Assembly (NCBI RefSeq): GCF_000373105.1
Contig: NZ_KB890425.1
Coordinates: 249,847-305,004, forward strand
DNA: 55,158 bases
Origin: Neolewinella persica DSM 23188
Lineage (GTDB): Bacteria > Bacteroidota > Bacteroidia > Chitinophagales > Saprospiraceae
Direction: 5' to 3'
Position numbers and translations under genes: made by a program. This document shows positions 1 through 55,158 of this stretch, in pieces. Numbering within the stretch: the first letter of the stretch is position 1; the number at the start of each line of letters is the position of its first letter. The notes under the pieces were generated by a model, which searched no databases, had not been told where the DNA came from, and was given only the letters and a program-made list of their open reading frames with translations.

Positions 1-1731
1 GGCACGGACCTGGACTACTTCGGCGAGATCTTCAACGCCGGCCGGACGACGGGCGACGTTGTTGTCCCCACGCCCTCGGTGAACGGTTGTGACTCGATGG
101 TGGCGGTAACTTTAACCTTCTTTGCACCTGCGTTCAGCGCCCTTGATACGATTATTTGCGCGGGCACCCAACTGAATTTCTTTGGAGAAATTTTTGATGG
201 AGGCCGGACGACGGGCGACGTTATTGTTCCTACCCCCTCGGTGAATGGATGTGATTCCACGGTAACGGTCAACCTTAGTTTTTTCCCACAGGCAGCTGGT
301 GTCATTGACACCACTATTTGTGCGGGAACTACATTTGATTATGCTGGACGAAGCTTTTCCACGGCAGTAAATGATGTACTGGTAACCATCCCTGAACCAA
401 CGGCAAACGGCTGTGACAGCATCGTTTCGGTTACGGTAAGGATTGAGCAGGTTCCAACGGTGACGCTTTCCGGAGACGGGATCGTTTGTGTTGGTGGAGA
501 ACTCGATATAACCCTGAGTTACGACGGCACGGGAACTGCGATGGTAGTCCTTAGCTCAGATCCGGGTGAAGTGATCAGTGTTCCTTCGGGGACGTTGACC
601 ATTCAGCGGATGATTGCTCCCGGAACCTTGGTTCGGATAAACTCCGCCACCAATGGAGGTAACTGTCCGCCAATAATCGGTGGAACCATAGCGGTGCAGG
701 AAACAGACTTGCGCGTTAGGATTGATGTTATGAGCGGTGACGGCGTATTTGCCGTTAGCTGTGCCGAAGGCAGCGACGGGGAAGTAATTGCTTTTGGAGA
801 AGGAGGAGCAGCACCCTATGCTTATAGTTGGAGTACGGGAGTAACCGGCCCCCGACTGGAAAGGCTGAGTGCCGGAAGGTACGCCGTTGTGGCTACGAGC
901 GCCCGGGGTTGTGAAGCAGAAGCACTGGTGGTATTGTCTTCTCCGGACGCTATGGTTGCGGCCATTGCAGAGGTGCCAGCTAACTGCCTCAATAATACTC
1001 CTTCGCTTACCATTCGGGACGTTCAGGGAGGTGTAGGCCCCTATTTGTACAGGACGTCAGCTAACGGTTCATTTCGACAAGTGCGGGCTTTTCCCGAAAC
1101 CTTCCCCGTTGAAGTTGGGCGTACGAACCTTCAGATAGAGGACGTAAATGGCTGCTTACTGGAAGAATCTTTCGACCTGGATGGTCCACCTACCAGTGAG
1201 GTGACGGTTTCTCCCGCCCGGTCCACCATCAGCCTGGGCGACAGTGTGGAGCTTCGAGTGATGACGGGACTGGATGTCAACGGTTTCCGCTTAAGCCCGG
1301 GCCCTGACTCATTGATTTTTGGTAGCAGCACCTTCGTTAAGCCATTGGAAACAACCAGCTACGATGTTTTTGTTCTTGATTCAGCAGGGTGCAGCGCATC
1401 TACGGAAGTAGAGGTAATTGTGCAGGCCTTTGTTCCCGTTTATTCTCCATCGGCTTTTTCTCCCAACGGTGATGGCAGAAACGACATGTTCCGGCTCTTT
1501 GCCCGCCCAACGGTGGTTAGTTTTCAAAACTTCCAAATCTTCAACCGGTGGGGCCACCTGGTTTATTTCCTGGATGGACCAATTGATCCCCAAGACACGA
1601 ATTGGGGCTGGGACGGCAGGGATGAACACGGAGAAATTCACGAACCGGCGGTCTACGTCTACAGTATTGAGGTGGAATTGGCGGATGGTCGGCTGGTTAC
1701 CATTAAATCGGATATGGTGTTGATGCGATGA
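1..1731 (+). CDS. T9SS type B surface protein, 3' part (5' end outside window)
   Basis: The frame is open from the first base, so the start lies upstream; 576 residues are visible. The N-terminal part has Cys-containing repeats of about 50 residues that run DTIICAGT, GRTTGDV, VPTPSVNGCDS and a hydrophobic strand. The first two are almost identical, the third is diverged. Two Ig-like segments follow. The last ~95 residues (from about base 1435) hold AFSPNGDGRND, FNRWGHLVY and WDGRDEHG, the pattern of the gliding-motility-associated (CHU_C) type B T9SS sorting domain. By family knowledge this means export across the outer membrane by T9SS and display or release at the cell surface. Adhesion is a guess from the repeats. 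It converges with the LamG gene downstream. Confidence 0.9.
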   Translation, partial: GTDLDYFGEIFNAGRTTGDVVVPTPSVNGCDSMVAVTLTFFAPAFSALDTIICAGTQLNFFGEIFDGGRTTGDVIVPTPSVNGCDSTVTVNLSFFPQAAGVIDTTICAGTTFDYAGRSFSTAVNDVLVTIPEPTANGCDSIVSVTVRIEQVPTVTLSGDGIVCVGGELDITLSYDGTGTAMVVLSSDPGEVISVPSGTLTIQRMIAPGTLVRINSATNGGNCPPIIGGTIAVQETDLRVRIDVMSGDGVFAVSCAEGSDGEVIAFGEGGAAPYAYSWSTGVTGPRLERLSAGRYAVVATSARGCEAEALVVLSSPDAMVAAIAEVPANCLNNTPSLTIRDVQGGVGPYLYRTSANGSFRQVRAFPETFPVEVGRTNLQIEDVNGCLLEESFDLDGPPTSEVTVSPARSTISLGDSVELRVMTGLDVNGFRLSPGPDSLIFGSSTFVKPLETTSYDVFVLDSAGCSASTEVEVIVQAFVPVYSPSAFSPNGDGRNDMFRLFARPTVVSFQNFQIFNRWGHLVYFLDGPIDPQDTNWGWDGRDEHGEIHEPAVYVYSIEVELADGRLVTIKSDMVLMR

Positions 1732-1912
1732 TTCGCTTCGCTCATGTTGCAGGAGTTGCAGGTTCGTTTCACTCACGTTGCAGCGTGTTGCACTCGTTTC
1801 TGCCGATGGTTTCACGGGTATGGATAGAGCGAGCTTCGTGGTGCTGTGGCTTACCGACGACCAAGGCCGCCAGGCCGATTACGGATAAAAGGAGCGGAGC
1901 TATTTTTCGAGA
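1732..1912. repeat. Intergenic segment with fragments of dispersed repeats
   Basis: Between two convergent genes. It contains TCGCTTCGCTCATG-like sequence near its start and TAAAAGGAGCGGAGC near base 1887. Both strings recur in the inverted-repeat element at 24521-24827. Short inverted words occur, such as GTTGCAGG and GTTGCAGCGTG. No gene is credible here. Confidence 0.4.
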
Positions 1913-3172
1913 CTATCGTAAGATCATCGCACTCCCACTCTCGACAAGTTCCCTGCCATTACAGTTAAATACGACCCGCCAGACGATGGGGCCGGGCTGA
2001 ACGGGGTCGCCTTTGAAGGTTCCATCCCAGCGGGCAAATGCATCGGCAGATTGAAACATTTGGGCGCCGTACCGGTCATAGATTTCGAAGCTGAGTAATT
2101 CAGGGATGGCGAAGGGGTTGGAAATACCAAAATTCTCGTTCGCCGTTGGGCCAATACCGTTAGGGGTGAAGGCTTTAGGTAGGAAAACCTGCCCGCAGTC
2201 GAGTGCAGAGGGGTCGATGACCTGAAGTACGAGGCTGTCGATGGCTGTACAGTTGCTTTCCATATCGCTGATGCGAACGAGGTAAGATTGTCGGCCGGCG
2301 TTAACCGGGGTGATTGTTGGCTCTGCGTCGGTCGGGTTAATGACGTCGGCTGGAGGCGTCCAATTGAAGGAGATGCCGCAATTGCTGTTGACTTCAACGT
2401 CTACGCTTTCCCCAAGGAATACGCGCTGGTTTTCTGTTAAGATCTGATCTGGAGAGGAGTAAAGACCCCGCACCTCGGACAGCCGCAGCGCCCGGTCGTA
2501 GACCCTGACTTCGTCGATAAGCCCGTCGAAGGGGATTTCTCCGATGCTCCGGCATACGGTGGAGCCGATTAGGAATTCGCCGTTATTTTCGACATCTACC
2601 CGGCTCGAGGTACGCGCTTCGCCGACTTCCTGGGCATTCAGAAATAATAGAACGCTGTTCTCATCCCGAACGATCACCAGGTGTTGCCAGCAACCTCCGT
2701 TATTGATGCGATGATCGATGCGGGCTTGCTGGTTATTCTGCTGCAGGATTACTGACACGGTACGGGTCAGTGGTGCGTAACGCACGGTGAAGAACTGCAG
2801 GTTGTTGCAGCTGGTATCCCGTTTGGACATCAGAAACTGAGTGCCGTTAACGCCCACTGGTTTGAAAGAGAAACTAATGGTAAAGTCTTCCGAGCCGAAC
2901 ACCCGATTAACGTTGTTGGTGTTCCCGCCAGCTACACGGAGAAAGTCATTACCTCCGTTTAGGATCAATGCATCCCCTTCTACGCCACATCCGAATTCAG
3001 GTACACCGCTTGCAATAGCGTTGTTGGCGCTGTCTCCGGTGGCGTCGGCGAAATCACCATCGAAGGTGTAGTGGGCCACCAGGTTCAGGGTGGTTGGGCC
3101 TGCTCCTTGTCCGAAAATTGCACCTGCGGCGGCGCCTGAAAAAATAAATAGTACCAGTAAAAAAGCTCTCAT
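1913..3172 (-). CDS. Secreted LamG-domain protein with T9SS type B sorting domain
   Basis: 419 residues from the ATG at 3172, chosen because MRAFLLVLFIFSGAAAG is a clean signal peptide; the 27 residues upstream in frame are polar and implausible. Residues ~30-220 resemble a concanavalin-like LamG fold (LVAHYTFDGDFAD, DGLIDEVRVYDRAL), typical of carbohydrate or matrix binding. An Ig-like/PKD-like segment (~240-320) follows. Residues ~328-419 carry FLPKAFTPNG, FEIYDRYGAQMF and WDGTFKG, the type B gliding C-terminal domain. The product is probably T9SS-exported and surface bound. A TACCTTTG box (3192-3199, minus) lies 20 bp upstream. The signal-peptide codons contain a copy of the dispersed GCACCTGCG motif (3120-3128). 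Confidence 0.88.
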   Translation of the reverse strand: MRAFLLVLFIFSGAAAGAIFGQGAGPTTLNLVAHYTFDGDFADATGDSANNAIASGVPEFGCGVEGDALILNGGNDFLRVAGGNTNNVNRVFGSEDFTISFSFKPVGVNGTQFLMSKRDTSCNNLQFFTVRYAPLTRTVSVILQQNNQQARIDHRINNGGCWQHLVIVRDENSVLLFLNAQEVGEARTSSRVDVENNGEFLIGSTVCRSIGEIPFDGLIDEVRVYDRALRLSEVRGLYSSPDQILTENQRVFLGESVDVEVNSNCGISFNWTPPADVINPTDAEPTITPVNAGRQSYLVRISDMESNCTAIDSLVLQVIDPSALDCGQVFLPKAFTPNGIGPTANENFGISNPFAIPELLSFEIYDRYGAQMFQSADAFARWDGTFKGDPVQPGPIVWRVVFNCNGRELVESGSAMILR

Positions 3173-3191
3173 ATACCGATTTTGAGGAGGG

Positions 3192-3199
3192 CAAAGGTA
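3192..3199 (-). promoter_or_regulatory. Candidate -7 box (TACCTTTG) of the LamG gene
   Basis: On the minus strand TACCTTTG matches the Bacteroidota sigma-ABfr -7 consensus TAnnTTTG exactly and sits about 20 bp before the ATG at 3172. No clear TTG -33 box was found at the usual distance, so the call rests on the -7 box alone. Confidence 0.4.
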
Positions 3200-3312
3200 G
3201 ATTGATAGTCTAAGAGTTTGCGAGAAAATCCGCTTCCAACCTTCAACGGGCAACCCTGCGCCGAATAGATCAACGTGATCTTGCCATCAATCATTGCAAA
3301 GGAGGGCCTCCC

Positions 3313-3720
3313 TTAACCCACAAAGCGGTGTTTCCATTCGGGCCGGGGCAACATGCATGCTTCTTCTTTGCCAAACCACTGGTAGCGGTATTTGGCAATA
3401 AAATCATACACGCCGTCGCGAATAAAACGTGGAAAAAGGCGTAGTGCGGTTGCCAATGGCGACCAAATACCGCCCAAATGGCCTGTTGCGCGCAGAGCTC
3501 CGGTGCTTTTTGAATAGGCTTTTCCTTCTTCCAATAAAACAAGGCTCGAGAGCGAGGAAGGGTCTATCCCTGCGGGCGGGAGTAATTCCTGTGCCAGGTC
3601 GGACTGTAGGCTGGCAAAGCGGAGGTGCTCGCTTTTGTCCCGGGTGATGAACCATTGTACCGCACCGTTACAAAGGTTGCAGACACCGTCGAAGAAGAGG
3701 ATGGGATGAGAATCGGACAT
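3313..3720 (-). CDS. DCC-family thiol-disulfide oxidoreductase (DUF393)
   Basis: 135 residues, full length for the family. The signature DGVCNLCN is at residues 11-18, followed by VQWFITRDK and LRFASLQSD, then YSKSTGALRATGHLGG and a C-terminal YRYQWFGKEEACMLP. These match the DCC (DUF393) family, a thioredoxin-like fold with the CxxC-like pair in DGVCNLC; its physiological substrate is not established. It has no signal peptide, so it is probably cytoplasmic. It stands alone, with over 100 bp on each side and all near neighbours on the same strand. Confidence 0.88.
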   Translation of the reverse strand: MSDSHPILFFDGVCNLCNGAVQWFITRDKSEHLRFASLQSDLAQELLPPAGIDPSSLSSLVLLEEGKAYSKSTGALRATGHLGGIWSPLATALRLFPRFIRDGVYDFIAKYRYQWFGKEEACMLPRPEWKHRFVG

Positions 3721-3832
3721 GGATTAAGAACACGTGGCCGGGCTGGGTGGTTTAGGCTCCCGCGGGTGTTCTCCCGACCTTCTTCACAAGTTAAGATTTA
3801 AGCATCACCCGATCAATAAGAAAACCGTCTGA

Positions 3833-4960
3833 TTACTCCGCTAACTGCTGCTGTTCGAAAGTAAATCTGGAGTAACGCATGCTGTCGTCCGTTGGTAATA
3901 CGTAAGGCAGGTAAATCCCATCTGGTAGCGTGACCATGCCCATGAAAACCCGTCGTTGTGGTAGGAGACTTAACTTTTCTTCACCGGTATTCAGATTAAT
4001 GGCCCGCAGGTAAATATCTGTTGCCGGCTCCCCAAAAGTAGGTGGGACAACAGCCTGGTAACACCACTCTTTCTGCCAATCAATCACACTATTGTTGTAA
4101 GAAGTCATCAGTAGCATATGCTCTGAAATCTCCATTGATCCAGCAATTGGCGTAGCGGGGAATTCGTAGGTTGGTTTCAGCGTTTTGGTCTTACCACTTT
4201 GCATGGAGTAAACGTATATCTCCGGAAATCCATGAAAACTATAAATGATCCGATCCTGTGTGTAATTGAATTGAAAGGAGTTGGCAAAACCGTACAGGTT
4301 CTTCCGGAACGCGGCAGGAAAATGGATAGGTAAGGGCTCAAACTCATCCGTACGAATGTTTAGTTTTCCAATAAGGTGGATGTGTTCAGCGTAGGCATTT
4401 TTATCGACGTAGGCATCATGAGCGAAATAATTTAAAGGAAGATAAAGTTCTTCGCCGATCAGGGCAATGCGATTGCCCTTGCTTTGTTTTGCCGAAGGGT
4501 GGTAGGAGGACAAGTCTAACCCGTCAACAATGTTTTCGGGGTTCGTGGAAATGTTTTTGCGATAAAATTCTCTTCCTGTTTCATCGACCATAATGATCCA
4601 ATAGCGGGACATGACCACAATCGTATCGGAATTAACGTAGTCTATGGCACGAACCCGGTCAATGGAACCAGGGCCTTCGAAAATAAATTTTATCTCTTGG
4701 GAGAACTCAATATCCTCCTCCGAAATGGAGAAAAAGTCGAGGCTGTGGTTGGCGACGTTGTAACCGATAAAATTTTTGTCTCCGTGCTCATCTTCGTATC
4801 CTTCGATCAGTGCATGCCAGCTTTGTCGTGGGGCAGAAATTGGGCCACCAATTTTTTTTTCAGATAACTCTGCAAATACATCCTGTTTGGAAGCGCAGCT
4901 GGTTAAGAAAGCGCTGAGAAATAAGAGCAGGAGAAGTCCTCGAAAAAGTAAAGTGGGCAT
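3833..4960 (-). CDS. DUF4221-like propeller lipoprotein
   Basis: 375 residues. A signal peptide ends in the lipobox FLTSC (Cys22), so the mature protein should be lipid anchored. The body has repeated beta-strand blocks with aromatic and acidic turns: FIGYNVANHSLDFFSI, IKFIFEGPGSIDRV, DTIVVMSRYWIIMVDETG and IIYSFHGFPEIYVYSM. This is the look of DUF4221 and six-bladed propeller lipoproteins of Bacteroidota, whose function is unknown. Downstream of a small Cys-rich secreted peptide gene (5124-5387) on the same strand, a pairing seen for NVEALA-type peptides and propeller lipoproteins. The family call is from memory of its pattern and is moderately sure. Confidence 0.65.
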   Translation of the reverse strand: MPTLLFRGLLLLLFLSAFLTSCASKQDVFAELSEKKIGGPISAPRQSWHALIEGYEDEHGDKNFIGYNVANHSLDFFSISEEDIEFSQEIKFIFEGPGSIDRVRAIDYVNSDTIVVMSRYWIIMVDETGREFYRKNISTNPENIVDGLDLSSYHPSAKQSKGNRIALIGEELYLPLNYFAHDAYVDKNAYAEHIHLIGKLNIRTDEFEPLPIHFPAAFRKNLYGFANSFQFNYTQDRIIYSFHGFPEIYVYSMQSGKTKTLKPTYEFPATPIAGSMEISEHMLLMTSYNNSVIDWQKEWCYQAVVPPTFGEPATDIYLRAINLNTGEEKLSLLPQRRVFMGMVTLPDGIYLPYVLPTDDSMRYSRFTFEQQQLAE

Positions 4961-5123
4961 GCATTAAGATGATAGCTGATTCGCGAAAATCGGAAATGGG
5001 AGAAAGTGTTAGGAGGTGTCAAATAGAGTACGGAAGGGGTCTCCTTAAAGTATTGTTTATGGACACGATATTCCTAGGCCACGGTTAGTAGCGAAAATAG
5101 GTATAATACAAGTTAACCGACAA

Positions 5124-5387
5124 CTACATTTCAATTATATGTCCGGTGCAAGGGCAATACTGGTCGTTGCAGGCACCACCTGATTCGTCACATTGAGTGA
5201 CCCAGCGAAATTGGCCACCAAATGGGTCGTAGCACCACACCTCGTCGGGTTTCCAACTATACTGCCCACCATCGGTGGAACAGTTGGGGCTATGATTACT
5301 GTCGAAACTGTCAGAACTGGCAGTCATGGTAACGAAGGAAACGACAAGAAAAAGCAGCGTTAGTAGGGTTATAATTAAAGATTTCAT
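5124..5387 (-). CDS. Small Cys-rich secreted peptide
   Basis: 87 residues from the ATG at 5387. MKSLIITLLTLLFLVVSFVT is a convincing signal peptide, whereas an in-frame ATG at 5474 would bury it. The mature part (~60 residues) has six cysteines, in NCSTDGG, EVWCYD, VTQCDE, GGACND and YCPCTG, and is rich in Trp, Tyr and acidic residues. The general design recalls NVEALA-family peptides of Bacteroidota, though the NVEALA word itself is absent. A good promoter lies upstream (5497-5528), giving a leader of about 100 nt. It is followed on the same strand by a DUF4221-like lipoprotein. The function is unknown. Confidence 0.6.
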   Translation of the reverse strand: MKSLIITLLTLLFLVVSFVTMTASSDSFDSNHSPNCSTDGGQYSWKPDEVWCYDPFGGQFRWVTQCDESGGACNDQYCPCTGHIIEM

Positions 5388-5496
5388 GAGAGAAAAGTTA
5401 AAAGGACAGATGACTAAAAGTCGTAGCCTCATTGCCAAGGCAATGCGGGAAGGTTGAAATAAGCTTTTAATCAAAAAGGTTTATCAAGAGAGAATA

Positions 5497-5528
5497 CAAA
5501 GTTAGGTGCTAAATGCCTTAAAAGCCAA
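5497..5528 (-). promoter_or_regulatory. Bacteroidota-type promoter for the Cys-rich peptide gene
   Basis: Minus strand: a TTG (-33) at 5526-5528, a 21-bp spacer, then TAACTTTG at 5497-5504, an exact TAnnTTTG -7 box. The spacing fits the known 19-21 bp. Transcription would start near 5490, leaving about 100 nt before the ATG at 5387. Confidence 0.55.
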
Positions 5529-5620
5529 GTTAATTTACAATTATTGGTCAGAATACGAAATTAGCGCATGTTTTTTTGTATCTGTCCTTGATTGGTTATC
5601 GGGTTAAAGCAAGGTTGCAA

Positions 5621-6583
5621 TTAAAACTCTTTTGGTCGCATCCCTTGTTTAAACTTCTCTCCAAAGCCTGAATTGTTTGGGGAGTAGGAACCAATAATGG
5701 CTGGGTTGAATCCGTCGGCGGGAATATCTGCTTCCCGGCCTAAGGCCCAGGCAATTCCATTTAGGGTAAGTCGGCGCATATTGTCATTCTGCCAGTCAAA
5801 GGGATGACCAAGGGTGGTGAAGAACACCCGGGCGCCTTTGTAGTCATTAGTCCAGGCAACGGGGTTTGTTTTGGGGAACTGATCAAGCCGCCCCCCCTCT
5901 TCGTGCTTGGAGCGCAACGAGGTGCCGAGTAGCAAGGGGCTTGTTTTGGGATTGATTTTCCAATCGCCACCGTCGACGTGATACAGCCAGGAGTAAGCAT
6001 CAAAGGGCTGAACGCCATTGAGGATAGGGCTATGGGTATTTTCGACTAAAGCGACGCTGGTCAGCGGGTCATGCCCGTCATCAAAATGCCCGTGGTGGGT
6101 GATCCATTGTTGCCCAAAAACAGCAGTAGGCCAATCGTTGTTAAGGTGCTGCCGGAGCGAGTCGTCTTTGTACATGAAAGCATGGGTGGCGGTCCGGAAG
6201 CCAACCATGGGTTTACCACTTTCGGCAAAGTCCAAAATGTATTTTGCCTGTTCGTCCGGCAGCTTCCGCCAGCGGGTAAACAGGACCATCATATCAGCTT
6301 TTCCAAGCGCTTCAAGGCCGGCAATATTATCGATCACGTTCGGGTTGACGATGCCGTTCGAATCTAGTGCGAAGAGTACTTCGGTCGTTGCTCCAAGCTC
6401 ACGTTCAACCATCCTTGCGAGCATCGGCATAGATTCTTCAGAACGGTATTCCTCATCTCCGGTTACGAAAACAATGTGCGGCTGTTTAGTAGCATCTTCA
6501 GGCGCGGTCGCAGGTGCAGTGGAAGAGGTGCAAGAGCAGAGTAAGGCAAAGCAGCAGGCAAACAATAGACTAAGTTGACGCAT
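5621..6583 (-). CDS. ThuA-domain lipoprotein
   Basis: 320 residues with an N-terminal signal and lipobox-like LCSC (Cys18), so probably a lipoprotein. After a short Ala/Pro/Thr linker comes a ThuA-like fold (class I glutamine-amidotransferase-like): HIVFVTGDEEYRSEES, a strand ADMMVLFTRWRKLPDEQ, then GKPMVGFRTATHAF, WITHHGHFDD and GARVFFTTLGHPFDW near the end. ThuA proteins are linked to sugar (trehalose or glucoside) use but the reaction is unsettled. Divergent from the LytTR gene (51 bp between them). A large SGNH/propeller/cytochrome protein lies 2 kb away, a companion often seen with ThuA domains. The linker codons contain a copy of the dispersed motif (6509-6517). Confidence 0.85.
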   Translation of the reverse strand: MRQLSLLFACCFALLCSCTSSTAPATAPEDATKQPHIVFVTGDEEYRSEESMPMLARMVERELGATTEVLFALDSNGIVNPNVIDNIAGLEALGKADMMVLFTRWRKLPDEQAKYILDFAESGKPMVGFRTATHAFMYKDDSLRQHLNNDWPTAVFGQQWITHHGHFDDGHDPLTSVALVENTHSPILNGVQPFDAYSWLYHVDGGDWKINPKTSPLLLGTSLRSKHEEGGRLDQFPKTNPVAWTNDYKGARVFFTTLGHPFDWQNDNMRRLTLNGIAWALGREADIPADGFNPAIIGSYSPNNSGFGEKFKQGMRPKEF

Positions 6584-6634
6584 GAGTGGGTTTTAAGTTG
6601 GTAATTTAATGCCTGTTGACCAAAATATTTCCGG

Positions 6635-7459
6635 ATGACGTTTCTTACCATTAAAAAGGATTGGATTATCCTCAGGCCAATAACGGTAGCGCTTTTGTTG
6701 TTTAGCTTGTTTTTATTTCAGGATTTGCTCCACTCATCGTTGCGAAACTATAGCTTTTATCTTTCAGAAGCGGCCCTGTTTAATAGTTTTTGGCTGCTGT
6801 TTTTACCGGGCATCATATTTAGTGAATGGTGGCAGTCGCGATTGAGGTTAGGAAATAACTCCGGCCAACTTCGTACGGTCCTGATCTACGCCGTTACGGC
6901 AGCCATACACCTGAGCCTTTTTGTGCTTTGTGTGCATGGCGGTTCCCGGCTGTTTTTTGACCACGTTTATTCGTTGGAGTGGACGTTTAGATACGCCTTG
7001 GCAGAACACCTCTATCCAGTTATTATTGGTTATATCTTAGTCGCGTTGGCGGGTGTGATCAGGGAAAAAGGAATGTTGGGGGAGACCGCAATGATGGCGA
7101 GGTCCATGCCCGACTTTACCAAGCGCCTCGCCGTTAAGGTCAACTTGAAAACGGTCTATCTTGACGTAGAAGAGATCACTTGTCTACGGGCTGAAAGCCC
7201 GTATGTGGCCATCCATGCCGAGGGGCGGAAATACCTGGAGGATACCACGCTAAAGGCCCTTGTGTTACAATTGCCTCCGAGTCGGTTTGTCCGGATACAT
7301 CGATCTTGTATCATTAATCTTTCTTGGGTGAGCTCCTATATTTCCCGGGGGAACGGTGATTATGATGTCGTGCTCCAGGATGAGTCGATCCACCGCTTAA
7401 GTCGAAATTATACGGCGGAATACAAACGGAGAATGGCTGCCCATCAGCTGACCCGGTAA
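6635..7459 (+). CDS. Membrane-anchored LytTR DNA-binding regulator
   Basis: 274 residues. The N-terminal half has about four hydrophobic spans (around residues 12-32, 45-62, 84-106 and 126-148) and no receiver domain. Residues ~168-268 form a LytTR domain, with VYLDVEEITCLRAESPYVAIH, FVRIHRSCIINLSWV and RLSRNYTAEYKRR near the end. Such one-component membrane LytTR proteins are common in Bacteroidota; the signal sensed is unknown. It lies divergent from thuA and 65 bp upstream of the dioxygenase-like gene on the same strand, so it could control either. An ATG at 6635 is used and no Shine-Dalgarno is visible. Confidence 0.85.
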   Translation: MTFLTIKKDWIILRPITVALLLFSLFLFQDLLHSSLRNYSFYLSEAALFNSFWLLFLPGIIFSEWWQSRLRLGNNSGQLRTVLIYAVTAAIHLSLFVLCVHGGSRLFFDHVYSLEWTFRYALAEHLYPVIIGYILVALAGVIREKGMLGETAMMARSMPDFTKRLAVKVNLKTVYLDVEEITCLRAESPYVAIHAEGRKYLEDTTLKALVLQLPPSRFVRIHRSCIINLSWVSSYISRGNGDYDVVLQDESIHRLSRNYTAEYKRRMAAHQLTR

Positions 7460-7524
7460 ATTACTCAGCTTACCATATCTGAGCTCGTTTATGTCTGTCA
7501 GACCCGTAATTTGGAGGAAAAGCC

Positions 7525-8706
7525 ATGAACCGTACTTCCATTATTTACCTGCTCCCTTTGGGAATATGCTTCGTTTTAGCCTCTTGCAGTGGGCAAACAT
7601 CACCCGTTAAAGCCAGCAACAGTTCTGCTGACCGCGTTGTAATCGGCGGCCCTTTTGAGAACAGTGAGTACGGGATGATCGACCAGCCAGCAACAATTAT
7701 GTCGGTAGACACCAGCCCGGGATGGAACCAGCCCGGGCAAAAATTACTCATCACCGGAACGATGTACCAGAATGACGGCAAGACACCGGCGGCAGGTGTC
7801 GTTCTCTACTACTATCACACCAACGTGGCAGGGCGTTACCAAGCCTCCCCTTCGTTAAACCCTCAGGTCAGCCGACACGGTTATATTAGAGGCTGGGTCA
7901 AATCGGATGAGCAAGGAAAATATGCCATTTATACTGTACGCCCCGGGGCCTATCCTGGTACCGATGAACCTGCTCACATTCACCCATCCATCTACGAGCC
8001 CGGACTAGAGCAGCCTTACTACCTCGATGAGTTCGTTTTCGATGATGATCCATTACTTACTTCAGCAAAACGCCGGCGTATGCTTAATCGTGGGGGGAGC
8101 GGCGTACTTCGAACGGTCCGGCAGGGTGATCTCGAGGTGGCTCGCCACGACGTTATTCTCGGCCTGAACATCCCGGCTTACCCCAGTGGGCAGGAAAGGT
8201 CGTCCATCTCTGGCCCCGCCATCGGAGAAGACTTATTTTCTTTCCGCCCATATCATGCCTGGGGGCCAGATGAGAACACCAGAACCTGCCCAATCTGCAA
8301 ATACGGTAAAGGCTACGGAGTACTGTGTTTCGTTGGTCCAAACCATAACCCGAAGGAACTGACGGACTGGTTGCGGTACTTCGAATCTATAGGTCGTTTT
8401 CGACCAGAAATGAACGTATTCTTCATTTTTTCAGGCCAGCCCTCCGGTCGCCTCCGCCAGTTGGGCCAGCAGCTGAACCTTCACTCCGTTGCGCTGACCA
8501 GCGTGCCAGGTTTTAGGGATACTAATTCAGAAATACATCATTATGCCCTCGATTCGCAGTTGGCCTTCACCATGTTAATCTATCGAAATAGTAACGTCAT
8601 TGATCGGTACCAGAATACGGAGCTTGTAATACCTCCTGCGGTGGAAATAGAAGCCAGCTTATCCAGAGCAGGACAGGAAATTAAACTCAGTAGACTGCCT
8701 GATTAG
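7525..8706 (+). CDS. Lipoprotein fusing an intradiol-dioxygenase domain to a thioredoxin-like domain
   Basis: 393 residues. The signal peptide ends in LASC (Cys21), so it is probably a lipoprotein. Residues ~70-220 match intradiol ring-cleavage dioxygenases: YYHTNVAGRY, RGWVKSDEQGKYAIYTVRPG and AYPGTDEPAHIHPS. All four iron ligands of protocatechuate dioxygenases have counterparts (Tyr105, Tyr143, His151, His153). Residues ~230-390 look like a peroxiredoxin/AhpC-TSA-like thioredoxin fold with a CPIC motif (Cys255, Cys258) after ENTRT. An unusually good GGAGG Shine-Dalgarno lies 8 bp upstream (7513-7517). The aromatic substrate, if any, cannot be read. The gene converges on the large cytochrome-bearing gene with 7 bp between stops. 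Confidence 0.8.
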   Translation: MNRTSIIYLLPLGICFVLASCSGQTSPVKASNSSADRVVIGGPFENSEYGMIDQPATIMSVDTSPGWNQPGQKLLITGTMYQNDGKTPAAGVVLYYYHTNVAGRYQASPSLNPQVSRHGYIRGWVKSDEQGKYAIYTVRPGAYPGTDEPAHIHPSIYEPGLEQPYYLDEFVFDDDPLLTSAKRRRMLNRGGSGVLRTVRQGDLEVARHDVILGLNIPAYPSGQERSSISGPAIGEDLFSFRPYHAWGPDENTRTCPICKYGKGYGVLCFVGPNHNPKELTDWLRYFESIGRFRPEMNVFFIFSGQPSGRLRQLGQQLNLHSVALTSVPGFRDTNSEIHHYALDSQLAFTMLIYRNSNVIDRYQNTELVIPPAVEIEASLSRAGQEIKLSRLPD

Positions 8707-8713
8707 CGGTTCA

Positions 8714-11700
8714 TTACTTCTTCCTGTAAGCAGGTCCGGTAAGTTCTTCGGCTTTGTAATAGCCTTTCTTCCCGGTTTCCTTTATCTCCGCCCGAACACT
8801 GGTAATAAAATCTTCACTGATAACTGAAGACCGGTTGCCAAAGGCATTGCGCACGTAAGTCATCACGTCGGCAATTTGTTTGTCGTTGAGGAGGTTTTCG
8901 TATGGCGTCATTGGTACCTGCCCGGGATACTCCCTCCCCTTTACGCTTATTGGCCCGATGAGGCCTTTCAGCAGGATCTTGGCAAGGACTTTGGGGTCTC
9001 CAGTAACCCACTCCGAGTCTTTCAACGGCGGGAAGCCGGACGCCGTAAGACCTTTACCGGTTTTCTGGTGGCAAGTTCGGCAAGAGCCGTCTTCATGATA
9101 AATGTCCCAACCGGCAGAGAATTGAGCGAGGTCATCTCCTTTCAGGTGGTTAACGATGATTTCTGAACCCTTACTGATTTTCAGTCCTTCACCCGTCAGG
9201 TGCTTGGGGGCAGCTTCTACAATACTTTTCATCCAATCTTCTACGGGTTGCTGTTCGATCGTGCCCAGGACCATGCGGCCAGCGTCTTCAGGCAGCCAGG
9301 TTCCGGCAACCAGTGCCATCATCCGCACGCGGGGATGCGGGTCAGCCGCAGCGATGTTGAGTAAAGCAGCTTGTTTGTTGATTTGGTGACCGCCATAGCG
9401 TAACGCCTGTACGGCTGCGGCCCGGACCCGGAAGTCCTTCGCCTGCAGAGATTTTTCCATCAACTCCTGGTCAAGGGCATTCTGCCCCCAGGTGACCCAG
9501 AGGCCTTCCAGGAGGCGTTGCTCATAATCTTCGGCGTTCGGGTCACGATCGGAAACCCATGCTTTTACTGCCGGTAAAACTTCCGCTGCAGGCCGCCCCC
9601 GCAATTCACGATGCGTCCTGTAACGGCTCCGGTATTCCGGAAGTTCCAGGTTTTGCAGCAGGGTGGCGATGGAGGCTCCTTCTATATCCGCCGGTGTTAC
9701 CAGCGGGCGAGATGGGTAGGTGATCCGGTAGACCTTCCCGTGCACATGATCCCGTAACGGGTCCCGTGCATTATGCTGCATATGGCCAACCAGAACGTTG
9801 TGCCAGTCGATGAAGTAGAGGCTGCCATCGGGAGCAAATTCCATATCGACGGGACGGAAATTAGGGTCAGTACCCGTAACCAGGTCTTGCCGCCATTTTG
9901 TGGTGAATTCTCCGTTGTCAGTATCGATCATCTGATGCTGCTTCATACCAAGGAAGCCGATGGTGTTATTGATCAGCATGTCTCCCTGCACGTCGTCAGG
10001 AAAGTGGCGGCTGGAAACAAATTCCAGACCGGAAGTGGGCCGGACCATGTGGTCTTCCTCGATCAACTGACTGCCAAGCGGCGCCTGAACACCATAGCGG
10101 TTACGAATGGTACTAGGTAACATCCAGCGAACAGAAGGCCCCGATGTATGGGCAAAAAATGGTTGTCCCCACCGGTCGAAGGCAATACCCCATGGGTTCG
10201 GAATGGGGATCTGTGCCGTCCGTTCCAGATGCCGGCGTTGCGGGCTGTAACGGTAAAAGCCGCCGTTGGTGCCGCGGACTGTACCATAGGGGGTTTCTAC
10301 GCTGGTGTGAAGGAACAGCCCTTCTCCCATGTAGATGGCACCGGAGGGATCTGTTGTGAATGCGCTGGCCGTATGATGAGTGTCATGATCGTCGAAACCG
10401 GAGAGGATGATTTCCGCTTCATCGTATTTGTCATCTCCATCGGTGTCTTTTAACAATTTAAGGTGGGTACCCTGAGATACGTAAACCCCTTCGGGAGCAA
10501 ACTCAAAGCCAACGGGTACGTGGAGATCGTCCGCAAACACAGTAGATTTATCTGCTTTACCGTCGTTGTCGGTGTCTTCGAGGATAAGTAGTTTGTCATT
10601 GGGGCGGGCGTCGCCCGGTTTGTAGTGCGGGTAAGTTGGCATGACAGCGACCCACAGCCGGCCTTTGTTGTCAAAGCTCATTTGGCAAGGGTTGGCCAGG
10701 TCGGGAAATTCGCGCTCGGAGGCGAAGAGTTCTAATTTGTAGCCATCGGCAACTGTGAAGGTATTGGCCAGTTCGTCACCGTAGAGGTAGTCGACGGTAC
10801 CGTCTTCTTTAGTCAATGAGTAGTTGGTTTCGACGGGAGGAAGCTGATAAGTGTTAGCGTCAGCGGCTGGAATATCCATCTCTTCTCCACGCAGCGCCAT
10901 CCAGATGGCCGTGTCCCGGATCATGGTCATCTCCCGAATTTTTTTAATCTCCATTGGGTAGTTGTCCGGACCGAATGGATTGTGCCTGCGGCCATAAACG
11001 TGGACACCGTTCGGGATCTTGAAGTCGTTGTGCCATAACCAATTTTTATCCATAACCAGTTCTTGCACCTGCGTCCGCGCCGCCTCCTTTGCTTTACCGC
11101 CAAACAACCGATCAGCAAGCCAGGGAGCCAGCTTCAGGTAAGACTCGCTGGTGAGTTGAACACCGTCGGTCGTCCCTTCGGTAGCACCCCTAAACCACTC
11201 GGTTGTGGGCGCATAAAGATCGATGAATGGGATATTGGCCGCCGCCGCGACTTCACGCATAGCAGCAGCATACAACTTCAAATTGTCATTTTCTATGGAG
11301 CCATCGGGCACATCCATCACGGCGGATTTGTCCTGGAAGGCTGTGGGCGACATCAGCGCGATTTCCGGCGCCGTCTCTCCATTATAGTCCGAGAAATTAG
11401 TATAGTCTATCCAGGCTTTTAACTCAGCTTTAAAATTGTCGACTCCCTCCGGTCCATTAAAGGATTCACTATATCCGAAGAAGGCGAGCACGACATCTGC
11501 TTCCAGCGTTGTCAGCCACTCATCGGGCGTTGGGAATTCTCCGCGCGGATCAGAATCCCGGGAGAGTAAGCTGTTTTCGTAAAACTTCTCCGCACCGGGG
11601 AAGGCCCATGCATCCATCCGGGCTGAATGCGGCTGAAACCCCGGGGTGTTACCACCGTCACACATGTTCCGAATAAACAGTTGATGCTCGGGAAAACGCA

Positions 11701-11866
11701 ATTGTAACTCCGTTTCGAAATGCCCGAATTCCATCATCCTCGAACACAGGTTGTTACCGACCAGGACGATGTGGTCATTTTTCTCAAGGTTAATAACGGG
11801 GGTAGGCTTCGGCTCGCTACACTGGAACAGCAGAATGATGAGCGAGATAACAGCTAGGTACTTCAT
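8714..11866 (-). CDS. SGNH / PVC-type propeller / HEAT / cytochrome c lipoprotein
   Basis: 1050 residues with a signal and lipobox FQC (Cys16). In order: an SGNH-hydrolase-like domain (~30-265; HIVLVGNNLCSRMMEFGHF, VVLAFFGYSESFNG); a sugar-dehydrogenase-like propeller with calcium-type turns (~370-720; DTDNDGKADKSTVF, DTDGDDKYDEAE); HEAT-like repeats (~740-900; RVRAAAVQALRYGG); and a class I cytochrome c (CRTCH at 929-933, likely axial Met986 in VPMTP). This is the PVC-type haem-binding architecture known from Planctomycetes, Verrucomicrobia and Bacteroidota. It is likely periplasmic and redox-active, acting on carbohydrate or related compounds (inference). The ThuA gene nearby supports a shared pathway. 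Confidence 0.85.
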   Translation of the reverse strand: MKYLAVISLIILLFQCSEPKPTPVINLEKNDHIVLVGNNLCSRMMEFGHFETELQLRFPEHQLFIRNMCDGGNTPGFQPHSARMDAWAFPGAEKFYENSLLSRDSDPRGEFPTPDEWLTTLEADVVLAFFGYSESFNGPEGVDNFKAELKAWIDYTNFSDYNGETAPEIALMSPTAFQDKSAVMDVPDGSIENDNLKLYAAAMREVAAAANIPFIDLYAPTTEWFRGATEGTTDGVQLTSESYLKLAPWLADRLFGGKAKEAARTQVQELVMDKNWLWHNDFKIPNGVHVYGRRHNPFGPDNYPMEIKKIREMTMIRDTAIWMALRGEEMDIPAADANTYQLPPVETNYSLTKEDGTVDYLYGDELANTFTVADGYKLELFASEREFPDLANPCQMSFDNKGRLWVAVMPTYPHYKPGDARPNDKLLILEDTDNDGKADKSTVFADDLHVPVGFEFAPEGVYVSQGTHLKLLKDTDGDDKYDEAEIILSGFDDHDTHHTASAFTTDPSGAIYMGEGLFLHTSVETPYGTVRGTNGGFYRYSPQRRHLERTAQIPIPNPWGIAFDRWGQPFFAHTSGPSVRWMLPSTIRNRYGVQAPLGSQLIEEDHMVRPTSGLEFVSSRHFPDDVQGDMLINNTIGFLGMKQHQMIDTDNGEFTTKWRQDLVTGTDPNFRPVDMEFAPDGSLYFIDWHNVLVGHMQHNARDPLRDHVHGKVYRITYPSRPLVTPADIEGASIATLLQNLELPEYRSRYRTHRELRGRPAAEVLPAVKAWVSDRDPNAEDYEQRLLEGLWVTWGQNALDQELMEKSLQAKDFRVRAAAVQALRYGGHQINKQAALLNIAAADPHPRVRMMALVAGTWLPEDAGRMVLGTIEQQPVEDWMKSIVEAAPKHLTGEGLKISKGSEIIVNHLKGDDLAQFSAGWDIYHEDGSCRTCHQKTGKGLTASGFPPLKDSEWVTGDPKVLAKILLKGLIGPISVKGREYPGQVPMTPYENLLNDKQIADVMTYVRNAFGNRSSVISEDFITSVRAEIKETGKKGYYKAEELTGPAYRKK

Positions 11867-11934
11867 TTTTCGACTTTACCTGGGGAAGATAGGGGAAGTC
11901 TGGTTATTTGGGAAGTCGAATTGGTTGCCCGGCC

Positions 11935-13110
11935 TCAAGGCCGGGCCACCAACTCCTCCACCAACTTCTCAATCATCGCCATACACCCCTCCAGCTGCTC
12001 CACCGTGCAAAACTCATTCGCGCGGTGCGCCTGCGCAATGTCGCCGGGCCCACAAATGACGGATGGGAAGCCAGCATTAGAGAATTGGCCAGCCTCGGCA
12101 GCGTAAGACACCGTACCCGTATCCTGAACGCCGGAGATCTGTTTGACCAGGTCTACGATTGGGGCGTCCTCGGGGGTGTCCAACGGAGGGACGGGCGGAT
12201 GCATCGCGACGTGCTCGATAGCGAAACCGGGGAAGACCTCGCGTCGCAGGGCTACCCGTTCCTCACAATGGGATTGGAAGGCATCGATGATGTCCTGGGC
12301 TTCATCCATGGGGATGTTGCGGAAGTCCCAGTCGAAGCTACACTCGTTGGCAATGATGTTGAAGGCGGAGCCGCCTTTGATGGTGCCGACGTGGATACTG
12401 GTGTGGTTGGGGTGGAAGCGATCATCCGTATGCCCCGCGGCAATCAGGGCGTCCATTTTGTCTTCGAGCCAGACGATAAGGCGGGCGGCTTCGTGGATGG
12501 CGTCAACCTCTTGTTTGATCCGGCTACTGTGGCCCTGGCTACCGCGTACCGTGGTGGTGTAGACCATGATGCCTTTTTGCCCAACCATCGGGCGGAGCAT
12601 GCTCGGTTCGCCAATGATGGCGCCGGCAGGCTGTTCGTCGTAGTGGTCGCGTATGGCCCCGGCAAGTAAGTCTCCGGCCATACAGCCGATTTCTTCGTCG
12701 AAGCTGAAGGCAAAGTAAACGGGTTTTTTCAGGCGCGAACGCAGGAGCAAAGGAACGCTTGCCAAACAGCAGGCGAGGAACCCCTTCATGTCGCAGCTTC
12801 CCCTGCCGTATAACGTATCCCCCTTCAGCGTAAGTTTGAACGGATCGGTATCCCAGGGTTGGCCGACCGTTGGGACGACGTCCATATGCCCACTCAGGAT
12901 GATACCGCCGTCTACCGCCGGCCCGATCCGGCAATGGATGGCCTCCTTGGTCCCGGTTTCGTCGGGGACGGTCTGGTACGCCACGCCGTAACCATCAAGA
13001 TAGTCTTTGATCCAGTTGGCAATGCTGTGATTCCCTTCTCCGCCGAGGACGGGGAAGGCGACCAATTCGGTCAGAATTTGGGTGAAGGTTAGGGGCTGGG
13101 TTGCAGTCAT
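11935..13110 (-). CDS. argE: M20 peptidase, acetylornithine deacetylase type (ArgE)
   Basis: 391 residues from the ATG at 13110; the further in-frame start at 13236 would overlap the TonB-like gene and adds a His-rich nonsense leader. The M20 metal motifs are present: LSGHMDVVPT (His75, Asp77), YGRGSCDMKG (Asp107) and FSFDEEIGCM (Glu139/140, catalytic and metal ligand). The reaction expected is removal of the acetyl group from N-acetylornithine in arginine synthesis, in the cytosol. No other arginine genes are nearby, so a related deacylase remains possible. A TACCTTCG box abuts the start codon upstream. Confidence 0.82.
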   Translation of the reverse strand: MTATQPLTFTQILTELVAFPVLGGEGNHSIANWIKDYLDGYGVAYQTVPDETGTKEAIHCRIGPAVDGGIILSGHMDVVPTVGQPWDTDPFKLTLKGDTLYGRGSCDMKGFLACCLASVPLLLRSRLKKPVYFAFSFDEEIGCMAGDLLAGAIRDHYDEQPAGAIIGEPSMLRPMVGQKGIMVYTTTVRGSQGHSSRIKQEVDAIHEAARLIVWLEDKMDALIAAGHTDDRFHPNHTSIHVGTIKGGSAFNIIANECSFDWDFRNIPMDEAQDIIDAFQSHCEERVALRREVFPGFAIEHVAMHPPVPPLDTPEDAPIVDLVKQISGVQDTGTVSYAAEAGQFSNAGFPSVICGPGDIAQAHRANEFCTVEQLEGCMAMIEKLVEELVARP

Positions 13111-13133
13111 GAGGCGAAGGTACGGAACGGTCG

Positions 13134-13679
13134 CTATGGCTGGGGTCTTGCTCCCGCCCAAACCATGTTGTATTGAATGGTGATGGCCATTTGTGTGCGT
13201 ATGGGTTCGCCCCCTGCGGTGGCTGGCTCCCAGCAAATTCCCTCTGCTATCATATTGTTGATGATCCGCAGGGCGTCCCCACCACGTCCGTGTCCAGGTC
13301 CACGCTTTAGCTTTGGGTTGCGGATTAAGCCGTCGGAGCCTACGAGAAATTCCACTTCGACAATACCCGCCGTGCGTTGAGTGGGATTACCCACGGGATA
13401 GCTGGCTTGGTCGTAGATATAGGCATACATCCTTTTGCTGCTGCAGGCGCGTTTGTCTTTTCCTTTAAAACTTTGGCAGCCCGGAAAGAAAGGCATGGTG
13501 ATGACGACAGGCTCAATAACCTCGGGAATAACCGAAGTAAACTCCTGAGGGGACAACACCAGCGGAGCATAAGGAACGGTGGCCAGCTGGTCTGGTGGCA
13601 TCAATAAAACAAAAGCCATGACGAGTAATCCCGCAAGCCAGGGCAAATAATAGTGGCGAATAGGAAATGGGTAAGGCAT
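13134..13679 (-). CDS. TonB C-terminal-domain protein
   Basis: 181 residues. One N-terminal membrane span (~10-28) is followed by a short periplasmic linker and a TonB-type C-terminal domain (~85-175; IVEVEFLVGSDGLIRNPKLK, ALRIINNMIAEGICWEPATAGG). A pre-domain FPGCQSFKGKDKRACS with two Cys is usual in Bacteroidota members. No ExbB/ExbD genes are adjacent and the proline-rich linker is short, so it may not be a classical energiser for receptors. It lies 23 bp upstream of the argE start on the same strand, with plsC-like upstream of it. Confidence 0.75.
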   Translation of the reverse strand: MPYPFPIRHYYLPWLAGLLVMAFVLLMPPDQLATVPYAPLVLSPQEFTSVIPEVIEPVVITMPFFPGCQSFKGKDKRACSSKRMYAYIYDQASYPVGNPTQRTAGIVEVEFLVGSDGLIRNPKLKRGPGHGRGGDALRIINNMIAEGICWEPATAGGEPIRTQMAITIQYNMVWAGARPQP

Positions 13680-13744
13680 GCAACTAAGATGCTACACCGC
13701 CGATACTTTGGTGGGCAGCCGCACTAAGGAAGTGGAGTAGTAAC

Positions 13745-15013
13745 CTATACCTCAGGTACCGCCCTAAGCATCTGTGCCCTTAACGCCTCCAGCTGCTTAT
13801 TATCTGCGGATGAGCCCGAAAACCGCCCCTTCCAGAACGCCCGGTAAGTCAGCCAGTACTTCAACGCGAAGAGACCGGAGATGGGTAGGCTGAGCAGGTA
13901 TAGCCAGCCCCAGCTAGCCGGGAAGATCCAGTTGAAGGCCAGGACCTGTAAAAGATACAGGATGGGGAGTACGATCCAGCTACCCAGCGTCTGTACGGTG
14001 GCTTTATAGCCCCGGTCGATGCCAAGTGCCTTCCAGATGCCGTTGATGGCCAATAACCATGGTGCGTGGTTGAGCAGGCCATAGAGGTAGAAGGGGAGGG
14101 CCAGCAGGGTGCCGGCGGTCATTTTACGGTCGGGGTGGTTGCTGAATTCAACGTCCAGCTGACCGTTTTTGCGCAGTAATTGATCATAGGAGGTAGCGGT
14201 TTCGCGCAGGGCTTCCAGGTTGTCTTCCGGCATTTTTCGGAGGGCGGCGAGAATGCGTTGGGTGCGGTAGTGATGGTCGCTTACCTTCATCGGTCGCTCA
14301 TTCTGGATGGCGCGTTCGATGGGGCGGAGCAGGTGCTCTTCGGCCTTGTTTTGGGTTTGGATCAGTAAACCCTGCATCTGGTCGGTCAAAACGTTGGTCA
14401 GTGCCCTGATGGCGCGCATGGGGCTTTCCTCAAATTGTTCGCGGTAAGGCGTAACGTCGATCGGTTCACCGTAGCGAATAAATGCCCTGCTGAAGCAGGT
14501 GGTGGGGCTTTCGTAGTTGACGCCGACGGGTTGTACGGAGAGGCCGAGTTTCCAGTCGTTACGATTTTCGGCTTCGAGGGCCATGCTGGCTGCGCCGCCT
14601 TTGAGTCGGCGGAGTTTGCGTTCGAGCTCACTCGCGCCTTCGGGTGCGATGTAAACCACCTCTCCAGCCTCCAGGCCGGCAAAGGTGCGGTTGAATATTT
14701 CGTCGGTGTCCATTCCTTTCGTTGCTCCGGCCTGCTTATCCTGTGGCCGTGCCACAGGAATACAGAAAGGATCGATCAGGAAAGCCATAACGGGGTTGAT
14801 CCACATTGCGGCGTTAGCGAGGAAGTAAGTTTGGTAATCAAGGTGAATACCGACAATGAGGGGGTCGATCAATGTGTTCGGATGATTGCCACACAGCAGG
14901 GTAGGCCCGGGGTGGTTGGCATTCTGTAAATTTTCTACCTCCATGCCGGGGTAGTAAATGCGGAGCATCCAACGGCTCAAAAAATGGAAAATCCAGAAAA
15001 CGAGTTTAGACAT
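13745..15013 (-). CDS. Glycerolipid acyltransferase (PlsC-like) with C-terminal membrane region
   Basis: 422 residues from the ATG at 15013. The open frame runs 96 codons further up to 15301, but that part translates intergenic repeats and is rejected. Motif I is GNHPNTLID (HX4D, His44-Asp50); a later PEGASELERKLRRLKGG holds the acceptor-binding PEG. After residue ~300 come three to four hydrophobic spans (YLYGLLNHAPWLL, SWIVLPILYLLQVLAF, WGWLYLLSLPISG). The likely role is acyl transfer to (lyso)phosphatidate or a related glycerolipid at the inner membrane. Confidence 0.85.
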   Translation of the reverse strand: MSKLVFWIFHFLSRWMLRIYYPGMEVENLQNANHPGPTLLCGNHPNTLIDPLIVGIHLDYQTYFLANAAMWINPVMAFLIDPFCIPVARPQDKQAGATKGMDTDEIFNRTFAGLEAGEVVYIAPEGASELERKLRRLKGGAASMALEAENRNDWKLGLSVQPVGVNYESPTTCFSRAFIRYGEPIDVTPYREQFEESPMRAIRALTNVLTDQMQGLLIQTQNKAEEHLLRPIERAIQNERPMKVSDHHYRTQRILAALRKMPEDNLEALRETATSYDQLLRKNGQLDVEFSNHPDRKMTAGTLLALPFYLYGLLNHAPWLLAINGIWKALGIDRGYKATVQTLGSWIVLPILYLLQVLAFNWIFPASWGWLYLLSLPISGLFALKYWLTYRAFWKGRFSGSSADNKQLEALRAQMLRAVPEV

Positions 15014-15132
15014 GGGCGCAAGGTAAAATGAATGGGTGAATAAAAGAAGGAGCAAATGGCTGCCACTGTTTCCACTCGCCTTGCTCGCCTCAAAGGTACG
15101 ATTACTGCTGAGTAGCTTGCTCTTGTCCCTCC

Positions 15133-15160
15133 ACCTTGCACCTGCGGCCGCGCCAAGTGA
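15133..15160 (+). repeat. Dispersed motif copy, intergenic
   Basis: Contains TTGCACCTGCGGCCGCGCC, a full match to the split consensus GCACCTGCG-N4-CGCC, preceded by CCCTCCACC as in the copy near 28363. Confidence 0.7.
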
Positions 15161-15185
15161 ACTTATGAGTTGGTGAATCGCTGAG

Positions 15186-15300
15186 TTGCTACCGCTACCC
15201 CTCACTTCGCTGCGCTCGTTCGCTAAGGTGAGTAAGGCCAGCGCCACGAACGGTACCTGCGGTAGCCACTCACCAACGCAGTGACCCTCCAACTCACTCA
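15186..15300 (+). repeat. Direct repeat, copy 1 (upstream of ybaB)
   Basis: The best-conserved part, 15247-15279, matches 17700-17732 at 29 of 33 positions and starts CGAACGGTACCTGC. The preceding ~50 bp align more loosely. The two copies flank ybaB and nhaP in the same orientation. Confidence 0.6.
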
Positions 15301-15373
15301 TTATCTAATTCACTACCGGTGAACTAAACCCCCTCCCCAATCATTTTATTCGTTCAAACCAAAAGCCATTGAT

Positions 15374-15682
15374 ATGTTAGGAGACATGATGAACCAGATG
15401 CAGGAAATGCAGGAGCAAATGCAAAAACAAATGGCAGAGCAGTCTTTTACGGCTGATGCCGGCGGAGGTGCTGTAACCGTTACTTGTAATGGCGCCCGTG
15501 AAATAACCAATGTTAAGATTGATACCACCCAGATCGACCTCGAAGATGTGGAAGGTCTGGAAGATCTCCTAGTTGTAGCCACCAACCGGGTTTTGGAACA
15601 GGCGGCGGAATACGAGAAGTCCCAGGCTGGCTCTATGATGAATAATATGTTGCCTGGAGGCTTGGGGAGCCTGTTCGGCTAA
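15374..15682 (+). CDS. ybaB: YbaB/EbfC nucleoid-associated protein
   Basis: 102 residues, normal length. The Met/Gln-rich N-terminal helix (MLGDMMNQMQEMQEQMQKQ) precedes AGGGAVTVTCNG and LEDLLVVATNRVLEQA, as in YbaB/EbfC. The family binds DNA as a dimer and is cytoplasmic. The C-terminal tail is Gly/Met rich (MLPGGLGSLFG). Usually linked to dnaX-recR in other phyla, but here it stands 54 bp upstream of an antiporter gene, probably co-transcribed. Confidence 0.92.
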   Translation: MLGDMMNQMQEMQEQMQKQMAEQSFTADAGGGAVTVTCNGAREITNVKIDTTQIDLEDVEGLEDLLVVATNRVLEQAAEYEKSQAGSMMNNMLPGGLGSLFG

Positions 15683-15736
15683 CCTTCCCGGAGGCGCATA
15701 CACCTCTTTTTTTCCTTCTCTCCTTTTCCCTTCTAA

Positions 15737-17608
15737 ATGGAAGAATTAGCTGGTATTATTGTTCTTGGGATTTTTGCCCAGTGGTTCGCCTGGCGCATAC
15801 GTGTCCCGGCTATTTTGCCGTTGATCGTCATTGGTCTGCTGGTTGGTCCCTTATCTACCTTGATTACGGCGGACGGTGCCAAGTTGATCAATCCAATATA
15901 TAACGGTGAAACGGGTTTGTTTCCCGGGCGTTCCCTATTCTATTTCGTTAGCCTGGCCATTGGTATCATCCTGTTTGAGGGTGGGCTGACGCTTAGGGTC
16001 AAAGAGGTGCAGGAAACCCAGCGCTCCATCCTCCGGCTCATATCACTGGGAAGCCTGATCACCTTTATCGGAGCAGGCTTCGCAGCGCATTTCATCATGG
16101 GCCTTACCTGGAATATCAGCTTCCTTTTTGCCGGGCTCATCATCGTGACGGGGCCAACGGTAATTGCACCTATCCTTCAGAACATTCCGTTGAACCGGAA
16201 TGTGGCCACGGTGCTCAAATGGGAAGGAATTCTGATTGATCCCATTGGTGCGCTGGTAGCTGTTCTCGTTTTCGAATTCGTGAGTACCACGGACCACGGA
16301 ATGGGGTATACCTCTCACGCCATGATCCAGTTTGTACAGGTCGTGCTACTTGGTGGTGCACTGGGGTTTATTTCCGGGATGGCGCTCTACCAAATCATTA
16401 AAAGGGAACTTGTTCCCCACTACCTGCTTAACGTTTTCGTGCTGGCTAGTGTCCTGTTGGTATTTGTTACCTCTGATATACTTGCCCACGAATCAGGCCT
16501 GCTGGCCGTAGTGGTTATGGGGCTGGTACTGGCCAATAAGGATGTTCCCCGAATCGAAGAAATCCTTTCTTTTAAAGAAAGTCTGAGCGTATTGTTGATC
16601 TCCATTCTGTTCATTCTGCTGGCAGCTAATATGGACATGTCGGAGCTGGAATTGCTGGTCCGGGACTGGCGTCCCATCGCCCTGTTTGGCTTTGTCGCTT
16701 TGGTCCTCCGGCCACTGAGTGTTTTTGCCAGTACGTACAATGGAAACCTTAGTTTACCCGAAAAACTTTTCATTAGCTGGGTTGGCCCACGTGGAATCGT
16801 TGCGGCAGGAATTGCCTCACTGTTTGGCCTTACGCTGGCCGAAAAAGGAGTGCCTAATGCGGAGTACATTACCCCGCTGGTGTTTATGATCGTGCTGGGA
16901 ACCGTTCTGCTTAATGCCACTACCGCCCGATTGGTCGCCCGTTTGCTGGGTGTCGTCCAGGATGCTTCTGGCGGTGTACTGATCCTTGGAGCCAACAACT
17001 TTGCGATCACCATCGGTGCTTATCTCAAGGAGCAGGGAAGAACGGTTCATTTGATCGATAGCAACCCCGGCCATATTGCTAAGGCAGAGCGTGCTGGTCT
17101 GGAGGGCATTGTTGCCAATATTTATAATACCGAATTGGCAGAGCTGTACGAACTGCTCGATGTAGGGTATTTACTTGCCTTTACCAGCTCTGACGAAGTA
17201 AATGAATACGCACTTAACCGCTACGAGAAAATATTCGGTGAACGCGGTGCTTACCGTCTGATCACCGTCGATGAGCTAAAAGATACGGCTAAGGTCGACG
17301 ATGAAAATATTTTTAGCCATACCGAGGATTTCATCAACCTCAGCGAATCGAACCGTGAATCTTCCTCCATTCATGAAGTCCCCTTCTCGTCACTGGAAGA
17401 ATTGGGACGCTGGCTGGAATACGCTAGAAAGGAGATAACGGTCGCACCGATTTTCATTAAATCGCCTGATGGACTGTTAAATACTATCCCGCAGGACGTA
17501 AATACGCTGACCCTGGTGACTGGCGACTATTTCCTCGTTTGTCTGGGCTCTAAGCTCCCGGTATTGCCGGAAGTAGACACGATTGTCGGACCAGAAGAAT
17601 CGGTTTAA
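15737..17608 (+). CDS. CPA1-type Na+(K+)/H+ antiporter with TrkA-N domain
   Basis: 623 residues. About 12-13 hydrophobic spans fill residues 1-400 (for example FYFVSLAIGIILFEGGLTLRV, GLIIVTGPTVIAPIL, GPRGIVAAGIASLFG). GPTVIAPIL and GPRGIVAAG are typical of NhaP/CPA1 exchangers. Residues ~411-520 form a Rossmann TrkA-N module (GGVLILGANNFAITIG, VHLIDSNPGHIAKAERAG), suggesting nucleotide control. A C-terminal ~100-residue domain follows. Inner membrane; monovalent cation/proton exchange, ion not decidable. It follows ybaB by 54 bp and is followed by the second copy of the direct repeat. Confidence 0.9.
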   Translation: MEELAGIIVLGIFAQWFAWRIRVPAILPLIVIGLLVGPLSTLITADGAKLINPIYNGETGLFPGRSLFYFVSLAIGIILFEGGLTLRVKEVQETQRSILRLISLGSLITFIGAGFAAHFIMGLTWNISFLFAGLIIVTGPTVIAPILQNIPLNRNVATVLKWEGILIDPIGALVAVLVFEFVSTTDHGMGYTSHAMIQFVQVVLLGGALGFISGMALYQIIKRELVPHYLLNVFVLASVLLVFVTSDILAHESGLLAVVVMGLVLANKDVPRIEEILSFKESLSVLLISILFILLAANMDMSELELLVRDWRPIALFGFVALVLRPLSVFASTYNGNLSLPEKLFISWVGPRGIVAAGIASLFGLTLAEKGVPNAEYITPLVFMIVLGTVLLNATTARLVARLLGVVQDASGGVLILGANNFAITIGAYLKEQGRTVHLIDSNPGHIAKAERAGLEGIVANIYNTELAELYELLDVGYLLAFTSSDEVNEYALNRYEKIFGERGAYRLITVDELKDTAKVDDENIFSHTEDFINLSESNRESSSIHEVPFSSLEELGRWLEYARKEITVAPIFIKSPDGLLNTIPQDVNTLTLVTGDYFLVCLGSKLPVLPEVDTIVGPEESV

Positions 17609-17635
17609 GATGAGCCTCAAAGAGGGGAGTCACTG

Positions 17636-17750
17636 AATATTACTGCTACTGCCACTGCTTTGCTGTGCTTATTTGTCAGGATGAGCAAGTGCAGTACTGC
17701 GAACGGTACCTGCCGCAGCCACTCTCCGACGCTCTAACGCTTCCATTCAC
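17636..17750 (+). repeat. Direct repeat, copy 2 (downstream of nhaP)
   Basis: Same orientation as 15186-15300. The core 17700-17732 begins CGAACGGTACCTGC and differs from copy 1 at four of 33 bases; the left part is more diverged. No gene lies in 17609-17833. Confidence 0.6.
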
Positions 17751-17833
17751 TAAGGCAACAACTGGCCTGTACTGATCGTTATTCATACAGACACTATATA
17801 CCACCCGATTTACAGACTTTCCCTCTCAGACAC

Positions 17834-18253
17834 ATGCGCTTTCTACTAACATTAGCCTTTATGGCCGTTACCGCATTTTCTTTTGCACAAGATCCTGCGG
17901 ACATCTACCACAAGACCATTGATCTGGACTCGATTGACCAGGTCAGTTTCGACGTTTACAAAGATGATAAGCTGGAGATCAAATCCTGGCCGGGTGATGA
18001 TATTCTGGTCGAGACCAGCGTCAAACTCAACAATGGTGATCCACATATCCTTAAGTTCTTTTTGGACAAAAAGCGGTGGGACCTGGCGGAAAACCTGTCG
18101 GGCACCAGTCTGAAACTGGAAAGCGTCGATAAAGTCCGCCGTGTGGTGCAAGGCACGGAATTCTCCACTTCGGAGACCGTAGTCATTGTCGTTTACCTCC
18201 CTGAAGAATTTGAGGCTGCCGGAGAACTGGCCTATCGCCGGGTGAGTAGGTGA
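17834..18253 (+). CDS. Small secreted protein with DUF4097-like start
   Basis: 139 residues with signal peptide MRFLLTLAFMAVTAFSFA. The mature part is all beta-strand in character (VSFDVYKDDKLEIKSWPGDDILVET, TEFSTSETVVIVVYLPEEF) and resembles the first strands of DUF4097/adhesin-like proteins, without their long repeat helix. The end is abrupt, but small Bacteroidota proteins of this length with the same layout are plausible. Function unknown. It is followed 51 bp later by the FAD oxidoreductase, which has its own promoter. Confidence 0.65.
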   Translation: MRFLLTLAFMAVTAFSFAQDPADIYHKTIDLDSIDQVSFDVYKDDKLEIKSWPGDDILVETSVKLNNGDPHILKFFLDKKRWDLAENLSGTSLKLESVDKVRRVVQGTEFSTSETVVIVVYLPEEFEAAGELAYRRVSR

Positions 18254-18270
18254 TCATCTGAGATATATGA

Positions 18271-18300
18271 TTGTTCTAGTAAACCAATCACATATCTTTG
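18271..18300 (+). promoter_or_regulatory. Promoter of the FAD oxidoreductase gene, possibly leaderless
   Basis: TTG at 18271-18273, 19-bp spacer, TATCTTTG at 18293-18300 (exact TAnnTTTG). The ATG at 18305 is only four bases after the box, so the transcript would start at or within the first codon. Confidence 0.55.
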
Positions 18301-18304
18301 CGGC

Positions 18305-19882
18305 ATGTCCCCCTCCTTCGAAATAAAACTTCCTCCCGCTGACCTCCACGATGTGGAGGCGCTACGCAACGCCGTTCTTCGTCAGGGGCCGCTGGCCCCT
18401 GCTGACGTCGGTGAAATTCGCATTGAGCGGCGCAGCATCGACGCTCGGGGCCGCCAACCGGTATTCAGGATGCGGGTCGTCGTATTACCGCCCGGAGAAG
18501 AATTTACGCCCGAAGCACCCATCGTCGCCGGCTACCCCGAAGATGTTGCCTCTGCGCCCGCCGTGGCGATCATCGGTTGCGGACCTGCCGGTATGTTTGC
18601 CGCCCTCGAGCTGATTGAGTTGGGCCTGAAACCCATCATCATCGAACGTGGTAAAGACGTTCAGGCCCGTCGCCGGAGCCTGAAGGCGATCCAGCAATTT
18701 GGAATAGTCGACCCGGATTCTAACTATTGCTTCGGCGAGGGTGGAGCAGGGACCTACTCCGATGGAAAGCTCTACACCAGGTCGCTCAAGCGAGGCAATT
18801 ACCAAAAGGCACTTAACCTGCTGGCCGAGCATGGTGCGCAATCAGACATCCTTATGGATGCACACCCGCACATCGGCTCCAACAAACTTCCTAAGGTGGT
18901 GGCCAATATGCGGGAAACCATCTTGAAGCACGGCGGCGAAATTCGCTTCGGCCACAAGATGACCGATCTGGAGCGAACGGACAATGACCTGCAAGCGCTC
19001 ATCATCACCAATCCCGAAGGAGAAGATTATCGCCTGGAGGCTAAGGCCTACATCTTTGCTACCGGACACTCTGCGCGCGACGTTTACGCTTTGCTGTACC
19101 GACACAAAGTCCGGATGGAGGCCAAACCCTTCGCCCTGGGTGTCCGGATTGAGCACCCGCAACCCCTGATCGATCAGATCCAATACAACCAACGGAAACG
19201 GGAGGAGAACCTTCCGGCCAGCAGCTATAAACTCGTTACCCAGGTCAAAGACCGGGGCGTATTCAGCTTTTGTATGTGTCCCGGCGGACTGGTGGTGCCA
19301 GCGGCGACCGCCCCCGGCGAGATTGTGGTGAACGGGATGAGCCTAAGCCGGCGGGACAGCCCCTATGCCAACTCCGGTACCGTAGTGGCCGTCGAGATCG
19401 AAGACCTGCAGCCTTTCGCCGAGCATGGCATTTTTGCCGGATTGGAATTTCAGCGGTCTGTGGAGCAAAAGATGTTTGCTTCGGGAGATGGTAGCCAGTC
19501 CGCGCCTGCGGCGCGGCTGACCGACTTTGTAAAAAGCCGCATCTCCAAAGACCTGCCGGACACCAGTTACATTCCCGGACTCCATGCCGCGCCATTGCAC
19601 CAGATGCTGCCGCAGTCGATCTTCATGCGTTTGCAACAGGGCGTTCAGGATTTTGGCCGCAAAATGAAGGGCTACTTTACGGAAGAAGCCAACGTGATCG
19701 GAACGGAAAGCCGGACCTCCAGCCCCGTCCGGATTCCACGTGACCAGGAGAGCTACCAACACCCGGATTTACCCAGCCTTTACCCCTGCGGGGAAGGTGC
19801 CGGCTTCGCCGGCGGCATCCTTAGTGCTGCCATGGATGGGCAGAATGTGGCGCGGGCGATTGCGGCAAGGGTGATGGGGTAG
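18305..19882 (+). CDS. FAD-dependent dehydrogenase of the COG2509 type
   Basis: 525 residues. After an ~80-residue N-terminal domain comes a dinucleotide-binding motif VAIIGCGPAGMFAALEL (~88-104), then IIIERGKDVQARR, NYCFGEGGAGTYSDGKLYTR, and FCMCPGGLVVPAA with NGMSLSRRDSPYANS. The C-terminal YPCGEGAGFAGGILSAAMDG completes the FAD site. This is the pattern of uncharacterised FAD-dependent dehydrogenases (COG2509), soluble and cytoplasmic. The substrate is not known. The promoter and start codon nearly touch, suggesting leaderless translation. Confidence 0.88.
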   Translation: MSPSFEIKLPPADLHDVEALRNAVLRQGPLAPADVGEIRIERRSIDARGRQPVFRMRVVVLPPGEEFTPEAPIVAGYPEDVASAPAVAIIGCGPAGMFAALELIELGLKPIIIERGKDVQARRRSLKAIQQFGIVDPDSNYCFGEGGAGTYSDGKLYTRSLKRGNYQKALNLLAEHGAQSDILMDAHPHIGSNKLPKVVANMRETILKHGGEIRFGHKMTDLERTDNDLQALIITNPEGEDYRLEAKAYIFATGHSARDVYALLYRHKVRMEAKPFALGVRIEHPQPLIDQIQYNQRKREENLPASSYKLVTQVKDRGVFSFCMCPGGLVVPAATAPGEIVVNGMSLSRRDSPYANSGTVVAVEIEDLQPFAEHGIFAGLEFQRSVEQKMFASGDGSQSAPAARLTDFVKSRISKDLPDTSYIPGLHAAPLHQMLPQSIFMRLQQGVQDFGRKMKGYFTEEANVIGTESRTSSPVRIPRDQESYQHPDLPSLYPCGEGAGFAGGILSAAMDGQNVARAIAARVMG

Positions 19883-19913
19883 TGGACGCCTCCAGAAATT
19901 TTTGGTTTTATGC

Positions 19914-20033
19914 TGGTCGGGAGGGGGCCAGCCCCGCCCGTACCAGCGTCAGGTTTAGCGGCTGCGTTCGCTCAGCGAACGCGGAATACCCCACGTCAGC
20001 CAGTAGGGACGGGGCTTGCCCCCGCCCCACTGG
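19914..20033. repeat. 120-bp imperfect palindrome
   Basis: The outer arms (about 19914-19952 and 19991-20033) are inverted copies around GGGGCCAGCCCCGCCCGTAC and GGGACGGGGCTTGCCCC, with several mismatches. A perfect inner stem GCGTTCGCT/AGCGAACGC spans 19964-19982. It lies in the 230-bp gap between the FAD gene and the next ORF. It could act as a bidirectional terminator or be a REP-like element. Confidence 0.6.
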
Positions 20034-20112
20034 CGAGAATCTAATCGAAATCGTCTAGAGGCTTCCACTAGCCTATATTTACCCCTTCAAAATGAAAAAC
20101 ACCTAATCATTT

Positions 20113-21141
20113 ATGATGCCCAATTTTTATCATTACTTGTTTGCACTTTGCCTGTTTGTGCCCCCGGCCTCCCTGGCAGCTCAGTCTGCCAACTTGCTGA
20201 TAAGCCATGAGCCATCGTTCCTTTTTATCGATTTTCCTCAAGACGCGGAACAACAACTTGATTCCCTCTATTTGGGTGATCAGTTGGTGATTGTTCACCA
20301 CCATTTCTTAAACGCAGCATCTGAGGGGGATTCAGATTATATGCTCAACGCTAGCGTAAGTGAATATCCTGCAGAATATATTCATTCCGACTCTTCATTT
20401 CAGTTAATAGAAGGGTTTATTAACTCGACGGTATCATCAGATATTGAAAACGAAGTGGTAGAATTACTGAACAGTACCTACGTCTTTAAGAATAGATTTC
20501 CCGGTAAAATCTTTCGTCTTAAAGCTTCTGGTGATGGTGGTCAAATAATCAGACAGGTTTACCTCGTTGATAATTACCTGGTAGAACTCGAAGTAACTTC
20601 TCTCGACTGGTTCAAGGTAACCGGAACTTCATTTTTAAATTCATTCCACATTGATGAAACCATAACCAATGATATTGATTACGGGTTTGAAATCATAGAT
20701 AAAGCCTCTTTTACGGTAAAATTCCCCGATACTCCTGAAGTTCGTCAGTCATTCATCGAGACGGATGTGGGCGTAATATCTTCCAGGATAGAGCTACTGG
20801 AAAGAGAGTTGAAAATCGGTAATGTTTTCTTCATTTCCCAGGAGGCAGCTTATCCTGCCTCTAAGTTTATAGAGGATTTTTCGCTCAAAAAATTCTATGA
20901 CGAATCTATTGAAGGGATACTTAAATCTTCCAACGCGAGCTTAATTGACCGTAAATCAGTAACGGTTTTGGGTAGGCAAGGCTACCAAATTCAAGCTTCG
21001 CTATTTGAAGGTAAAATGTCGGGATACTACCGGGCCGTATTAATTGGGAAGCGTTTATACTTGGCAGGTGTACTTTCTACATCTGACGATATCAACGAAG
21101 AAATTGAAAAATTCTTCAATTCCTTCCAACTAAAGGACTAG
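20113..21141 (+). CDS. Secreted protein with two related domains, function unknown
   Basis: 342 residues (a second ATG at 20116 is equally good). Signal peptide ~1-23, ending SLAAQS. The mature part seems to be a tandem duplication: each half begins with a strand like FLFIDFP or FTVKFPDTP and ends with LNSFHID or FNSFQLK (residues ~30-190 and ~200-342). The layout recalls DcrB/PsbP-like folds, but I do not recognise the family. Its stop is one base before the ATG of the glycosyltransferase, so the two are probably translated together. Base composition is more AT-rich than its neighbours. Confidence 0.7.
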   Translation: MMPNFYHYLFALCLFVPPASLAAQSANLLISHEPSFLFIDFPQDAEQQLDSLYLGDQLVIVHHHFLNAASEGDSDYMLNASVSEYPAEYIHSDSSFQLIEGFINSTVSSDIENEVVELLNSTYVFKNRFPGKIFRLKASGDGGQIIRQVYLVDNYLVELEVTSLDWFKVTGTSFLNSFHIDETITNDIDYGFEIIDKASFTVKFPDTPEVRQSFIETDVGVISSRIELLERELKIGNVFFISQEAAYPASKFIEDFSLKKFYDESIEGILKSSNASLIDRKSVTVLGRQGYQIQASLFEGKMSGYYRAVLIGKRLYLAGVLSTSDDINEEIEKFFNSFQLKD

Positions 21142-21142
21142 C

Positions 21143-22798
21143 ATGAAGCCAACCTCCCGTCCAATTAATCTGGCCTTTGGCACACTGCTGCTGGCCGCCG
21201 GAGTAACCTACCTGGGCTTCGGTGTAGATCGGATGGATTTTACCTCGTTGTTTAGCTCCTTTCTGGTCGCTTTCGGCGGGTACCTGTTGTTAGTCCGAAA
21301 GCCCGATCGGGGCAACATGAAATTACTTGTCGGACTGGGCATTATCTTGCGGGTGGCGCTGGTTTTTGCCTTCCCCTTGCTCAGCGATGATGTTTACCGC
21401 TTCATCTGGGATGGTCATTTAGTAGCGGCGGGCCTCAATCCCTTCGCGGAATTGCCGGCCTTTTATCTGGAAACAGGAAACGCCGTACCTGGACTATCGC
21501 AGGAGCTGTTCGATAAGCTAAACTCCCCCGATTATTACACGATTTACCCGCCGGTGGCACAGGGGGTTTTTACGGTGGCGGCCTGGCTGAGCCCGGGCAG
21601 TTGGTACGGTGCGGCGGTGGTGATGAAGCTGTTTTTGCTGGCTTGTGAGCTGGGGAGTTTGTGGGTGATGTGGCAACTTTTTAAAGGAGTAAGGGGTGAA
21701 AAGGAGGAAGGGAAGAAAGGCCAGTCTTCAACTCCTTTTTCCCTTTCCTTCCTTTTTTCTTTCAAGGGGGCGGGGCCGCAGGTGCAGGAAACGGTTAAGG
21801 AGCAAGGGCCGTCCGGACAACCAGATAACCCGACACCCCGACACCCCGACACCCCGACACCTCGAAAACTCGAAAACTCGACACCCCGACTACTACTCTA
21901 CTGGCTCAACCCCCTGATCCTGGTCGAAATCATGGGCAACCTCCACTTCGAAGGCGCCATGGTATTCTTTCTGTTACTGGCCTATTACCTGCTGCAACGA
22001 AGCAAGTGGGTGGCCGCAGGTGCTGCCATGGCCGCCTCGGTAGCGAGCAAGTTGCTGCCGTTGATGTTGTTACCGTTGTTGATTCGTCGATTGGTACATT
22101 CTGTAAAAAAATCTCCCTTGCCTAAAAATACTAATGCTTGGGCCCCCCCTCTCCGGGGGAGAGGGGCTGGGGGAGAGGTGCCAAGGGAGGGGCGTTTTCT
22201 AAACAGAGAGTACCTGTTGTCAATAATTAAGAGTGCCCGCCCATTCTGGATTTTCTCCTTCGCCTTCGGGGTAAGTTGTCTCCTGTTTTTTGCGCCGCTC
22301 TTATTGTCCGAAGGCTTCCTGTCGGGCTTCAGCAGCAGCCTGGAGTTGTACCAGAAGAAATTTGAATTCAACGCCAGCCTGTACTACCTGGCGAGGGCCT
22401 ATGGGTACCTGGATGTGGGGTGGAACCAGATTGCTGTATTCGGCCCTTTGTTGGCGCGGACATCGGCCGTAGGTATCCTGTTGTTGGCCTTGCTGGACCG
22501 GCGATCAGACTGGGCCTCCCTACCCGTCGGGTGGCTGTGGGCTTTCGTGCTGTACCTTCTCTGCGCTACTACCGTTCACCCCTGGTACCTGAGTGTACCG
22601 ATAATGCTGAGCTGTTTCACCAGTTGGCGTTTCCCCTTGGTATGGTCTTTTCTGATCATGCTGACCTACACCAACTATCTCACCGAGCCTTACCACGAGA
22701 ACCTCTGGTTGGTAGCCATGGAATACCTGGTGGTCGCGGGGTTTGCATTTTGGGAATGGCGACGGAGATCTATATCGGGTAAAATGGTGATCACGTAG
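21143..22798 (+). CDS. GT87-like membrane mannosyltransferase with two repeat-derived insertions
   Basis: 551 residues, about ten membrane spans. VYRFIWDGHLVAAGLNPF near residue 85 and YYTIYPPVAQGVFTVAAW near 130 are typical of polyprenol-phosphate-mannose-dependent transferases (GT87/MptA-like); LLYWLNPLILVEIMGNLHFEG follows. The role would be transfer of mannose or another sugar from a lipid carrier outside the inner membrane. Residues ~182-250 (Lys/Glu then PTPRHPDTPTPRKLENSTPR) and ~320-354 (APPLRGRGAGGEV) are low-complexity loops whose DNA matches intergenic repeats elsewhere in the window. They break conserved membrane blocks but keep the frame. Coupled to the upstream gene. Confidence 0.82.
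   Translation: MKPTSRPINLAFGTLLLAAGVTYLGFGVDRMDFTSLFSSFLVAFGGYLLLVRKPDRGNMKLLVGLGIILRVALVFAFPLLSDDVYRFIWDGHLVAAGLNPFAELPAFYLETGNAVPGLSQELFDKLNSPDYYTIYPPVAQGVFTVAAWLSPGSWYGAAVVMKLFLLACELGSLWVMWQLFKGVRGEKEEGKKGQSSTPFSLSFLFSFKGAGPQVQETVKEQGPSGQPDNPTPRHPDTPTPRKLENSTPRLLLYWLNPLILVEIMGNLHFEGAMVFFLLLAYYLLQRSKWVAAGAAMAASVASKLLPLMLLPLLIRRLVHSVKKSPLPKNTNAWAPPLRGRGAGGEVPREGRFLNREYLLSIIKSARPFWIFSFAFGVSCLLFFAPLLLSEGFLSGFSSSLELYQKKFEFNASLYYLARAYGYLDVGWNQIAVFGPLLARTSAVGILLLALLDRRSDWASLPVGWLWAFVLYLLCATTVHPWYLSVPIMLSCFTSWRFPLVWSFLIMLTYTNYLTEPYHENLWLVAMEYLVVAGFAFWEWRRRSISGKMVIT
21690..21795 (-). repeat. Composite intergenic-type repeat inside the mannosyltransferase gene
   Basis: Read on the minus strand it gives a GCACCTGCG motif (21777-21785 on plus) followed by CCCCGCC, a purine tract GAAAGAAAAAAGGAAGG, a short middle, then a pyrimidine tract. 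The same order of parts occurs in the intergenic element at 30318-30445. Here it is read in frame as part of the protein. Confidence 0.6.
21828..21893 (+). repeat. Short tandem repeat (CGACACCCC unit) in coding DNA
   Basis: About six copies of the 9-bp unit CGACACCCC or CGAAAACTC in a row, translated as alternating PTPRHPDTPTPR-like peptide. A related run of GACAACCC/CGACAACC words lies just upstream of the RND permease start (49676-49709). Confidence 0.65.
22143..22178 (+). repeat. G-rich palindromic repeat inside the mannosyltransferase gene
   Basis: Stem CCCCTCTCC (22146-22154), loop GGG, GGAGAGGGG (22158-22166), then CTGGGGGAGAGG. The reverse complement of 33649-33680 has the same sequence with few changes. 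In this gene it encodes PPLRGRGAGGE. Confidence 0.7.
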
Positions 22799-22878
22799 CG
22801 GTCGAACATTAATTACCCCGGGTGAAAGGTCGCAAAGCAAGCTTTTACCCGCGGCATGGAGCAGTGCACAAACGTTGC

Positions 22879-22895
22879 GGCGCTTCGCGCCGCTA
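22879..22895. repeat. Short GC hairpin after the mannosyltransferase gene
   Basis: GCGGCGC-TTC-GCGCCGC, a 7-bp perfect stem with a 3-base loop in the 268-bp gap 22799-23066. No T-tract follows on either side. It may be a REP-like unit. Nothing else recognisable lies in the gap. Confidence 0.4.
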
Positions 22896-23066
22896 AATTG
22901 TCGCCTCATCCGGGGCAAAGAAGGTTCGCTTTTTACGGTGTCAAATCTGATAAAACCCAATTCCCTCCCCAATATGCATTTTGGTCATCCACCAGCATCT
23001 AATTGCTGACGGATGGTACAACTAACTACTCGTGTTTTCCGTCTTAATTAAAAGTACTCCGGAATT

Positions 23067-24512
23067 ATGCATCGTTTCCTCCTCTCCTTGCTCTTTTTAA
23101 CCTTTCTCTGCACCAGCGTCCGCGCCCAAGTTCTTACCGTTAGTGATGAACTGATCATGCGAAGTGATACCGAGTACGATTTGATCGGTAAACTTGGTGG
23201 TCAGGTATTGCTTATGCAGGATCGGGATACGAAACACCTGCTTACCGCCTTTGACCGAAACATGCGGCAGAGCTGGGAGAAAGAACTGGAACTGCGTGGT
23301 CGTAACATCCGGCTGTTGACGACCGTGTCCAAGCAGGACGGGACGGGTTTCCACCTCGTTTATATCTTCCGCAACGGCGGCCGTAACTTCCTGCAGCTCG
23401 ACGAGTACAACCCAGCAGGTAACCTGAAGGACAGCACAACACTGGTGGATTTTGGCGTCTTTACCTCTGCGCCCGAAGACGAGATTTACCGTTCCGAAGA
23501 CGAGACGAAATTGCTGCTTATGATTAGCGAGCAGCAAAATAAAACCCGCTGCATCGGCCTGGATCTAAGTACCATGAGTTTGCTCTATGATCACGAACTG
23601 GAGCCTGAGAAATTCTTCTTCAGCGATGATTTTATGCAGGCCGAGATCAGCAATACGGGAGAGCTGTTTTTTGTCATCGAACGCGATAATTTCAAAAGCA
23701 AACGAAAGGAGCACAAATATGAGGTAATGACCCTGGCGCCGAACCTCTCTTTCTCCACCTTTGAGCTGCCGATGGGCGATAGCCTGACCTACGACATCTA
23801 TTTTCGATATGATAATAAAAACAAAACCCTGACGGCCGGCGGGCTCTACACCACTAAGGATTTTACACAGGCCAGTGGGTATTTCTGGATCAACGTTGAC
23901 CCGAAAAACGCCAGCAGCGCCCGGCCGGATTTCACCCCCTTTCCGCTGACGCTGGTGAGGAACATTGAAGGTAAGAAGTACAACAAAAAATCACCGGGGA
24001 TCGACGAACTATCGGTGCGTGACCTCGTGCTGCGGCAAGACGGCGGCGGCCTCATCATTACCGAACGCAACCGCCAGTTGGAACGCCGGAGTAATGCCAG
24101 CCGAACGCAAGTGATCAACAACTACGGCATTCGCCCACTGGTAGATTATCACTACGACGAATTGATTGTTTTCAGCGTGCACCCGGACGGGAATACCCAC
24201 TGGACCAATATCCTGCATAAGAAACAATACAGCCAGGACGATGGTGGGGTCTACTCCAGTTACTTCCTGATGGAGAACCCGCGGAGCTTACGTTTTCTCT
24301 TTAACGACGAAATCCGTTTTGAGAATACCGTCAGCGAGTATGTGGTCAATGGGCGGGGAGAATTCGACCGCAACAGCCTATTTCATACCCGGGACCTGGA
24401 CCTGCGCCTACGCTTTCGCGATGGCGTTCAGGTGGCGGCCAATGAGATGATTTTACCCAGTGAACATCGGAACCGGTTACGGTTGGTTAAGATGACTTAT
24501 GAAGTTAAATAG
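23067..24512 (+). CDS. Secreted protein of unknown function
   Basis: 481 residues with signal peptide MHRFLLSLLFLTFLCTSVRA. The mature part alternates strands and turns in propeller style (VLLMQDRDTKHLLTAFDRNM, FHLVYIFRNGGRNFLQLDEY, LFFVIERDNFKSKRKEHKYEV, LIITERNRQLERRS). It matches the general type of Bacteroidota secreted proteins without a recognised domain. No T9SS tail and no lipobox, so periplasmic or secreted. It is a single gene: 268 bp of gap precede it and the inverted-repeat element follows. Confidence 0.7.
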   Translation: MHRFLLSLLFLTFLCTSVRAQVLTVSDELIMRSDTEYDLIGKLGGQVLLMQDRDTKHLLTAFDRNMRQSWEKELELRGRNIRLLTTVSKQDGTGFHLVYIFRNGGRNFLQLDEYNPAGNLKDSTTLVDFGVFTSAPEDEIYRSEDETKLLLMISEQQNKTRCIGLDLSTMSLLYDHELEPEKFFFSDDFMQAEISNTGELFFVIERDNFKSKRKEHKYEVMTLAPNLSFSTFELPMGDSLTYDIYFRYDNKNKTLTAGGLYTTKDFTQASGYFWINVDPKNASSARPDFTPFPLTLVRNIEGKKYNKKSPGIDELSVRDLVLRQDGGGLIITERNRQLERRSNASRTQVINNYGIRPLVDYHYDELIVFSVHPDGNTHWTNILHKKQYSQDDGGVYSSYFLMENPRSLRFLFNDEIRFENTVSEYVVNGRGEFDRNSLFHTRDLDLRLRFRDGVQVAANEMILPSEHRNRLRLVKMTYEVK

Positions 24513-24520
24513 ACGCAAAG

Positions 24521-24827
24521 TCGCTTCGCTCCTGGCTTTCAGACGGCCTTTGGCCTCGGCAGTGGATAGATGGTAGGCTACCGCATGTGGCCGCTCGCTG
24601 CGCTCGTATAGGAAGTCCAATTTTATAGGAAATAAAAATGCTCACTTCGTTCGAAAGGACGAAGTGAGCATTACTGTGCGGTAGCTACGAGGAACTGCCG
24701 ACTACTAAACTATTTGACTAAGACGTGCGCGGTAGCCTAAAAGGAGCGGAGCGACGTCTACAAGAAACGAGCGCAGCGAGTTTCGTCTACGAGGCCGAAG
24801 GCCGTCTGAAAGCCATGAGCGAAGCGA
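24521..24827. mobile_element. MITE-like element with 38-bp inverted ends
   Basis: The arms 24521-24558 and 24790-24827 are inverted copies with 36 of 38 bases matching; they contain GGCTTTCAGACGGCC. Inside are AGGCTACCGC (24575-24584) against GCGGTAGCCT (24729-24738), and a perfect 14-bp hairpin (24637-24650 with 24659-24672, loop of 8). There is no ORF for a transposase. It fills the gap between convergent genes 23067-24512 and the peroxiredoxin. Pieces such as GCGGTAGCTAC recur near 26061 and 32811. No clear target-site duplication was seen. Confidence 0.6.
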
Positions 24828-24848
24828 ATGGTGTCTGGGTCAAATCGC

Positions 24849-25484
24849 TTAGCGATTGGGTTGTGGCGTAGTCCGCAAGTAAGACTTAATTACCTTATGT
24901 CCCTTAGGGAATCTGTCGGGGATGTCAGCGGTAGCGATACTGGGGGATACAACGACGTCTTCACCGTCCTGCCAATCCACTGGCGTAGCGACAGAGTAGT
25001 TGTCGGTTAACTGCAGGCTGTCAAGCACACGGAGAATTTCATTGAAATTACGACCGGTTGATGGCGGGTACGTCAAGGTCAGTCGAACCTTTTTATCAGG
25101 ATCGATGATGAATACTGAGCGTACCGTAAACTTAGCATCGGCTTCCGGGTGGAGCATGTCGTAAGCAATTGCGACTTGCTTGCTCTCATCGGCGATGATG
25201 GGGAAGTTCATCTTTACGTTCTGCGTTTCTTCGATGTCCCCCAACCATTTCATGTGGCTTTCCAGGTCGTCGACGCTGAGGGCAATGGCTTTTGCATTGC
25301 GGCGTTCAAAATCTTCCTTGAGGGAGGCGGTACGACCCAGCTCAGTGGTGCAAACTGGCGTGAAGTCGCTGGGGTGGCTGTAAAGCACGACCCAACTGTC
25401 ACCGGCCCATTCGTGGAAGTTGATGTCACCCATAGTCGTTTGGGCATCGAAATTTGGGGCGGTTTCGCCAAGGCGGATAGGCAT
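24849..25484 (-). CDS. 1-Cys peroxiredoxin (Prx6 type)
   Basis: 211 residues, normal for Prx6. The active site is HPSDFTPVCTTE with the peroxidatic Cys45; RSVFIIDPDKKVRLTLTYPPSTGRNFNEILRVLDSLQ is present in the middle and the long C-terminal arm (DWQDGEDVVVSP) is typical. No second conserved resolving Cys is seen, consistent with the 1-Cys type. It reduces hydrogen peroxide and organic peroxides in the cytoplasm. Single gene; the CsbD stress gene is divergent from it, a sensible stress pairing though not proof of coregulation. Confidence 0.93.
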   Translation of the reverse strand: MPIRLGETAPNFDAQTTMGDINFHEWAGDSWVVLYSHPSDFTPVCTTELGRTASLKEDFERRNAKAIALSVDDLESHMKWLGDIEETQNVKMNFPIIADESKQVAIAYDMLHPEADAKFTVRSVFIIDPDKKVRLTLTYPPSTGRNFNEILRVLDSLQLTDNYSVATPVDWQDGEDVVVSPSIATADIPDRFPKGHKVIKSYLRTTPQPNR

Positions 25485-25656
25485 AATTTTTTGAATTTGT
25501 TTAGGTAAATAAAACGTGAAAGCAGGGGGTACGGTTGCTAGCCGAGGGCATTTTGTCTGGAATTATGGGTTATTCCAGTTTTACTGGCTTTTATTGACGA
25601 CTTCGAACAAACCCAGTGTAGCATCTGCTTTAATTAATAAACCAAAACAACTTATC

Positions 25657-25848
25657 ATGAGTGCAACAAACGATAAAATCAAAGGAAACTGGAACCAGAT
25701 TAAGGGAAAAGCCAAACAGGAGTACGGCCAACTGACCGACGATGACCTGGCCTACGAAGAAGGTAAGGAAGACGAGCTCTTCGGTCGCCTTCAGGAAAAA
25801 TTGGGTAAGACCAAGCAGGAAGTGAAGGACTGGATTGACAGCCTTTAA
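25657..25848 (+). CDS. CsbD family stress protein
   Basis: 63 residues from the ATG at 25657; the longer frame from 25516 has no family match. [25 protein letters not shown] and [20 protein letters not shown] are the two repeats of CsbD proteins, small acidic, helical, general stress proteins. A strong terminator follows at once. Confidence 0.9.
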
Positions 25849-25873
25849 CCAAGTTTGATTTTCTAAAAATAAG

Positions 25874-25906
25874 CTCCCTATTTCCGTTACGGAAATAGGG
25901 AGTTTT
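25874..25906. terminator. Rho-independent terminator after csbD
   Basis: A perfect 13-bp stem CTCCCTATTTCCG / CGGAAATAGGGAG with loop TTA (25874-25902), followed by TTTT. A-rich sequence on the left side (AAAAATAAG) could let it also work for the minus strand, where uvrB ends ~180 bp away. Confidence 0.85.
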
Positions 25907-26086
25907 ATGTTGGTACGCAACGTTGTTAACTGTTCCGGATGATCATCCCAACAATCTTGTGTTCAGGTTTCATGAAAACATTCAGGGTTTTTGCTTCTCC
26001 GGAAATTCAGGTGAGCTATGTTGTCTTTCTTGTATTTACCCGAACAAAATTAGCATTGGCTTGCGGTAGCGACTACTGACTATCTA

Positions 26087-28114
<2,028 letters not shown>

Positions 28115-28542
28115 ATGGTGGTTTGTTGGATGAGTTGCCGAAGGTAAACGTTTTTGTTGGTATATGGTTCGGGGTGGCGGCTGGTGTTGGATTTTACCAC
28201 TAAGGCACTGAGGCATTAAGAACTACACTAAGTTGTGTGTTGGAGGAAATCATTGGCCTATTTATGCTCATCGTATTCTCTAGTGAAGGCTTACGAGCAG
28301 AGCTAGCATTCACGTGCGGAAGCACTACTAAACTACCTGCTGCCTGACTAATAAGGCGCGGCCGCAGGTGCAAAGAAGGGTGGAGGGCTTGCAGCCCGAG
28401 GATGCGCCTGCGGCGCATTTAACACGGCGTTAATGAGCTGCTAAACACCCTCATGTTTAGCATATGCCCCGCCTGATTCCGTTAGCTTGTGATGGATGCC
28501 TTTTTAGTCCTTTCCTCCTTTTTACCCTTTTTCCATCACCCT
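28115..28542. other. Gene-free stretch with repeats between uvrB and the M15 gene
   Basis: Holds the GCACCTGCG motif (28352-28378, minus orientation), a palindromic ATGCGCCTGCGGCGCAT at 28403-28419, and the words ACTACTAAACTA shared with the inverted-repeat element region near 24700. The rest has no gene or RNA pattern that I can recognise. Confidence 0.5.
28352..28378 (-). repeat. Dispersed motif copy, intergenic
   Basis: Minus strand reads TTTGCACCTGCGGCCGCGCC, preceded by CCCTCCACCCTTC; a full match to GCACCTGCG-N4-CGCC. Confidence 0.7.
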
Positions 28543-29280
28543 ATGTCGTCCAGAAAATGGCTCCTGATAATTGTACTGCTTTTGCTGGTTGTGGCAAGTT
28601 CCTGCTGTTTGGTCCCAGCGCTACGATTTGATATTGAGCAAGCTTTTTTTCAGCTCATGACCAAAGACCGTTCAATAGCCACCGAAGAGGATATCAACCA
28701 GATTTTAAGCGAATTTCCAGTGGTTAATCAAGCGGATTTACCCACAGATTTCCTTCTGCGTACCCGAATTGACGCACCGGCGTTTCGGCACCTCTCCCCC
28801 AGAAAGTTCTTCGTAATCCGAAAAAAGGACCTGTACCGAAAAGTTACGGGGCACCTCCGCATTCACCATCTGTTTGCGTTAGGAGCACCGGCACGCAAGG
28901 GTTTTTACTTTTCCGACGATCTGCTGTATTGGGGAATCGATCCGGACATCCTACACAAGTTATTGGAATTACGGCTAACGCTGGAAAACGAAGGCTATGA
29001 TGGAGAAGCCTTTAGTTGCAACTACGGTTACCGGCACCCTGCCCTGAATGCGGCAGTTGGCGGCGCGCCCTACAGCCGCCACATTGCTGGGGACGCCCTT
29101 GACCTGGTGATCGGAGATGTCAACCAGGACGGCCAGACCAATGCTGCCGACAAAGCCATTGTGCTTAACCTCTGCGAACGCAAGCTCATCGGTAACCGTG
29201 GTGGCATCGGCCGATACCCGGGTACGCAGGTGGTACACATCGATCTTCGGGGGAAGCGGGCACGGTGGGATAGTTATTGA
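28543..29280 (+). CDS. M15-type D-Ala-D-Ala peptidase-like lipoprotein with an EF-hand loop
   Basis: 245 residues from the ATG at 28543 (an ATG at 28489 adds 18 hydrophobic residues). N-terminal hydrophobic segment ending VASSC (lipobox-like, Cys21). The C-terminal domain has NYGYRHPALNAAVGG, SRHIAGDALDL and VVHIDLRG, giving zinc ligands His180, Asp187 and His232 of the M15A fold. A calcium-loop sequence DVNQDGQTNAAD (192-203) sits between the second and third ligand, as in dockerins or EF-hands. Expected action: cleavage of peptidoglycan stem peptides in the periplasm. Confidence 0.75.
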   Translation: MSSRKWLLIIVLLLLVVASSCCLVPALRFDIEQAFFQLMTKDRSIATEEDINQILSEFPVVNQADLPTDFLLRTRIDAPAFRHLSPRKFFVIRKKDLYRKVTGHLRIHHLFALGAPARKGFYFSDDLLYWGIDPDILHKLLELRLTLENEGYDGEAFSCNYGYRHPALNAAVGGAPYSRHIAGDALDLVIGDVNQDGQTNAADKAIVLNLCERKLIGNRGGIGRYPGTQVVHIDLRGKRARWDSY

Positions 29281-29359
29281 GTTAAATTCTCGCTAGTATA
29301 TTTATTCTTCAGCCGAGATGCTCTCCATTATACCTGCTTGCTGATTTTAACTCCACCTA

Positions 29360-30280
29360 ATGACCTCCTATCACTGCGAAACCTGCAACAAAGACCATAA
29401 AATATTCAGAGGGCTGGAAATTCCGCCACCAGCTTTGATTACCGAAATGCCCGAGGCCGAGAAGGCCGAACGAATCCACGACCTTGGAGGACTAGTTGGT
29501 GTAGACAAGCTTCATGTTTTTATCAATGGCTACATCTACATATTTTTAGAGGGCAAAGACAATCCTTTCTTTTCCTGGCATACGTGGGCTGCTTTAGATC
29601 AGCTAGAATTACGTAGTAAATTGAAGACCCTCATAGAGGGCGAACCGATTACCATTGCAGCTACAATTCCTTGTGTCTCCGTATTTTATGATTCAACAGA
29701 AACGCTCGATTGTACCGTAACAATATTCCCCGACGCAGACACATCTCCTGATATAGTGGTGACTCAGCCGAGTCAACTTCAACAAGACCAAGCCAAACCA
29801 ATCACGCTTGATCGGATGAAGGAGATTATGAACCGACTGCATCATGCCGGTGATTTTTCAGGAAAACAGGAAGAATTCAAGGAACCTTTTGCGATTCGCT
29901 TTAACCAACTACTGGATGAGGTGACGACAGCTTATGCTGACAAAGGAGATGACTTTTACATCAATTTACAGGGAAAACATTCCGTGTCTTTTCAATTGGT
30001 CAATAGCGGGGTTTTGGAAGAGGCTTCTGATCAAAGCGCAGGGTTTGGTATAGACTTACCGTTTGATTTGTCGGACCAGGAATTAGTAGAGCGTCAGCAA
30101 CGGTTTCTTGCTTTGCCACTATCTGCTAAGTTTACCCGACATGACCTGAACGGTATACCAACCTATCAATTTAATGTTGGAGAAGATCGAAAACTGCTAA
30201 CTGAGCTGGTCATCGAAATATTATCCTCCGTCTTTCAGGAAGAAATCAAGCAAGTTGGGTTTGATCATGATGCTCTTTAG
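29360..30280 (+). CDS. DUF2199-like protein
   Basis: 306 residues, no signal. The N-terminus YHCETCNKDHKI has the CxxC...H start of DUF2199; GYIYIFLEGKDNPFFSWHTWAALDQ fits its middle. A second half (~165-306) has no family I recognise. Presumably cytoplasmic, function unknown. Single gene with 79 bp before it. No operon partner. Confidence 0.65.
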   Translation: MTSYHCETCNKDHKIFRGLEIPPPALITEMPEAEKAERIHDLGGLVGVDKLHVFINGYIYIFLEGKDNPFFSWHTWAALDQLELRSKLKTLIEGEPITIAATIPCVSVFYDSTETLDCTVTIFPDADTSPDIVVTQPSQLQQDQAKPITLDRMKEIMNRLHHAGDFSGKQEEFKEPFAIRFNQLLDEVTTAYADKGDDFYINLQGKHSVSFQLVNSGVLEEASDQSAGFGIDLPFDLSDQELVERQQRFLALPLSAKFTRHDLNGIPTYQFNVGEDRKLLTELVIEILSSVFQEEIKQVGFDHDAL

Positions 30281-30317
30281 AATAACTCTGCCGGTCTAGT
30301 CATTGCCCCAATCCACT

Positions 30318-30445
30318 GTTTTGCACCTGTGGCCGCGCTCTGATGAAAAGGAAGAATGGGGAAAATGAAAGGAAAAAGGAGGGCGCGCGAAACTTTTCTT
30401 TGATACACACTTCCTTTCCTTCTTTTCTTAATGCCTAAATGTTCT
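30318..30445 (+). repeat. Composite element: dispersed motif plus purine and pyrimidine tracts
   Basis: TTTTGCACCTGTGGCCGCGC (one change in the left half, one in the right) is followed by a purine tract (GGAAGAATGGGGAAAATG), GCGCGCG, then pyrimidine-rich TTCCTTTCCTTCTTTTC. The purine and pyrimidine tracts are complementary enough to fold. The same plan is found inside the mannosyltransferase gene at 21690-21795. Confidence 0.6.
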
Positions 30446-30497
30446 TAATGGTAAGCACTCCCCTTTTGCTACCTTGCTCACCACCCATGCCCGCCCC

Positions 30498-31256
30498 ATG
30501 AAAATCCAATACCTCTCCGACCTCCACCTGGAATTTGCCGCCAACCGCGCCTGGCTGCGGGAAAACCCCATCGTTCCCGCTGGCGAAATCCTGGTAGTAG
30601 CCGGCGATACGTTCTACCTCGGCGAACACCATAAAGCCGATGATTTCATCCGCTACGTAGCCAGGCACTTTCGGCAGACTTACCTCATTCCCGGCAACCA
30701 CGAATATTACGGCGGATTTGATGTGACGGAAACGCCCTTCAGCTTCCGCCAGTCCCTGGCGGAGAACGTTACGATGCTGAACAATGTCGTGGAGGAGAAG
30801 GACGGTGTTCGGCTTATTTTTTCCACCATGTGGTCCCTCATCGACCGGGACGAAATTGGCATCATGCGGGGATTAAACGACTTCCGGCTCATCCAGAACC
30901 AGGGCAAACTACTGACGGTCGCCGGATTTAACGAATTGCACGCCCGGTCTATGGACTTTCTGCGAGGGGAGCTGGCCCGACCATCCACCAATCCCAAAGT
31001 CGTGGTAACTCATCACCTTCCAGCCGATGGCTGCAACCACCCCCGGTTTCGCGGGACATTATTGAACCCCGCATTCTGCACCGACTACACTGAACTGATC
31101 GAGGCCGCTGACCTGACTGCCTGGATCTACGGACATAGTCACCGGAACGTGGCGAAATTTGAATTGAAGGGTACCAGGATACTTACCAATCAACTCGGCT
31201 ACGTTCAGTATGGAGAGCAGGCCGATTTTAGCCTGGAGCGGGTGCTGGAAGTCTGA
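30498..31256 (+). CDS. Calcineurin-type metallophosphoesterase
   Basis: 252 residues from the ATG at 30498 (eight codons shorter than the open frame; MKIQYLSDLHLEF is the usual beginning). Metal motifs: SDLHLEF (Asp8, His10), VVAGDTF, PGNHEYYGG, VTHHLPAD and YGHSHRNV. The family hydrolyses phosphomono- or diesters with two metals; the substrate is not readable. Cytoplasmic. Confidence 0.92.
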   Translation: MKIQYLSDLHLEFAANRAWLRENPIVPAGEILVVAGDTFYLGEHHKADDFIRYVARHFRQTYLIPGNHEYYGGFDVTETPFSFRQSLAENVTMLNNVVEEKDGVRLIFSTMWSLIDRDEIGIMRGLNDFRLIQNQGKLLTVAGFNELHARSMDFLRGELARPSTNPKVVVTHHLPADGCNHPRFRGTLLNPAFCTDYTELIEAADLTAWIYGHSHRNVAKFELKGTRILTNQLGYVQYGEQADFSLERVLEV

Positions 31257-31416
31257 GCAATTGGTGGGTCGTTGCGGAAATGTTCTGACTTCCTCCGTAT
31301 GGACGTGGTTAGTCCACACCACTACAGGCCAACCCTTGGTTTACGAAACTTCTGAATGTATCACTGGTGCCGGCAAGCAACCGCCGTACCTTAGCTTTTG
31401 CACAAAAAATATCTAT

Positions 31417-32730
31417 TTGGCCCGCCTCTTCATTCTTCTTTTATTCCTTACTTGCGGTTGCTTGTCAGCACAAACCGATACCATTTTTATCTGTGCACCG
31501 GGACAGGAAGTGCAACTCAATACCGTACCCGGTCAATTTGCTTATGAATGGTCGCCGTCCCAAAGCTTAAACAATAGAACCTTAAGCAATCCGATTGCCC
31601 GGCCGGAAGGAACCACGCTTTACGTGGTCCAGATCATTGGCGAAGCAACCGGCGACAACCTCATTACCAATCCCGATTTTACCGATGGTAATGCGGGGAT
31701 AACCAGCGATTACGACTTTGTCTCCACCATCAGGACCCAGGGTGTTTACGGGGTAAACACGAGTGCCGCCAATCTGAACGGTGCTTTCTTTAACGATTGC
31801 CCCGATCATACCTCAGGTGCAGGTCAGATGATGGTGGTTGATGGTTCTCCCGTTGCTGACGAGAAAGTGTGGTGCCAGACCGTCGTGGTTGAAGCCGGAG
31901 CGAATTACGCCTTTTCTACCTGGCTCACTTCCGTTAATCCCAATAACCCTGCCCGACTCCAATTCAGCATCAATGGAACACGGCTTGGTGGCGTTTTTAT
32001 GGCCGGAGAGGACGTCTGTGACTGGCGGCAATTTTACGCGGTTTGGAACGCCGCCACTGCAACAGAAGCTGAAATTTGTATCGTTAACCAAAACACGAAT
32101 CCGCAGGGTAATGACTTTGCCCTCGACGACTTCGCGTTCTTTGCAATACCGGAACTAACCCTGGATTCAACGCTGGTGATACTGTCGGAAGCTACTCACT
32201 TACCTTCCATTATTCGTAGGCCGGATTGTGGGGAATCGAACGGCATAATTTCCATCAACTCAACCAGTGCTGGTCCCAACGAATTTACTTATTCCTTTGA
32301 TGGTGGACCATTTCTGGAAGATTCCCTTTTCCAGGGGTTGAGCACCGGATCCCATACGCTCGCCATACGAAATGACCATCCTGCCTTTGTTGGTGAAGGC
32401 TGTATCCAAGAATTTGATGTTCTCTTGCCACAGGGTAATTGTCCCTTCTATCTTCCTGGTGCCTTTTCACCGAATAGCGATGGTGTCAACGACGTATTCA
32501 GGGTCTTTACGGCCACTGGATTTACGGGAAAGCTGCTTTCATTTGCCATCCATGATCGCTGGGGTGGACTTGTATTCGAAAGTATTGCAACTGATTCGGT
32601 AACTACGGGGTGGGATGGGCGCATACGGGGGGAGTTTGCAGCCAACGGGACCTATTTATATCAGGTGAAACTGGAAAACGCTGAAGGGGAGGTGATGGAA
32701 CGGAATGGAACGGTGGTGTTAGTACGTTAA
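31417..32730 (+). CDS. Secreted protein with T9SS type B sorting domain
   Basis: 437 residues if the TTG at 31417 is used; the open frame runs back to an ATG at 31210 that overlaps the metallophosphoesterase and buries the signal peptide ARLFILLLFLTCGCLSAQ. After QTDTIFICAPGQEVQLN comes an Ig-like domain, a carbohydrate-binding-like beta-sandwich (~80-240; NLITNPDFTDGNAG, YAFSTWLTSVNPNNP, DDFAFF), an SprB-like repeat (ISINSTSAGPNEFTYSFDGGPF), and the CHU_C tail (LPGAFSPNSDGVND, IHDRWGGLVFE, GWDGRIRG). T9SS-exported surface protein. The start codon is uncertain. Confidence 0.8.
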   Translation: MARLFILLLFLTCGCLSAQTDTIFICAPGQEVQLNTVPGQFAYEWSPSQSLNNRTLSNPIARPEGTTLYVVQIIGEATGDNLITNPDFTDGNAGITSDYDFVSTIRTQGVYGVNTSAANLNGAFFNDCPDHTSGAGQMMVVDGSPVADEKVWCQTVVVEAGANYAFSTWLTSVNPNNPARLQFSINGTRLGGVFMAGEDVCDWRQFYAVWNAATATEAEICIVNQNTNPQGNDFALDDFAFFAIPELTLDSTLVILSEATHLPSIIRRPDCGESNGIISINSTSAGPNEFTYSFDGGPFLEDSLFQGLSTGSHTLAIRNDHPAFVGEGCIQEFDVLLPQGNCPFYLPGAFSPNSDGVNDVFRVFTATGFTGKLLSFAIHDRWGGLVFESIATDSVTTGWDGRIRGEFAANGTYLYQVKLENAEGEVMERNGTVVLVR

Positions 32731-32845
32731 CCTGGTAATCTGTTTCACAAATCCTTTTTTCCTTCTTTGCCACGCCTCAATAACGTTACGAGCGAAGCGA
32801 GCACGTTACTGCGGTAGCTAATCGAGAATCGAGAATCACTTGCGC

Positions 32846-33409
32846 CTACTGCACCGCCCGCACCAAGCCCTCCAACTCGGAGTAACTACTAATCTGCCCC
32901 CGGTTAAACTTCCGCAATCCGCCCCGGTAAACCAGGGTAACGGGGATCGACCCAGTAGTCCAGCCCGCATCGACTCGGCGAACCCAGCCCCGGAAATTGT
33001 CGTCGGTCAGGGCAACCACGGGTAGCGTCATGGGCCGTTGTTTAAAGAAGTCCTTCAGCTTGGTGCGTACGTCTCCCGGCCGGTCGAGGCTGACCATGAT
33101 GACCTGGAGATCTTTGTCGGCCTTCTCCCGGGCAAGCTGCTCGAAGTAAGGCATTTCTGTGATGCACGGACGGCACCAGGTGGCCCAGAAGTTGATGACG
33201 TAGGTACGGCCATCGTTCTGCTGGAATAAGCTTTCGATCTCGCTGTAACCTGCATAAATGGGGTAGGGGAGGTTCGGGTCGTTGGGCGTCAGTAAGGTTT
33301 TGACGGCGGCATTGCCGGCGGTACCGTAGTCTTTGGGGACAGCTGGAGTGACACAGCTGGCAAGGCCCAGCACCAGGGCCAGGCTAAGTAGGTAGCTTAG
33401 GGATTTCAT
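32846..33409 (-). CDS. TlpA/ResA-like thioredoxin lipoprotein
   Basis: 187 residues; the signal ends in GLASC (Cys19), so it is lipid anchored and faces the periplasm. The thioredoxin active site is FWATWCRPCITEMP (Cys79, Cys82), and the later LPVVALTDDNFRGWV and TTGSIPVTLVYRGG contain the cis-Pro loop. The role is probably disulfide reduction (cytochrome maturation or similar). A TATCTTGG box lies just upstream of the ATG. Single gene, with repeat-rich DNA on its 5' side. Confidence 0.9.
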   Translation of the reverse strand: MKSLSYLLSLALVLGLASCVTPAVPKDYGTAGNAAVKTLLTPNDPNLPYPIYAGYSEIESLFQQNDGRTYVINFWATWCRPCITEMPYFEQLAREKADKDLQVIMVSLDRPGDVRTKLKDFFKQRPMTLPVVALTDDNFRGWVRRVDAGWTTGSIPVTLVYRGGLRKFNRGQISSYSELEGLVRAVQ

Positions 33410-33488
33410 GCAGCCAAGATACGGGCCTGGAGGGTGGGAAATTTTACTGTTCTACCTGCGTGTTGAATCCCTCTCCCCCCGGTTCCCA

Positions 33489-33649
33489 GGGCTAACGCAT
33501 AGAATTGTTGTAGCCTGTGAAACCCCCTCCCCAACCCCTCCCCACGGGGGAGGGGCTTTTGAAAACGCTACGCGTTTTATAAAATCAACTTGTTCTGAAG
33601 ACTATGATTAACCGATAAATTCTTGAAAATCGATCCTATGCGTTAGCCC
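33489..33649. repeat. 161-bp segment with 14-bp perfect inverted ends
   Basis: GGGCTAACGCATAG (33489-33502) and CTATGCGTTAGCCC (33636-33649) are exact inverted copies. The right end is followed by the palindrome CCCCTCTCCTCGGAGAGGGG; the inside holds CCCCTCCCCACGGGGGAGGGG. Confidence 0.6.
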
Positions 33650-33758
33650 TGCCCCCAGCCCCTCTCCTCGGAGAGGGGAGATGTTCCAGTTAACTAAGGT
33701 TTAGTAATGTAGATAAGAACTTACAGTTGACTACTCCTAGCTTTCTGGTTTTCTTACT

Positions 33759-33821
33759 TGCATCCTGCATCCTGCATCTTGCATCCTGCATCTTGCATCC
33801 TGCATCTTGCATCCTGCGTCC
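33759..33821 (+). repeat. Heptamer tandem repeat TGCATC(C/T)
   Basis: Eight perfect units TGCATCC or TGCATCT and a ninth TGCGTCC, ending directly in GCGCCGC, the right half of the dispersed motif. Possibly variable in copy number. Confidence 0.85.
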
Positions 33822-33889
33822 GCGCCGCTGAATTGTTCTTACTTTTTCCTAAATGCCTTAGTGGTGAAAAACCATAGCGGCAAATGCCT

Positions 33890-36250
33890 CTACATCCGTT
33901 GCCGCGTCTCGTTCTTAGACTGGGTATTGCGGTTGCTCACTTGCTGTTTGCCCGAGAAGTTGTACGTCAGGCGCAGGTTAAACGTGCGGGTAAAGGGACG
34001 GTAGTCTGAGGTAGTGACAAAAGTGTCAAACGGCCGACGGTTGGCAAAAATCAGGGTGTGGAAAATGTCACGAATATGCAAACGGATAATGAAGCGCTTG
34101 GCTAAGAGTTGTTGTTGGATCATGGCGTCAACCTCCCGCAGTGGTTCACGAATAAAGTAGGCATCGGCCTGCGGCGAATACAAGGACATGCGAATCTCTG
34201 CCCGAGTTGTGGCACTCAACTTCAGGTTGTGCCAAATGCGAAATTTTGAGGTAGCTTGCTTAAAGCTTTCCTGGCCTTCACCATCGTTAAATTGACGGTT
34301 AAACAGGCGGGCGGATGTGCGCATACTCCACCAGGGAAGGATGTCTATTGTGGAGCTGTACTCCAGGCCATACTCCGTTTGGCTGCCCTCATTGAATTTC
34401 TTGTAGTAGGCTACTTCCCCCTCCAGAAAGTAGATGCCGTTAATTGCATCGGCCACCTTATTGTAGAATAAGGCGAACTGGTGTTTTTGTACCTGCGCCG
34501 CCACTTCGTAGCGGTGCCAAAACTCCGGAGTAAGATCAGGATTGCCCAGTTCATACCTGAAGTCGTTCAGCTTCCAGACATTGTCGTTGAGGTCAGAGAA
34601 TGATGGCCTCCTCACCCGTTTGGTGTAGGCCACGGAGAGCGTGGTGTTGTCGGTGATTTTCCGGGAGAGAAAGACCGATGGAAACCAGTTGAGGTACCGT
34701 TGGGTGATGACGCTGGCATCCAGTAAATCCGTTTTGGTAAGGTGCGTCTGTTCCGCCCGCAGACCCATCCGGAAGAAGTCTTTTTCGTTTAATTGTTTGC
34801 TGAAAGAGCCGTAGGCTGCCAGAACGTTTTCGCCATAATCAAAGGAGTTGGAGCGTTCATTCGTTACCCAACCTTCAGGTAGTAAGGACGCTGCCTGCAA
34901 GACATTGAACCTATTGGTCGAGGTCCACTTCAGGCCACCGTTGAATTTCAGCCCCTTGCCCGTTGATTTGTTGAAATCCGCCTGCAAGTCACGGATCTCT
35001 GTTTGGTTATCGGTTAAATTCCGGTCTTCGTTGTTTTCGATGAACCCCTGGTCGTACCGGGAGTCGGTACTGTTGAGCCAGGAGATGTTGCCCCGCGTGT
35101 AGTCGGCAAATACCTGTAAACGGGTACCGGAAGTATCCAACGTCCAGGTATAGTTGAGCGTAGCATTGGTATTAAGCCGGTCTTGAAAGCCAAGGGAGCG
35201 CGTGGTCCCGCTTTCTTTCAATTCCCCAGCTTCGGTTAGGACCAGGCTGTTGAGCTGGTCGAAGTTATAAACGGAGGTGTTCCCTGATAGCTCTGCTCCG
35301 ATGACGTGATCGGGATGAGGTATGACGACGGCGCCAACACGGTAGGTGTGGCGAGTAAGGGAGTCTCTCGCAACCATGCGATCATCCAGGAAATTATCGG
35401 TGGTGAAGTAATCCGTCGTGCTTAATAGTTGCCGGTTACGGTAATTGACCAGGTAATCGTAATTGCCGTAAACGTTCCAATTTTTGCCGCCGTAATTGAG
35501 GCTGAGGCCACTGGTTACGGACCAGGAAGCCTCGCCCCGCAGCAAGTAGGCTGTTCTTCCCTGACCATTGACACCCCGGACCGGCTTTTTCAGGATGATG
35601 TTGACGACACCGCCCGCTACGTCGGCCGTTGTAGCTGCACCGGCGGAGGTCTGCACCTCGATCCGGAGGATATTTTCGGAAGGAATGGCCTGCAAGTAGG
35701 CACTGAGGGCGGCAGGCTCTAACCTCAATGGCCGGCCATTGACCAGGACGAGGGCCGCTGCGTTGCGTACCAGTAGCGCACCCTCATCAGACAACCAAAC
35801 ATTGGGGGATCGCTCCAGCACCTCCAGCCCGTTATAACCGGTTTTTAGCGGGCTGGCGGCTACGTTGAAGAGCAGTTTGTCTTCTCGCTGTTCGATGACG
35901 GGGCGGTCCCCTTTTACGACAACTTCTGCTAAGGCGTTGGCAGCCGGAGACAGGCTAATGTCCGGTATAACCATGGCGTCATCCATTGCGAGTGTTTGTA
36001 CAGCGTCGGTATAGCCGAGATAACCGGCAACCAGACGGTACTTTCCGGGGCCGGGTACTGTCAGGCTAAAGTCGCCAGACGTATTAGTGGTATTACCGGA
36101 AATCAGGTTGTCTCCGGCGGGATGGAATAACCGGACGTTGGCGAAAGGTAGCGGAACTCCTGCTGCATCCAGCACCCGGCCAGTGATTTGAAATTGACCG
36201 AAGAGGGGAAGCGAAAACAGACCAAGTAAAAGGCAAGGGAAAAACTTCAT
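33890..36250 (-). CDS. TonB-dependent receptor-like outer-membrane protein (OMP_b-brl_3 type)
   Basis: 786 residues from the ATG at 36250 (MKFFPCLLLGLFSLPLFGQ is the signal peptide; the 32 upstream codons are rejected). Residues ~22-100 form a carboxypeptidase-regulatory-like domain (ITGRVLDAAGVPLPFANVRLF, GKYRLVAGYLGY). A plug follows (GYNGLEVLERSPNVWL, RIEVQTSAGAATTADVAGGVVNIILKK), then a large beta-barrel to an aromatic C-terminus (FNLRLTYNFSGKQ). This is the outer-membrane family 3 barrel common in Bacteroidota; the ligand is not known. No SusD gene adjoins. Confidence 0.88.
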   Translation of the reverse strand: MKFFPCLLLGLFSLPLFGQFQITGRVLDAAGVPLPFANVRLFHPAGDNLISGNTTNTSGDFSLTVPGPGKYRLVAGYLGYTDAVQTLAMDDAMVIPDISLSPAANALAEVVVKGDRPVIEQREDKLLFNVAASPLKTGYNGLEVLERSPNVWLSDEGALLVRNAAALVLVNGRPLRLEPAALSAYLQAIPSENILRIEVQTSAGAATTADVAGGVVNIILKKPVRGVNGQGRTAYLLRGEASWSVTSGLSLNYGGKNWNVYGNYDYLVNYRNRQLLSTTDYFTTDNFLDDRMVARDSLTRHTYRVGAVVIPHPDHVIGAELSGNTSVYNFDQLNSLVLTEAGELKESGTTRSLGFQDRLNTNATLNYTWTLDTSGTRLQVFADYTRGNISWLNSTDSRYDQGFIENNEDRNLTDNQTEIRDLQADFNKSTGKGLKFNGGLKWTSTNRFNVLQAASLLPEGWVTNERSNSFDYGENVLAAYGSFSKQLNEKDFFRMGLRAEQTHLTKTDLLDASVITQRYLNWFPSVFLSRKITDNTTLSVAYTKRVRRPSFSDLNDNVWKLNDFRYELGNPDLTPEFWHRYEVAAQVQKHQFALFYNKVADAINGIYFLEGEVAYYKKFNEGSQTEYGLEYSSTIDILPWWSMRTSARLFNRQFNDGEGQESFKQATSKFRIWHNLKLSATTRAEIRMSLYSPQADAYFIREPLREVDAMIQQQLLAKRFIIRLHIRDIFHTLIFANRRPFDTFVTTSDYRPFTRTFNLRLTYNFSGKQQVSNRNTQSKNETRQRM

Positions 36251-36337
36251 ACCGTAATTATACATCGGAAATAGAGGTATTGGATAATCACTACCTTGTT
36301 TTAACGTTTTGGAAGAGTTTTTTGCGATTTCACCTTT

Positions 36338-36366
36338 CCTTTGCACCTGCGGCCGCGCCCAAAAAA
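36338..36366 (+). repeat. Dispersed motif copy, intergenic
   Basis: CTTTGCACCTGCGGCCGCGC followed by CCAAAAAA, the most complete copy of the consensus, in the gap upstream of the receptor gene. Confidence 0.7.
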
Positions 36367-36474
36367 TAGCAGGAGTAATCTAACGATGGGTAAGGTTTCC
36401 GAAATCTCGCAATTTGATACCAAATGAATTACCTTACCAACCGGCATTACTGCACCTTTAAAACCTTAAGCACC

Positions 36475-37269
36475 ATGAAATATCTACCCCTGTTATTAAT
36501 CCTCATATGTCCGTTTTTGCACCTCTCCGCCCAAAAACTAACGAAGAAAGAGAAGAAAGGGAAATACGCTTTCTTCCTTGACAAAAAACAGGTGACGGAA
36601 TATACTTTCGACGAGGTGCTTTCCAAATGGGGTGGACACACGATTGTCGGGGTCGAAGGCCGCTACGGCCTGATGAATCGCGTGGGAGAAGTCATCGTCC
36701 CAGCGAAATACGAATCATTGCGCTTTGCCCGTAAAGATGCGATGCTGGCAAAACAGGCAGACAACTACGGAGCGATTGATACGCTGGGCAATGAGTTGCT
36801 GGCCTTTAAGTATGAACGCATTGATTATTTTTTGCCGGACTCCGTTGCGTTGGTGAAGCTTGACGGAAAGTGGGGCGTGCTAAAGAATAATGCGTTTGAT
36901 CCTGACGCTGAAATGATCTTTAAAAGCCCGGAGGAGCTCCCGCTTTTCAAGGGAACGAATAGGAAGCTGGACACTTATGAAGAACGGAAGAAGGATGCCG
37001 ATACTAAAATGCTGACGTATATCTTCGAGAACATCAGATACCCGCAAACGGCAAGAACTCAAAAGGTGGAAGGAATGGTGGTGGTCTCCTTCGTCGTTAC
37101 TGCCGAAGGGGAGACACGGGACCCCCGTGTCGTCCGGGAAATCGGTGGAGGTTGTGGTGCTGAAGTCCAACGCCTGGTGAAGCAAATGCCAAAATGGATC
37201 CCCGGTATGGTCGATGGTAAGCCTGTGGCAACCCAGTTTAACCTGCCCGTTAAATTTAAGCTTGAATAA
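36475..37269 (+). CDS. Secreted WG-repeat protein with TonB C-terminal domain
   Basis: 264 residues from the ATG at 36475 (MKYLPLLLILICPFLHLSAQ is the signal peptide). Residues ~50-140 contain WG-like repeats (YGLMNRVGEVIVPAKYESL, YGAIDTLGNELLAFKYERI, WGVLKNN). Residues ~175-264 form a TonB-type domain (YIFENIRYPQTARTQKVEGMV, VVVSFVVTAEGETRDPRVV, MPKWIPGMVDGKPV). With no membrane anchor beyond the signal, it is probably periplasmic. Divergent from the receptor gene, 224 bp apart, a weak hint of partnership. The palindrome at 37303-37362 follows. Confidence 0.82.
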   Translation: MKYLPLLLILICPFLHLSAQKLTKKEKKGKYAFFLDKKQVTEYTFDEVLSKWGGHTIVGVEGRYGLMNRVGEVIVPAKYESLRFARKDAMLAKQADNYGAIDTLGNELLAFKYERIDYFLPDSVALVKLDGKWGVLKNNAFDPDAEMIFKSPEELPLFKGTNRKLDTYEERKKDADTKMLTYIFENIRYPQTARTQKVEGMVVVSFVVTAEGETRDPRVVREIGGGCGAEVQRLVKQMPKWIPGMVDGKPVATQFNLPVKFKLE

Positions 37270-37302
37270 GGGGGGCTCTTTTATGCAAGTGTCGGCCAGA
37301 GG

Positions 37303-37362
37303 CGTTTTCTCCTCCGAGGCGTCGAGCTGGCACAACCGCGAGCTCCTCGGAGGTGTAAAACG
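37303..37362. terminator. Long inverted repeat after the WG/TonB gene
   Basis: Outer CGTTTT (37303-37308) pairs with AAAACG (37357-37362); inner CCTCCGAGG (37311-37319) pairs with CCTCGGAGG (37345-37353). Placed 33 bp after the stop, so termination is possible, but no T-tract follows. Confidence 0.4.
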
Positions 37363-37465
37363 GCGGGCGGGGTCGCTAATGTTAACTTGTGTGTAAGACC
37401 CTAACCTTGAGGTAGCCCCTACAGTAACATCATTTACCGAATGTACCCAAGGTCAAAATCTCTCA

Positions 37466-38080
37466 TCAGCCAATTACCAACCCCCGCAACACCTCCGCCA
37501 ACTCCCGCTGCGTACTAGCCGTCTTGTCTCGCGCATACCAGCTGTGCAGCTCCTTTTGATAAGAGTCATAGTCGGGTTTAGGCTCCGGCAGGTGTTTGTA
37601 ATCCATGGTCATTTGCTGGGCAACGGCCGGTCGCGGTCCCCATTCTCCGAGTACAGCTTTAGTGGCGGCATCAAGGAGGATCATCTTGGGGATGGAGCGG
37701 GCACCGTCCGTCAGAAATTGATCCATCAGCTCAGGGTGTTCATCCCGAAGGACGAGTTGGAGGTCCAGCTGATCGGTAGCCTGGGCCATGTGGTAAAGCA
37801 AGGGGATGATCTGTGCGGCGTCGCCGCACCAGCCCTCCGTAATGGCCAGTATGAGTACCGGCTTTTCGAATTGTCCGAGCATTTCGATCATTTCCGGAAT
37901 AAAGCGGTTACGCTTATCCAGCCGGTCCATTCGGGATTGGTTCAGCCGGGTGAATTGGACGTAAAAATCGGACTGATTGGGGCCAGTCGTCCTGTTATCC
38001 TCGAGTAAATTGGAAAGGTGGGTTCGGTATTCCGGGTAGCTGCGGGCGTCGGCGAGGGCTTGGTTGATCAGGTCTTGCAT
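37466..38080 (-). CDS. Thioredoxin-family protein with a single active-site Cys
   Basis: 204 residues from the ATG at 38080. A helical N-terminus is followed by LILAITEGWCGDAAQIIPLL, where only Cys85 remains of the usual CxxC (CGDA). IPKMILLDAATKAVLGEWGPRP is the later strand with a cis-Pro (SIPK). This matches the thioredoxin family with WCGD motifs found across Bacteroidota and Firmicutes; with one Cys it may act by thiol binding or mixed disulfides. Cytoplasmic. Confidence 0.8.
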   Translation of the reverse strand: MQDLINQALADARSYPEYRTHLSNLLEDNRTTGPNQSDFYVQFTRLNQSRMDRLDKRNRFIPEMIEMLGQFEKPVLILAITEGWCGDAAQIIPLLYHMAQATDQLDLQLVLRDEHPELMDQFLTDGARSIPKMILLDAATKAVLGEWGPRPAVAQQMTMDYKHLPEPKPDYDSYQKELHSWYARDKTASTQRELAEVLRGLVIG

Positions 38081-38389
38081 GGCGGGTAAACGGGGGGCTC
38101 GAATAAGAGTTCTGCCGCCTGACGACGTTCTAAGCAAAGCCCTGCTTTCTCTGGGGTAGGGAAGCAGGAAATTTTGTTATCTGGTAAGGATGAAGGACAG
38201 ATTAATAGGGCGCGGACGCGGGATGCCGGGTTGAGTTTAAAGAAGCAAAGTATTTGCAGGCTTCGGTAATAAAACCGTGCAACCCTTCGAAAATGCCTGC
38301 GTCTCTACTAATGGATTCGGACTAAATCAAACCGGGTTTCTGTAAGCGCAGCTCTAAGGAGCTTTCTGTAAAATTTAAAACACTAAATC
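38081..38389. other. 309-bp gap between divergent genes
   Basis: Includes GGGCGCGGACGCGGGATGC at 38208-38226, a degenerate reverse copy of the dispersed motif right half, and a short AGCTCT/AGGAGCT hairpin near 38350. Promoters for both neighbours should lie here, but no exact TAnnTTTG box was found. No gene. Confidence 0.4.
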
Positions 38390-39148
38390 ATGAGACTACT
38401 TACTCTTTTCTCCCTTCTCCTCTTCACCTTCGCCCTTACCGCTCAGGACCGCATCTCCGGTTCTGATCTGATTGCCAGGTTGGATAAAGGAGAAAACATC
38501 GCCCTTACCGACGTTACCATTACGGGTGATCTTGACTTCACAAAACTGGCCGATCGCAAAGAAGAAAGCGGCAGTAACTGGGGCAAGCGAAAATCCATCC
38601 GGACCTACGTGCGGAACATGATTTCCTTCGACAACTGCACCTTCAACGGTAAGGTCATCGGCTACTACAGCCCGGAAGGCAACTGGAACAGAAACAAAGA
38701 GCCAATGGTGAATACTGACTTTGATGAGAAGGTCACCTTTGTTAATTGTACGTTCAAGGAAGCCGTACTCTTCAAGTATTCCAATTTCGATGAAATGGTG
38801 AGCTTTTACAATTCAGCGTTTGAGGAGAAGGTAAACTTCAAATACACGAAATTCGAAGAAGCCATTAACTTCTCCAAAGCAAAATTTGGCGGATTTGCCA
38901 ATTTCAAATACACGAATTTCGATGAAGGCCCTGATTTCTCCAGCGCCGACTTCGATGAAGATGCTGACTTCAAATACACCAAGTTTCCCCGGGGCTCGAA
39001 CCTGGCCAACGCTACCTTTAATGACAGTGCGAATTTCAAGTACACCGAATTCCACGAAGACACGGACCTGACGGGTACAAACTTCGGCCGGGATACCGAC
39101 TTCAAATACACAAGGAAGGGAAACCGAAGCTTCCGGCCTGGGAAGTAA
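38390..39148 (+). CDS. Secreted pentapeptide-like protein with exact 22-residue repeats
   Basis: 252 residues with signal peptide MRLLTLFSLLLFTFALTAQ. From base 38771 to 39112 the words TTCAAATACAC or TTCAAGTA recur exactly every 66 bp (38771, 38837, 38903, 38969, 39035, 39101). At protein level each 22-residue unit reads like FKYTKFEEAINFSKAKFGGFAN, with Phe spaced 5, 6, 5, 6. Relaxed pentapeptide-repeat beta-helices look like this. Secreted or periplasmic; function unknown. It could cap or mimic an extended surface. Confidence 0.8.
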   Translation: MRLLTLFSLLLFTFALTAQDRISGSDLIARLDKGENIALTDVTITGDLDFTKLADRKEESGSNWGKRKSIRTYVRNMISFDNCTFNGKVIGYYSPEGNWNRNKEPMVNTDFDEKVTFVNCTFKEAVLFKYSNFDEMVSFYNSAFEEKVNFKYTKFEEAINFSKAKFGGFANFKYTNFDEGPDFSSADFDEDADFKYTKFPRGSNLANATFNDSANFKYTEFHEDTDLTGTNFGRDTDFKYTRKGNRSFRPGK

Positions 39149-39196
39149 GAATAGTTAGAAGTGGGTAGTAAGTAATGCCAGACTACGGACTACTTA

Positions 39197-39583
39197 CTAC
39201 CCACTAATAAACCCCCGGTCAAAAGCCCGAATTTCCTTCCGCCCGGCTTGATAGTCTGCTGCTAACACTGCCATCCCAGCGTCGAGGTCCAACGCTCCGC
39301 AGCTGAAAACATCCACCGCGGCGTAGCCATGTTCCGGCCAGGTGTGGACGGTCAGGTGACTTTCCGCAATGATGACCACACCGCTGACGCCATGCGGGTT
39401 GAAGGCGTGGAAATGTGCTCCGATCACGGTTGCGCCCATGGCCGCAGCAGCGGCCAGTAATATCCGTTCTGAATCTGCTGGTTGAGCGAGCAACGCTTCG
39501 GGGCAGCCGTAAAGATCCAGGTGGACATGGCGGCCCAGTATACGCAGGTTGTCGGGGAGTTTGAAGGAAGGGGCTTTGGCCAT
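39197..39583 (-). CDS. speH: S-adenosylmethionine decarboxylase proenzyme
   Basis: 128 residues, bacterial class 1b length. The self-cleavage site is IIAESHLTVHTWPEHGYAAVD; cleavage before Ser75 gives the pyruvoyl group. His80 and Cys95 (FSCG) are the usual processing and proton-donor residues. The product, decarboxylated SAM, is the aminopropyl donor for spermidine. The ATG overlaps the stop of the spermidine synthase gene by one base (TGATG), so the pair is co-translated. Confidence 0.95.
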   Translation of the reverse strand: MAKAPSFKLPDNLRILGRHVHLDLYGCPEALLAQPADSERILLAAAAAMGATVIGAHFHAFNPHGVSGVVIIAESHLTVHTWPEHGYAAVDVFSCGALDLDAGMAVLAADYQAGRKEIRAFDRGFISG

Positions 39584-41202
39584 CAGGAGGTTTTTTCACG
39601 TTGCCAGTCGGACCATTCGTCGAGGAAATAATCCAGCAATACCGGCCGGTCAAGCCGGTTTGGCAGTAGGTTGATGTCGGTAGGTTGACGCAAGTCGGGG
39701 GGAAAGTAAAACATGTCGGGCAGGGCTTCAGGTTCAAGGAACCTGCGGGGTACATCGGTTCTTAGCCCAGGCTTGTGTCCGGTGCCGCCGGCCATGATGA
39801 AGCCCCAGACCCCAAAACTGGGCACCAATACTTTATAAGGCCGTATATGGTTGAAACCAGTGGCCGCCAGCGTTTCCCGAATGCACCAGAAGGTATTCCG
39901 GGTATGAAACGGACTGGTTGCCTGGGTGGCAAATACCCCGTTTACCGCCAGCCTGGCTTTTACCATTCCGAAGAACCAGGTGCTGTAAAGACGGGCCACG
40001 CTTTCACTGCTGGGGTCCGGTAAGTCGGCGATGATCAGGTCGTATTGGTTGGTGTCGTTACGGAGGAAAACGGCGGCGTCAACGGCCAATGCCTGCACCT
40101 TGCTGCTTTCCATTGCCCCTGCGTTCAGCGCCCTGATGCCCCCGTGCCGGGAAGCGAGCGCAAAGACCCGCTCGTCTAGATCTACAACCGTTAATTGCTC
40201 CAACTCCGGAAGTTTGAGCAGCTCGCGGGCCAGTAGTCCTTCACCACCTCCCAGAATAAGCGCCCGCTTTACGGCCGGCACCGAGGCGGCGGGAATAAGC
40301 GCGAGCGCCTCATGGTAGCGGTACTCGTCGCGCGAAGAAAATTGGATGACCCGGTTGAGGTAGAGGCGCAGGTCGTCCTGATTTTGCGTTAGGGTGATCT
40401 GTTGATAGGGAGAGCGCTCCTGGTAAATTACCCGGTGTGGATAGGCAGAGGCTTCCCAGTGTGCCAAAAAGGGTTTGGCCCAGGCCAGCAGCAGCCCGAA
40501 AGCCATTAATCCGAGGGCGGTATAGGCATATATCCGTCGTCGTTGCCGTCGTTCTAATTGATCCCGGAAAAACCAGCAAACCCCGAATCCGAGCAAGAGA
40601 TTTACCGCTCCAAAGAGGAGGCTGGAGCTGTACAAACCCACGAAAGGAAGGAGTAAAAAGGGGAAAAGCAGGGTGGCGGCCAGTGCGCCGATGTAGTCGA
40701 AGCCCAGAACATCGGCCAGGGCATCATTTTGCGGCGCGTACTTCTTCATGACCCGGGCCAGCAGTGGGATCTCCAGCCCCGTCAGCAGCCCGATGGCGAA
40801 TACAAGCCCCAGCATGGTGAACTGATACTGCGTATTATTTTGGTGTTGGAAAAGAAAGTACAGCAGGGGGACAGAAAGGCCTCCCAGTAACCCCAACAGC
40901 ATTTCCGTCCGAATGAACGCTTCCAGCTCCCCCTTCTCAATGTACTTGGTGAGAAAAGATCCTACACCCATCGCGAACATATAAATGCCAATGGTTAGGC
41001 TGAATTGCTTGACGCTGTCACCCAGGAAATAGCTGCTCGTGGTACTGATCAGCAACTCATAGACAATGCTGCAAAGGCCAGCCAGGAAGACCGCGGCAAT
41101 GAGGAAGGTTTTTTCGGGAAGCTTGATGATAAGGGATGATTTTTCTTCAGGGCGTGGGCGCAGGTGCAAAGTTACGGATACAGAAGCAAGGAGACCGGCC
41201 AA
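39583..41202 (-). CDS. speE: Polyamine aminopropyltransferase with N-terminal membrane domain
   Basis: Up to 539 residues. Seven or so membrane spans come first (TFLIAAVFLAGLCSIVYELLI, LTIGIYMFAMGVGSFLTKYIE, LTGLEIPLLARVMKKY), then a spermidine-synthase SAM fold (ALILGGGEGLLARELLKL, VVDLDERVFALA, DLIIADLPDPSSESVARLYS). It transfers aminopropyl from decarboxylated SAM to putrescine. No ATG starts the frame: TTG at 41202 or at 41169 must be used, the latter lying within a dispersed-motif copy. The family's usual N-terminus begins about 10-25 residues before TFLIAAVF, favouring TTG 41169. Forms an operon with speH. Confidence 0.9.
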   Translation of the reverse strand: MAGLLASVSVTLHLRPRPEEKSSLIIKLPEKTFLIAAVFLAGLCSIVYELLISTTSSYFLGDSVKQFSLTIGIYMFAMGVGSFLTKYIEKGELEAFIRTEMLLGLLGGLSVPLLYFLFQHQNNTQYQFTMLGLVFAIGLLTGLEIPLLARVMKKYAPQNDALADVLGFDYIGALAATLLFPFLLLPFVGLYSSSLLFGAVNLLLGFGVCWFFRDQLERRQRRRIYAYTALGLMAFGLLLAWAKPFLAHWEASAYPHRVIYQERSPYQQITLTQNQDDLRLYLNRVIQFSSRDEYRYHEALALIPAASVPAVKRALILGGGEGLLARELLKLPELEQLTVVDLDERVFALASRHGGIRALNAGAMESSKVQALAVDAAVFLRNDTNQYDLIIADLPDPSSESVARLYSTWFFGMVKARLAVNGVFATQATSPFHTRNTFWCIRETLAATGFNHIRPYKVLVPSFGVWGFIMAGGTGHKPGLRTDVPRRFLEPEALPDMFYFPPDLRQPTDINLLPNRLDRPVLLDYFLDEWSDWQREKTS

Positions 41203-41601
41203 CGGTCTTTAGGCGCAAATTTCGATAGGCGTAAAATTTACCGTACTTTAGGTATCAAATATTCCTCCACTTGAGCGCATGACCTCCATGCACTAATCAG
41301 GTAGTCGCCCCGGTGCTATGAATAACATTGAGTAGTTGGAAGGAGCTCCTTCTATGGTGGCTGCCTAAGGCATTACGGGATAAATAATACTGTGTTTCCT
41401 TCGACAATTGTTTGTCCGAAATAGCGCTAAGACAAGGCATTTCGGACTTGAGTGAACAGATTCGTCTTGCCTTTTTGGTGTCTAGACACCGATTTTTTGT
41501 CGCAGGTACCCTAAAATTAACTCGAATTGCTTGTGGACTAAGAAATTTAGGTCCACTTTCACATACTTTGGATTGATTCATTTAACCTTACGCATTTGCA
41601 C
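41203..41601. other. Regulatory gap upstream of the PAS-like genes
   Basis: About 400 bp. It carries a perfect palindrome GGTGTCTAGACACC (41477-41490), a perfect GAAGGAGCTCCTTC (41340-41353), an inverted repeat GTCCGAAAT / ATTTCGGAC (41414-41447), and from about 41513 a stretch that is duplicated before the second PAS-like gene. A minus ORF here (41297-41581) shows no gene features. Confidence 0.45.
41477..41490. promoter_or_regulatory. Perfect 14-bp palindrome, candidate operator
   Basis: GGTGTCTAGACACC followed by GATTTTTT, about 112 bp before the first PAS-like gene. It is not present before the second gene. It could be a regulator site or a small terminator. Confidence 0.35.
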
Positions 41602-42447
41602 ATGTCGCAACAAAATCCTGACTTCCCGGATATAAGAAAGATTAATGCTGAACTGTTTTCGAATCTGGATTCGAATGATATCAAGGACTTTGAATATCTG
41701 AAGCAGGTACAGCAGAACTGTATGGAGCAGGTAAATCCTTTTACTTGCTACGTTACGATATTATTGGGTAAGGATCCTAAGATTACCTGGCGGCACAATA
41801 CGGCAAATCATTTTGGTTTGGTGGACTTGCAGTTTGAAGACCTCATCGGCCTCGTTCATCCTTCCTGGCGGTTCCTATACGTAAACTCTGCGAAGGTGAT
41901 CTACGAGGTAGCCTATAAATACAGAAATATTTTTATGCAGAAGGGCTCAACCGCTGTCAGGCAGCTTCCCCTGCGGCATCGCTCTGGTCAGTACTACTGG
42001 TACCATCAGGTATCCGTTAAGGTTGCCGACGATGGGGACAGCCTGGCCGCTCAAATCAATTACTACCAACAGAGTACTCCTTACGAAGCACAGCTGCCTA
42101 CTATGCCTCAAATGGCTACTTCCGGAGAGGTGAATAAAGTAGGTATGAAGGAGCTCAATCGCTTAACACTGGAATTCCTGCCCGATTTTCTTGGCCAGTT
42201 CCTTTCGGACGCCCAGGTGAAATTTATGTTGCAATACCGTAAAGTGCTCTTCGAGAGTGGCGGGAAAAAACAAGTGCAGGGAGGATTGTTGAAACGGTTG
42301 GATGAAGTTGACACGCTCGATAACCTGAAGAAGCTGAAACAACGTATACGGCTAAACGTAACGGACTACTTTCAGCATCCATCCCTGGATTCAGCCTATG
42401 GACTTGGACTTTGGCTCAACTACTGTTTCCCATTAGAGAGCGACTGA
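41602..42447 (+). CDS. PAS-like protein, tandem paralogue 1
   Basis: 281 residues from the ATG at 41602 (MSQQNPDFPDI aligns with the second copy). No signal. Residues ~45-165 look like a PAS_3 fold (ILLGKDPKITWRHN, FGLVDLQFEDLIGLVHPSW, RQLPLRHRSGQYYWYHQVSV). The C-terminal ~110 residues (QVKFMLQYRKVLFE, QRIRLNVTDYFQHPSLDSAY) are helical and not recognised; no helix-turn-helix was found. About 70% identical to the neighbour by eye. Presumably cytoplasmic sensing or signalling without a known output domain. Confidence 0.7.
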   Translation: MSQQNPDFPDIRKINAELFSNLDSNDIKDFEYLKQVQQNCMEQVNPFTCYVTILLGKDPKITWRHNTANHFGLVDLQFEDLIGLVHPSWRFLYVNSAKVIYEVAYKYRNIFMQKGSTAVRQLPLRHRSGQYYWYHQVSVKVADDGDSLAAQINYYQQSTPYEAQLPTMPQMATSGEVNKVGMKELNRLTLEFLPDFLGQFLSDAQVKFMLQYRKVLFESGGKKQVQGGLLKRLDEVDTLDNLKKLKQRIRLNVTDYFQHPSLDSAYGLGLWLNYCFPLESD

Positions 42448-42656
42448 TTCAGAGCGTTTACTTGTTGTTCTCTTGTTGGGAGCATGAAACAAGGTGCTTT
42501 TGGCCGGAGAAATCTAACTAATCTTACTTTTTACTTGTTTGGTCACCTAATTATTGACGTAGACCGCTCTAAACTTAACCTGAAATGCTTGCGAGCTAAG
42601 GAAATTAGTTACACTTTGTGTGTAGATGGATTTATCCGTCCCTTATGTACGCCATT

Positions 42657-43490
42657 ATGTCTAAACAAGGCCCTGACTTCCCGGATATTAAAAAGCTCAC
42701 CGCTGTTCTGTTTAAGAACATCGATCCGAATGATATCGAGGACTTCGAGTATCTGGAGCATGTACAGCGAAACTGTACGGAACAGGTAAATCCTTTTGCT
42801 TGCTACATCACCATATTATTAAGCAAGGAACCCAGGGTGACCTGGCGACACAACACCGAAAGTCATTTTGGTCTGGTGGACTTACAGTTTGAAGACCTTA
42901 TAGGCCTCATGCATCCTTCCTGGCGGTTCATGTATTTAAATTACGGAGAGGCTTTGTACAAAGTCGCCTTTAAACACAGGGACCTTTTTATGCAGAAGGG
43001 AACCGCTGCCAGGCAGCTTCCCATGCGGCACCGCTCGGGAAAGTACTATTGGTACCACCAGGTATCCGTCAAAGTGGCCGATAATGGGGAGACCTTAGCC
43101 GCTCATCTCAACTACTACCAACAAAGTAGCCCTTACGAAGCACAGCTGCCCGCTATGCCCCAAATGACCAGTGCAGGAGATATTAGTAAGGTGTGTATGA
43201 AAGAACTCAACCGTTTAGGGCTGGAGCTTTTGCCCGAATACCTTAGCCAGTTCCTTCCGGAAACCCAGGTGAAATTTATGCTGCAATACCGTAAAATTGT
43301 TTTTGAGAATGAGGGGAAGAAACAAGTGAAAGGAGGGGTGCTGCACCTGATCGATGAAGTTGACACACTTGAAAACCTAAATAAGCTAAAACAACGCATC
43401 CGGTTGAACGTAATAGACTACTTTCAGCATCCATCGCTGGATTCTGCACATGGGTTGGCACTATGGCTCAACCTTTATTTTCCATTGTAA
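42657..43490 (+). CDS. PAS-like protein, tandem paralogue 2
   Basis: 277 residues from the ATG at 42657. Same layout as the upstream copy: MSKQGPDFPDIKK, FGLVDLQFEDLIGLMHPSW, RQLPMRHRSGKYYWYHQVSV, QVKFMLQYRKIVFE, DYFQHPSLDSAH. One residue is lost near 117. The ~85 bp before the ATG (from ~42571) also align with the region before copy 1, so the duplicated unit included the upstream control region. Conserved in both: the PAS-like core and the QHPSLDS tail; less conserved: residues 95-115. Confidence 0.7.
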   Translation: MSKQGPDFPDIKKLTAVLFKNIDPNDIEDFEYLEHVQRNCTEQVNPFACYITILLSKEPRVTWRHNTESHFGLVDLQFEDLIGLMHPSWRFMYLNYGEALYKVAFKHRDLFMQKGTAARQLPMRHRSGKYYWYHQVSVKVADNGETLAAHLNYYQQSSPYEAQLPAMPQMTSAGDISKVCMKELNRLGLELLPEYLSQFLPETQVKFMLQYRKIVFENEGKKQVKGGVLHLIDEVDTLENLNKLKQRIRLNVIDYFQHPSLDSAHGLALWLNLYFPL

Positions 43491-43500
43491 GATGCTTGAT

Positions 43501-43695
43501 TTAGGGGGTGAAAAGAGGGGTTGTCCAAAAGGGGACAAGGATTGCTTGTAGATACATATTTTCATCTTTTACCTTTGTATCTGAAACAAGGCTTAATTCT
43601 TCCACAGTTATAGTGTAGCGAGTTAGTTCTTCGATAAGATTTGTACTGTTCATGTTGATTCCTACCTGTTCAGGTGTGTTTTTTTTGTCTCTCAT
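43501..43695 (-). CDS. Possible small protein, 64 residues
   Basis: From the ATG at 43695: MRDKKNTPEQVGINMNSTNL, an acidic helical middle (EELTRYTITVEELSL) and an end VPFWTTPLFTP. It has no Cys and no signal. Its stop is 11 bp after the stop of the second PAS-like gene, converging. The frame stays open upstream to 43863, but that part is less gene-like. An inner ATG (43650) would give a 49-residue peptide. Could be a secreted or modified peptide precursor or chance; low confidence. Confidence 0.3.
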   Translation of the reverse strand: MRDKKNTPEQVGINMNSTNLIEELTRYTITVEELSLVSDTKVKDENMYLQAILVPFWTTPLFTP

Positions 43696-43950
43696 AAATA
43701 TTGTGTTGTTCAATTTGTGTCTCTTAAGAACTGCGACTTTGATTGTTTTTTTGAATAATTGGAGTCTCACCAAAGAGAAATATTCTGGCGTACTTCGGGT
43801 AAGATATCCGGGGTACGCTTTTTTTTGACCGGTTGTCTTCTGCACAGACCATTGGTTATGCAAGCATGCGGGTAAAGTAGTGAGGTGGTTAGGACAAATT
43901 GTTCATCCTCGTATTCCTTCGTATCTTCACCTTACAAATCCTATCTAGAA

Positions 43951-44454
43951 ATGCTATGTAAGCACCTGATTTTTCCTGCCCTCTTTTCCGTTGGGCTTGG
44001 CTTCTTCCTATTTGGCTGTGGTTTGGGCGATGAAACCATCCAGGTTCCCACCGAAGGCCTGATCACTACCGTTACTGAAGTGAGCCCTGATGACTACAAG
44101 ATCGCTTCTGAAGAATCTGTAGACTTGGTGGAAGATAGCCGCATCATTGTGGAGAAAATGTCTGGAGCTAGAGACACCTTTACCCTTGAACAAGCGAAAC
44201 TCATTACGCAGGTTTCTTCTGACACCAGCGCCGTTAGCCGTCCCTTCCACCGTGCAGGAATGGGCTATTTTGGCTTTCTGATGTTGGGCCGTATGGGTGG
44301 ACATTCTGTGAACTCCGGTGCATACGTTAATAACGGGGCCTACAATAAAGCCAGCAACACTGCCGGTTCCCGACTCACCAATTCGGCCCGTTCTACCACC
44401 CGCTCCCGCTCTGGATTTGGCGGTGGCAAAAGCACGCGCTCCTTTGGTGGATAA
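43951..44454 (+). CDS. YgiB/UPF0323-like lipoprotein with Gly/Ser/Arg-rich tail
   Basis: 167 residues from the ATG at 43951; lipobox LFGC (Cys23). The mature part has QVPTEGLITTVTEVSPDDYKI and FTLEQAKLITQVSSDTS, then a low-complexity tail (NNGAYNKASNT, SRSGFGGGKSTRSFGG). E. coli YgiB (DUF1190) and the epsilonproteobacterial UPF0323 lipoproteins share such a tail and likewise precede a glutathionylspermidine-synthase-like gene. Here the stop overlaps the GTG start of that gene by 8 bp. Function unknown. Confidence 0.7.
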   Translation: MLCKHLIFPALFSVGLGFFLFGCGLGDETIQVPTEGLITTVTEVSPDDYKIASEESVDLVEDSRIIVEKMSGARDTFTLEQAKLITQVSSDTSAVSRPFHRAGMGYFGFLMLGRMGGHSVNSGAYVNNGAYNKASNTAGSRLTNSARSTTRSRSGFGGGKSTRSFGG

Positions 44455-45649
44455 CAGAATAACCGACGCGCCACGGTTGAAAGACCGTTGGTTTAGTAAG
44501 CAGGGCCTCAGTTTTTACGCTGAAGGCGAGAATGAAGATTACCTGGCCGACGAAATACTGAGCCTCCATTCCACTGAGGCAACTGCCGCGATGCGTGCAG
44601 GAGATGAAGCCTGGGACGTTTTGCGGGCCTGTGCGCGTAAAAGCGCCTACATCGAAGACCGCCTGCTTGGGCTGGGAATTCCCGATTTTGCCGTCCCGCT
44701 CATCAAATGGTCAGTAGAAAATGAATGGGATAATTTCCTCGTTGGACGTTTCGACTTTGCCGGAGGGCTTGACGATCTTCCCCTGAAGCTGATCGAGTTC
44801 AACGCCGACACCGCCAGCTTACTGCCTGAAACTACCGTCCTTCAGCCGGAGATCATCAGTAAAGCCGGCCTGAAGCCAGCTCCGAACGGTTTACTCGCGG
44901 CCCTGGAAGCCAACGCCCGCCGCCTCGGCGGCGGCCGAAAAGACACCGCCATTGCCGCCGCCCACCTGGGAAGTGCTGACGACCGGCACAACACCGACGT
45001 GCTGGCGCACGTCGCAACCGCCGCGAAATGGGGAAGGGTGGACACCATAATGCTGCCCGACCTGGAGATCAATCCCGACGAAGGAGTCTTTCATGAAGCA
45101 AAACCTGATCGCTGGATTCATTACGGAACGATGATCAAGTTCTTTCCCTGGGATTTTGCAGCCCTCGAAGAACCCGACCTCTGGGAATACCTGGCAGAGT
45201 TGATCATGGCCAGGAAACTAAGGGTTTTTAATCCCGCATGGACCATGCTCCTGCAATCCAAGGCACTACTGGCCTATGCCTGGCAAGACAACCCTGGCCA
45301 TCCGCTGCTCTTGCCCACAGCTTTTGACCCCGCTGACTTGCCCCGACCTTTGGATGGTTACGTCCGCAAGCCTATTTTTGGCCGGATGGGCGAAAACATA
45401 GAAATGGTGATGAACGGCCGAACCGTCGTTGCCCAAACCAAAGGCGACTACGGCAAAGGGCCGGTTATCTATCAGGAAAGGGCTCAGTTTGCCACCGACC
45501 GGGACAAACACCTGTACCAACTCAGCACCTACCAGGCTCCACAAGCCTGTGCGCTCTGTTGCCGCCGGCAGGATGACCTGATCATCGACGATGACGGGGA
45601 ATTTGTATCGTTGGCACTACTTAAAGAAAAAGTCGGGCTTAGGTTTTAA
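44447..45649 (+). CDS. Glutathionylspermidine synthase-like ATP-grasp protein (YgiC-like)
   Basis: 400 residues from the GTG at 44447, inside the end of the lipoprotein gene; the frame is open up to 44318 but only mirrors that gene. RFDFAGGLDDLPLKLIEFNADTAS LLPETTV (split here) is the core signature, followed by FFPWDFAALEEPDLWEYL, LLQSKALLAYAWQ, VRKPIFGRMGENIEMV and a C-terminal DDDGEFVSLALL. YgiC/GspS C-terminal synthetase family; these ligate a polyamine or amine to a peptide-like acid, but YgiC activity is not established. speH-speE are 5 kb upstream on the other strand. Confidence 0.85.
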   Translation: MDNRITDAPRLKDRWFSKQGLSFYAEGENEDYLADEILSLHSTEATAAMRAGDEAWDVLRACARKSAYIEDRLLGLGIPDFAVPLIKWSVENEWDNFLVGRFDFAGGLDDLPLKLIEFNADTASLLPETTVLQPEIISKAGLKPAPNGLLAALEANARRLGGGRKDTAIAAAHLGSADDRHNTDVLAHVATAAKWGRVDTIMLPDLEINPDEGVFHEAKPDRWIHYGTMIKFFPWDFAALEEPDLWEYLAELIMARKLRVFNPAWTMLLQSKALLAYAWQDNPGHPLLLPTAFDPADLPRPLDGYVRKPIFGRMGENIEMVMNGRTVVAQTKGDYGKGPVIYQERAQFATDRDKHLYQLSTYQAPQACALCCRRQDDLIIDDDGEFVSLALLKEKVGLRF

Positions 45650-45716
45650 GCCTTTTGTATGGAGCGGAGGCCTTCCTCCCAATCTGATTGAATATTATTG
45701 CCAAACAAAGCAACTC

Positions 45717-46277
45717 ATGCGTCAGCCAATTCACGAAGATCAGGTCTTCGAAAACGTACCTGCGTTATCGCCAGGAGAGTACGATAACTGCAAGTTCTCC
45801 CATTGTGTGTTTGCCAACGCCGATTTTTCCGGTTACATCTTTTCTGATTGTACGTTTAAAGATTGTGACCTGACGAATCTGAAGTTGCATGAAACTGCGT
45901 TGAAAACCGTAGCCTTCAAACGTTGTAAGTTGCTGGGGGTACGCTTCGAAGCGTGCCGTGATTTCCTGTTTCAGGTAGCGTTTAAAGATTGTAACCTGGA
46001 GTTATCAACTTTTACGGATTGGAAGCTAAAAGATACCGTTTTCAAGAACTGTAATCTTCAGGAAGTTGACTTTACCGGCGCGGACCTGCGGGAGGCTTCT
46101 TTTGCTGGTTGTGACCTGACCCGGGCCACCTTTGTCCGCACAGATTTGCGGAAATCCGATTTTCGTGAAGCCCGCAATTATCAGTTCTCCCCAGAGGAAA
46201 ACAGGCTGCGGAAAGCGCAATTTTCTATTCAGGGGTTGCCGGGATTGTTGGAGGAGTATGGGATTATTGTGAATTGA
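45717..46277 (+). CDS. Pentapeptide-repeat protein (Qnr/McbG-like size)
   Basis: 186 residues from the ATG at 45717; earlier starts overlap the ligase gene. From residue ~20 on, A(D/N)LxF-like repeats run: NCKFSHCVFANADFSGYIFS, CTFKDCDLTNLKLHETALK, LREASFAGCDLTRATFVRTD. Classical A(D/N)LXX pentapeptide right-handed beta-helix; such small cytoplasmic proteins can mimic DNA and protect gyrase, but many have no known role. C-terminal helix RKAQFSIQGLPGLLEEYGI. 67 bp after the YgiC-like gene. Confidence 0.88.
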   Translation: MRQPIHEDQVFENVPALSPGEYDNCKFSHCVFANADFSGYIFSDCTFKDCDLTNLKLHETALKTVAFKRCKLLGVRFEACRDFLFQVAFKDCNLELSTFTDWKLKDTVFKNCNLQEVDFTGADLREASFAGCDLTRATFVRTDLRKSDFREARNYQFSPEENRLRKAQFSIQGLPGLLEEYGIIVN

Positions 46278-46296
46278 GCGTGTTTGCGCAATTACC

Positions 46297-46326
46297 CTTC
46301 TTTGCACCTGCGGCAGCGCCCAAATA
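46297..46326 (+). repeat. Dispersed motif copy, intergenic
   Basis: TTCTTTGCACCTGCGGCAGC followed by GCCCAAATAA, in the gap after the pentapeptide gene; GCACCTGCG-N4-CGCC is intact. Confidence 0.7.
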
Positions 46327-46499
46327 ATTATGCATTTTGATGGAGGCTTGCAGGCCAATATTTATTGGCAACTCAACAGAAGGATTCAGCTCATGGCTTC
46401 TTTTGATACACCACTTCCTTTTGCACGGTATAATTTTTATTACAACCGATACAGGATCGTACTGGCACATCGGCTATTTTAAAAAAAATCACCCTTTAC

Positions 46500-46512
46500 T
46501 GAACACTGTTCA
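46500..46512. promoter_or_regulatory. TetR operator, copy 1
   Basis: Palindrome TGAACACTGTTCA, 24 bp before the tetR ATG. The same 13 bp occur at 47200-47212 at the tolC start, and both share the flanks CTGAACACTGTTCAT. Confidence 0.75.
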
Positions 46513-46536
46513 TTTTTAAAGCGTTTATCTCCCCGT

Positions 46537-47181
46537 ATGGGTATCCAGGAAAGAAAAGAACGGGAAAAGGAAGACTTCCGTCGTAAGATCATTACGGCGG
46601 CGACCGAACTCTTCCGGGAGGAGACCTACGCGAACGTCAGCATGCGTAAGATTGCTAAGCGGGTAGAGTACAGCGTAGGTACGCTTTATCTCTACTACAA
46701 AGACAAGGATGAGTTGTTCCTGGCCGTCCAAAGCGCCGCTTTCGAACGTGCTTTCTCCTTTATCCAGAAAATGCAGACAACAGCGGACCCCGTTGAAAAA
46801 CTGCGCAACCTTGGCGAACGCTATTTACGCTTCGGAATAGAGAATCCGGATTTGTACCGCCTTATGTTCATGATGGAGCACCCAATGGATGCCATGAAAG
46901 AGGGGGATGCCTGGCATAGTGGCATCGCGCTTCACAACCTGCTGACCTCCATCGTAAAGGAATGTGTAGATGCGGGCCGGATTGTAGCTGATGATCCCGA
47001 TAGACTCAGCTTCGCACTCTGGTCGCTCGTCCATGGTATGGTGTCACTACGGATCTCCCAACGACTGGAGATTTATAATGGGGAGCATCTCAATTGCCCG
47101 CTCTGTAATATCGATACGGATCAGCTGGTAATTGATACCCACGAAATGATGATTCAGATTTTAGAACGCCATCAGGCTTAA
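46537..47181 (+). CDS. TetR-family repressor of the efflux operon
   Basis: 214 residues. Residues ~10-60 hold the helix-turn-helix (IITAATELFREETYANVSMRKIAKRVEYSVGTLYLYYKDKDELF). The ligand domain follows (ENPDLYRLMFMMEHP, LSFALWSLVHGMVSL). First gene of a tetR-tolC-adaptor-RND operon, with 14 bp to tolC. Two identical TGAACACTGTTCA palindromes, before its own gene and over the tolC start, are the likely operators, giving autoregulation and drug-inducible control (inference). Confidence 0.9.
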   Translation: MGIQERKEREKEDFRRKIITAATELFREETYANVSMRKIAKRVEYSVGTLYLYYKDKDELFLAVQSAAFERAFSFIQKMQTTADPVEKLRNLGERYLRFGIENPDLYRLMFMMEHPMDAMKEGDAWHSGIALHNLLTSIVKECVDAGRIVADDPDRLSFALWSLVHGMVSLRISQRLEIYNGEHLNCPLCNIDTDQLVIDTHEMMIQILERHQA

Positions 47182-47195
47182 AAATTTTTACCCCA

Positions 47196-48554
47196 ATGCT
47201 GAACACTGTTCATAAAATTATCGCTGTATACTGTCTGTTGCTGCTACCGGTTTTACTTTCCGGTCAAGCGCAGGTGCTGGAGCAATACATTGCTCAGGCA
47301 CTGCAGGAAAACCCGACGCTACTGGCCAGTAAGTTGGTGGAAAATGAAAAACTGTTGGCAGTAGAGCTGGCTGCAGCCAATAAACGTGGCCAGGTTGATT
47401 TGAAATCAGATTACATCTTGTCGGTTGGTGGCCGTGGCATCGACTTCCCGATCGGTGATTTGCTGAATCCGACTTACGCCACCTTGAATCAGCTGACGGG
47501 TACTGAGCAGTTTCCGACCAACCTGGAAAACGTTAATACCCGTTTCCTCCCAAGTAATTTTCACGATACCAGAATTGAAGCGCGCTACCCCTTGCTGCAG
47601 CCGGTGATTGGCCGGGAAGTGGCGCTGCGGGAAGCGCAGGTCCTTGAAGCTCGTGCGGCCACCGAAGTGTTAGAAAACGAAGTGCGCCGGCAAGTGCGCG
47701 ACCTTTACTTCGCCTGGCTGCAAAGCCTGGAAGGGCAGCAGATTGTAGACAGTTCCCGACTGGTCCTACAGGAATTACTTCGGGTAAATCAGGTGCTGGT
47801 GGATAACGACAAACGCACGGCTGATGCGGTTTACCGCACGCAGGCTGAGCTGGCCACCCTTGACGGGCAATCGGCGATCCTTCGCCAGCAGGAACTGCTG
47901 GCCCAGGCCGCCCTCAATCGCCTGCTGGCCCGGGACCTGACGGAGCCGTTGGAGCAAATGGCCCTGACGGATTTACTTACGCCAATGGCCTCCTTTACCC
48001 TCCTTAGCACCCGCGCCCGCGCCCAAAGGCCCGAACTGAAACAACTGGACGCCGGCACCGAAAGCCTCGTTCGTCTCGAAGCACTTCAGGATGCCGGACG
48101 TAAGCCCACCCTGGGAGCCTTCCTCAATGCCGGTGCTCAGGGCTTCTTCTCCGGCGACCTGAGTGACCACCCCTACGCCAGCGGCGGACTCGCCTTCAGC
48201 CTGAACCTCTACGACGGCAAGAAACGTGATCTTCGCCAGCAACAAACCCTGGTGCAGCGAGCGCAGCTGGGGAAACGCCGGGACGATGCCGCCAGAGGCA
48301 TAGAATTGCAAGTCTGGCAAGCCACCCAAAGGATCACCAGTGAGCAGGCGCAACTGGCCGCTGCCCAAGCCCGCGAACAGGCCGCCGCTTCCTCCGCCCG
48401 CATCGTCGCGGCTCGCTACCGCAATCAGAATGCCCTGCTCATCGAGTACCTCGACGCCCAAAACCAGGTTACTACCGCCCGGCTGGAAGCCAACCTCGCC
48501 CGTTTCCGGCTTCATCAGGCCTATGCGGCCCTGCAAGCTGCCCTCGGCGAATAA
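47196..48554 (+). CDS. TolC-type outer-membrane efflux protein
   Basis: 452 residues; signal peptide ~1-26 ends LLSGQAQ. Two OEP-like repeats with long helices: LEARAATEVLENEVRRQVRDLYFAWLQ, NQVLVDNDKRTADAVYRTQAEL and ARIVAARYRNQNALLIEYLDAQNQV. Forms the trimeric outer-membrane channel for the pump encoded downstream. The start ATG (47196) is four bases before the second operator, so the operator lies within codons 2-6 (LNTVH). A motif-like GCACCCGCGCCCGCGCCC sits at 48007-48024. Confidence 0.9.
   Translation: MLNTVHKIIAVYCLLLLPVLLSGQAQVLEQYIAQALQENPTLLASKLVENEKLLAVELAAANKRGQVDLKSDYILSVGGRGIDFPIGDLLNPTYATLNQLTGTEQFPTNLENVNTRFLPSNFHDTRIEARYPLLQPVIGREVALREAQVLEARAATEVLENEVRRQVRDLYFAWLQSLEGQQIVDSSRLVLQELLRVNQVLVDNDKRTADAVYRTQAELATLDGQSAILRQQELLAQAALNRLLARDLTEPLEQMALTDLLTPMASFTLLSTRARAQRPELKQLDAGTESLVRLEALQDAGRKPTLGAFLNAGAQGFFSGDLSDHPYASGGLAFSLNLYDGKKRDLRQQQTLVQRAQLGKRRDDAARGIELQVWQATQRITSEQAQLAAAQAREQAAASSARIVAARYRNQNALLIEYLDAQNQVTTARLEANLARFRLHQAYAALQAALGE
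47200..47212. promoter_or_regulatory. TetR operator, copy 2, inside the tolC start
   Basis: TGAACACTGTTCA, identical to 46500-46512 and exactly 700 bp downstream. It overlaps the first codons of tolC, where it would block transcription entering the pump genes. Confidence 0.7.
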
Positions 48555-48587
48555 CCCAAGCTCCAAAAACCTCCAAAAAATTAAGTG

Positions 48588-49643
48588 ATGAACCTACGCT
48601 TACTTTCCGCCCTTATCCCTTTCCTCCTTTTGTCCCTTACGGCCTGTAAAACAGACTATCCAGGTCAGGAAGCAACTATGGCACCTGCTGATGCGCCCGT
48701 GCCGGTAAAAGTCGTTCCGCTTGCGCTCAGTACCGAAGTTATTCCCATTGAGGCCGGTGGTGCGATTGGCGCTAAAGAAGAGGCTAAGTTGTCCTTCAAA
48801 ATAGGCGGTATCATTAGCCAGGTCAACGCCAAAGAAGGGCAGTACGTCCGCCGGGGAACAGTTTTGGCGCGACTGAACGCCACCGAAATTGACGCCCAGG
48901 TACGAAAGGCGCGGCAGGCTGCCGAGAAACTGGAACGTGACCTGGAACGGGCAAAGAAACTTTACGCTGAACAGGCGGCCACCCTCGAGCAAGTCGAAGG
49001 ACTTACCACAGCGCTGGAAGTCGCTATCTCCGATTTGGAAATTGCCGGCTTCAACCAAGCCTACGCAAAGATCACGGCACCGGTTAGTGGCCGGATCGTA
49101 AAACGATTTGCGGAACGAGGAGAGTTAATCGGCCCTGGTAATCCCGTCTTTTTGATGATTGGAGAGGGAAGTGGTAGCTACGTTCTACGGGTTGGTGTTG
49201 CTGACCGGGATGTACTGACGCTGGCCATGGGGGATCGTGCTGAAGTGAAACTGGACGCTTACCAGGGCGCCATAGTACCGGCAGTTATTTCGGAAATAGC
49301 CGCCGCAGCGGATCCTCGTACCGGTACGTTCGAAGTAGAATTGACGCTTAACCCCGAGGGCAGAACGCTCCGAAATGGATTTATTGGCAGAGCTAAGGTT
49401 TTTCCGTCTCAACAGGCAAAACACTATCGCCTTCCTTTAGACGCGTTGGTGGAAGGAGAAGGCCGTTACGTTCGCATTTTCTATCCTGATGACCAGGGAA
49501 AAGCTAGGGCAAAGAATGTCCGCTTCACCCGATTACTGGACGACGAATTCGTCGTCCCGGAAGCAGAGCTCACCGGAATCTCCGAAGTCATCACCATGGG
49601 CGCTGCCTATCTCACCGAAGGCGCCGCCATTCAGCGGCAATAG
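48588..49643 (+). CDS. RND periplasmic adaptor (membrane-fusion protein)
   Basis: 351 residues from the ATG at 48588. Lipobox LLSLTACK (Cys20) suggests an inner-membrane-anchored lipoprotein. The order of parts is usual: barrel-sandwich half (EAKLSFKIGGIISQVNAKEGQYVRRGTVLARLN), helical hairpin (AEKLERDLERAKKLYAEQAATLEQVEG), second half (YAKITAPVSGRIVKRFAERGELIGPG) and beta-barrel (PRTGTFEVELTLNPEGRTLRNG). It links TolC and the RND pump. Stop to RND start is 68 bp. Confidence 0.92.
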   Translation: MNLRLLSALIPFLLLSLTACKTDYPGQEATMAPADAPVPVKVVPLALSTEVIPIEAGGAIGAKEEAKLSFKIGGIISQVNAKEGQYVRRGTVLARLNATEIDAQVRKARQAAEKLERDLERAKKLYAEQAATLEQVEGLTTALEVAISDLEIAGFNQAYAKITAPVSGRIVKRFAERGELIGPGNPVFLMIGEGSGSYVLRVGVADRDVLTLAMGDRAEVKLDAYQGAIVPAVISEIAAAADPRTGTFEVELTLNPEGRTLRNGFIGRAKVFPSQQAKHYRLPLDALVEGEGRYVRIFYPDDQGKARAKNVRFTRLLDDEFVVPEAELTGISEVITMGAAYLTEGAAIQRQ

Positions 49644-49711
49644 GTTCCAGGATGGCCTGCGCAGGCTTGTTACTGACAACCCGACAACCGATAACTCGAC
49701 AACCCGAACAA

Positions 49712-52700
49712 ATGCAACTTCCCAATTGGTCCGTCAAAAACGGCGCTTTCGTCCTGGTACTTACCCTGATCGCTACGGCAATAGGATTACTTTCCTATCA
49801 GGGAATGCCTCGCTCAGAGGATCCAAGCATCAATATCCCAACTTATCTGGTAACCATTGTCTATCCCGGCACGAGCCCGGAGGATATGGAAGAGCTGGTC
49901 GTTGACCCGCTGGAGGATGTAATTGAAGACATCGATGACATTGACTTTGTCGTAGCGGAAATAGCTGAAGGGATTGCCTCCCTTCGAATTGAAGCGAGTT
50001 ACGCCCTGGATGATTGGGACGAGAAAGGGGTGGAGATTGAACGGGAACTGAATACCATCCGGGATCAACTACCCGCTGGCATCGTTTATTACGATTTTGA
50101 GCAATTCAAGCAGGAGGATCGGGCGGTGGTCCACCAAATAGCCCTAACGTCACCGGCGGCTCCATTTCATGAGTTGGAGACCATTGCGGAGTCTGTGGAA
50201 GAACGCCTGGAGGGGATTGCGGGCGTCAAAGGCGTTAAGTTAGATGCCTACCCGGAACGACAAGTGAGGGTGAGCCTGGATTTTCAGCGATGTGTTGCTC
50301 AAAACATCCCACCGGCAAGTGTGCTGGGGATATTGCAACAGAACAACGCCAATATTCCGGGTGGAGACCTGGGCGCAGCTACGCAAAACTTCAGCATCAA
50401 AACCAGCGGCAGCTATGAAGGGATGGCGGAATTACGGAATACAGTAGTTGGCAGTAACGCGGGTAAGCTGGTGTATTTGCAAGACATCGCCGACGTTCGC
50501 TACGCTTACGAAGATGAGCGCTGGCGCGCCCGTTACAACGGCGAAAGAGCGCTGCTGCTCTCCGTACTGCTGGAAGGGGAAAGTAACATCGTGGAGGTGA
50601 ATGCCGAAATCCACGAAGCACTGGAACTGGCCCGGCGGGAACTTCCTCCTACTGTCCGCCTGCAAACGGCTTTTGAGCAGGCGCCGGCAGTGAGTGCCCG
50701 GATCTCTGACTTCTTCGGGAACCTTCTGCAGGGCGTTGTTCTGGTTGGCATCATCATTCTACTCTTCCTGGGCTTCCGGGCATCGGTTATCGTGATGATC
50801 GTTATCCCGCTTTGTATCCTCATTTCGCTGGCTTTGCTGAACGCCAACGGCTTTGCGTTGCAACAAATCAGTATCGCCGCACTCGTTATTGCGCTTGGGT
50901 TGCTGGTGGATAATGGCATTGTGGTGATCGAGAACATAAATCGCTATTTGCGGGAGGGGCTCTCGCCGGCGGAAGCTGCGGCGAAGGGTACCGGCGAAGT
51001 CGGCTGGGCCATCGTTAGCTCTACGGTAACCACCCTGCTGGCCTTCTTTCCCCTGACGCAGTTGGGGGGAGGTCCGGGAGAATTTCTTAAATCTTTGCCG
51101 GTAACGGTCATGCTCACCCTGGGTATTTCCCTTTTGCTGGCCCTTACTTTCTCTCCGCTTGTGGCTTCCAAATTGCTGCGCTACCGGGAGAACCGGAAGT
51201 CACCTTTGCCACAACGGGCGCTGGAATATTTCGTGGCCAATGTTTACAGGCCTGCCCTGGACTGGAGCCTTCGCCGTGGGGCAATCATCATCCTGGTAGC
51301 CATTGCCATGTTGGTGGGCGCTATTTCACTCTTTCCAAGTATTGGCGTCAGCTTTTTTCCCACGGCAGATAAACCATTGTTGCTGATCGATATCGAAACA
51401 CCTCCGGGAAGTGATTTACAGGCTACGGATGATGCCGTCCGATTTGTGGAGTCCATTGTGGATTCGATGGCATACGTAAAGGATTATACGGCCAACATCG
51501 GCCACGGAAATCCCTTCATTTACTACAATCGGATTCCGCGCAACTACAAAAAGAATGTAGGACAGGTTCTCGTCAATTTTACCCACTGGGACCCGGAAGG
51601 ATTCTATGGGACCTTACGACATTTGCGAAATATTTTGGGCGCGTACGCAGGTGCAGAAATCACTTTTCAGGAGCTGAAGAACGGTGCCCCCGTCAAAGCC
51701 CCGCTGGAATTTCGCATCAGTGGTCCCGATGAAGCAAAAGTGGCAGAATTGGTGGAAGAGGCCGCCGGTATTATGGCCGCAACGCCAGGGGTGATTAACC
51801 TGAAAAATGAGTTGCAGGACCGGAAAACAGACCTGAAGCTAGACCTGAACCGCGACAAAGCCGGGCTCATCGGACTGTCTACACTAGATTTCGACCAGGT
51901 CGTACTGGCCAGCCTCTCCGGCCTGACCTTTGACCAGGTCAGTTTTGCCGACGGTAAAGAATACCCGTTGAATGTTCGTATCGCCTTCGACGATGACGCA
52001 CCAGGCATAGAAGACTTTAACCGGGTTTACTTTACCACCGCAACGGGAGCGCAGGTACCATTGCAGCAGGTAGCCGACGTCTCGTTCGTCAACAGCCCCG
52101 CTACCCTCAGCCACTACAACCTGGAACGCATCGCCAGCCTGACGGCAGACGTTGCCAATGCCGACCAAACGGTTCCCATTACCGAAGAAATCATCGCTTC
52201 TCTGGAGGAAATGACCTGGCCCGCTGGCTACAAATTTACCGTAGGCGGGGAGTACGAAGACCAACAGGCGACCTTCGGAACACTTGGCATCATCCTGGTC
52301 CTGGCCATGTTGGCCATCTTCGCCGTTTTGGTCCTCCAGTTTAAATCCTTATTACAACCGCTGATCGTTTTCTCCGCCATCCCTCTGGCGGTGACGGGAA
52401 GCTTCGTTGCGCTTTGGCTGACGGGCTGGTCTTTCAGCTTCTTCGCCTTCGTTGGCTTCATCTCCCTGATCGGTATCGTGGTCAATAACTCCATCATCAT
52501 GGTGGACTATATGAATCAACTTCGAGCCGAAGGAATGGCCCTTGGCGATGCCATCCGATTGGGCAGCGAGCGCCGTTTCGTGCCCATCGTACTGACAACC
52601 CTAACCACCATCCTTGGCCTGCTTCCGCTGACGGCACAGGCAACGAGTCTTTGGTCTCCCCTTGGCTGGACGATCATCGGGGGAATGATCAGTTCAACCT

Positions 52701-52753
52701 TACTGACTTTGCTCGTCGTACCGGTACTGTATGGCTGGTTGACCAGGGAGTAG
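49712..52753 (+). CDS. RND efflux permease (AcrB/HAE1 superfamily)
   Basis: 1013 residues from the ATG at 49712 (MQLPNWSVKNGAFVLVL); the 20 codons before it translate a CGACAACC-type repeat. Twelve spans with two large periplasmic loops. TM4 reads GLLVDNGIVVIENINRY: Asp400 is kept, but the second Asp of AcrB (D408) is Asn401. TM10 reads GIVVNNSIIMVDYMNQ: the position of AcrB Lys940 is Asn. Last gene of the operon; proton-driven export of drugs, dyes or lipids, substrate unknown. A dispersed-motif copy lies in frame at 51646-51654. Confidence 0.93.
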   Translation: MQLPNWSVKNGAFVLVLTLIATAIGLLSYQGMPRSEDPSINIPTYLVTIVYPGTSPEDMEELVVDPLEDVIEDIDDIDFVVAEIAEGIASLRIEASYALDDWDEKGVEIERELNTIRDQLPAGIVYYDFEQFKQEDRAVVHQIALTSPAAPFHELETIAESVEERLEGIAGVKGVKLDAYPERQVRVSLDFQRCVAQNIPPASVLGILQQNNANIPGGDLGAATQNFSIKTSGSYEGMAELRNTVVGSNAGKLVYLQDIADVRYAYEDERWRARYNGERALLLSVLLEGESNIVEVNAEIHEALELARRELPPTVRLQTAFEQAPAVSARISDFFGNLLQGVVLVGIIILLFLGFRASVIVMIVIPLCILISLALLNANGFALQQISIAALVIALGLLVDNGIVVIENINRYLREGLSPAEAAAKGTGEVGWAIVSSTVTTLLAFFPLTQLGGGPGEFLKSLPVTVMLTLGISLLLALTFSPLVASKLLRYRENRKSPLPQRALEYFVANVYRPALDWSLRRGAIIILVAIAMLVGAISLFPSIGVSFFPTADKPLLLIDIETPPGSDLQATDDAVRFVESIVDSMAYVKDYTANIGHGNPFIYYNRIPRNYKKNVGQVLVNFTHWDPEGFYGTLRHLRNILGAYAGAEITFQELKNGAPVKAPLEFRISGPDEAKVAELVEEAAGIMAATPGVINLKNELQDRKTDLKLDLNRDKAGLIGLSTLDFDQVVLASLSGLTFDQVSFADGKEYPLNVRIAFDDDAPGIEDFNRVYFTTATGAQVPLQQVADVSFVNSPATLSHYNLERIASLTADVANADQTVPITEEIIASLEEMTWPAGYKFTVGGEYEDQQATFGTLGIILVLAMLAIFAVLVLQFKSLLQPLIVFSAIPLAVTGSFVALWLTGWSFSFFAFVGFISLIGIVVNNSIIMVDYMNQLRAEGMALGDAIRLGSERRFVPIVLTTLTTILGLLPLTAQATSLWSPLGWTIIGGMISSTLLTLLVVPVLYGWLTRE

Positions 52754-52806
52754 GGCTTAGTCAACGACTCATTGGCCTGATCTGCCTTTCTTTCGAAGTT
52801 ATTTTA

Positions 52807-53118
52807 CTAAGGTGTTCCCGGCTGGTAGACAATCAAACCAATGACGTCATTTCCGTATGTCCAGGCCAGGTAGCAGAACAAGACTGCGAGCACAAAACTC
52901 AGCGACCATTTCCTGAGTTCTGCACGCCGTTCCCACTTTAGCTGTTCCCGGAATCGCTCCCGGACCTGGATAGGCACCGGCTCTCTTTTGGGAAGGTTTT
53001 TTCGATTCCCATAACTCCGGGTTACCGGCCGCTCAAAAAGACTATTCCTGCCACGCCGCAAAGCCTTGTTGGCCTGTATGCTGTGGTTCATTGCTGCTGC
53101 TGATCCTCCGCCACCCAT
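52807..53118 (-). CDS. Small single-span membrane protein
   Basis: 103 residues from the ATG at 53118, where MGGGGSAAAMNHSIQANKALR begins; the longer frame to 53274 is doubtful. A basic, charged N-terminal two-thirds (RRGRNSLFERPVTRSYGNRK, RERFREQLKWERRAELRKWSL) is followed by one membrane span (FVLAVLFCYLAWTYG) near the C-terminus. I do not recognise a named family. Converges with the RND gene (53 bp). Confidence 0.55.
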   Translation of the reverse strand: MGGGGSAAAMNHSIQANKALRRGRNSLFERPVTRSYGNRKNLPKREPVPIQVRERFREQLKWERRAELRKWSLSFVLAVLFCYLAWTYGNDVIGLIVYQPGTP

Positions 53119-53263
53119 GGTTAATTTGGTTTGGTGATGCAGGTAATTTCGTAGGAAAGGAGGGCTCAGGCTAATCCAATCGACAAAACCAGGTAAAAAC
53201 CCTCCGAAAGATAATTGCTTTAGGTAGACCAATAAATAGACTACCAGAAACGGCGCACAATTT

Positions 53264-53294
53264 AAAAACCCCACCGCGCCGAAACGCGATGGGG
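53264..53294 (-). terminator. Rho-independent terminator for the T9SS type A gene
   Basis: On the minus strand CCCCATCGCG-TTTCGG-CGCGGTGGGG folds as a 10-bp stem (one G-T pair), followed by TTTTT (53264-53268). It sits ~70 bp after the stop at 53363. Confidence 0.8.
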
Positions 53295-53362
53295 AGAACC
53301 CGATGCTCGTCGGGAACTATGTGCATCTTTTCTGTTCTCCAACCTTCAGGCTGGACGAACGA

Positions 53363-55158
53363 TTAATGTTTTACAAACCGCAATGCCTCATTTTTAATTT
53401 GTACAACGTAGACGCCAGCCGGTAAGGCTTGAACGCTAAGGGGTTCAAACTCCGCGAGGTTACGTTGAAGTACCCTACGCCCTTGCTGGTCAATGACACG
53501 AACCGGGCCGCCAGCAAAACCCTTGATGCGCAGCGCATCCACCGTTGGGTTTGGGTAGAGGGAGAGGGTGGGGATTCCGGAGATGTTGACCTCGCGAATT
53601 TTACTAAGCGATTCGGTACCGTCGTAGTCCACCTGCCGGAGGCGATAGTAATTAAGCCCAACGGCCGGTGTCTTGTGGAGGAACCCATAAGCCTGCTCCG
53701 CTGTACTGTTCCCTGCACCTGCGACCTCGCCCAAAACCTCGAACGTACGACCATCAGTGCTGTGCGTAACCTCAAAGTGGCTGTTGTCGGTTTCAATGGT
53801 GGTCTGCCAGTCAAGTTGTACCCGTTGCTTATCCACTTCCCGGGCGTTAAATTCGGTCAGCTCGACGGGTAGAATGGCGTTGTTAGCAAAAAGGTAGAAG
53901 GTAGAGAACGAGCCGGTGAAAAACTCGAAGTAGGCGTCTTCTCCTGCGCATCCCGTGCCATTAAAAGACACGTTCATCTCCCTGGCATTCGTGCCCGAAT
54001 AGCCGGTTCCACAATCTGTATCGCTGGTCTTCACGATGGTGAACGTCGAGGAATTAGAGCCTGGGGAAGCAGCCATAAGCGCACCCAGCTCTGCTTCGGT
54101 GTAGTAAAGGCGAACGTAGATTGGCTCATTATTTGGCTGTACCTGGTTTCCTCCGGGGCCAATCATTTTCAGGTCGATCCGCTTGCTTAGGTAATGCAAC
54201 CCGTTCTCCTCTTCGGTCATTTCCACCGACTTGTAAATATTCGCTATCACCGAAGTAATATTCGTGTTGTTCCCGATAATTACCTGGGCGATCATCTTAC
54301 CGTTTGGTGCCGTGATGTCGTACCAGGCCTGGCCGCCGGCAACGGCAGCACTAGTAGAAACACAAGTTCCGTTAGGGCCTTCGTAAATGGCATCATCCAC
54401 CACAACGGTTACCTCGGAAGTACAGGTGGCAGAATTGCCGCGAAGGTCTCCGACGGTAAGCGTCACGATATTGACCCCTTCGTCTGCACAGGTGAAGGAG
54501 CTAATGTCAATGCCTCCACCCGCTAGTTGTCCGCAACCATCAAAGCTACCGTCATCGATCTGGCCGGCGTTGATGTTGACGGTTTGGCCATCTCTCAGGC
54601 TGACGGTACGATCCTGGCAAAGAGCGGTAGGTGCGGCGAGATCTGAAATATTGCAATCTACGATGACCTGATAGGTGACGGTTCTGGTGATCACGTTTCC
54701 ACCCATATCGGTAATGGTAAGGGTCTGGCTCCAATCGTATGTACCATTAGCACCTGGCGCTACCCAGTGACGGGAGGAAATCAGGGTTTGGCCGGGCTCC
54801 TGATCGAAGCCGGTGTTGGCGATTTGGAAACCATCCTGATCAACTACGTTGATGAGGTCGTATTCGCCGAGCCCGGTATTCGTCCAGGCAAAACGCGTGG
54901 TCAGGGTATCTCCGGCACCTACGGTTACTACTTGACCATTTGCCGCACCATAAGGCACGGGACAGTTGGGGGCAATAGGCTGGTTGGGGCAAACATCGTT
55001 TTGATTGGCTACACCGAATTCAATGTCTACCATCGGTGCCTGAACGATGACGATGTAGGTGACGGTAGCCGTGACGATGTTGCCGCCAAAATCGGTGACG
55101 GTCAGCGTCTGACTGAAGTTATAAGTACCCGGCAGGGCCGGTGCTTCCCAGTGGCGGG
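53363..55158 (-). CDS. Large T9SS type A surface protein, 3' part (5' end outside window)
   Basis: About 598 residues are visible; the frame is still open at the window edge (55156). The N-terminal part has repeats of ~80 residues (SRHWVAPGANGTYDWSQTL, TITDMGGNVITRTVTYQV and an upstream copy RHWEAPALPGTYNFSQTL). HYR-like beta repeats follow (TVGDLRGNSATCTSEVTVVV). Then a unique domain with six or so Cys and PVELTEFNAREVDKQRVQLDW, an Ig-like module seen in Bacteroidota surface proteins. The C-terminal LYPNPTVDALRIKG ... PAGVYVVQI is the type A T9SS sorting signal. Exported and anchored or released by T9SS. Confidence 0.9.
   Translation of the reverse strand, partial: RHWEAPALPGTYNFSQTLTVTDFGGNIVTATVTYIVIVQAPMVDIEFGVANQNDVCPNQPIAPNCPVPYGAANGQVVTVGAGDTLTTRFAWTNTGLGEYDLINVVDQDGFQIANTGFDQEPGQTLISSRHWVAPGANGTYDWSQTLTITDMGGNVITRTVTYQVIVDCNISDLAAPTALCQDRTVSLRDGQTVNINAGQIDDGSFDGCGQLAGGGIDISSFTCADEGVNIVTLTVGDLRGNSATCTSEVTVVVDDAIYEGPNGTCVSTSAAVAGGQAWYDITAPNGKMIAQVIIGNNTNITSVIANIYKSVEMTEEENGLHYLSKRIDLKMIGPGGNQVQPNNEPIYVRLYYTEAELGALMAASPGSNSSTFTIVKTSDTDCGTGYSGTNAREMNVSFNGTGCAGEDAYFEFFTGSFSTFYLFANNAILPVELTEFNAREVDKQRVQLDWQTTIETDNSHFEVTHSTDGRTFEVLGEVAGAGNSTAEQAYGFLHKTPAVGLNYYRLRQVDYDGTESLSKIREVNISGIPTLSLYPNPTVDALRIKGFAGGPVRVIDQQGRRVLQRNLAEFEPLSVQALPAGVYVVQIKNEALRFVKH

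Follow-up and report, generated by a model that had tools for sequence, protein, structure and literature searches.

A polar, dispersed DNA word in Neolewinella persica, its species dialects and a possible role as a self-recognition tag for DNA uptake

The window analysed here, a continuous stretch of 55,158 nt from Neolewinella persica, is scattered with a split word, GCACCTGCG followed at a short distance by CGCC, which appears both within and between genes. What maintains such a word? A sequence-only reading had proposed a miniature mobile repeat or a genome-wide signal of the uptake, Chi-like or segregation type. Judging from sequence comparisons, we consider it probable (roughly 60%) that the word, with the polar signal around it, marks DNA as self for uptake. 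Its spelling varies between species, and in the genes tested no inserted element accompanies it. Short uptake sequences are known from competent Pasteurellaceae and Neisseriaceae (PMC7811141, in the part available). Our search of the open-licence literature found nothing on natural competence in Lewinella, on uptake signal sequences in Bacteroidota or on interspersed repeats in Saprospiraceae.

Distribution of the word in the window and the genome

All 14 exact copies of GCACCTGCG reported earlier were recovered in place, and the chance expectation of about 0.4 agreed with 100 dinucleotide shuffles (mean 0.38, largest value 2). CGCC had been placed at equal distance in 12 of the 14, a figure that proved wrong: on recount it follows after exactly four bases in 11. 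The copies at 22015 and 47269 have no CGCC at that distance, and in an off-register copy (124..141, + strand) a five-base spacer separates the two parts. Among five suggested near copies, those at 23110, 30323 (given as 30322) and 48007 stood, while those at 33811 and 40115 differ by more than two mismatches; a further copy at 12732 had been overlooked. A 52-nt weight matrix returned 15 copies in the window, leaving out the off-register one, and no Rfam family reached threshold there.

Intergenic copies with exact cores lie at 6501..6517 (-), 46304..46320 (+), 36343..36359 (+), the last flanked by divergent genes, and 28355..28371 (-), upstream of uvrB (26087-28114, -) and one of four copies with a TTATTAGTC tail; a degenerate intergenic copy with two core mismatches lies at 30323..30339 (+). 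Exact cores run antisense within genes at 11065..11081 (+; gene 8714-11866(-), DUF7133, cytochrome c), 15138..15154 (+; acyltransferase gene 13745-15301(-)), 21769..21785 (-; gene 21143-22798(+)), 51638..51654 (-; RND transporter gene 49712-52753(+)) and 53715..53731 (+; gene 53363-55033(-)). Another exact 17-nt core (3120..3136, +) falls antisense in a signal-peptide-like stretch near the start of gene 1913-3172(-), and one more (41151..41167, -) at the 5' end predicted for gene 39583-41202(-). Copies with one core mismatch are found in the sense direction within an M20 peptidase gene (12732..12748, -; gene 11935-13110(-)) and an outer-membrane efflux gene (48007..48023, +; gene 47196-48554(+)), and in the signal-peptide-like start (LLFLTFLCTSVRAQ) of gene 23067-24512(+) (23110..23126, +).

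The proposal of a genome-wide signal was supported. The pattern GCACCTGCGN4CGCC occurs 1,241 times in the 7.08-Mb genome, 616 times forward and 625 times in reverse, and the reversed-pattern control is absent from both strands (0 + 0). The core is embedded in a polar signal of ~30-45 nt with conserved flanks and an A-rich tail. Near misses are few: 91 copies are exact, 46 differ at one position and 33 at two, whereas a single shuffled sequence gave 0, 1 and 18, respectively. The matrix found 148 copies in 455 kb sampled, or one per ~3 kb, from which we extrapolate ~2,300 sites per genome. No strand polarity was seen in a 360-kb stretch (about 1/20 of the genome), where each of six 60-kb bins was near-equal and the longest copy-free gap was 12 kb. 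Of the signal types suggested earlier, uptake fits best; strand polarity of the Chi-like or segregation type was seen neither in the genome-wide totals nor in these bins. An apparent confinement of nearly all copies to one strand in genome G014 was an artefact; 300 kb of the contig concerned shows interleaved strands (52 and 53 copies by matrix). Among the matches listed for viral contigs, all but one contig had a single match.

Copies are evenly spaced in the N. persica genome (coefficient of variation 0.55 against a null of 0.86), and of four genomes examined, three had copies spaced more regularly than chance would place them. Close pairs are divergent in 38 of 47 cases in samples of four genomes. 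Divergent pairs were 61-252 bp apart. The DNA between paired copies looked unrelated by eye. A hairpin or terminator was considered and rejected: the typed consensus gave -3.9 and -8.2 kcal/mol on the two strands, values computed without a shuffle control, and the core-to-core distance is 61-95 bp in 13 of 29 divergent pairs and larger in the others.

With a coding fraction near 0.84 by our own gene calls, 69 of the 148 copies are coding, an intergenic enrichment. Copy density is 1.68/kb between divergent genes and 0.69/kb between convergent ones, a contrast equally expected of a regulatory or structural element.

Dialects within one genus and comparison with relatives

The signal is genus-specific and has species dialects. 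The 20 genomes of the same genus carry 2 to 1,184 copies each (reversed control 0-3), against 0-3 copies (reversed control 0-2) in 99 genomes of other genera. Genome G001 carries TACCTGCGCNCCGNCGC (427 copies) and G010 carries TTGCTACTTTGNNAG (510 copies); each is rare elsewhere, and both have the same polarity and strand balance as the main motif, with densities of 0.20-0.35 per kb. Few copies were found in G004, G012, G016 and in G006, the sister of G001. Samples of 100 kb from G004, G006 and G012 gave no clear dialect, with one unrelated-looking word in G004, and k-mer counts over 80-100 kb from each of four other genera found no comparable word; these samples are small, so that the absence of such a word in other genera is not proven by them.

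At individual genes the copies can be compared with their counterparts. In mtaB, the site is gap-free in all 30 aligned rows (out of 40 genomes with a match), and the exact core is present in 13 of 19 Lewinella and in none of 11 members of other genera. Over the five invariant residues of the motif, mean codon identity is 0.83 (range 0.54-1.00) against 0.55 elsewhere, a level reached by none of 206 windows outside it. Codon choice at this site is thus unusually conserved, and the mtaB motif is under constraint at the DNA level. In HisS and AckA the core codons are ungapped against the two solved relatives shown. In GatA, indels of 1-2 residues lie near the copy relative to solved relatives, and the core itself has one extra base; a sulfatase loop has indels of 4-5 residues near its copy. 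At the 48007 site of the window, G007 has an identical core over the corresponding codons with no gap, and gaps of 3 to 8 bases appear against some relatives. The 51638 site has imperfect counterparts in G007, G018 and G019, with 1-2-base gaps against some relatives, and the 53715 site has an imperfect counterpart in G018 in a gap-free alignment.

Uptake and its rivals

For the coding copies tested, these comparisons tell against the mobile repeat that had been proposed. A miniature repeat of the REP, MITE or Rickettsia-palindrome type, spreading in and between genes, would account for the high copy number, the strong consensus and the inverted pairs. Furthermore, the rare 9-mer TTATTAGTC stands within 30 nt downstream of 4 of the 148 copies (0.02 expected), all four intergenic, with only six occurrences in the entire 455 kb, and the upper tail of copy-to-copy flank similarity is slightly heavier than in column-shuffled copies. 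From these two features, part of the copies may have more in common than expected at random, or may carry a second type of tail, and the four-copy tail counts against full independence of the copies. However, none of the eight coding copies compared with relatives (of 69) carries an insertion of element size (~15 codons), so that the tested copies are not mobile elements; the strongest association between matrix positions links neighbours, and the DNA inside pairs, as noted above, looked unrelated. We regard an inserting repeat as barely credible.

A chromosome-organising signal, in which a cytoplasmic protein on oriented sites links divergent pairs and thereby folds or partitions the chromosome, is unlikely but would make good sense of the even spacing and strong divergent pairing. 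It is opposed by the lack of strand polarity over 360 kb, by a number of sites, as extrapolated, far exceeding that of parS or matS, which are far fewer, and by spellings that differ wholly among species of one genus; segregation signals are not known to undergo so complete a change within a genus. Intergenic enrichment and the higher density between divergent genes would likewise suit a regulatory element (a promoter, an attenuator or the site of a global regulator) with additional copies inside genes. Nevertheless, copies sit on either strand within the housekeeping genes HisS, MtaB, AckA and GatA, and show broad distances and no preferred orientation relative to gene starts (50 towards, 53 away), leaving a regulatory element very improbable. 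We also find quite improbable an iterated word kept by a DNA-methylation or repair system in the manner of HIP1, with which the word shares numerous copies of unproven function (PMC4390886, in the part available); HIP1 is a short palindrome, whereas the word studied here is split and belongs to a long, polar signal that ends in an A-rich tail and varies by dialect.

Under the uptake tag that we favour, a receptor at the cell surface would bind the ~30-45-nt signal, and the bound DNA would pass to ComEC and then, through DprA, to RecA for recombination. Preferential uptake and recombination of tagged DNA would let tags accumulate, and molecular drive arising from uptake bias could maintain them in the population. 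The divergent pairs may reflect a reader that engages two tags simultaneously. In one Bacteroidota species, own DNA competes in transformation and an equal amount of foreign DNA does not, but a tenfold amount of foreign DNA did lower transformation (PMC7965970, in the part available).

ComEC was found in all 21 genomes searched and DprA in 20, the exception being a genome that is 55% complete. Both are widespread and also occur in most control genomes; they are therefore not specific, and their presence does not show competence. No secretin and no pilin N-terminal signature was detected in the 21 genomes. The GspE/PilB/PilT family matched in 20 of 21, only over 24-84 of its 370 positions and in 11 genomes barely at the cut-off of 24.9 bits; the one frame reaching the cut-off that was checked proved ClpB-like. 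The type IV pilus of known tag readers thus seems to be absent. To our knowledge, type IV pilus machinery is present in all species with proven uptake tags. A self tag for uptake would be unexpected here, because the pilus parts of known tag-reading bacteria have no convincing match, and DNA would have to cross the outer membrane by a route that does not involve such a pilus.

Whether this is the first self-recognition code beyond Pasteurellaceae and Neisseriaceae, combining a long oriented tag, a divergent-pair grammar, switching dialects and a pilus-independent reader in the Bacteroidota outer membrane, we put at a little short of an even chance. If true, a dialect tag in Bacteroidota with no detected pilus would offer a handle on the passage of DNA across the outer membrane, since the receptor could be fished out with the motif itself. 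Such a tag would, moreover, represent an independent origin of bacterial recognition of 'self', and the traits that these codes have in general, such as their density, regular spacing, and change or loss of dialects, could be separated from those of pilus-based uptake.

Comparison with known systems

The closest parallels are with the uptake signal sequences (USS) of Haemophilus and other Pasteurellaceae, which, in the parts of the sources available, also have a core with conserved flanking segments and versions specific to subclades. USS are both genic and intergenic, with 65% within genes, and originate by substitution rather than insertion, according to the same no-insertion test (PMC1626085, in part); the eight coding copies compared here fit this pattern. 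Differences include the host phylum, the lack here of a secretin, pilin signature or convincing pilus ATPase, and density, which is ~1 per 3 kb here and ~1 per 1 kb for USS. The Haemophilus pairs described in the part available are centred within 14 bp, unlike the divergent pairs 61-252 bp apart seen here (PMC7811141, for USS density and pairs).

The DNA uptake sequences (DUS) of Neisseriaceae are 10-12-mers, much shorter than the ~30-45 nt of the present signal. They resemble it in having species dialects on a common skeleton and very high copy number, and one genome has many of its DUS as dyad pairs; those pairs overlap, whereas ours are separate, and DUS are read by the pilin ComP, whereas no pilus was found in our 21 genomes (PMC3630211, in the part available). 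Cyanobacterial HIP1 is likewise a genome-wide iterated word without proven function, but it is a palindromic 8-mer tied to methyltransferases (PMC4390886, in part), in contrast to a polar, split word with dialects.

REP, MITE and Rickettsia palindromic elements are short and dispersed, at times paired and within genes. They differ from the present word in that they insert, which the eight tested coding copies did not.

Abundance and anatomy of the signal

The 14 exact copies of GCACCTGCG that a sequence-only reading had located in the window were borne out by our recount, position for position, and compare with a mean of 0.38 expected in shuffled sequence. That reading had also placed CGCC at a fixed distance in 12 of the 14; the spacing of four bases holds for 11, with the copy at 124 failing because its CGCC lies five bases on. 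A 52-nt weight matrix trained on exact copies recovered 15 window copies, including one at 12732 that had escaped notice. The genome-wide count that had been proposed as a check gave 616 + 625 matches by strand to the 17-nt pattern (GCACCTGCG with CGCC four bases on) in the 7.08 Mb genome, and the reversed pattern gave 0 + 0. The earlier observation is thus correct, and larger than first described.

Alignment of 91 exact copies from 455 kb of sampled genome revealed a conserved stretch from about -24 to about +22. Its 5' part is pyrimidine-rich and includes a TTGCTC-like block; CC follows at -9/-8, then pyrimidines and a T directly before the core (consensus GCACCTGCGkCCgCGCC), which is succeeded by C and an A-rich tail. 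Adjacent matrix columns covary in the TTGCTC-like block, and its position is therefore read as sliding by a base or two.

Matrix scores above 14 define 148 copies, of which 79 are intergenic and 69 overlap coding sequence (39 sense, 30 antisense) as delimited by a simple in-house gene predictor. Coding copies are under-represented, since about 84% of the DNA is coding. Most frame-1 sense copies (12 of 16) lie inside predicted genes no more than 100 bases from the start, where the motif can encode a signal-peptide-like stretch (e.g., LLLSLLCTCDRAQ), often ending A-Q; the signal may have a second role as secretion-signal coding sequence. In the window, genes for an outer-membrane efflux protein and an AcrB-type RND transporter (47196-52753) lie on the same strand and carry one copy each. 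Two further over-represented words, built on TTGTCGGG and ATTCTCGA, occur in positions 1-200000 of contig C1 of this genome; they look like short tandem arrays because they overlap themselves.

Spellings within and beyond the genus

The pattern occurs in 2 to 1,184 copies per genome in 20 genomes of the same genus (Lewinella here) and in 0-3 copies in 99 genomes of other genera, with reversed controls at 0 to 3. With controls in this range, two Lewinella genomes have counts no higher than background or close to it: G001 (2 copies) and G010 (4). Each has a word of its own. That of G001 is TTTTACCTGCGCtCCGcCGCC; the form TACCTGCGCNCCGNCGC was counted 204 + 223 times in that genome, 18 times in its sister G006 and 0-4 times in the other 19 genomes. 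The word of G010 is aaCATTGCTACTTTGnnAGCC, with TTGCTACTTTGNNAG counted 238 + 272 times there, at most once in other Lewinella and at most three times in the other genera searched. What the consensus lines have in common, compared by eye, is a core in two parts, preceded by a T/C-rich or T-rich stretch and followed by an A-rich tail. In a tree of MtaB and GatA, G010 branches off first among the sampled Lewinella and G001 groups with G006, so that the spelling of G001 most likely changed recently.

The copy-poor genomes are G004, G006, G012 and G016. No clear dialect was found in 100 kb each of G004, G006 and G012, except for an unrelated-looking dispersed word in G004 (C1:500001-600000), built on AGGTTGAGGCTTTTTAAG, whose 10-mers occur 10-15 times in those 100 kb. 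In G023, a genome of another genus, TTAAGTTTAAG and overlapping 10-mers occur 12-14 times in a 100-kb sample (C4:1-100000).

Origin in place and codon constraint

Eight of the 69 coding copies were set against relatives, and none showed an insertion of element size. The mtaB (TIGR01579) segment, matched in 40 genomes, has no gap in any of the 30 aligned rows, and the exact core is present in 13 of 19 Lewinella and in none of 11 outgroup genera. In HisS and AckA the core codons align through with two solved relatives each. Outside the core codons, HisS shows a gap of four residues against one of its relatives, a few residues downstream, and a one-residue gap upstream against the other. The gatA copies in Lewinella are imperfect, the core having one extra base; at the motif, solved relatives are shorter by 1-2 residues, and in rows from other genera the length difference runs from one residue more to four fewer. 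The copy in a sulfatase falls within a loop where the alignment has a gap of 4-5 residues. Gap-free counterparts exist for the window copies at 48007 (G007), 51638 (G007, G018) and 53715 (G018); one of them has an identical core, and the cores of the rest carry one mismatch. For 51638, a counterpart in G019 lies at the same coordinate, and G015, which lacks the motif, differs by 1-2-base gaps; 48007 shows balanced 3-base gaps relative to G018 and 8 gap positions relative to G015. The mobile repeat suggested by the sequence-only reading is wrong for the coding copies compared; its alternative, a genome-wide signal, is right. The same kind of comparison showed that Haemophilus uptake sequences (USS) are not insertions (PMC1626085). 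Note that the GatA match in G011 (C2:157718-159055) contains a stop codon, possibly a sequencing or assembly error, and that one reading frame (L040:13089-14903(-)) fuses acetate kinase to a phosphate propanoyltransferase domain.

Some copies may not be independent. The word TTATTAGTC, found six times in the 455 kb when both strands are counted, lies within 30 nt downstream of 4 of the 148 copies (0.02 expected), all intergenic (28355 in the window and three in contig C1 of this genome). In addition, the distribution of flank similarity among copies is slightly heavier at its upper end than column shuffling gives. Both patterns could stem from a second tail form that is also accepted, or from a few intergenic copies having been duplicated locally.

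Constraint at the codon level was measured in one gene, mtaB, at a site selected because this genome bears the motif there. Among 15 Lewinella having the relevant residues, codon identity averaged 0.83 (0.54 to 1.00) at the five invariant residues under the motif and 0.55 at 214 other invariant residues, and none of 206 outside windows of equal size was as conserved. Of the 30 MtaB rows, 22 entered this analysis, seven (four Lewinella without the residues and three outgroups) having been excluded beforehand.

Putative function and comparison with known uptake sequences

Strands are equal across the genome and nearly so in every 60-kb bin of a 360-kb stretch. With copies less than 400 bp apart merged, spacing is more even than random in this genome (CV 0.55; null 0.86), as it is in G014 (CV 0.62) and G010 (CV 0.59); evenness in G001 was not significant (CV 0.73, with 14% of simulations as low). 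In samples of four genomes, close pairs (less than 350 bp apart) are predominantly in the divergent order -+ (20 of 25, 11 of 13, 4 of 6 and 3 of 3), only 2 of 47 being on the same strand. Core-to-core distances in this genome and G014 are 61-252 bp, with 13 of 29 at 61-95.

These pairs speak for the chief rival explanation, a chromosome-organising protein that reads the signal, and the switching of dialects inside one genus speaks against it. The combination of features found here is not one expected of mobile elements, Chi/KOPS sites or promoters. We favour DNA uptake, with the signal as a putative self tag, as the function with the best support (probability about 0.6), because high density, origin by substitution and codon constraint coincide with dialects, even spacing and a balance between the strands.

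ComEC was found in 21 of 21 genomes and DprA in 20, the genome without a match being 55% complete; both proteins are widespread, so their presence alone is no proof of competence. Neither a secretin nor the pilin N-terminal signature was found in any of the 21. GspE/PilB/PilT family matches in 20 of 21 genomes cover 24-84 of 370 positions, just reach the cut-off of 24.9 bits in 11 of 21 (up to 25.5 with neighbours), and the single matching frame examined is ClpB-like. Weak homologues of a pilus-type uptake system (about 24% identity for at least some of them) have been proposed in Flavobacterium johnsoniae (PMC7965970).

A precedent within Bacteroidota is Riemerella columbina, in which transformation is described as competed by its own DNA and not by an equal amount of foreign DNA, although tenfold foreign DNA did reduce it; all candidate words put forward by the authors, as putative ones, are A/T-rich (PMC7965970). 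Paired copies are also described in Haemophilus (69 -/+ and 40 +/-; PMC7811141), but these are centred within 14 bp, unlike the wider pairs found here. In Simonsiella (S. muelleri), 1,294 copies are arranged as dyad pairs that overlap (PMC3630211). The features on which we base the uptake tag are those that uptake sequences of the USS/DUS type, known from Pasteurellaceae and Neisseriaceae, likewise show together.
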